Positions 1-25,877 of a DNA stretch of 25,877 nt are shown piece by piece; the stretch's first letter is position 1; every line of letters starts with the position of its first letter. Source of the stretch: a virus; the IMG/VR virus record IMGVR_UViG_3300032323_002167, positions 1-25,877 of that record; one strand, given 5' to 3'. The notes under the pieces are model-generated. The model saw only the letters and a program-made list of their open reading frames with translations, was not told where the DNA came from and searched no databases. Made by a program: the position numbers and the translations under genes.

Positions 1-176
1 AAATCATTTAATCGTGATTTGATTGTTATACCATTTGGATTATTTTCCAGTGAATGGAATGTATTGTATCCCCCTTCAATCAATCGTAATGATTGTTGCC
101 CATCAGGGAATCTGCTTATCTCATACTTGAAAGATAAGATGTCGTTTGGATTAACCAAGTTTAATGTTTCTGCCAT
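1..176 (-). CDS. prs: Ribose-phosphate pyrophosphokinase (PRPP synthetase), N-terminal part, cut by window edge
   Basis: Only the first 58 codons are inside the window; the gene runs off at base 1. The ATG is at 176-174 and the protein begins MAETLNLVNPND. The segment FKYEISRFPDGQQSLRL followed by ITIKSRLND fits the N-terminal half of PRPP synthetases, where an F.DG[EQ] segment lies in the dimer and nucleotide-binding region. The enzyme would make 5-phosphoribosyl 1-pyrophosphate from ribose 5-phosphate and ATP in the host cytoplasm. In several large phages such a gene is paired with nicotinamide phosphoribosyltransferase for NAD salvage; whether that partner follows here cannot be seen. The start overlaps the 3' end of smpB by 16 nt, so the two genes are probably co-transcribed and translationally coupled. 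Confidence is limited because only about one fifth of the protein is visible and the call is from memory of the family. Confidence 0.68.
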   Translation of the reverse strand, partial: MAETLNLVNPNDILSFKYEISRFPDGQQSLRLIEGGYNTFHSLENNPNGITIKSRLND

Positions 177-592
177 ATTTTTATTTCTCGTTTTGTTTCT
201 TTTTCTATATCCTTTTCCTTTATTGATAATTTCTTATCAAAAGATTTTTTACCTTTTCCCACACCAATAATCATTTTAGCTAATCCTTTTACAAAAGTTA
301 ACTCCAAAGGAATTAAACTATATCCTTTTTGAATGAATTTATTACGTATTTTAGTTATTTCTTTTTTATTTAAAAGTAAAACCTTATCTCTCTTTTCATC
401 AGGTGAAAAGGTATTGTTTTTATTCACATATAAACCTTTAAGAATAACTGAATTAGATGTGATAATACAGAAAGCATCGGTGAAATTACATTTACCATTT
501 CTGATAGATTTAATTTCATCCCCCTGAAGAATAATACCAGCAGTGTATTGTTCTTCAATATTGTAATCATAAAAGGCTTTCCTGTTTTTCAT
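161..592 (-). CDS. smpB: SsrA-binding protein SmpB (phage-encoded)
   Basis: The 143-aa protein is close to the usual bacterial length (about 150-160 aa). It carries the family signature in order: N.KA..DY.IEE at residues 3-14, AGI.L.GDEIKSIR.GK at about 18-34, the RDK.LLL..KEI segment near 68-79, GYSLIPLEL near 90-98, and a basic C-terminal tail with GKGKKSFDKK...IKEKDIEKETKRE. SmpB is an OB-fold protein that delivers tmRNA to ribosomes stalled on broken mRNAs; the basic tail reads the empty mRNA channel. No tmRNA gene is visible here, so it would have to work with host tmRNA or one elsewhere in the genome. A well-formed host-type promoter at 597-627 lies directly upstream, with only 4 nt between its -7 box and the ATG. 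Its end overlaps the PRPP synthetase start. Confidence 0.92.
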   Translation of the reverse strand: MKNRKAFYDYNIEEQYTAGIILQGDEIKSIRNGKCNFTDAFCIITSNSVILKGLYVNKNNTFSPDEKRDKVLLLNKKEITKIRNKFIQKGYSLIPLELTFVKGLAKMIIGVGKGKKSFDKKLSIKEKDIEKETKREIKIWQKH

Positions 593-596
593 TCAA

Positions 597-627
597 CAAA
601 TATAAATAAAATTATTTAATTAACAAA
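597..627 (-). promoter_or_regulatory. Bacteroidota-type promoter for smpB
   Basis: On the minus strand TTTG (624-627) is followed after 19 nt by TATATTTG (597-604), a full match to the Bacteroidota sigma consensus TTTG-N19-TAnnTTTG. The ATG of smpB begins 4 nt after the -7 box, so transcription would start at or next to the start codon and give a leaderless message. Confidence 0.78.
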
Positions 628-840
628 CTATTTTTCGTGAAAACAATAACTCATACTACCTTCACTAAATGGTTTATATATTTCAATCTGACTTTTAGCG
701 AACTCTTCCTTTATTTCCTTTGTAGCGTCACTTGAAAATGGACAATCCATAGCCCAATTATGACCAAATCTACCCATTTTAGGATTACCATAATCTGAAA
801 TTATTAATAAGACTTGATTAATTTCCTTTTTCTTCTTCAT
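628..840 (-). CDS. Small hypothetical protein (70 aa)
   Basis: Function is not recognised. The 70-aa protein has a lysine-rich start (MKKKKEINQ), a short hydrophobic strand (VLLIISDYG), and a central NWAMDCPFSSDATKEIKEEF segment with two cysteines overall (33 and 66). No signal peptide or membrane helix is evident. It lies between the aminotransferase gene and smpB on the same strand and has its own -7-like box TATCTTTG (845-852) exactly 4 nt before the ATG, the same geometry as smpB. That spacing supports both the start chosen and the reality of the gene. Confidence 0.65.
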   Translation of the reverse strand: MKKKKEINQVLLIISDYGNPKMGRFGHNWAMDCPFSSDATKEIKEEFAKSQIEIYKPFSEGSMSYCFHEK

Positions 841-844
841 ACCA

Positions 845-852
845 CAAAGATA
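845..852 (-). promoter_or_regulatory. Host-type -7 box upstream of the 70-aa gene
   Basis: The minus strand reads TATCTTTG, matching TAnnTTTG, 4 nt before the ATG at 840. The upstream -33 box is poor (ATTG at 874-877, 21 nt away), so this is weaker than the smpB promoter. Confidence 0.5.
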
Positions 853-861
853 TGGAAAAAA

Positions 862-2115
862 TTATTTATCTGCCAATTTTTTTATCATATTTTTTATAAC
901 TTCTTGATGTTCAGATAAATCTTTGAGTTTAATTGTTCCAATTGACAATCTAAACCATCCTTTATTATGTGTAGATCCAAAATATTCAAACGGTACTAAA
1001 CCAACTTTACAATCATCAATTAGAAAATCCAACATTTGTTCTAAGTCATTAAACTTATTTATATAACCCAAATAAACTGATATATAGATAGCACCATCAG
1101 GTTTTTTAAAGTCGACCTTATATCCTGTAGATTTCATATCTTGTAAAACATCACAAATACCATCACATATTTGTCCGAAAGTATTATTTCTTGCTGATAA
1201 GAATGTATCAATACCAAAGTAAGGATCATCTACATTTGTTGATAAGTATTTAGATACAGCAATTTGTTCAGGTTTGTTAGCCCAAGCTCCAATATGACTA
1301 AATATTTCACCAGCTTTTTTGATAAGATGTTCAGGTCCAAACATCCAACCCACTCTAACACCTGTAGCTGCTAATGATTTAGATATACCATCAACACACA
1401 CTAAATAATCTTTAATTTCAGGTACTAATTTAATCGGGTGATGTGTTTCTATTCTTGATAGATCCGAATAAATCTGATCAAAGAAAAGATATAATGGTTT
1501 GTAAATATTTTGTGTCTCCAATCTTCTTTTATTTTCATCTACTATGATTTGACAAATATCTTTAAGAACATCAGGTTTAATTATTTTCCCTGTTGGGTTT
1601 TGTGGAGAACAAAGACATATCATTTTCGCATTTTTAACATTATCTTTAATTTGTTCCGCTGTTGGGAAAAAGTCATTTTCAGGTGAGCATTCAATCACTA
1701 TTGGCATCCCATCGTGCAAAAATGTATAATGATTATTATTCCAACTCGGAACTGGAAAAATAATCTCATCACCTTTATTAATAATTGTCTTAAATATTGT
1801 ATATATTAAAGGTCTAACACCAGCACCAATAAGTATTTGATTTGGTGAATAATCAATAAAATGTTTTCTTTTAAGATGTAGTGAAACACTTTCTCTAAGT
1901 GATAATTCACCAACCGGTGTTGGATAATTTGTGTTTGATATATTAAAGTTCCATTGAATGTAATCATTCAATTTTTGAGGTATAGGATACAATTGAGAAT
2001 CAAAATCCCCAATTGTATAATTATAAACCTTTTCATTTTTAGCTTTGATTTTACCTGATATTTTTAATATCTCAGAGCCAATAATATTTTCTCCGTAATT
2101 TGATAATTTTTCCAT
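862..2115 (-). CDS. PLP-dependent class I/II aminotransferase
   Basis: A 417-aa fold-type I aminotransferase, full length for the aspartate aminotransferase superfamily. Visible landmarks are NYPTPVGELSLRE (63-75), the cofactor loop PQNPTG (171-176, with N173), FFDQIYSD (211-218; D213 and Y216 for the PLP ring), the Schiff-base lysine in GISKSLAATGVRVGW (K246, R254) and the substrate-carboxylate arginine in FRLSIGT (R389). All catalytic positions are intact, so it should be active. Substrate cannot be read from sequence; it may act on an aspartate-like or aromatic amino acid. The ATG at 2115 is preferred over an upstream in-frame TTG at 2127 because it falls just after the stop of the upstream gene (2117-2119), as expected for termination-reinitiation. 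It is the last gene of an overlapping cassette that starts near 3800. Aminotransferases are uncommon in phage genomes. Confidence 0.92.
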   Translation of the reverse strand: MEKLSNYGENIIGSEILKISGKIKAKNEKVYNYTIGDFDSQLYPIPQKLNDYIQWNFNISNTNYPTPVGELSLRESVSLHLKRKHFIDYSPNQILIGAGVRPLIYTIFKTIINKGDEIIFPVPSWNNNHYTFLHDGMPIVIECSPENDFFPTAEQIKDNVKNAKMICLCSPQNPTGKIIKPDVLKDICQIIVDENKRRLETQNIYKPLYLFFDQIYSDLSRIETHHPIKLVPEIKDYLVCVDGISKSLAATGVRVGWMFGPEHLIKKAGEIFSHIGAWANKPEQIAVSKYLSTNVDDPYFGIDTFLSARNNTFGQICDGICDVLQDMKSTGYKVDFKKPDGAIYISVYLGYINKFNDLEQMLDFLIDDCKVGLVPFEYFGSTHNKGWFRLSIGTIKLKDLSEHQEVIKNMIKKLADK

Positions 2116-2116
2116 A

Positions 2117-3013
2117 TTAACCTGCAACTGGAACCTCCGTAACTAAATAATCGTTTTCAACTGGTTGTTTTAAATCACAATAGTCTTCGTAGTATTTCGT
2201 CATATTTTCAATTTCAACTTTATCCAGTAAAGAAGCATTTTGTATATTTTTTTCTTTACAATAATTAATAAATAATTCTTTAATGTGTAAAGGAATTGGA
2301 ATGAACATCATTTCCATTCTACTATCCCAATCAGTCCAACAAGAAAACTTATTTGAGAAATCATATATCTCCATTAATTCGGCATCATATTTAATTCCCT
2401 CACCATCATTCTTTTCTATACACAATGCATCATCATTTTTAGTTGAGAGGGTTGATTTTTTTATTACCGAATAGTAATATGAAATATCCATATCATAATA
2501 AAAAGCAATTTTCCTATTTATTCCTTTTTCAATGAAATATGCAAGAATACCTTTATCGGTATATCTATAAAAATATTCTGATTGGGTTATACACCATTTA
2601 GTTCCCCTACCATAAACAGAAGCTGCATCATATGATAATGGTAAAAATAACATATAATTATCATCTTCATAAAGAATTTTAATTTCTTTTTTAGCCTTAC
2701 CAATTGATTTTGATAAACTAGCTTCATTAATTGATTGTTTAATACTTGAAAAGTTATTATAAGAATATAAATCAGGATTTTCAATCATACCATTCGTCGC
2801 TAATTCATCAAACTTTTTCAAATTATTTAACATATACCCCATCTCATTTATTATTGTTTCTTCAAAATCACCAATCAAATTTTTTGTAAATCTAATTAAA
2901 TGTTCTGTATATTTTTTCGTTTTTGAATTGTCAATATTATTAGCCAATTCGATAAAATCTATAGGTTTAATTTTATCTTTAAATTTTTCTCTTATTAAAT
3001 CAATTTTAGCCAT
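2117..3013 (-). CDS. KWC-motif family protein, paralog 1 (298 aa)
   Basis: Function unknown. This is one of four proteins in the window that share a core: an acidic EDDNY segment (116-120), PLSYDAAS (125-132), the signature YGRGTKWCI (134-142) with invariant W140 and C141, then about 20 residues later a hydrophobic strand LAYFIEK and a further strand RKIAFYYD. Before the core lies about 110 residues of charged helix. No signal peptide or membrane helix is seen. It overlaps the upstream small gene by 8 nt (ATGGCTAA) and the aminotransferase follows immediately, so it is part of a translationally coupled cassette. The core arrangement (W/H-C-T/V, spacer, hydrophobic YFI strand) recalls PcfJ proteins, but this is an inference from pattern only. 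Confidence 0.85.
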   Translation of the reverse strand: MAKIDLIREKFKDKIKPIDFIELANNIDNSKTKKYTEHLIRFTKNLIGDFEETIINEMGYMLNNLKKFDELATNGMIENPDLYSYNNFSSIKQSINEASLSKSIGKAKKEIKILYEDDNYMLFLPLSYDAASVYGRGTKWCITQSEYFYRYTDKGILAYFIEKGINRKIAFYYDMDISYYYSVIKKSTLSTKNDDALCIEKNDGEGIKYDAELMEIYDFSNKFSCWTDWDSRMEMMFIPIPLHIKELFINYCKEKNIQNASLLDKVEIENMTKYYEDYCDLKQPVENDYLVTEVPVAG

Positions 3014-3284
3014 TTGTTTCTATATTATATTGTGAATTTATATTTATTTTATTGTTATTAAAATCTTTCATTAATGATTCCCCGAATTCATCAACCCATT
3101 TGTCGTAATCAACCAGTTTTTGTTGTTCTTTATAAAGGATTTTTAATTTTCCATTATCACCCAATATTGTTATTTTTTCTTCACCTTCTATTATATCAAT
3201 TGGTGAGAAATTGATTAATTGTGCCATCATAGCAAAAAAATCAAACTTTGTTTTGTTTTTTAATGTTTCTCTTAAATCTGTCAT
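3006..3284 (-). CDS. Small hypothetical protein (92 aa)
   Basis: Function not recognised. The 92-aa acidic protein has an N-terminal helix (MTDLRETLKNKTKFDFFAM) and a C-terminal asparagine-rich tail (FNNNKININSQYN). Its start codon overlaps the stop of the upstream lipoprotein-like gene in an ATGA arrangement (3281-3284) and its end overlaps the KWC protein by 8 nt. Those tight overlaps on both sides are the main evidence that it is real and expressed together with its neighbours. Confidence 0.65.
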   Translation of the reverse strand: MTDLRETLKNKTKFDFFAMMAQLINFSPIDIIEGEEKITILGDNGKLKILYKEQQKLVDYDKWVDEFGESLMKDFNNNKININSQYNIETNG

Positions 3285-3496
3285 TGTTCAATCGTATATT
3301 CGTTATGCTTAATAATCCATTTTATTTCACCGTCTTTATATAGTAATAATTGTCCTTCATCAGTTATTATTACTTTATCACAAACATAAGTTGTGTCCAC
3401 AATAACTTTTGTTTGTTTATTAGTTTCAATATTACAGGATAATATATTAAATATCGTTATCATTCCAATTATAAGGAATACCATTTTCATAATCAA
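3281..3496 (-). CDS. Probable small lipoprotein (71 aa)
   Basis: The protein starts with a short positive segment and a hydrophobic stretch (MKMVFLIIGMITIFN) followed by ILSC, which fits a type II signal peptide lipobox with Cys21 as the lipidated residue if the first Met is used. The mature part would be about 50 residues (NIETNKQTK...), so it would be a tiny membrane-anchored protein facing the periplasm. Met3 (MKMVF) is an equally good start. It overlaps the upstream gene by 50 nt in another frame and shares ATGA with the downstream gene. No homolog is recognised; host envelope modification or superinfection exclusion are typical roles for phage lipoproteins, but this is inference. Confidence 0.6.
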   Translation of the reverse strand: MIMKMVFLIIGMITIFNILSCNIETNKQTKVIVDTTYVCDKVIITDEGQLLLYKDGEIKWIIKHNEYTIEQ

Positions 3497-3800
3497 TCGT
3501 CTTAAATGATTTTATTAAATTATTTATTTTAACTAAGTCTTTATTATTAGGATCATTCTTTAATAAAAGTTTTTGGTAGTTTTTTACCAATTGAAACATC
3601 GTATCAAAATTATTTACAGCATTTAATATGAATACAGCGTCTTTTCTAGTGTCAATAATATTTTGTTCATCTCTATATTTTACATCTTCAGATAATACTG
3701 TTGCCACAAACAAGTCGTTTTCATCTACTAAATCAATAGAACTATCTTCTCTTTCTTCCATTATTAAAGGAAGCTTCATACTTCTATCAAACTTTACCAT
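3447..3800 (-). CDS. Hypothetical protein (117 aa), first gene of cassette
   Basis: Function not recognised. The 117-aa protein has an acidic N-terminal half (EEREDSSIDLVDENDLF) and a helical C-terminal half (FDTMFQLVKNYQKLLLKNDP...NNLIKSFKTI). It has no signal peptide. It is the promoter-proximal gene of a minus-strand cassette reading this gene, the lipoprotein, the 92-aa protein, KWC paralog 1 and the aminotransferase, and it is divergent from the lysozyme across a 70-nt intergenic region (3801-3870). No convincing promoter is seen upstream on the minus strand. The final 50 nt overlap the lipoprotein gene. Confidence 0.65.
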   Translation of the reverse strand: MVKFDRSMKLPLIMEEREDSSIDLVDENDLFVATVLSEDVKYRDEQNIIDTRKDAVFILNAVNNFDTMFQLVKNYQKLLLKNDPNNKDLVKINNLIKSFKTIDYENGIPYNWNDNDI

Positions 3801-3856
3801 TCTATCATATAATTTTTAATATTATAAAGTATATTAAATAAAAACCAAAAAAGAAA

Positions 3857-3864
3857 ATATTTAT
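3857..3864 (+). promoter_or_regulatory. Start-proximal ATATTTAT motif (candidate late promoter) before lysozyme
   Basis: ATATTTAT lies 6 nt before the ATG at 3871. The same core is placed 4-6 nt before the ATG of nine other genes in this window. Confidence 0.55.
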
Positions 3865-3870
3865 CATAAT

Positions 3871-5049
3871 ATGAGAAACATAAATAAGAAAAAATTAACT
3901 GAAACTATTAAAGCTTCTGAAGCTCACACGGAGTTAGGTTCATTTGAAACATTAGAACAAGGAAAAAGAGGGATTGCTTTAATTCAGATTAATACGGTTG
4001 ATGATATGATAAAAAGATATATTATTAATTCAATTAACGAAAATGATTTTGGTTACGTTGTAGTTCAAAAAAACCCAAAAAAACCAATAATTGTTTATAG
4101 AAAAGGGTATAGACAGAATGCGGAAGAATTGGCTAAAATAGCTGATAAATATAATGGTTTATTATCAGCGAAAGCAACCTACGAAGATAGTAAAAGAATT
4201 GGTGAGTTATTAGAATACGATCCGGAAGATATTCAAAATTATCTTAAAAAAAATTATAATGGTAAAACTTTAAAAGAACACGAAACCCCGTCTTTCTTGT
4301 TGAAAGAAGAAATAATTCTAATAAGGGAAGGGAATGTTCAAGATTACATAAATAATGTGTTATCAAAGATTAAAAACTTACCTTACGAAACAAAAAAGAA
4401 ATATCTAACAATAGCGATTTCAACCCTTTTGGGTTATACATCTTACCCTATCATTCAATCATTAATTGATAACTCATCTGATAAAGACGCTAAAGAAATT
4501 ACCCATAAATTAATGAAGGAAAAAGATGATTTTTCAGTATTTAAGGATGGAACAAAACTTCGTTTATCTAAGAGAGGGTTTCAACATATCATAGATGAAG
4601 AAAAACCAAAACTAATCGCTTATGCCTTAGGTGATGGTAAAATAACAATTGGTTATGGACACGCCGAACCAATTGGTAAAACAAAACTTAAAGTTGGACA
4701 AAAAATAACCAAAGAACAAGCAAAAAAACATCTTAAAGAAGATCTTAAAACCGCAGCAGATGGTGTAAGAAGAATGTTTAGTGATTGGAAACAACAAGGT
4801 AAAAACTACAAAATAACTCAAGATATGTTTGATGCATTAGTTTCAATGGCTTTCAATATGGGTGTTTCAGGTTTAAGACAATCAGAAATGGTTAAATACC
4901 TTAAAAACGGTAATTATAAAACAGCAGGACAACTTATTAAACAAACTAATATTAACCCAGACACATTTCCAGGACTAGAAAAGAGAAGGTATAGAGAATC
5001 CGATATGTTTTTATCATATTTATCAAAACCAGTTGACATAAACGTTTAA
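3871..5049 (+). CDS. Two-domain protein with C-terminal GH24 (T4-type) lysozyme
   Basis: A 392-aa protein with a phage lysozyme domain at about 225-385. It hydrolyses the MurNAc-GlcNAc bonds of peptidoglycan. The active-site region reads IIDEEKPKLIAYALGDGKI then TIGYGHAE, giving catalytic Glu243 and Thr259 by comparison with T4 lysozyme Glu11 and Thr26. The position of T4 Asp20 is not acidic (Leu253 when aligned on the TIGYGH end); Asp255 lies two residues later and may take its place. The C-terminal half has DALVSMAFNMG and PGLEKRRYRESDMF, both typical of the family. The N-terminal 200 residues are unassigned and include KKLTETIKASEAH near the start. The domain may tether the enzyme to the virion or delay lysis. 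T4 lysozyme is only 164 aa. A [A/C]TATTTAT motif precedes the gene. Two KWC proteins follow on the same strand. Confidence 0.88.
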   Translation: MRNINKKKLTETIKASEAHTELGSFETLEQGKRGIALIQINTVDDMIKRYIINSINENDFGYVVVQKNPKKPIIVYRKGYRQNAEELAKIADKYNGLLSAKATYEDSKRIGELLEYDPEDIQNYLKKNYNGKTLKEHETPSFLLKEEIILIREGNVQDYINNVLSKIKNLPYETKKKYLTIAISTLLGYTSYPIIQSLIDNSSDKDAKEITHKLMKEKDDFSVFKDGTKLRLSKRGFQHIIDEEKPKLIAYALGDGKITIGYGHAEPIGKTKLKVGQKITKEQAKKHLKEDLKTAADGVRRMFSDWKQQGKNYKITQDMFDALVSMAFNMGVSGLRQSEMVKYLKNGNYKTAGQLIKQTNINPDTFPGLEKRRYRESDMFLSYLSKPVDINV

Positions 5050-5055
5050 AACATA

Positions 5056-5063
5056 ATATTTAT
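5056..5063 (+). promoter_or_regulatory. Start-proximal ATATTTAT motif before KWC paralog 2
   Basis: ATATTTAT is 6 nt before the ATG at 5070, with the lysozyme stop only 7 nt upstream of the motif. Confidence 0.55.
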
Positions 5064-5069
5064 ACTAAT

Positions 5070-6899
5070 ATGAAATTATTACAATTATTATTTGAGGGAA
5101 AGGTTGATGACTTTAAAAAAATATTTAAAGACAAATACACAACCCCTGAACAAATGGACGCTATTATTAGAGTTTCATCTGAAATAGAACCTAAACACAA
5201 ATATTTAATTTGGTTAGGAAAATCATTAACCAAACCAGTATTTAATAATGAAATTGCCTTCGCTGAAGAATTATCTGGAACACAAGAACTCCTAATGAAG
5301 TTTGATAAAATTAGTTCTAATTTACCCATTAAAGACATTTCACAATATAAAAGCTTATCTGAGTTAGCAGAAGCAATTAAAACCTATGAAAATAGACAAA
5401 GAAGAACAATTAAAAAGGTTGATGGTGCTGATATAATTTACGATAGTGATGATTATACAATTATCCATCCAAAAGAATATAACGCTTCTTGTTTTTATGG
5501 TAAAGGTTCTAAATGGTGTACAGCTTCTGAAAAAAGCGACGAGCAATGGAAAAATCATAATAGAGAAGGTAAATTATTTTATTTTCTTTCAAAAAAATTA
5601 CCTACATCTGATAACTATTATAAAGTCGCTTTAGATCAAAAATTTAAAGGTACTAAATCTTTTTATGATGCAAATGACACCCCATTTACTAAAGGATGGA
5701 TTATGGATACAGAGGAGTTTAAAGAAATGATTGGTGTTATTAATCTATATATGAAAGATAACTTTTCAAATCAAATTGAAATATTCTCAAATGAAGAAAA
5801 AGCACAGGTTGAAATGGAAAGGATTAGAAGAATTGAAGCTCAGGAAAGAATTAATAGGAAAAAAGCCGAGGCTAATAGTAGAAGAGAGAATAATGAATGG
5901 GATCCTGAAGAAATTACTCACGGTGATGTTGGATCACATGCTTGGGCTTTATTTACATTTCTTTTATCTACAGAGAATTTAAATGAAAAACAACCTGAAG
6001 ATGAACAAAGAATTGAGTTTATTGATTCCGAATTAGAAAGATTAAGTGAAATACAAAGTCAATATGAAGTGGAAGGAAGGGATTTAACTGATATAGACGC
6101 TGAGATTTCGGCATATGAAGAAGAAAAACAAGGATTGGAAAATAGAATTGATGTGTATGATATGATACCGGAAGGTAACAATTATCAGTTAACAATATTT
6201 AGTATTACTCATCCTGATTTTGATGGTTATGAATGGACTGTTGGTGATGACGATCAAATTGATTATGCTGCGTATGAGAGTGAAAAAGATTTAATAAATG
6301 ATGTGGGTATTAATTCGTTCCCTAAAGATTTTATTGAAAATTTTATTGACGCTGAGGCTGTTGCCGATGAAGCTAGAGAAAATTATAACTATTGGGTTTA
6401 TGATAGTCCAGAATCATATTTGGATGAAAAAGAAGATAAATTATTAAGTAAATCACAAGAAAAAGAAATTGCCGAATACCAAGAAAAGATTGATAAATAT
6501 AAATCTTTCTATGAAAAAGCAACCGCACGTCAAGAAGAATATGATCCTGATAGCACACAATGGAAAGCAATTGAGAAAGGTTTAGATAAACTAACCGATT
6601 TAATATCAGATTTAGAATATGATATAGAAAACATTAAAGATGAACCGGATGGTGATTGGGATGAGGATAAAATTGAAGAAAGGATTGATGAATTAGTTGA
6701 TGATGTTAAATACAGACCTTTGAATTGGTTAAATGAAATGGGTGTTGAAAACTTAGATGACTATGTTGATAAAGATGAATTAATTAAATCAATTATTAAT
6801 GAAAATGGATATTATTCAACATTAAACAGTTATAATGGAGATGGTGACACAATAGAATGGGATGGTGAAACATATCATATTATGAATACAGATCAATAA
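5070..6899 (+). CDS. KWC-motif family protein, paralog 2 (609 aa, long acidic C-terminal extension)
   Basis: Function unknown. Residues 1-230 hold the family module: an N-terminal MKLLQLLFEGKVDDFKK segment, then YDSDDYTIIHPKEYNAS, the signature YGKGSKWCT (143-151; W149, C150), and LFYFLSKK followed by KVALDQ. The remaining 380 residues are strongly acidic and mostly helical, with heptad-like stretches around 255-285 (EEKAQVEMERIRRIEAQER), 310-370 and 455-540 that look like coiled coil, and a C-terminal strand-rich end (DTIEWDGETYHIMNTDQ). It is twice the size of its paralogs. It follows the lysozyme by 20 nt and has its own [A/C]TATTTAT motif. The LLFEG near the start would fit an LxE-type prohead protease site, but this is weak evidence. 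It may be a virion or injected protein; this is inference. Confidence 0.85.
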   Translation: MKLLQLLFEGKVDDFKKIFKDKYTTPEQMDAIIRVSSEIEPKHKYLIWLGKSLTKPVFNNEIAFAEELSGTQELLMKFDKISSNLPIKDISQYKSLSELAEAIKTYENRQRRTIKKVDGADIIYDSDDYTIIHPKEYNASCFYGKGSKWCTASEKSDEQWKNHNREGKLFYFLSKKLPTSDNYYKVALDQKFKGTKSFYDANDTPFTKGWIMDTEEFKEMIGVINLYMKDNFSNQIEIFSNEEKAQVEMERIRRIEAQERINRKKAEANSRRENNEWDPEEITHGDVGSHAWALFTFLLSTENLNEKQPEDEQRIEFIDSELERLSEIQSQYEVEGRDLTDIDAEISAYEEEKQGLENRIDVYDMIPEGNNYQLTIFSITHPDFDGYEWTVGDDDQIDYAAYESEKDLINDVGINSFPKDFIENFIDAEAVADEARENYNYWVYDSPESYLDEKEDKLLSKSQEKEIAEYQEKIDKYKSFYEKATARQEEYDPDSTQWKAIEKGLDKLTDLISDLEYDIENIKDEPDGDWDEDKIEERIDELVDDVKYRPLNWLNEMGVENLDDYVDKDELIKSIINENGYYSTLNSYNGDGDTIEWDGETYHIMNTDQ

Positions 6900-6914
6900 A
6901 TTAATAAAAAATAT

Positions 6915-6922
6915 TATATTTG
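6915..6922 (+). promoter_or_regulatory. Host-type -7 box upstream of KWC paralog 3
   Basis: TATATTTG matches the Bacteroidota -7 consensus, but no TTTG is found 17-21 nt upstream, and the ATG is 31 nt downstream. A second signal (6942-6949) lies between it and the start. Confidence 0.35.
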
Positions 6923-6941
6923 TAAAAATAAAAATAACTCA

Positions 6942-6949
6942 ATATTTAT
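6942..6949 (+). promoter_or_regulatory. Start-proximal ATATTTAT motif before KWC paralog 3
   Basis: ATATTTAT is 4 nt before the ATG at 6954 (spacer aggt), the commonest spacing among the ten copies in this window. Confidence 0.55.
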
Positions 6950-6953
6950 AGGT

Positions 6954-7937
6954 ATGACAAAAAATGAAGCAAAAAGAAATTATTTAGATAGGGGAATATT
7001 AAAAAACGATGCTTTTGAAAGGTTCTTAAATGAGGATCCAACATCTCAAAAGAAATATGTGTTTTATATGATTAAAGAATATTTAAGACAATCTGACGAT
7101 GCAGGTAATAAAGTATCTGACATATCAGTAAATGATTTAGATATGGGTATTTTATCACCAATCTTTTCATATGTAACAGAATATAATGCTTTACTTGGTA
7201 GAGTTCCACAAGATAAAAAAGATATATATAAATTATCTTTTGATAGTTTAGTTGATATTGTTGATGAATTAAACGCATCTGAGGGTGAAAGTGATAGGAC
7301 TTCTTTAAGAAAAAGAGCTCGTGAAAACTCTCTCAACTATAATGAAATGGGTATTGTAGATGTACCAGGAGTATCGGTTATTACCCCAAATAATCACGAC
7401 GCCATATGTTATTATGGTCAAGGAACTAGGTGGTGTGTTTCTATGAATACCCCTACCCATTTTATGAGTTATTATTATAATCAAAATTATACTTTTTTCA
7501 TTATAAGCATAACAAGCGATGCGGTTAAAAACAAAATTAAAGAACACTACGAAAACAAATGGGAAAAAATGGGGTTAGGAAAACCCACTTGGGATAGAAA
7601 GAAAATGAAATGGGTATTAGTTAAAAATGGTAAAGATATTGCTGATATAGCAGCCAATAATGAAAATGATGCCGCTGAATTATTTAAACAAAGATTAAAC
7701 TTATCATCTTTGAAAGGTTATACTATTGAAAATTATGGTTATAGAAACTTATATAAAGTAGCTTTTTTAGTTCCACCATTAAAAGGTAGTGATGGTGAAA
7801 TAGTTAGGGATGAAGATAATCAACCTTTACCTGATATGGAAAGAGCTCAGATTTATTCATCTGATGATATTTCATTTAATACTGGTTGGAAAGAATACTT
7901 TAAAGTAATTGGTTTAGAAGACTTTATTGAAAGCTAA
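6954..7937 (+). CDS. KWC-motif family protein, paralog 3 (327 aa)
   Basis: Function unknown. A helical, charged N-terminal 130 residues is followed by VSVITPNNHDAIC and the signature YGQGTRWCV (154-162; W160, C161). The downstream strand (YTFFIISI) is followed by an insertion of about 70 residues rich in lysine and tryptophan (NKWEKMGLGKPTWDRKKMKW and following) before the KVAFLVPP strand that closes the core in all paralogs. It ends with FNTGWKEYFKVIGLEDFIES. Arg replaces Lys in the signature. The gene has an [A/C]TATTTAT motif and is followed within 5 nt by a tag-bearing small gene, so 6954-8853 is probably one transcript. Confidence 0.85.
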   Translation: MTKNEAKRNYLDRGILKNDAFERFLNEDPTSQKKYVFYMIKEYLRQSDDAGNKVSDISVNDLDMGILSPIFSYVTEYNALLGRVPQDKKDIYKLSFDSLVDIVDELNASEGESDRTSLRKRARENSLNYNEMGIVDVPGVSVITPNNHDAICYYGQGTRWCVSMNTPTHFMSYYYNQNYTFFIISITSDAVKNKIKEHYENKWEKMGLGKPTWDRKKMKWVLVKNGKDIADIAANNENDAAELFKQRLNLSSLKGYTIENYGYRNLYKVAFLVPPLKGSDGEIVRDEDNQPLPDMERAQIYSSDDISFNTGWKEYFKVIGLEDFIES

Positions 7938-7941
7938 AAAT

Positions 7942-8370
7942 ATGGAAAAGATTAAATTAACAGAAAAACATTTAACTGAAATAGTTAAAAAGGTTATTAC
8001 TGAAGAACAAAAAAAGAAGTTGTTTACTCCAAAAAATATAGATGAAAGAAAAAAAGATTACCAAAAAATAATTGAAAAAAGATTAGAAGAGTTAAAAAAT
8101 ACTCCTTTTGGTAAACTATCAAAAGACTATATATTTGAATGGATTCATGAAAATAATTTAGATCAAGAATTTAAATTAAGTTTTAGAGGTCCAAAATTGG
8201 GTGAAGTATATGGAACATCATTTAATAAATCAACAGGTGATGTTACTTTATTTGTTGATGATTATACAGATAAGAATATAGCCATAAAGTTTAAAATATC
8301 AGATATTCAAATAGGTGTCTTTGATTTAGGACCAGAGGATTCTGATGAGTCTTTTTACCCATTAAACTAA
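7942..8370 (+). CDS. Tag-bearing small protein (142 aa)
   Basis: Function unknown. The ATG at 7942 is preferred over one at 7927 because it lies just past the upstream stop at 7935-7937 and gives the family-like start MEKIKLTEKHLTEIVKKVI. The N-terminus holds the module ITEEQKKKLFTPKNIDERK, nearly identical to the start of the next gene and similar to proteins at 21786-22178 and 21271-21528. The remaining 105 residues (from about DYQKIIEKRLEEL) are unrelated to the other tag carriers and end in acidic strands (DLGPEDSDESFYPLN). Unlike the next gene, the tag here is preceded by an extra 17 or so residues that themselves look like a related tag (KIKLTEKHLTEIV). Confidence 0.75.
   Translation: MEKIKLTEKHLTEIVKKVITEEQKKKLFTPKNIDERKKDYQKIIEKRLEELKNTPFGKLSKDYIFEWIHENNLDQEFKLSFRGPKLGEVYGTSFNKSTGDVTLFVDDYTDKNIAIKFKISDIQIGVFDLGPEDSDESFYPLN
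7993..8048 (+). repeat. 56-bp direct repeat, copy 1
   Basis: This stretch and 8383-8438 are identical except for one base (t versus c within tgtt[t/c]actcc), 390 bp apart. Both encode VITEEQKKKLF then TPKNIDER in frame, at or near the N-terminus of two different proteins. Near-identity in a third-codon position context implies recent duplication or gene conversion. Confidence 0.9.
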
Positions 8371-8373
8371 GTT

Positions 8374-8853
8374 ATGAAAATAGTTATTACTGAAGAACAA
8401 AAAAAGAAGTTGTTCACTCCAAAAAATATAGATGAAAGGAAAGAACAACTTAAAAAAGACTTGTCTGAAAAAACCAAAAATCTTCTTTCACGTCTTAACA
8501 TAACTGAAATTATGGTTCACGCTCGTATTGATGATTACGATGAAATAATAACCCCTATGGATCATTTAGATGATGCATATAGTAAACTTATTATTGACGG
8601 TAAAAACTATAATGGATTTCCAAAAATGAGTGAGGAAGATGAGAATATGGTGATTAATTGGGAAGACACCTTAACAATATTCTTAAACTCAATAATACCT
8701 CAACCATCGGATGAAAGTATTTATAAAGCCGAACCAAATGTTGTTGGTAGAATGTTTAGGGTTGATATTACCCCATCAAAAATAAATATTATTTTTTCTT
8801 ACTCAATTGTAGAATATAAGAATAAAGAAGGTAAAGAAACTATTGACTTATAA
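8374..8853 (+). CDS. Tag-bearing small protein (159 aa)
   Basis: Function unknown. It begins directly with the tag MKIVITEEQKKKLF then TPKNIDERK, encoded by the second copy of the 56-bp repeat. After residue 25 the sequence is unrelated to the preceding protein: helical (EQLKKDLSEKTKNLLSRL), then strands, with VDITPSKINIIFSYSIVEYK near the end. The gene starts 3 nt after the previous stop and its last 14 nt overlap the end of the convergent gene at 8840. There is no terminator between them. Confidence 0.75.
   Translation: MKIVITEEQKKKLFTPKNIDERKEQLKKDLSEKTKNLLSRLNITEIMVHARIDDYDEIITPMDHLDDAYSKLIIDGKNYNGFPKMSEEDENMVINWEDTLTIFLNSIIPQPSDESIYKAEPNVVGRMFRVDITPSKINIIFSYSIVEYKNKEGKETIDL
8383..8438 (+). 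repeat. 56-bp direct repeat, copy 2
   Basis: Partner of 7993-8048 with 55 of 56 bases identical. It forms codons 4-22 of the 159-aa tag-bearing gene. Confidence 0.9.
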
Positions 8854-9085
8854 TATCATCAACCCAAATAGGGGTTTTTTCTCCAACGTAAGCCCCTGAA
8901 ACATTAAAATCAAAGTATTCAATAGCATCTATCTCATTCATATCCTTAGAAAGGATTTGGATACATTTAGACATTGAATAAACTAATCTCATAGATTTAA
9001 TATCTACACCAATGAGAGCTTCATCAAAACCATCTGGTATAAGGAAACTCTCATCTGGGTATTTTTCAATAATTATATCAATCAT
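8840..9085 (-). CDS. Conserved small phage protein (81 aa)
   Basis: The 81-aa protein has the pattern YPDESFLIPDGFDEALIGV, then RLVYSMSKCIQILSKDM, then DAIEYFDFNVSGAYVGEKTPIW. I recall this arrangement (DGFDEAIIG, a YS-C-I helix, EY.DFN) from many tailed-phage genomes, where it has no assigned function. The acidic, compact character suggests a small soluble protein. Its ATG shares one base with the stop of the KWC paralog upstream (TAATG), so the two are translationally coupled. Its 3' end overlaps the convergent plus-strand gene by 14 nt. Confidence 0.75.
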   Translation of the reverse strand: MIDIIIEKYPDESFLIPDGFDEALIGVDIKSMRLVYSMSKCIQILSKDMNEIDAIEYFDFNVSGAYVGEKTPIWVDDIISQ

Positions 9086-9864
9086 TATTTTTTACTTTTA
9101 ATATCAGGGCGATTTGATATGTGTTCAATAACCGATTCGTAAAGCTTGATGAACATTTCTTTTGTTCTATTACCAAACACGACATCTTTTACTTCGGTTT
9201 TAACATCCTGTACATTCCAAAATTCAATGTGTTTTTGAATGTCCGTAAACTTTTTACCTTTACTTTCTAAGTTTTTAAAATCTGAAATCAATTTTTCAGG
9301 TTGTAGATAAATACCAAAGGTTTCTTTCTGGTGATTTTTCTTAGATATAAAGTAAATTAATACATTCTTTGAGTAAGTATTAAAGTGATTTGACGTATCT
9401 TTTGAAGCCGTACACCATTTGGTATTAGATCCATAAGTTAATGAGGATTCATAAGTTAAAGGTGTTCCAATCATATAGTCATCATCCTCAAAATACTTAT
9501 GAAACTCTTTTTCTCTACGTTTCAATTCACGTTGTTGTTTCGCAGCTTCTAATACCTTATTAAAATCCTCAACCGATTTAAACTTAAAAATATCAGAATC
9601 AACCCCCTTAATAAATCCTTCTTTTACCAGCTCTTCAAAAATAGCACAATCCTTTTTAAAATCATTTTCTAACCAATCAGTAAATTCATCTAAAATAGAC
9701 TTTTTAAGATTTTCAATTTCATCCGTGCAAGATACCAACCACTTAGTGTATTTAAATTGGCTTGACTTATTTTGAGCCGATGGATCATATTTTTTTAATA
9801 AATCTAAAAGGTCTATTGTTAATTGCTCTTTGTATTTTTCTTTAATTTCGGTGATACTAATCAT
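9085..9864 (-). CDS. KWC-motif family protein, paralog 4 (259 aa)
   Basis: Function unknown; the shortest family member. It starts MISITEIKEKYKEQ, has a helical N-terminal half with KRREKEFHKYFEDDDY (115-130), then PLTYESSLT, the signature YGSNTKWCT (144-152; W150, C151), then LIYFISKK and a closing GIYLQPEK strand. The signature is the one most degenerate at the Gly positions (GSN instead of G.G). Unlike paralogs 2 and 3 it is driven by a full host-type promoter (9887-9917) rather than the [A/C]TATTTAT motif, so it may be expressed earlier in infection. The conserved 81-aa gene follows with a one-base overlap. Confidence 0.85.
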   Translation of the reverse strand: MISITEIKEKYKEQLTIDLLDLLKKYDPSAQNKSSQFKYTKWLVSCTDEIENLKKSILDEFTDWLENDFKKDCAIFEELVKEGFIKGVDSDIFKFKSVEDFNKVLEAAKQQRELKRREKEFHKYFEDDDYMIGTPLTYESSLTYGSNTKWCTASKDTSNHFNTYSKNVLIYFISKKNHQKETFGIYLQPEKLISDFKNLESKGKKFTDIQKHIEFWNVQDVKTEVKDVVFGNRTKEMFIKLYESVIEHISNRPDIKSKK

Positions 9865-9886
9865 AATTTCTTTTTTTATTGTTACA

Positions 9887-9917
9887 CAAATATAATTATT
9901 TATTTTAAACTTTCAAA
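9887..9917 (-). promoter_or_regulatory. Bacteroidota-type promoter for KWC paralog 4
   Basis: On the minus strand TTTG (9914-9917), 19 nt, TATATTTG (9887-9894). The ATG is 22 nt downstream of the -7 box, preceded by an A-rich leader without a clear Shine-Dalgarno site. Confidence 0.75.
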
Positions 9918-9922
9918 CTTTT

Positions 9923-10624
9923 TTATATTTCTTTTAATATTTCTAAAACTTCATATTTCATATAAGGTAAAGGAACTCTATCAAAATCCATACTTTCCCT
10001 ATTCCACCATAAAATCTTTAACTCTCTAAGTTTTTTACCTGTCCGTAATTGATACATATAAGCGTAAAAACTTAATTGAATTGCGTAAGCATTATATGAA
10101 CAATCCGATAAATGTGATAAACAACCTTTCATCCAATTCCCATAATCGTTCTTATATGTTAATTTTTTATTTGATTTATAATCATTAATATCAAAGAAAT
10201 CACCATAATCTAATATTAAGTCAGATGTTCCAGCGACTTTCTTTTCATTAATCCATAAACATTCTTCAGCCATTATGGTTTCAGCCTTTAATAAATCCAA
10301 TCTTTTAAATGCATCCACTACCTTCTGTTCATATTCATCCGTAGGGAAATAAAACCCTTTAGCTTTAATATAATCTTCAATAGGGTTATGAACTTTATAT
10401 GTACCAAAATCAGTAGCCTCTTTGTTTATTGCTCTCCATTCAGCAATAATATCTTCTTTCTTTCTACCATCACGTCTAGCAATGGCTGCAGCAATTTTAT
10501 CTTCTTCAAACTTAACTTTATATTTACCTAAGATTGCCGATATTGATGTGTATTGTTCCCCTGTTTCTCTGTTGAAGTATTTATGTTCAATAGGTTCGAG
10601 GAATACTAAGTTTTCTTTATTCAT
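9923..10624 (-). CDS. PD-(D/E)XK exonuclease-like protein (RecB/Cas4 type)
   Basis: The 233-aa protein fits the RecB-like PD-(D/E)XK superfamily: FGTYKVHNPIEDYI (73-86) with the GT..H motif and H79, AEECLW (119-124; E120 or E121), VAGTSDLIL (130-138; D135), INDYKSNKKL (146-155; D148, K150) and the C-terminal IQLSFYAYM (182-190), which supplies the conserved Q and Y of motif QxxxY. All catalytic residues expected for a metal-dependent nuclease are present. It would cleave DNA during phage recombination, replication or host DNA breakdown. The start at 10624 is chosen over one at 10660 because it falls 1 nt after the stop of the upstream peptidase and gives MNKENLVFLEPIEHKYF, in which the HKYF segment resembles the usual N-terminus. 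It is co-transcribed with the peptidase. Confidence 0.82.
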   Translation of the reverse strand: MNKENLVFLEPIEHKYFNRETGEQYTSISAILGKYKVKFEEDKIAAAIARRDGRKKEDIIAEWRAINKEATDFGTYKVHNPIEDYIKAKGFYFPTDEYEQKVVDAFKRLDLLKAETIMAEECLWINEKKVAGTSDLILDYGDFFDINDYKSNKKLTYKNDYGNWMKGCLSHLSDCSYNAYAIQLSFYAYMYQLRTGKKLRELKILWWNRESMDFDRVPLPYMKYEVLEILKEI

Positions 10625-10625
10625 A

Positions 10626-11726
10626 TTAATAGTAAAATGCTGATTCTTTATATTCTTCAATTATTTCCGTAATAGTCCGTTCTCCTTCAAAATTATCAAT
10701 AAATGAATATAATCCATCATATAGAAAAATGAATTCATTGTCAGTCATACCATACTTTTCTTGGAAATATTTCATTACTCTTTTTTTCATTTCAATCGTT
10801 GATAATACCTCACTCTTATTTGATGCGGTACTAACTCCACTATATTTATAGTTTTGTTCTTGTTGTTCAAACGGTTGTTTTTCATTACCTAATCTTTCAA
10901 TAATAGCCACAGATAACTCAAACGCTGTTTCAATACCTTCAATTAATACACATTCATTAGATGAATGATATTGATAATAAGCCGCTGGTAGGTTAATACA
11001 TTGAAAATTAAATTTCTTCTTTAATTGACTAACATCGGTATATGGATGACGAGCAAATGTTCTTACACCATACTTATATAGTAAATCACCAATCTTACCA
11101 TCAAAATATTCTTCACCTGTTTCCATATCAACTACAATACCAGGTTTAGCCCATTTTTCGTCAAATAACAAATAACCTGAGCAATACCAAGATATCGTAT
11201 CATTCTCAGGTGAATCGTGTTGAATTGCATAAGCAACATTCTCAAAAAAGTTAGGGTCAGCCTTACTTGAACCAATACAACCGATTTCTTCAGATATAAA
11301 AAAAGCACATTTCATAACGTCAAACTTATCCATTATTTCAAGAGCTAAGAAAATACCGGCCTTATCATCACCACCACAACCAGTTCTATTATTATATGTA
11401 TACTCCTTACCTTTAATATAACCACGAAGAACTTGCTTACCATTACATACTGATGAACGATCATACGCACTCATTTGATACGTTTCTTCAACTATGTCAA
11501 TACCATTACGTTGAATAGTATGGACAGTATCCATATGAGCAACCATACAAGGATAACTACTACTTAAACCTTTTGTTAAGTAAATATTACCAATGTCATC
11601 AATATAAAATGGAATATTACGAACCGTAGCCCATTCACTAATATACTCACGAACCTTTTCTTCCTTTCCATAAAATGATGGAATTGAGAGAATTTCTTTT
11701 AATCTTTCTAATTTTATGTTATCCAT
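10626..11726 (-). CDS. M20 family zinc metallopeptidase (PepT-like)
   Basis: The 366-aa protein shows the M20 dizinc site in order: VAHMDTVH (62-69; H64, D66), GCGGDDKAGIFLALE (116-130; D120), FFISEEIGCIGS (142-153; base E146, ligand E147), QHDSP (169-173; D171) and YHSSNE (253-258; H254). This is a complete set, so it should be an active peptidase or amidohydrolase on small peptides in the cytoplasm. The overall length is slightly short for PepT (about 410 aa), and the last 80 residues (from about 285) are a helical extension without similarity that I recognise. A strong host-type promoter with the -7 box 4 nt before the ATG lies upstream, and a nuclease gene follows with a 1-nt gap. A peptidase of this type is unusual in a phage. 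Confidence 0.9.
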   Translation of the reverse strand: MDNIKLERLKEILSIPSFYGKEEKVREYISEWATVRNIPFYIDDIGNIYLTKGLSSSYPCMVAHMDTVHTIQRNGIDIVEETYQMSAYDRSSVCNGKQVLRGYIKGKEYTYNNRTGCGGDDKAGIFLALEIMDKFDVMKCAFFISEEIGCIGSSKADPNFFENVAYAIQHDSPENDTISWYCSGYLLFDEKWAKPGIVVDMETGEEYFDGKIGDLLYKYGVRTFARHPYTDVSQLKKKFNFQCINLPAAYYQYHSSNECVLIEGIETAFELSVAIIERLGNEKQPFEQQEQNYKYSGVSTASNKSEVLSTIEMKKRVMKYFQEKYGMTDNEFIFLYDGLYSFIDNFEGERTITEIIEEYKESAFYY

Positions 11727-11730
11727 ACTA

Positions 11731-11761
11731 CAAATATAAAACTTTTTTTTAATTAACCAAA
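11731..11761 (-). promoter_or_regulatory. Bacteroidota-type promoter for the M20 peptidase gene
   Basis: TTTG (11758-11761), 19 nt, TATATTTG (11731-11738) on the minus strand, then 4 nt to the ATG at 11726. The layout is identical to that of smpB and predicts a leaderless mRNA. The -33 box lies inside the 3' end of the upstream gene. Confidence 0.78.
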
Positions 11762-12007
11762 ATATTTTTTGTATAATTCTCTAACTAAAATACTTTTCCT
11801 CATAATTGATTGATACTCATAGGTGTTTAAATATTTATATTCTACATATGAATGTTCTTTAAACGTAAAGTTTTCATTATCTTCCATTATTCCACTATAA
11901 TCTGAATAATGAACAATAAATCTTTCATCGTCAATTTTTTCGTACAAACAATATTGATTACCCGAACAAATAAAATATTTTTTCTTTAAATCTTTTAATT
12001 TTCTCAT
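11753..12007 (-). CDS. Small hypothetical protein (84 aa)
   Basis: Function not recognised. The chosen ATG at 12007 (MRKLKDLKKKYFICSG) lies 4 nt after a -7 box; a longer reading from 12049 would run back through that box and into the terminator hairpin, so it is rejected. The protein is basic at the start and then aromatic and acidic (CLYEKIDDERFIVHYSDYSG), and looks like a small beta-rich domain followed by a helix (IMRKSILVRELYKKYF). It is separated from the head genes by a terminator. Confidence 0.6.
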   Translation of the reverse strand: MRKLKDLKKKYFICSGNQYCLYEKIDDERFIVHYSDYSGIMEDNENFTFKEHSYVEYKYLNTYEYQSIMRKSILVRELYKKYFG

Positions 12008-12011
12008 ATTG

Positions 12012-12019
12012 CAAATATA
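12012..12019 (-). promoter_or_regulatory. Host-type -7 box for the 84-aa gene
   Basis: TATATTTG on the minus strand, 4 nt before the ATG at 12007. No TTTG occurs at the -33 position; that region is the U-tract side of the neighbouring terminator. Confidence 0.5.
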
Positions 12020-12040
12020 AATAAAAAAATATAAATAAAA

Positions 12041-12070
12041 AACCCACAACTAAAAAAATTAGCGTGGGTT
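12041..12070 (-). terminator. Rho-independent terminator after the packaging/head block
   Basis: Perfect 7-bp stem AACCCAC/GTGGGTT (12064-12070 with 12041-12047) and a 16-nt loop. In the minus-strand transcript the stem is followed by TTTTTATTTAT, so it acts for the genes transcribed from the right. Confidence 0.8.
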
Positions 12071-12104
12071 CTTTTCTGTTTAACTTCGGGAAAAGTCAAT
12101 TTCT

Positions 12105-12848
12105 TTATATTGTCTCTAAATCTGATTTTAGTTTAATTAACTTAATAATACTATCTTTTTTATCGGTTGATGAGTAAGATTCTAATTTTAATTTAACTTT
12201 TGAAAGTTTTTCTTTTAATTCTGTATCACCAATATTTATTTTGTTATTTACTAATTCTAAGTTTTCTTTAATAATACTCTCTTCAATGGTTTTTAATTTC
12301 TCATCATCATTATTTAATACTGATTTTACTAAATCTTTTTCCCATTCTGTTAAGTTTTCATATTTTTTGTTAAACTTCTTAGCTATTAAATTAGTATAAA
12401 CTTTGATTGGTAGTGTTCCTTCAACTACATTATCTGATACAGATTTATGTGTTAATAAATGTGATACCAAATATTTTTTAGCACTTACCCTATTTTCTAT
12501 TAAATTAGATTTTGTATCCTGTAATAATGTATCAATGTTTTCTAATAAAGTTTCTTTAACATATGTTTTATCTGAATTATATTTTAATATAAAGTCATGT
12601 ACAACTGAAAAATCAACATCTAATGATTTAAGATAATCTAAATTTTCATTCAAATAAGATGTTGCATCTGAAATATCATCAAATTTCTTATTTTCAATAT
12701 TAGAATATACGATGTAATATTCTTTAATTGTTTTATTGTTTTTTAATATATTATAAAACTCCTTGAAGATTGTTTTGAACTTATTTTTATCAGAATAAGA
12801 TTCAAGTAATATATTATTAATTTCTTGTTTTATTTTACCAAATGTCAT
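12105..12848 (-). CDS. Putative head/prohead core-type protein (247 aa), function uncertain
   Basis: A 247-aa, Lys/Asp/Asn-rich, almost wholly helical protein with no cysteine. It lies directly downstream of the portal gene, the place where T4-like phages encode small prohead core proteins and the protease. The N-terminal NNILLESYSD contains an LxE-like site. The rest has long charged helices (TLLENIDTLLQDTKSNLIEN; EKLSKVKLKLESYSS). It lacks a serine-protease signature, so it is not an obvious gp21 homolog. A scaffold or core role is inferred from position and composition only. It has its own [A/C]TATTTAT motif and is followed by the terminator at 12041-12070. Confidence 0.7.
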   Translation of the reverse strand: MTFGKIKQEINNILLESYSDKNKFKTIFKEFYNILKNNKTIKEYYIVYSNIENKKFDDISDATSYLNENLDYLKSLDVDFSVVHDFILKYNSDKTYVKETLLENIDTLLQDTKSNLIENRVSAKKYLVSHLLTHKSVSDNVVEGTLPIKVYTNLIAKKFNKKYENLTEWEKDLVKSVLNNDDEKLKTIEESIIKENLELVNNKINIGDTELKEKLSKVKLKLESYSSTDKKDSIIKLIKLKSDLETI

Positions 12849-12852
12849 AACA

Positions 12853-12860
12853 ATAAATAT
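12853..12860 (-). promoter_or_regulatory. Start-proximal ATATTTAT motif before the 247-aa gene
   Basis: ATATTTAT on the minus strand, 4 nt before the ATG at 12848. Confidence 0.55.
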
Positions 12861-12872
12861 GCGTTAGTTTAA

Positions 12873-14696
12873 TTATATAATGGTTTTATCAATTTTTTCT
12901 ATCATTTCTTTTATTTCCCTATTATACGTATCCGTTTTACTTACTAATTTCTCAGTTATTAAAGGTTTATGTTTGCCAAGTATGAATGATTCTTGCGGAG
13001 CACCTTCAGGTCCACCAATAGGAGTTACACCACCAGCTTCTGGTGTAGTAGGTATTTCAGTTTCAAAACCACCAGCTTCAGCCCCACCAGCAAAACCACC
13101 AGCTTCAGCCCCACCAGCAAAACCACCAGCTTCAGCCCCACCAGCAACTTCAGCCGGAACAGGACCACCTTCATTAGGTTTAACTCCGTATATCTTATCA
13201 ACCTTATCAAACACACCTGTTTTTGGTATAACTGATGGTGTGTTAGCTAATTCAGCAGCTGCAGCTTTTTCTATCCTTTGTTGTTGTAAATCTAACGCAA
13301 TTTCTTCGTCTGACATACCTAATATTTCTTTTTTAGCTCTTACCATAGATATAGCTGAAAAACCATTTCCAGCATCAGCCATTGCTTTAGAATAGACATC
13401 CAACTTTTGTGACCATAATTCAATTTTCAATAATTCAGCTTGAGTTGAAGGATTGGTTAAGGCTAATGTAAAATTATCCAATTCTTCTTCATATCCTAAC
13501 ATAAATAAATGAATAATGGCGATCTTATTCAATTCTTGAATCATTGCCTTTTGTATACGATTAATAGTTCTTGAGAACCTAATATCGAGTAAAGAAAGAT
13601 TTTTACCATCACCCACAGCCTCACCAAAACCTAAAAATGGTGCAGGAACTCTAATAGCCGCAAATAATTTCTTTTGTAAGTATTCAATGTCATCAATTGG
13701 TAATGGTGCAGCTCCCGGTAAAGTATCAATAGGGCTAGCAGCATTTTCAGTTCTAACAGGAACAAACCAATCTTGATCAATACCTGCCTGATTGTATCTT
13801 AAATCAATCTGACCTGTTTTACCATCAACAATGGGTGTTCTTTTAAACTTATTAGCTATCTTTTGGATATATGCTTCAATGTCATTATCTTCCATATTAC
13901 CAACAAATACTTTAAATATTCTTCTTTCAGGTGCTCTTACAACTCTATAAATTAACATAGCGTCTTCCGACATTACTAATTGTCTATATATTCTTCTAGC
14001 CTTTTCTAAAATTGATGTCCCATATGGAAGTTTTCTATCATCACCCAATAATCTAAAATGAGCAATCTGAAACGGTTCGAATTGTAAATCTTTTGTTTTA
14101 TATTGAAATCTAATCTTCTTTTTCTTAGCAATTAAATCAGTATCCTCAAACCTCTCAATTTCAATTGTAGGTAATTGAGTACAACCAACAACCCCTTCAC
14201 CATGTTCCAAATGTAAATAAACAAAGTTATCACCATATTTAATTGTTGATCTTGTCCAAGATTGTAAGTTTGTTTCAATATCCAATACTTTATTAAAAAG
14301 GTTTTGAAGGATTGATCTCACCCTTTCCGATTCTGAAAATATTGTTAATACTTTACCTTGTTCTGATGGCACTGTCGCCTCTTCAGACATAATATCAAGA
14401 GCTGCGGCAATCTCAGGAAAAAACTCCATCGATTCAAAGTCATAATTCGCAGCCATTCTTGTCGGTTCATTGTGGATTGATCGAGCATACATATCATTCT
14501 CCACCTTACCCCATAAATCATTTATGTATTTTTGTTGTTGAAGTTCGTTTTTTGTTTGTTTAAACTCTTCAGGGTTTGTTGTCACCAATAAAGGATCAAC
14601 AGGTTTTTGAGGTCTATTTATTCTTCTTTTATTTTCATTATTAGGTCCCAATAAGATACCTAATCTCTGAAATATTGTATAATTTTGTTCTGCCAT
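12873..14696 (-). CDS. Portal protein (T4 gp20-like)
   Basis: The 607-aa protein sits directly after the large terminase and fits the gp20-type portal of myoviruses (T4 gp20 is 524 aa). It would form the dodecameric ring at the head vertex that acts as DNA channel and packaging-motor dock. Segments that fit are IAAALDIMSEEAT (95-107), TRSTIKYGDNFVYL, PYGTSILEKARRIYRQLVM, EDAMLIYRVVRAPERRIF, and DIEYLQKKLFAAIRVPAPFLGF before the long stem helix. The C-terminal 100 residues are unusual: a Gly/Ala/Glu-rich low-complexity run with three perfect copies of GGAEAGGFA (27-bp tandem repeat), then LITEKLVSKTDTYN and a terminal helix. It has an [A/C]TATTTAT motif before the ATG. Confidence 0.93.
   Translation of the reverse strand: MAEQNYTIFQRLGILLGPNNENKRRINRPQKPVDPLLVTTNPEEFKQTKNELQQQKYINDLWGKVENDMYARSIHNEPTRMAANYDFESMEFFPEIAAALDIMSEEATVPSEQGKVLTIFSESERVRSILQNLFNKVLDIETNLQSWTRSTIKYGDNFVYLHLEHGEGVVGCTQLPTIEIERFEDTDLIAKKKKIRFQYKTKDLQFEPFQIAHFRLLGDDRKLPYGTSILEKARRIYRQLVMSEDAMLIYRVVRAPERRIFKVFVGNMEDNDIEAYIQKIANKFKRTPIVDGKTGQIDLRYNQAGIDQDWFVPVRTENAASPIDTLPGAAPLPIDDIEYLQKKLFAAIRVPAPFLGFGEAVGDGKNLSLLDIRFSRTINRIQKAMIQELNKIAIIHLFMLGYEEELDNFTLALTNPSTQAELLKIELWSQKLDVYSKAMADAGNGFSAISMVRAKKEILGMSDEEIALDLQQQRIEKAAAAELANTPSVIPKTGVFDKVDKIYGVKPNEGGPVPAEVAGGAEAGGFAGGAEAGGFAGGAEAGGFETEIPTTPEAGGVTPIGGPEGAPQESFILGKHKPLITEKLVSKTDTYNREIKEMIEKIDKTII
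13064..13144. repeat. 27-bp tandem repeat, three perfect copies, in the portal C-terminus
   Basis: Three identical 27-bp units at 13064-13090, 13091-13117 and 13118-13144. Each encodes nine residues of the portal (GGAEAGGFA in phase). Perfect identity suggests recent expansion and possible copy-number variation among relatives. Confidence 0.95.
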
Positions 14697-14700
14697 ATAT

Positions 14701-14708
14701 ATAAATAT
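14701..14708 (-). promoter_or_regulatory. Start-proximal ATATTTAT motif before the portal gene
   Basis: ATATTTAT on the minus strand, 4 nt before the ATG at 14696. Confidence 0.58.
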
Positions 14709-14717
14709 CTATTTTTT

Positions 14718-16406
14718 TCATTTAATCCCGAATAACCACCTAAATTCATTTTGAACTTGTCTTTGATTTGTTTGACCACCTAAAGGATTCATTTTATCTT
14801 GCATATTATATGTTGGAACACCTGTAATAGTAGTTTCAACAGTCCACGAATTTAATAATGATTTTATTTGCGATTCATTTTTACTAAGATCTTTAAATCT
14901 AATCTCACATAAGTATAATGCTAAGGCTAAGGAAAATAAACAGTCATCATTACATCCTTTCATATGATCAGGTCTACCAGATACGTTTACAATAAATGTT
15001 CTCATTTCTGATAGAACCCTATGACTTCTTACCTTAAACCCTTGTCTTATATTTCTCTCAAAGGCATCTAACACATTCATTCTAGTTATAGATGAACCAA
15101 TAACCAAACCAGCAGGTAATTCATCCTTATTAATGTATCCATACATATCCTTACCTTTATAATCATAAAAGAAATTCTTATAACCGAATTCTTTTAGTTT
15201 ATTTACACAAATTAAACCTAACCCACCTGTTAAATCTGTTATAAGCATAGGATTACCATACATTTCTAAATATTTCATTATAAACTCAGCTGTAATATCC
15301 GGAGCCATTTTACCCCTCCATTCAAATACTTGCTCCCAAGTTTCAAAATCAACGATAGTTAATACACTCCAGTCATCAGATTGACCTAATGATATATCTA
15401 AACCCGCAGCATACCTATGACCTTTTTCTGGTTCTTTAAATATCCAAACTGATTTATCGAAACCTTCAATCCTAATCGGATCCATTACACATTCTCTTTC
15501 TTGTTTATCAATATCTTCACCAGCAACAAATGTATTACCAGAACCAACAAAATTACCATCAATCTCCTGACTTACTTTTCTTGGTGAATCCATATCCGCC
15601 TTCATCCCCTCATACCAAGCAGAAGTTGGTTTCCAACCATTTTTAATTAAATCTTTCCACTCATCTTGATTCCAATTTTCAATTTCCTCATCTTCTTTTT
15701 TCCACATTAAATTAATGTTATATCTTGGATCTTGATACCATTTAATTTCATTAATAACGAATTTATTTTTACCAAGTTTAGCATTGTTATATGTTTTCCA
15801 ATATAACAAATCATTACCATTTGGTGTTGATATGAGAATTGCTCTACCACCTGTTGATAAAGCAGCCATTGATGCAGTCCAAAACTCTTCAACATCTATA
15901 TTATCGATGTGAGCAGCTTCGTCAATAATCATTAAAGTAGGTGTATAACCCCTTAAAGCATCCATTGATGTTGCAACGGCTTTAACTTCAGATTTGTTAT
16001 ACATTATCTTATGAAACTCTGTTGATTTAGCATACATTTCTTCTTTAGCTACATCAAACATCCAATCAGGGCATTGACTAATAAACTCATTAACCTTTTT
16101 TAACATTAAGGCTGCAGTATCTCTTTTATTTGCAACAATTAGAACCTTTTCAGGTGATTCTTCATCGGCAAATAATAATAACCAACAAACGTAAGCTGCA
16201 GTAATTGTAGATAAACCAGCTTGTCTATACTTGAGTGCTAAATTATATCTTTCATTCTTAAAATTGTGTAAAATATTTTGTTGTATGGGAAACAATTTAA
16301 ATGGAACATTACCCTTTTGTGTTTGGTCGTATGTTGTAAGATAATTCTCAATAAAATAAACGTAATCTATACTACACTTTAAATATTCAGTTGTAATATC
16401 ATTCAT
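14718..16406 (-). CDS. Terminase large subunit (gp17-like)
   Basis: The 562-aa protein is the ATP-driven DNA packaging motor and headful nuclease. ATPase part: Walker A variant RQAGLST (61-67), the same RQ.G.[ST] form as T4 gp17; Walker B TLMIIDEAAH (157-166; D162, E163); coupling motif ISTPNG (192-197). Nuclease part (RNase H fold): AGLDISLGQSDDW with D337, LITDLTGG with D391, and PDHMKGCNDDCLFSLALAL with acidic residues at 480 and 487-488. All three catalytic acidic sites are present. T4 gp17 is 610 aa, so size is normal. It lies between a 158-aa gene and the portal gene, as in T4-like phages. A CTATTTAT variant of the start-proximal motif is 5 nt before the ATG. Confidence 0.96.
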   Translation of the reverse strand: MNDITTEYLKCSIDYVYFIENYLTTYDQTQKGNVPFKLFPIQQNILHNFKNERYNLALKYRQAGLSTITAAYVCWLLLFADEESPEKVLIVANKRDTAALMLKKVNEFISQCPDWMFDVAKEEMYAKSTEFHKIMYNKSEVKAVATSMDALRGYTPTLMIIDEAAHIDNIDVEEFWTASMAALSTGGRAILISTPNGNDLLYWKTYNNAKLGKNKFVINEIKWYQDPRYNINLMWKKEDEEIENWNQDEWKDLIKNGWKPTSAWYEGMKADMDSPRKVSQEIDGNFVGSGNTFVAGEDIDKQERECVMDPIRIEGFDKSVWIFKEPEKGHRYAAGLDISLGQSDDWSVLTIVDFETWEQVFEWRGKMAPDITAEFIMKYLEMYGNPMLITDLTGGLGLICVNKLKEFGYKNFFYDYKGKDMYGYINKDELPAGLVIGSSITRMNVLDAFERNIRQGFKVRSHRVLSEMRTFIVNVSGRPDHMKGCNDDCLFSLALALYLCEIRFKDLSKNESQIKSLLNSWTVETTITGVPTYNMQDKMNPLGGQTNQRQVQNEFRWLFGIK

Positions 16407-16411
16407 ATAGA

Positions 16412-16419
16412 ATAAATAG
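16412..16419 (-). promoter_or_regulatory. Start-proximal CTATTTAT motif before the terminase
   Basis: CTATTTAT on the minus strand with a 5-nt spacer to the ATG at 16406. The first base is C instead of A, as also at 21778-21785. Confidence 0.5.
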
Positions 16420-16896
16420 TTATAATAATTTATTTTCTAAATTATCCCTTAATAGCTCATATATTATTTTCATATTATCAATATCACTCATAGTTTTATC
16501 TTTAGTGATATCTAATACAGATCTAAAAAATTCCTTCATACCTATAACAATCTTATCTTTGTCTTTAGCAACATAGAAATTTTCGTGTAAGAAATACCAA
16601 AAATAATCTTTATGGTACCCATCTTCTTTAAACTTAATTTTTTCTTTTTTGTATTGATTTAAAGTTTTTTTCCATACCCAATTGAAATGATTATATCTAT
16701 CCGTATCATTAGTAATTGTATCATCACCTAAATAACTATCGTACAATAAAGATAAAAGGGTAATCGTAAAATCAATAAACAAATCAGTTTGTTCAACTTT
16801 TACATTTTGTTGATTAAAGAAATCTTTAGTTTTTTCTTTCGGTAAAAACTTCCCTATGTATTCTATAAAGTTTTTAGGATTATCCATTTTAGTCAT
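16420..16896 (-). CDS. Hypothetical protein (158 aa), possible small terminase by position
   Basis: No domain is recognised with confidence. The 158-aa protein is helical with aromatic motifs (DRYNHFNWVWKKTLNQYKKE near 66-85; YFWYFLHENFYVAKDKD). It lies immediately upstream of the large terminase, the place of the small terminase gp16 in T4 (164 aa), and has a comparable size. However, I do not see a clear helix-turn-helix, and gp16 homologs are hard to recognise by eye, so the role is only inferred. It overlaps PhoH by 8 nt (ATGACTAA), with a second Met at 16887 as an alternative start just after the PhoH stop. I recall similar proteins next to terminases in other marine phages. Confidence 0.72.
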   Translation of the reverse strand: MTKMDNPKNFIEYIGKFLPKEKTKDFFNQQNVKVEQTDLFIDFTITLLSLLYDSYLGDDTITNDTDRYNHFNWVWKKTLNQYKKEKIKFKEDGYHKDYFWYFLHENFYVAKDKDKIVIGMKEFFRSVLDITKDKTMSDIDNMKIIYELLRDNLENKLL

Positions 16897-17569
16897 TGAA
16901 TTCTTTATAGATATTTAACACTTCAGCAACAATTGGGTGTCTATGGTTTTCTTTAAGAGTAATAACCTTAAATCCTTTAACTCTACCATCTAATCCAGAT
17001 AAGAAAGAAAGACCTGATTCTTTTTTATTTCTTAAATCCACTTGTGATGTATCACCACAAAGAACCATTTTACTTCTCATACCTAATCTACCAATAACCA
17101 ATTCCGTTTGAGTGTGAATTAAGTTTTGACATTCATCAACAATAATAAATGAATCTTGAAATGTATGACCTCTCATATAAGCTAACGGTATCATTTGAAT
17201 AACACCTTCTTTAATCATCTCATCTATTTTTTGTTTATTGTATAACTTATAAAAGTTATTATGTATTGGTTGAATGTATGGTTGTAATTTATCATCAGCA
17301 CCACCAGGTAAGAATCCAATTTCTTCTTTTGATACTGCCGGTCTACAAATGATTATTTTTTCAATTTCCCTTTTATTAAACATATCTAAAGCAATTAAAC
17401 ACGATAAAATAGTTTTCCCTGAACCGGCAGCTCCTTTAAGTACCGTAATGTCATTCTCCATTATAAACCTTTTAGCGTTTTTTTGTTCATCATTAAGATC
17501 AATATTATATTTAATATCACCTTTAGGTTTCCTCTTTTGAGTATTTGACGTTTTACCTGTATATTCCAT
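16889..17569 (-). CDS. phoH: PhoH-like ATPase
   Basis: The 226-aa protein has the PhoH ATPase domain: Walker A GAAGSGKT (46-53), the CRPAVSKEEIGFLPG segment (75-89) and GD..QKLQPY-like ADDKLQPYIQP, Walker B FIIVDECQN (141-149), and the closing GD.SQVDL (172-179) and ENHRHP. PhoH proteins are P-loop NTPases related to helicase superfamily 1 and common in marine phages; their role in infection is still unclear. I place the start at 17569 (MEYTGK) rather than 17575 because the ATATTTAT motif (17574-17581) would otherwise overlap the start codon, and the downstream ATG gives the standard 4-nt spacer. PhoH begins the packaging block transcription unit. Confidence 0.93.
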   Translation of the reverse strand: MEYTGKTSNTQKRKPKGDIKYNIDLNDEQKNAKRFIMENDITVLKGAAGSGKTILSCLIALDMFNKREIEKIIICRPAVSKEEIGFLPGGADDKLQPYIQPIHNNFYKLYNKQKIDEMIKEGVIQMIPLAYMRGHTFQDSFIIVDECQNLIHTQTELVIGRLGMRSKMVLCGDTSQVDLRNKKESGLSFLSGLDGRVKGFKVITLKENHRHPIVAEVLNIYKEFND

Positions 17570-17573
17570 ATTC

Positions 17574-17581
17574 ATAAATAT
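17574..17581 (-). promoter_or_regulatory. Start-proximal ATATTTAT motif before phoH
   Basis: ATATTTAT on the minus strand, 4 nt before the ATG at 17569. It overlaps the alternative ATG at 17575, which favours the downstream start. Confidence 0.55.
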
Positions 17582-17628
17582 TTGTTTTATTTATTTTAAA
17601 TAAAATCCTTGCAAAATAAAGCATAAAA

Positions 17629-17664
17629 AAAGCCACAAGAATTTATTATATTCTTTGTGGCTTT
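17629..17664 (-). terminator. Rho-independent terminator between the virion block and phoH
   Basis: Stem AGCCACAAAGAAT against ATTCTTGTGGCT (one bulged base) around an AT-only loop. In the minus-strand transcript it ends with a run of T after the stem. It closes the unit ending at 17694. Confidence 0.8.
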
Positions 17665-17693
17665 ATTATTGTTATAATCACTTAATTATGATT

Positions 17694-19319
17694 TTATTCT
17701 TTTGTTAAACCTTTAACTTCACTTAACATTTTCTTTAAAGTAATATTAACATCTTCCGTCATTACACTTTTAGCTGATGGTTTAGTGTTATAGTTATAAT
17801 TCATTAACTTCATAATTTTAGATGATTCTTCATTTATCATCTTTTTATTTTTATCAGCCAATACAATTAATTCACCTTCCTCAAATCTAACTTTAGCAGT
17901 TCTATTATCATCAGCAATTTCAAATATATGACCTTCAACTTTATAATCTTCAGGTAATACTACCTTATCCAAGTTTTCAGCATTTTCAACTCTTAAAGAA
18001 CCTAAATTAACCGAAGCAAATCCTGTTGAAATATTCATACTTGCCGACGGTCTTTCAACTTTAGGTTGTGGGGTTGAATTGATTTCTTTCATTGCATTAT
18101 TATCCAATATAGTTACCCAACCACCTTCTGATTCTTTCATATCTTTCTTCTTGAAGATTTTAGATTTTTTCATCATTGGTTTACCTTTTTTAGCGTCTTT
18201 AGCTGCTTTCTTCATAGGTTCTTTTTTATCACCATCTTTATCTAAATCTAAGAAATCAGGTTTAGCTTTCTTAGCTTCTTTCATTTTGATAGCTTCTTCA
18301 ATAATTCTATCCACAATAGATGATATTGATTCTTCCACATTCTTATTTTTACCGAATGCTTTATAATTATTTACTAAATCTTTCATAGGTTTTGGGTCTT
18401 TATAAAATGTGTGATACACAGATTGTTTATTTTGTAATTCTTTTCTTTTATTCGCAATTTTCATTGAAACGCTCGCATCACCATCTAAGTCTTTTTTAAC
18501 TCTTTCTTTAAACTTATCCGATGGATCTCTATCGTAATCTAAATCTAGATTATTCATACCTGATTTAGCCAATTCTTCAATGTAAGCCTCATCATTTTCA
18601 ACACCATATTTTTTAGTGTTATCATCACCAAGAGCTGTTTTTGCAGTTCCACCATTATCAACCAATTGTGGTTTTAATTTAATATCGTTATATTTAGAAA
18701 CCTTTTTCATACTTTCTTCATATGCAGCTTTATTTTCTTTAGCATTATCTTTTGATATTTTGTTATACATACCAACACCAGGTGCCGCTCCACCAATACC
18801 AGGTAAACTTCTTCTACCCATTATATCAGCTTCTTCAAGTGTTTTCTTTCCACCACAACCACATCCACCTTCTTTTAAGGTTTTCTTATTTTCAATGTCA
18901 AACTCTTTTTTAAATTTAGATTTAGCATCTTTTTCAGTATAATCCATATATTTACGCTTAAATAAATCACCATTATTAAGACGTTTACTTAAAACCAAAT
19001 AACCTGTTTTTGTTTTTTCCACATCAATAGTTTCGTTAATGGTTTTTCCACCACATCCACATCCACCTTCATTTGTGATAACAACATTAGCATTTTTATC
19101 TTTTATTTTAACAACATCCGCTATTTTACTACTTGGAACATAATATGTTTTACTATCCATATCTTTTGATAATGTTGTTTGAGTTTTCATATCAATCTCA
19201 TTTAACTCATCATCAAATAAATCTTCCATAGTAACCTTTCTCTTTGGCATCCTATATTTAGATTTTTTTTCTACAAATTTGTAGTTATCTACATTTTCAT
19301 ATTTTTCGTTTATTTTCAT
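17694..19319 (-). CDS. Probable virion-associated protein with GGCGCGGK motifs and a DxDxDG loop (541 aa)
   Basis: The function is not established. The 541-aa protein is lysine-rich and low in hydrophobic residues. Landmarks: two copies of GGCGCGGK (85-92 and 151-158), a glycine-rich GIGGAAPGVGMYNK segment (174-187), KAKPDFLDLDKDGDKKEPMKK (from 351), whose DLDKDGD resembles an EF-hand-type calcium loop and which I recall from virion or core proteins of T4-like marine phages, an extremely basic stretch (373-395), and a C-terminal beta segment with KVEGHIFEIADDNRTAKVRFEEG that reads like a small beta-barrel domain. It ends with INEESSKIMKLMNYN and a helix. It carries the [A/C]TATTTAT motif and is the last gene before a terminator. 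A prohead core, internal head or scaffold role is inferred. Confidence 0.8.
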   Translation of the reverse strand: MKINEKYENVDNYKFVEKKSKYRMPKRKVTMEDLFDDELNEIDMKTQTTLSKDMDSKTYYVPSSKIADVVKIKDKNANVVITNEGGCGCGGKTINETIDVEKTKTGYLVLSKRLNNGDLFKRKYMDYTEKDAKSKFKKEFDIENKKTLKEGGCGCGGKKTLEEADIMGRRSLPGIGGAAPGVGMYNKISKDNAKENKAAYEESMKKVSKYNDIKLKPQLVDNGGTAKTALGDDNTKKYGVENDEAYIEELAKSGMNNLDLDYDRDPSDKFKERVKKDLDGDASVSMKIANKRKELQNKQSVYHTFYKDPKPMKDLVNNYKAFGKNKNVEESISSIVDRIIEEAIKMKEAKKAKPDFLDLDKDGDKKEPMKKAAKDAKKGKPMMKKSKIFKKKDMKESEGGWVTILDNNAMKEINSTPQPKVERPSASMNISTGFASVNLGSLRVENAENLDKVVLPEDYKVEGHIFEIADDNRTAKVRFEEGELIVLADKNKKMINEESSKIMKLMNYNYNTKPSAKSVMTEDVNITLKKMLSEVKGLTKE

Positions 19320-19323
19320 AATA

Positions 19324-19331
19324 ATAAATAT
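19324..19331 (-). promoter_or_regulatory. Start-proximal ATATTTAT motif before the 541-aa gene
   Basis: ATATTTAT on the minus strand (preceded by TAAT), 4 nt before the ATG at 19319. Confidence 0.55.
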
Positions 19332-19332
19332 A

Positions 19333-20445
19333 TTACTTTTCTATTTTTGATAATTTTTCATAATAAAATATATCTTCATATAAATGATCCTTAGCTATTT
19401 CTCTTGCAATCTTCTTATTTGAAGTATGTTCCATCTCAACTCTCATACCTTTTAACCATTGTTTCATAGCAATTTGTGGGGAAACTTTATGCATTTTAGC
19501 AATATCTCTTATTGTTTTACCACTTGATTTACCACCAGGAATAGCTTCTTCATTAACCCATTTTGTTTTTGGTAGATAAACATTTCCTTTATAACCTTTT
19601 GGATATGTTGGTGTTAATTTCATTTCACCTGATAATGAACTTTCACCTTTATATTTATCACTTAATTCCAAAGGAGCATCAACAGCACCCTGAGAACAAT
19701 ATGGAAACTTCCTACATTTACCCTTAATCTTAACAAACTTACCACCACTATAAATTGGTTTAGCACCCTGTCTCATATTTGGAATATTCTTAGCTAAAAA
19801 TCCAGGTGTTTCATACGAACCTGTTGAAGAACTATCTGTTGCTTCTTTTATATAACCTTTCTTCTTAGCTAATATATACTCATTATATTGATCCATATAC
19901 TCAAAACTATTATCCGTTTCTTTATAATATGGAGTTTTTTCAAATAACATTAAATCCTCAATGTTTATATGATAACCATACATTTTATTTAATATCTTTA
20001 TAATAAATGGATAGTCAAGATTATCAGCAAACCTACTTTCAAATAAAACTCGTTTAATTATAGTATCAATACTTTCTTTTCTTGGTTTATATGATGTCAT
20101 TGTTGGTTTATTACCTTTACCTACTTTAGGATCTTTTTTCTCAGCTCTCCTTTTTTGAGCACAAGCAGCCCTTTTTTGTTCATCTGTCATTCTAGCAGCA
20201 ACACCAACAGCCCTACATTTTGGATATCCCTTACCAGTTGCCTTATCTCTACCACAAGGAGGATGCTTACCATCTTCCTTACGACAAATATTTACCCACG
20301 GACCTTTAGGTTGTTTACTACCCTTTGACTTCTTTTTAGTTCCAAACCAAACAGCCAAATCCTCTTTGGTTAAATCTTCCCTTATTTTCTTCCTAATATT
20401 TTCCATAGTATTAACAATATGCTCCTGAACATTTTTTCTGCCCAT
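19333..20445 (-). CDS. Probable virion-associated mosaic protein with Cys-bearing GPWVNICR module (370 aa)
   Basis: The function is unknown. Modules in order: IRKKIREDLTKEDLAVWFG (19-37), also found in related form in the next gene upstream; a Cys-containing module GPWVNICRKEDGKHPPCGR ... GYPKCRAVGVAARMT ... ACAQKRRAEKK (48-104; Cys 54, 64, 77, 95), which I recall as a DUF5872-like domain in other phage and cellular proteins; IIKRVLFESRFADNL (129-143); ATDSSSTGSYETPGFLAKN (202-220), a motif repeated in variant form in neighbouring proteins; a second Cys pair (CRKFPYC, 244-250); and a helical C-terminus with TIRDIAKMHKVSPQIAMKQW and MEHTSNKKIAREIAKDHLYED, which looks like an HTH-like segment and a DUF5661-like end. 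The four cysteines may bind zinc. The start overlaps the upstream gene by 35 nt. Confidence 0.78.
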   Translation of the reverse strand: MGRKNVQEHIVNTMENIRKKIREDLTKEDLAVWFGTKKKSKGSKQPKGPWVNICRKEDGKHPPCGRDKATGKGYPKCRAVGVAARMTDEQKRAACAQKRRAEKKDPKVGKGNKPTMTSYKPRKESIDTIIKRVLFESRFADNLDYPFIIKILNKMYGYHINIEDLMLFEKTPYYKETDNSFEYMDQYNEYILAKKKGYIKEATDSSSTGSYETPGFLAKNIPNMRQGAKPIYSGGKFVKIKGKCRKFPYCSQGAVDAPLELSDKYKGESSLSGEMKLTPTYPKGYKGNVYLPKTKWVNEEAIPGGKSSGKTIRDIAKMHKVSPQIAMKQWLKGMRVEMEHTSNKKIAREIAKDHLYEDIFYYEKLSKIEK

Positions 20446-21274
20446 CTAAACCTTTAAATCTACCTTTACATACTTGAACAGCAAAGCCATTACTATAAGC
20501 TGAGGGATACACCTTAAACTTAGCTTTTGCGGCTGCTTTACCTCTTGCACATAATGGAGTTCCGGTTTTCTTTTTACCTTCTTCTAGACTTTCATCCATC
20601 TTCATATATTCTTTAAGTTTAATAAACTCTTCTTTGGTTAAACCTGTTCTTATTTTTCTTCTTATTGGTTGATCCAATGCCGTTACATATGCCCCTGCCG
20701 ATGCTGTTCCAGTTTCTTCTTCCAATTCTTCAGGTTTAATTTCTTTAACCATTCTTTCAATTAAAGAAATTAATTCACTTTCTTTTAATGTAATTGTCTT
20801 TTTCATATTTTCATTTATTACTAATTCACTTTTTATATAATTACATACTTCGGATATTATATTTTCATTTTTATGATTAATGTCATAATCCGAATAACCC
20901 AATAATTGAGTATGTTGTATTTCAATTATACCTGACGCACCATATCCACCACCATATTGAACACTTCTTGGATTATTTCTATATAAACCAATGTCATATT
21001 TATAACCTAAATCAAATTTATCAAATGGTGTCCCTTTAAAGGCGCCATGAACAACAAGAATTAAACTATCATTGTTTAACATTTCCTTATACATTAACCT
21101 ATCACCCTTATAATCATAACTACTTTTTTCAGTAATTTCACCATCACCAATCTTTTCAAGTGAACGTCTCAAACCTTTAGTAGAAACTTTTTCTTCACCA
21201 CTATCTCTCCTCATCATTTTTCTAACCTGATTTTCAATCAAGTTATAATCAACACTTTCCTTTAATACTTTCAT
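20411..21274 (-). CDS. Probable virion-associated mosaic protein with C-terminal CARGKAAAK module (287 aa)
   Basis: Function unknown. The N-terminal 135 residues (MKVLKESVDYNLIENQ...) form one mixed alpha/beta domain that contains LILVVHGAFKGTPFDKFDLG and IIEIQHTQLLGYSDYD. Next comes an internal tag MKKTITLKESELISLIERMV (from about 159) of the same type as the N-terminal tags of neighbouring genes, then EETGTASAGAYVTALDQPI and IRRKIRTGLTKEEF. The last 50 residues hold the module LCARGKAAAKAKFKVYPSAY followed by VQVCKGRFKGLDGQKKC, which I recall from several myovirus virion proteins. The presence of an internal Met-led tag suggests that this is a fusion of two once-separate genes, or that there is an internal start near 20800. 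It overlaps the next upstream gene by 4 nt (ATGA-like) and the downstream gene by 35 nt. Confidence 0.78.
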   Translation of the reverse strand: MKVLKESVDYNLIENQVRKMMRRDSGEEKVSTKGLRRSLEKIGDGEITEKSSYDYKGDRLMYKEMLNNDSLILVVHGAFKGTPFDKFDLGYKYDIGLYRNNPRSVQYGGGYGASGIIEIQHTQLLGYSDYDINHKNENIISEVCNYIKSELVINENMKKTITLKESELISLIERMVKEIKPEELEEETGTASAGAYVTALDQPIRRKIRTGLTKEEFIKLKEYMKMDESLEEGKKKTGTPLCARGKAAAKAKFKVYPSAYSNGFAVQVCKGRFKGLDGQKKCSGAYC

Positions 21275-21528
21275 TTTCTTTTATTCATTTTACTTGTCAT
21301 TTGTTTATATTGGAAATCTGAATGATTATAAGGATTATAAACAATCATTTCTTTCTGATGTCTTTTCTTTTCACCCACATCTTCCATTTTAACCTCATAA
21401 GCCATTTTACCTCTTATCAAACCTAATATGGGACTTTTATAAGCACCAACACCGGCTGTTGTTTCGGCTTCACTGATTAAATTATCTTTAATCTTATTGT
21501 ATTGATTTTCGGTTATTATGATTTTCAT
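21271..21528 (-). CDS. Tag-bearing small protein (85 aa)
   Basis: Function unknown. The ATG at 21528 is chosen over 21567: it shares ATGA with the stop of the upstream gene (21525) and gives the tag-type start MKIIITENQYNKIKDNLISE. The tag is followed by AETTAGVGAYKSPILGLIRG, a variant of the E.T...G.Y.[ST]P motif of its neighbours. The rest is basic (GEKKRHQKEMIVYNPYNHSD ... MNKRK). It may be a small virion or internal head protein, by context only. Confidence 0.7.
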   Translation of the reverse strand: MKIIITENQYNKIKDNLISEAETTAGVGAYKSPILGLIRGKMAYEVKMEDVGEKKRHQKEMIVYNPYNHSDFQYKQMTSKMNKRK

Positions 21529-21773
21529 TTCCCTAAATTTGTCACCCAGAAGTTTCTTCTCATCCACAATGTTTTATACAATGAAACTAAAACATCTTTA
21601 GATATTTCAGTCATTATTTTTTCAGTGTCTTTACCCTTTAACTCTTTCTTTAATAAATCAAGAACAGTTTTTTCCAAATCCTTATTAATTAAATCTTTTA
21701 TTTGTGATTTAATCATTTTTTCAACTTGTTCTTTTTCCGTCTTATTTAATTCCTCAAATAATATGTTTTTCAT
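21525..21773 (-). CDS. Conserved helical phage protein (82 aa)
   Basis: Function unknown. The protein is almost entirely charged helix: MKNILFEELNKTEKEQVEKM, then IKSQIKDLINKDLEKTVLDL and ISKDVLVSLYKTLWMRRNFW. The ending LYKTLWMRRNFWVTNLGK is distinctive and I recall it as conserved in related large phages. The ILFEE at the start could be an LxE-type processing site. It carries the CTATTTAT variant motif 4 nt before the ATG and begins the translationally coupled run 21773-19333. Confidence 0.75.
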   Translation of the reverse strand: MKNILFEELNKTEKEQVEKMIKSQIKDLINKDLEKTVLDLLKKELKGKDTEKIMTEISKDVLVSLYKTLWMRRNFWVTNLGK

Positions 21774-21777
21774 ATAT

Positions 21778-21785
21778 ATAAATAG
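21778..21785 (-). promoter_or_regulatory. Start-proximal CTATTTAT motif before the 82-aa gene
   Basis: CTATTTAT on the minus strand, 4 nt before the ATG at 21773. Confidence 0.52.
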
Positions 21786-22178
21786 TTATAATTTATATGT
21801 TTTTTCACCTCTACCTAAAAGAGAATATTCATAATCAAAAGAAACGGTTAAATTATTTTCATTCGTTAAAGATATTTCACCCCACACATGATAAATACCT
21901 TCAATATTTTCAATAATTTGTAGTAACATTTTATAAATAGGTTTTTCAAAATCCCATAATGATTCATAAGGTGATGAGCCATTACTAATATCATGTACAT
22001 CCCAACTCCATTGATCAGGTGTTGTACTAATATCAAATCGGATTGATGTTTGTTTATCTTTTAAATATTGAATTACAGGATCCATACCAATTTCACTAAA
22101 GAATTGTTTTTCCCTACTGTCAATATTTCTAGGAACAAATAATTTTTTCTTTTGATCCTCATTTATTATAATTCTCAT
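21786..22178 (-). CDS. Tag-bearing small protein (130 aa)
   Basis: Function unknown. It begins with the tag MRIIINEDQKKKLFVPRNID then SREKQ, the same module as the proteins at 7942 and 8374 but with diverged codons, so this copy is old. The rest is a beta-rich domain: WSWDVHDISNGSSPYESLWD, MLLQIIENIEGIYHVWGEIS, NLTVSFDYEYSLLGRGEK. The end pattern (VSFDYEYS) resembles the FSYSIVEYK end of the 159-aa plus-strand protein, hinting that the bodies of tag carriers may also be distantly related. An ATATTTAT motif precedes the ATG. Confidence 0.75.
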   Translation of the reverse strand: MRIIINEDQKKKLFVPRNIDSREKQFFSEIGMDPVIQYLKDKQTSIRFDISTTPDQWSWDVHDISNGSSPYESLWDFEKPIYKMLLQIIENIEGIYHVWGEISLTNENNLTVSFDYEYSLLGRGEKTYKL

Positions 22179-22183
22179 AATAT

Positions 22184-22191
22184 ATAAATAT
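22184..22191 (-). promoter_or_regulatory. Start-proximal ATATTTAT motif before the 130-aa gene
   Basis: ATATTTAT on the minus strand, 5 nt before the ATG at 22178. Confidence 0.55.
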
Positions 22192-22201
22192 GAAAGAACA
22201 T

Positions 22202-22226
22202 AAAAAAACCCACCTTAAAGTGGGTT
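22202..22226 (-). terminator. Rho-independent terminator after the nuclease-like gene
   Basis: AACCCAC/GTGGGTT stem (22220-22226 with 22207-22213) with a 6-nt loop, followed on the minus-strand transcript by a T run. It uses the same stem sequence as the terminator at 12041-12070. Confidence 0.82.
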
Positions 22227-22238
22227 TAATTTTAAAAA

Positions 22239-22952
22239 TTATAATACCATTCTCAAACCATTTTTCTCACATTTATACCCATACTCATCTTTCATAATTT
22301 TTTTATTGTTGAATATATTAACATTTTCACCAACAACAAAAATAATGTAATCAATATTATTATATAGCTTATTTATGCCGTTGTATTTTATATTGTAGGT
22401 TTTATCATCGGTTAATGTGATTGATGAACAAGACTTAATTTGAATTTTAAACTCTTTACCATTTTTATCTTTAATAATCATATCAACACCCCCATTCATA
22501 TCGGTTAAATTACCTAATTCACCAATAGGAACTATTTTATACTTACCCTCACTACTAAAATAATCATTGAGTTTCTTCTTAACCAAATTTTCTTTTTCAC
22601 CCCCTTTTGATGATGTATATAGTATTTTATCATTTATCTTAGGTAGTATTCCCATCCAATACCATTTATTATTTATAACATAATCCATCATCTCGTTATA
22701 ACCTTCTTTGGTTGTTGGATCAAAATTAATCTTTTTAAGAGTTTCATTCACAATGATTGAATAAGCCGACACATTTGTATTAATATAATTCAATATACTC
22801 TGCTCTTCGTGTTTATCAGTCTTAAATATTCTTGCCTGTCTATAACCATCAATATTTTTTAATAACTGCGGATGATGAATCTCAAATATTCTAATATAGT
22901 CATTCTTGAATATTTTAAAACCAATAGTTTCTTTTAATTGTTTCCAATCCAT
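22239..22952 (-). CDS. Restriction-endonuclease-fold protein (putative PD-(D/E)XK nuclease, 237 aa)
   Basis: The C-terminal half (about 115-215) matches the core of PD-(D/E)XK nucleases: a glutamate helix GGEKENLVKKKLNDYF, then MNGGVDMIIKDKNGKEFKIQ ending IQIKSC, which gives the D...QxK catalytic pattern (D156 in GVDM, then Q and K in QIK). The N-terminal 110 residues (MDWKQLKETIGFKIF...) are helical with aromatic residues (NNKWYWMGILPK) and not recognised; they could be a DNA-binding or specificity part. The target could be DNA junctions, host DNA or free-standing homing sites; sequence alone does not say. A degenerate host-type promoter lies upstream and a terminator follows, so it is a single-gene unit. 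Confidence 0.68.
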   Translation of the reverse strand: MDWKQLKETIGFKIFKNDYIRIFEIHHPQLLKNIDGYRQARIFKTDKHEEQSILNYINTNVSAYSIIVNETLKKINFDPTTKEGYNEMMDYVINNKWYWMGILPKINDKILYTSSKGGEKENLVKKKLNDYFSSEGKYKIVPIGELGNLTDMNGGVDMIIKDKNGKEFKIQIKSCSSITLTDDKTYNIKYNGINKLYNNIDYIIFVVGENVNIFNNKKIMKDEYGYKCEKNGLRMVL

Positions 22953-22968
22953 ATTTTTAATGTTTTAA

Positions 22969-23000
22969 CAAATAAAATACTTTTTTCTGATATAAACAAA
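22969..23000 (-). promoter_or_regulatory. Degenerate host-type promoter before the nuclease-like gene
   Basis: TTTG (22997-23000), 20 nt, TTTATTTG (22969-22976) on the minus strand; one mismatch to TAnnTTTG. The -33 box falls in the T run of the preceding terminator. Confidence 0.45.
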
Positions 23001-23024
23001 AAAAAGGAGTTAAAACTCCTTTTT
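22998..23024 (-). terminator. Rho-independent terminator after the SPFH gene
   Basis: AAAAAGGAGT/ACTCCTTTTT stem (23001-23010 with 23015-23024), 4-nt loop, with a T run after the stem on the minus-strand transcript. The flanking A and T runs could also let it act in the other direction. Confidence 0.82.
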
Positions 23025-23026
23025 TT

Positions 23027-23083
23027 TTACAATTTTTCACCTAAATAAGCTTCAGGTGGTAAGCTTAACTCATTCATACACAT
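23027..23083 (-). CDS. Possible 18-residue micropeptide
   Basis: An ATG 1-2 nt after the SPFH stop opens a reading frame for MCMNELSLPPEAYLGEKL that stops just before the terminator stem. It fills the whole space between the SPFH stop and the hairpin. The peptide composition looks natural, but a frame of this size is expected by chance, so support is weak. Confidence 0.25.
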   Translation of the reverse strand: MCMNELSLPPEAYLGEKL

Positions 23084-23084
23084 A

Positions 23085-24311
23085 TTATTTATTCTTTAAA
23101 TCTAAAGTTAAATCTTTCGCTGCTTTAGCCCCCATTATTTCCATAAAGTTTAAAGCCCCATTACCATTACTTCCACCACCTGATTGAATTTGTGGAACTA
23201 CGTTACCTTGATATTTACTGAAAGCATCTGCCCAATATCTTTGAACTTCTTTATAAGCCGCCAACTTCTGTTCCAAAGCTCCGTTCGCTTGTATTTCTGT
23301 TCGTTTAGCGTAAGCCTGAGCATCTGCCAATGTTTTAATCTTTCTAGCCTCTAATTCGGCTGCTTGTGATTGAATACGTTGTTGTTCCATATCTTGTTTA
23401 GCAATTTCAACCTTTGTTTGAGCCGCAACAACTTGTTTTGTTTGTTCTTGTTTTTGTTGGTATTCAATTTCAACAAGTCTTTGTTCACCCTTAGCTCTAG
23501 CTGTTAATTGTTGTTGTTGAGCAGTTAATAATTCCTGTTTAGCAACTGAAGCCTTAGTTGAAGCGTCAATCTTTTTACCTAACATATTATCAACTCTAGC
23601 TTCATAATCCACATCAGTGATATTAGCATCAGCCACAGTAATACCATATTCTTTAATAGATGAAAACTTACGTTTAGATTGTCCATTTTTGTCAGGAACA
23701 ACATTTGTTTCATATATACGTTTGTTTTCTTTCTCTAATGAGTCAAATACTATTTTATCACTTGTTTTAAGGATAAAAACACCGTTTTTGAGTTGATCTA
23801 AATAATCTTGAGCCATCTGAGCCCTACCACCTGAATAGTGTGCCTCACTTGAAATTAATTGAGCTGATGATTGTAAACATTCTTTGGTGTAAGGGGCTAA
23901 ACGTTTAGATACAAGTGATTGAACTGTTCTATGAGCATTATTCATCTCAATCATATCTTTTTCATCCATAGGTAGAATAAATTGTGTAATACCAGATGTA
24001 AGAGCTGTAGTAGCGTCACTTCCGAAACGAATAGTTACTTTACCAATTTCAATAGTCCCATCCTTTAATTCCATATCAGGTTGATCTGACTGATAACTAA
24101 CTGAAATCTGATTAGGCCACGAATTTTCTTTTGCGAAAAACCCTGAGTAATAAATACCAGGTGAATACTGAACAAATTGTTTACCATCCATTTGCTCTAC
24201 AACAGTTCGCTCACCTGCGTCGTTGTAAGAAAATGGGTTAAAAAATGTTAAAAATAGTAATGCAACTACTCCGACTACTAATTTTACGATTGTTGTTTTT
24301 TGGATTTCCAT
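23085..24311 (-). CDS. SPFH/band-7 (prohibitin-stomatin-like) membrane protein
   Basis: The 408-aa protein has an N-terminal membrane anchor (VKLVVGVVALLFLTFFNPF, about 11-29), an SPFH-like domain (about 35-240; GERTVVEQ ... GITVADANITDVDYEARVD) and a long Gln/Ala-rich coiled coil (about 250-345; AKQELLTAQQQQLTARAKGE and following) that ends in a glycine-rich GGGSNGNGALNF segment. SPFH proteins form large ring or cage oligomers on membranes and scaffold proteases or other partners. Phage versions occur in T4-like and large marine phages, with no firm function known; modifying the host inner membrane during infection is a plausible role. It has a full host-type promoter and a terminator, so it is an independent early-type unit. 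Confidence 0.88.
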   Translation of the reverse strand: MEIQKTTIVKLVVGVVALLFLTFFNPFSYNDAGERTVVEQMDGKQFVQYSPGIYYSGFFAKENSWPNQISVSYQSDQPDMELKDGTIEIGKVTIRFGSDATTALTSGITQFILPMDEKDMIEMNNAHRTVQSLVSKRLAPYTKECLQSSAQLISSEAHYSGGRAQMAQDYLDQLKNGVFILKTSDKIVFDSLEKENKRIYETNVVPDKNGQSKRKFSSIKEYGITVADANITDVDYEARVDNMLGKKIDASTKASVAKQELLTAQQQQLTARAKGEQRLVEIEYQQKQEQTKQVVAAQTKVEIAKQDMEQQRIQSQAAELEARKIKTLADAQAYAKRTEIQANGALEQKLAAYKEVQRYWADAFSKYQGNVVPQIQSGGGSNGNGALNFMEIMGAKAAKDLTLDLKNK

Positions 24312-24333
24312 ATATTTTTTTTTAAATGTTTTA

Positions 24334-24365
24334 CAAAGGTATTACTTTTTTCTTAATCCACCAAA
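24334..24365 (-). promoter_or_regulatory. Bacteroidota-type promoter for the SPFH gene
   Basis: TTTG (24362-24365), 20 nt, TACCTTTG (24334-24341) on the minus strand, 22 nt before the ATG. It overlaps the stop-proximal end of the upstream gene. Confidence 0.7.
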
Positions 24366-24602
24366 TTATTTTTTGATGTTAGATTTAGTTTTAATTTTTT
24401 TAATTTTCTTTTCAGTTTCTTCAACTCTTTCAACTACTTCTTTGTAAGAATCAGTCTTTTCAACCACTTCTTTTTCAAGTTCATCCAACTCTTTTGGATT
24501 CTCGTTTTTACCTCCGTTGGTGATATAATTAATCAACCAATGGGAAGTAAAATGACTTATAACCAACACAGTGATTATAATTATAAACATCATTACTTTC
24601 AT
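24366..24602 (-). CDS. Small membrane-anchored coiled-coil protein (78 aa)
   Basis: The protein has a single N-terminal membrane helix (MKVMMFIIIITVLVISHF, 1-20) and a charged, heptad-like remainder (ELDELEKEVVEKTDSYKEVV...ERVEETEKKIKKI) ending in lysines. Topology is probably N-in with a periplasmic or cytoplasmic coiled coil. This architecture is like inner-membrane spanins (Rz), but it lacks other spanin evidence, such as an overlapping outer-membrane lipoprotein gene. It sits just upstream of the SPFH gene and may be its membrane partner. No clear promoter is seen. Confidence 0.65.
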   Translation of the reverse strand: MKVMMFIIIITVLVISHFTSHWLINYITNGGKNENPKELDELEKEVVEKTDSYKEVVERVEETEKKIKKIKTKSNIKK

Positions 24603-24633
24603 ATTTTAATTATAATATTTTTTTATTAAAAAA

Positions 24634-24864
24634 TCAAATTACCCCCTTAACCATTTCGTGAATTCTAAATATTTCACCATTAGATGAATCTCTAGTTAAA
24701 ACCTCAATTTTCTCCAATACAGATTTAATTTCATTTGTAGCATCTCTTCGTTCCAATAATCCCATTATTTCTCTTGTTAAAGATCCTGCGGTTTTGGTTC
24801 CATCATTTCCCCATATTATTATCAAGTTCTCAATCTCCCGATATAATTCTTTATTTCCCATCAT
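24634..24864 (-). CDS. Small hypothetical protein (76 aa)
   Basis: Function not recognised. The start is taken at 24864 (MMGNKELYREIENLIIIWG) or 24861, because the longer reading from 24909 lies inside the upstream membrane protein gene; the ATG overlaps the upstream gene's final codons (14 nt). The protein is helical and charged (LTREIMGLLERRDATNEIKS; VLEKIEVLTRD). No membrane segment or cysteine is present. Confidence 0.6.
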   Translation of the reverse strand: MMGNKELYREIENLIIIWGNDGTKTAGSLTREIMGLLERRDATNEIKSVLEKIEVLTRDSSNGEIFRIHEMVKGVI

Positions 24865-25105
24865 AAATTTCTTTTCTTTTTTTAAACCATACAGTACCTG
24901 CAGTCCCAATAAAGGATCCTAAAACAGCTGGTATTAATAATAAATGGTTATTTGAATAAGACAATACAATCAAAGCACCAAACAAATAAATTACAACAGC
25001 CCAAAATCCTGATTGAAAAACTTTTCTTTCTTCAACCTTAATTAAATATAAAGTCCAAGCCACATCCACTATGATTGTGGCAATAAAAATTAAAACGTAT
25101 TCCAT
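24851..25105 (-). CDS. Small integral membrane protein, conserved in phages (84 aa)
   Basis: The protein has three predicted membrane helices: YVLIFIATIIVDVAWTLYLI (3-22), FWAVVIYLFGALIVLSY (34-50) and LLLIPAVLGSFIGTAGTVWF (55-74), with a short basic C-terminus (KKRKEIYDGK). I recall this arrangement (FIATI..D..WT, a central aromatic loop, PA.LG...GT) from small membrane proteins in many T4-like phages and some bacteria, of unknown function. It is downstream of uvsE and driven by a full host-type promoter. The last 14 nt overlap the next gene. Confidence 0.78.
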   Translation of the reverse strand: MEYVLIFIATIIVDVAWTLYLIKVEERKVFQSGFWAVVIYLFGALIVLSYSNNHLLLIPAVLGSFIGTAGTVWFKKRKEIYDGK

Positions 25106-25124
25106 ATTTTTTTAAATTATTTTA

Positions 25125-25155
25125 CAAATATATTAATTTTTTTCATTTATACAAA
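25125..25155 (-). promoter_or_regulatory. Bacteroidota-type promoter for the 84-aa membrane protein
   Basis: TTTG (25152-25155), 19 nt, TATATTTG (25125-25132) on the minus strand, inside and just after the 3' end of uvsE. The ATG is 19 nt downstream of the -7 box. Confidence 0.75.
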
Positions 25156-25877
25156 AATCTTTACGATATTTTATTAAACTTTTTTCTTTCATCTTACTTT
25201 CAATAGTTATCCAAACATCTTTACCACAGGTATTAAATGGTTCATATAACCAATCAGCGTGTGTTTTTATGGTTTTAGTTTCATCCTCATGTAGTTTTCT
25301 ACTACTTGAGTGATGGACTTCCGGTGTAATATCACCCCAAGTTCCGTAAGCTAAATTAAATGTTTCAGTATAATCAAATCCACCATTATTACAATAAAAA
25401 TGTAAACTATCAAATACAATTGGGATACCGATATCTTGATGTAATTTATACAAATCTTGAACAATATAGTTAGTTTTACCATCATCATTTTCAATAGTTA
25501 ATCTTTTCTTTAACCCTGATGATAAATGCCCAAAATTGTCAGCAAATCTTTTAATTGTCCCATCTTTATCATCATATACACCCCCAACGTGAATATTAAT
25601 ATTATAAAACGGATTTTCATCCAACTCCATTAAATCCATCAATTTTGAATGTTGTTCCAATTCATATATGGTTTTTCTAACCACATCAGGGTTTGGTGAA
25701 GCCAAACAATTAAATGGACCTGGATGTAATGAAACCTTATGTCCATATGTTTTAACAAGCGTTCCAGCACCTTTCATAAGGTTTTTAATGGTATTGTAAT
25801 TGGGTAAATCCTCAATCTTATATTCCGTAAACCAGGGAAACATATCCGAACTCATTCGATAGTTTTTAATCCCATTT
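25133..25877 (-). CDS. uvsE: UV damage endonuclease UvsE/UVDE, C-terminal part, cut by window edge
   Basis: UVDE enzymes nick DNA 5' to UV photoproducts. The visible 248 residues cover most of the TIM-barrel: NGIKNYRMSSDMFPW, SLHPGPFNCLASPNPDVVRK, IHVGGVYDDKDGTIKRF, LTIENDDGKTNYI, IPIVFDSLHFYCNNGG and HHSSSR, all of which fit the family and its metal ligands (His, Glu, Asp and His at the strand ends). The first in-frame ATG (25855) is not the start: the frame is open to the window end, and the upstream residues NGIKNYR match the usual sequence just before SSDMFPW. The N-terminal 40-60 residues lie outside. The function is repair of phage or host DNA after light damage, fitting a surface-water habitat; this last point is inference. 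Confidence 0.9.
   Translation of the reverse strand, partial: NGIKNYRMSSDMFPWFTEYKIEDLPNYNTIKNLMKGAGTLVKTYGHKVSLHPGPFNCLASPNPDVVRKTIYELEQHSKLMDLMELDENPFYNINIHVGGVYDDKDGTIKRFADNFGHLSSGLKKRLTIENDDGKTNYIVQDLYKLHQDIGIPIVFDSLHFYCNNGGFDYTETFNLAYGTWGDITPEVHHSSSRKLHEDETKTIKTHADWLYEPFNTCGKDVWITIESKMKEKSLIKYRKDFCINEKN

Follow-up and report, generated by a model that had tools for sequence, protein, structure and literature searches.

The locus and the signals before its start codons

The stretch of DNA analysed here (the window) is the 25,877 nucleotides of IMG/VR record IMGVR_UViG_3300032323_002167, a 25.9-kb phage fragment with T4-type packaging genes. Its T4-type markers are a terminase large subunit (TerL; phrog_2), a portal protein (phrog_213), a PhoH-like protein (phrog_170) and an endolysin (phrog_7). 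The closest annotated matches of the TerL are those of Microcystis phage Mel-JY01 and Flavobacterium phage immuto (~29-30% identity), and 18 IMG/VR loci encode a TerL that is 88-100% identical to it. Among the TerL relatives are a 98-kb contig (G001) and two 33-kb contigs (G002 and G003); together with the window, these three form the group used for counting (the window's group, 236 genes). The window comes from a T4-like virus that infects Bacteroidota.

A sequence-only reading of the window had proposed that ten genes are preceded by [A/C]TATTTAT and that this motif is a phage late promoter. All ten sites were found, with spacers of exactly 4 nt at six of them, as had been claimed (sites at 6942, 12853, 14701, 17574, 19324 and 21778), 5 nt at 16412 and 22184, and 6 nt at 3857 and 5056. 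The sites, followed by the host-type boxes of the window, are:

3857-3864, plus strand: ATATTTAT, 6 nt before the ATG of the lysozyme-like gene 3871-5049 (endolysin, phrog_7)
5056-5063, plus strand: ATATTTAT, 6 nt before the ATG of the 609-aa gene 5070-6899
6942-6949, plus strand: ATATTTAT, 4 nt before the ATG of the 327-aa gene 6954-7937
12853-12860, minus strand: ATATTTAT, 4 nt before the ATG of the 247-aa gene 12105-12848
14701-14708, minus strand: ATATTTAT, 4 nt before the ATG of the portal gene 12873-14696 (phrog_213)
16412-16419, minus strand: CTATTTAT, 5 nt before the ATG of the terminase large subunit gene 14718-16406 (phrog_2)
17574-17581, minus strand: ATATTTAT, phoH-like gene (phrog_170), probable start at the second ATG, 17567-17569, 4 nt after the motif
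19324-19331, minus strand: ATATTTAT, 4 nt before the ATG of the 541-aa gene 17694-19319
21778-21785, minus strand: CTATTTAT, 4 nt before the ATG of the 82-aa gene 21525-21773
22184-22191, minus strand: ATATTTAT, 5 nt before the ATG of the 130-aa gene 21786-22178
597-604, minus strand: host-type -7 box TATATTTG, 4 nt before the ATG of gene 161-592, with TTTG upstream
845-852, minus strand: host-type -7 box TATCTTTG, 4 nt before the ATG of gene 628-840
11731-11738, minus strand: host-type -7 box TATATTTG, 4 nt before the ATG of gene 10626-11726
12012-12019, minus strand: host-type -7 box TATATTTG, 4 nt upstream of an internal ATG (12005-12007) of the mechanically called ORF 11753-12049

Three or four window genes thus carry a host TATATTTG/TATCTTTG box exactly 4 nt before the ATG; the G001 counterpart of ORF 11753-12049 begins at such an internal ATG. 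At the phoH site, the motif lies where it had been placed, and the first ATG (17573-17575) falls within the motif. Two relatives (L021 and L026) have ATA where this in-motif ATG stands, and the gene therefore probably starts at the next ATG, 17567-17569. The restriction of the first base to A or C holds for the ten window sites but not for relatives, where G also occurs. An eleventh match with a spacer of 4-6 nt (8782-8789, minus strand) falls within a gene, in antisense orientation, and seems to be due to chance. Since ~10 of the 34 window genes carry the motif, many late genes would be read from promoters farther upstream. The small proteins encoded by 8374-8853 and 21786-22178 have near-identical N-termini (MKIVITEEQKKKLFTPKNID and MRIIINEDQKKKLFVPRNID), and only the gene at 21786-22178 has the late motif directly upstream.

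Position bias and specificity of TATTTAT

The pattern TATTTATN{4,6}ATG occurs 11 times in the window against 1.74 expected, and none of 100 dinucleotide shuffles reached 11 (maximum 7). Bare TATTTAT is only mildly over-represented (23 versus 15.3), so the signal lies in the start-proximal position, as the sequence-only reading had held. Across the window's group, 46 of the 236 genes have TATTTAT at a spacer of 4-6 nt (shuffle mean 1.18, maximum 5 of 300), and within 45 nt upstream of genes this motif ranks first among 7-mers by enrichment (72 versus 21 expected). Equal frequency at other offsets was not found: the spacer to the ATG peaks sharply at 4-6 nt, which accounts for 46 of 77 occurrences. 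Among 35 tested permutations of the same letters, the next best was TATATTT with 21 (median 1), a 7-mer that is contained in the host box and shares sequence with ATATTTAT.

At start-proximal spacers, TATTTAT was absent from two unrelated Bacteroidota control phages, Flavobacterium phage FCL-2 (0/67 genes) and Cellulophaga phage phi38:1 (0/70), jointly 0/137. Host controls were taken from a phylum sample of Bacteroidota chromosomes (GC <0.44, 440 genes), because a scan of genome contigs with the RpoD-like sigma P0001 (see below) returned mostly other phyla. The motif was present at 1 of these 440 genes; the chromosomes are less AT-rich than the phage and are not those of its actual host, and this figure therefore only bounds the background. 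The shuffles, the permuted 7-mers and the AT-rich control phages rule out chance arising from AT richness. ATAAATA, the element in T4 orientation, was also considered as the signal and rejected, as it shows no peak at a spacer of 4-6 nt (2 occurrences versus 46 for TATTTAT).

Relation to the host box and to gene order

For tests of overlap and exclusivity, a late-motif gene was defined as one with TATTTAT at a spacer of 4-7 nt. In the window's group, 55 genes have only the late motif, 43 only the host box TAnnTTTG and none has both (p = 9e-6). The earlier statement that genes with a host-type promoter lack the motif is thus correct in that the two never coincide, but the layout is shared: host boxes also stand 4 nt before the ATG, exactly so in 23 of 54 cases. 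None of the 55 late-motif genes overlaps an upstream gene, compared with 96 of 146 genes with neither signal, a contrast that is expected in part because overlapping genes have less free sequence. The distribution suggests that TATTTAT heads transcription units only.

TTTG is present 15-25 nt upstream of 32 of 43 host boxes versus 7 of 64 TATTTAT sites, and in immuto GTTG is found upstream of 21 of 24 early boxes versus 0 of 28 TATTTAT sites. TATTTAT sites therefore have no conserved -35/-33 element and do not show the Bacteroidota primary-sigma combination of TAnnTTTG with TTTG near -33. Nor do they show the fixed spacing and the use inside operons of a translation signal, as their spacing is variable and bimodal. 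Together, the position at the head of transcription units, the exclusion of the host box, the lack of a -33 element and the enrichment in the immuto structural region (below) bear out the proposal of a phage late promoter, which we hold to be very probable, and we regard promoter-like behaviour as shown by comparative sequence evidence.

The genes preceded by the motif

In immuto, whose structural regions we set from the annotation, TATTTAT is upstream of 19 of 60 structural-region genes versus 14 of 152 genes elsewhere (p = 1e-4), and the early box has the opposite distribution (0/60 versus 25/152, p = 2e-4). The motif precedes TerL, portal, endolysin and baseplate genes. G001 motif genes include the endolysin and a baseplate wedge gene, and among the G001 genes with a host box are those for a peptidase, a DNA polymerase exonuclease-like protein and the RpoD-like sigma, the last by reading of its upstream sequence. 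From this gene content, we infer late timing of the motif genes. A G001 transposase gene (93683-94870, phrog_506) has a late-type motif at spacer 7.

Spacing in relatives and predicted start sites

The distance from motif to ATG differs among relatives: 4-6 nt in the window, mostly 11-24 nt in immuto and ~15-45 nt at Mel-JY01 late genes. Immuto has the motif ahead of its TerL, portal, sheath, tape measure and further virion genes, and in Mel-JY01 TATTTAT is again the top 7-mer (23 versus 8.2 expected), with several late-gene leaders containing a GGAG-like Shine-Dalgarno sequence. At the portal gene, the spacer is 4-5 nt in most of the window's group, 10-34 nt in motif-bearing jumbo relatives, 17 nt in immuto and 34 nt in Mel-JY01; some jumbo relatives have no motif before TerL or portal. 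At the 247-aa gene, the spacer is 4 nt in the window and two near-identical loci and 17-20 nt in eight relatives that are 82-91% identical (L012, L013, L016, L017, L019, L021, L023 and L026). Compared with close relatives, ~15 nt are missing from the region upstream of this gene (window 12846-12860) and the motif is kept. Such a loss would turn a leadered layout into a leaderless one and may be viewed as a natural experiment. The phoH site agrees with this: in the two relatives that have ATA within the motif, the ATG that is left stands 4 nt after it.

In 80 loci picked only by their gp55-like gene (L409-L488), 85 genes have a spacer of 4-6 nt, 2 of 7-10 nt and 86 of 11-18 nt, as if very short leaders were avoided. 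Bimodal spacing was also seen in the sets of loci related to immuto26A_153 and to P0001.

In flavobacteria, the host box spans positions -12 to -5 relative to the transcription start (PMC9723704, PMC6847099), and where it is 4 nt before the ATG, initiation is therefore expected on the A of the ATG. Leadered TATTTAT sites in relatives have A at the fifth to sixth base after the motif (0.69-0.94). In the window's group, the A of the ATG is itself the fifth to seventh base after the motif; spacers of 4 and 5 nt match the enriched A, and a spacer of 6 nt would leave a leader of one or two bases. Judged from this spacing, late mRNAs of most motif genes are predicted to start at or within ~2 bases of the ATG. 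Placement of the element 4-6 nt before the ATG would thus make them leaderless or nearly so, a consequence that the sequence-only reading had not drawn. In F. psychrophilum, leaderless mRNAs are ~5.5% of those mapped (PMC9723704).

Candidate sigma factors

The immuto26A_153 gene sits just before a late block. Its product has a weak single-protein PHROG match to T4 gp55 (E = 0.5), and its family aligns with eight T4/cyanophage gp55 proteins at a hhalign probability of 82% over 101 columns. The best viral fold matches of a structure model of a relative (pLDDT 74, pTM 0.47) include proteins named as phage RNA polymerase sigma factors; in a PDB fold search with this model, several sigma factors were among the top matches and none was significant (none below E = 0.2). 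Immuto, Mel-JY01 and ten of the larger relatives encode the gp55-like protein. In these ten, a family related to that of immuto26A_153 (99.7% profile match) occurs together with an RpoD-like sigma that resembles the one of G001, and nine of the ten have a TerL match to that of the window (38-51% identical over matched stretches). In the 80 loci picked only by the gp55-like gene, the motif was upstream of a gene in 68. In-frame TAA codons in four gp55-like matches were taken as alignment overrun, because the stop lies outside the gp55-like core in the translations.

Many motif-bearing phages encode an RpoD-like sigma besides the gp55-like sigma. Immuto-type phages have the gp55-like protein only, with no P0001 homologue, which makes the gp55-like protein the factor common to motif-bearing phages. 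No gp55-like gene was found in the window's group, which is represented by fragments such as the window and G001; in G001, phmmer, HMM and hhalign searches gave a best hhalign probability of 12.5%. When the 80 loci were checked for a contig that would connect a gp55-like gene with the window's group, only short stretches of 70-75% DNA similarity were seen. Phage LR756508 (L209, L210 and L407) encodes a gp55-like protein and is not enriched for TATTTAT (2 in 121 genes); its TATTTAA count (11 versus 3.5 expected) weakly suggests this 7-mer as a possible shifted element.

G001 encodes at 49109-49891 (L029:11109-11891, minus strand) the RpoD-like sigma P0001, with Pfam regions 1.2, 2 and 4. Sigmas of this type also occur in relatives L128-L206 and in many larger Bacteroidota-type phages. 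The P0001 gene itself has a host-type TATATTTG upstream.

The sequence-only reading had thought a phage-modified or phage-encoded sigma conceivable, and the occurrence of the motif in phages encoding a gp55-like sigma agrees with it. Co-occurrence and remote homology in relatives suggest this protein as the factor that reads TATTTAT.

Interpretation and alternatives

We consider it probable that TATTTAT is a phage T4-type late promoter read by a gp55-like sigma, giving leaderless or near-leaderless late mRNAs. TATTTAT (usually [A/C]TATTTAT, often followed by A) would be a -10-like element with no -33 element. Host RNA polymerase with the phage gp55-like sigma would recognise it and initiate 5-6 nt downstream, so that in the window's group, with the element 4-6 nt before the ATG, late mRNAs would have no leader or one of ~0-2 nt. 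Early genes would use the host box TAnnTTTG, often in the same place, and both classes would tend to avoid a 5′ leader.

Weighing against the gp55-like reading are the failure to find a gp55-like gene in the window and G001 (both fragments), the lack of enrichment in LR756508, the remoteness of the gp55 similarity, the RpoD-like sigma of G001, the modest share of window genes with the motif and its absence before TerL or portal in some jumbo relatives. The element could instead be read by the RpoD-like sigma of the P0001 family (G001 49109-49891). No other sigma was found in G001, the closest long relative; P0001 has regions 1.2, 2 and 4, and its homologue-bearing loci are enriched for TATTTAT (242 versus 75 expected). 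This alternative we judge unlikely, as immuto-type phages and Mel-JY01 combine the motif and the gp55-like protein with no P0001 homologue, ten of the larger P0001 phages encode a gp55-like protein as well, and P0001 retains region 4, whereas nothing at -33 accompanies the motif. Reading by the host primary sigma, with TATTTAT as a degenerate -7 box and perhaps a phage activator, draws on the alignment of ATATTTAT with TATATTTG over ATATTT and on their equal place before the ATG. It is made very improbable by the replacement of the near-invariant G, by the scarcity of the -33 TTTG (7/64 versus 32/43), by the complete separation of the motif from host boxes and by its near-absence from Bacteroidota chromosomes.

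Least probable of all, in our estimate, is a translation-initiation signal for ribosomes that work independently of Shine-Dalgarno sequences. The location of the motif 4-6 nt before the ATG would suit it, as would the fact that Bacteroidota mRNAs lack Shine-Dalgarno sequences (PMC6847099). The sequence-only reading had kept this option for the case that the promoter failed, but spacing is not fixed among orthologues, the distance to the ATG ranging from 4 to ~45 nt among relatives. The motif is also missing from genes that overlap an upstream gene and is found at a single one of the 440 chromosomal genes, and Flavobacterium prefers A at -3 and an A-rich upstream region, not a T-rich block (PMC6847099). 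A translation signal was accordingly rejected on its variable spacing, near-absence in host chromosomes and operon position.

With the gp55-like late promoter as the preferred reading, a broader proposal can be made, tentatively and at somewhat less than even confidence. In a large clade of T4-like Bacteroidota phages, most of them uncultivated and many of them jumbo phages, the T4 late promoter may have been rebuilt into TATTTATA, the T4 element backwards, together with a diverged gp55-like sigma. Placement of the element would choose between a leaderless mRNA and a leader of ~8-12 nt, lengths between being avoided, and early and late genes of the window's group would be mostly leaderless, in a host phylum with few such mRNAs.

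TATTTAT offers a sequence handle on late gene expression in little-studied phages that we call very common because both gp55-like searches of IMG/VR gave at least 600 matches. As Flavobacterium phage immuto is in culture with its host, the prediction is directly testable. If true, it would show how a T4-type late system operates on a host RNA polymerase that has TAnnTTTG as its primary promoter, and would supply a collection of natural leaderless genes from a phylum with few (~5.5% in one species, PMC9723704). The motif also improves start-codon calls, as for phoH in the window.

Comparison with known systems

No published description of the TATTTAT element was found in the open-access papers searched. 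The T4 late promoter consists of a single TATA-like element followed by an AT-rich stretch, and its -35 region is not conserved; its sequence, TATAAATA, is recognised by gp55, acting together with gp33 and the gp45 clamp (PMC2988020). TATTTAT resembles it as a single A/T-rich element near -10, with no -35 element and with an AT-rich downstream segment, and likewise stands before genes for the head, packaging and lysis; a gp55-like protein is encoded by related phages, and the TerL and portal of the window are T4-type. The coding strand does not match TATAAATA: the consensus is [A/C]TATTTAT(A), and TATTTATA differs from TATAAATA by two changes when read forward. With its commonest following base, the motif (TATTTATA) is exactly the reverse complement of TATAAATA, as the sequence-only reading had observed, a relation that may be an AT-rich coincidence. 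Further differences are that TATTTAT adjoins the ATG, whereas the T4 element leaves room for a leader, and that the similarity of the gp55-like protein to gp55 is remote. The gp45-type clamp model PF02916 passed its cut-off in T4 only, with weak sub-threshold matches elsewhere, and a diverged clamp is possible. TATTTAT thus appears to work like a T4-type late promoter but is not a proven member of that class, since its sequence differs and no gp45-type clamp was detected.

Late promoters of KVP40, 44RR and S-PM2 are reported to be highly similar to those of T4, and that of Aeh1 differs at -13/-12 (PMC2988020). The system described here would share with them a clade-specific late element and a gp55 homologue, but TATTTAT deviates in the middle. 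T4-like group 2 jumbo phages are described as encoding minimal and RpoD-like sigmas together with gp33 in the consulted part of a jumbo-phage survey, which gives no promoter element for the Bacteroidota members (PMC7824862). Mel-JY01 (PP395634), deposited as a Microcystis phage, carries both Bacteroidota-type TAnnTTTG boxes and TATTTAT (record positions 63103, 64093 and 182020), and its host assignment may deserve a second look. The Bacteroidota primary-sigma promoter (TTTG / TAnnTTTG) occupies the equal place before the ATG in other genes of the phage, but TATTTAT differs from it in having neither the final G nor the -33 TTTG, and the two are mutually exclusive.
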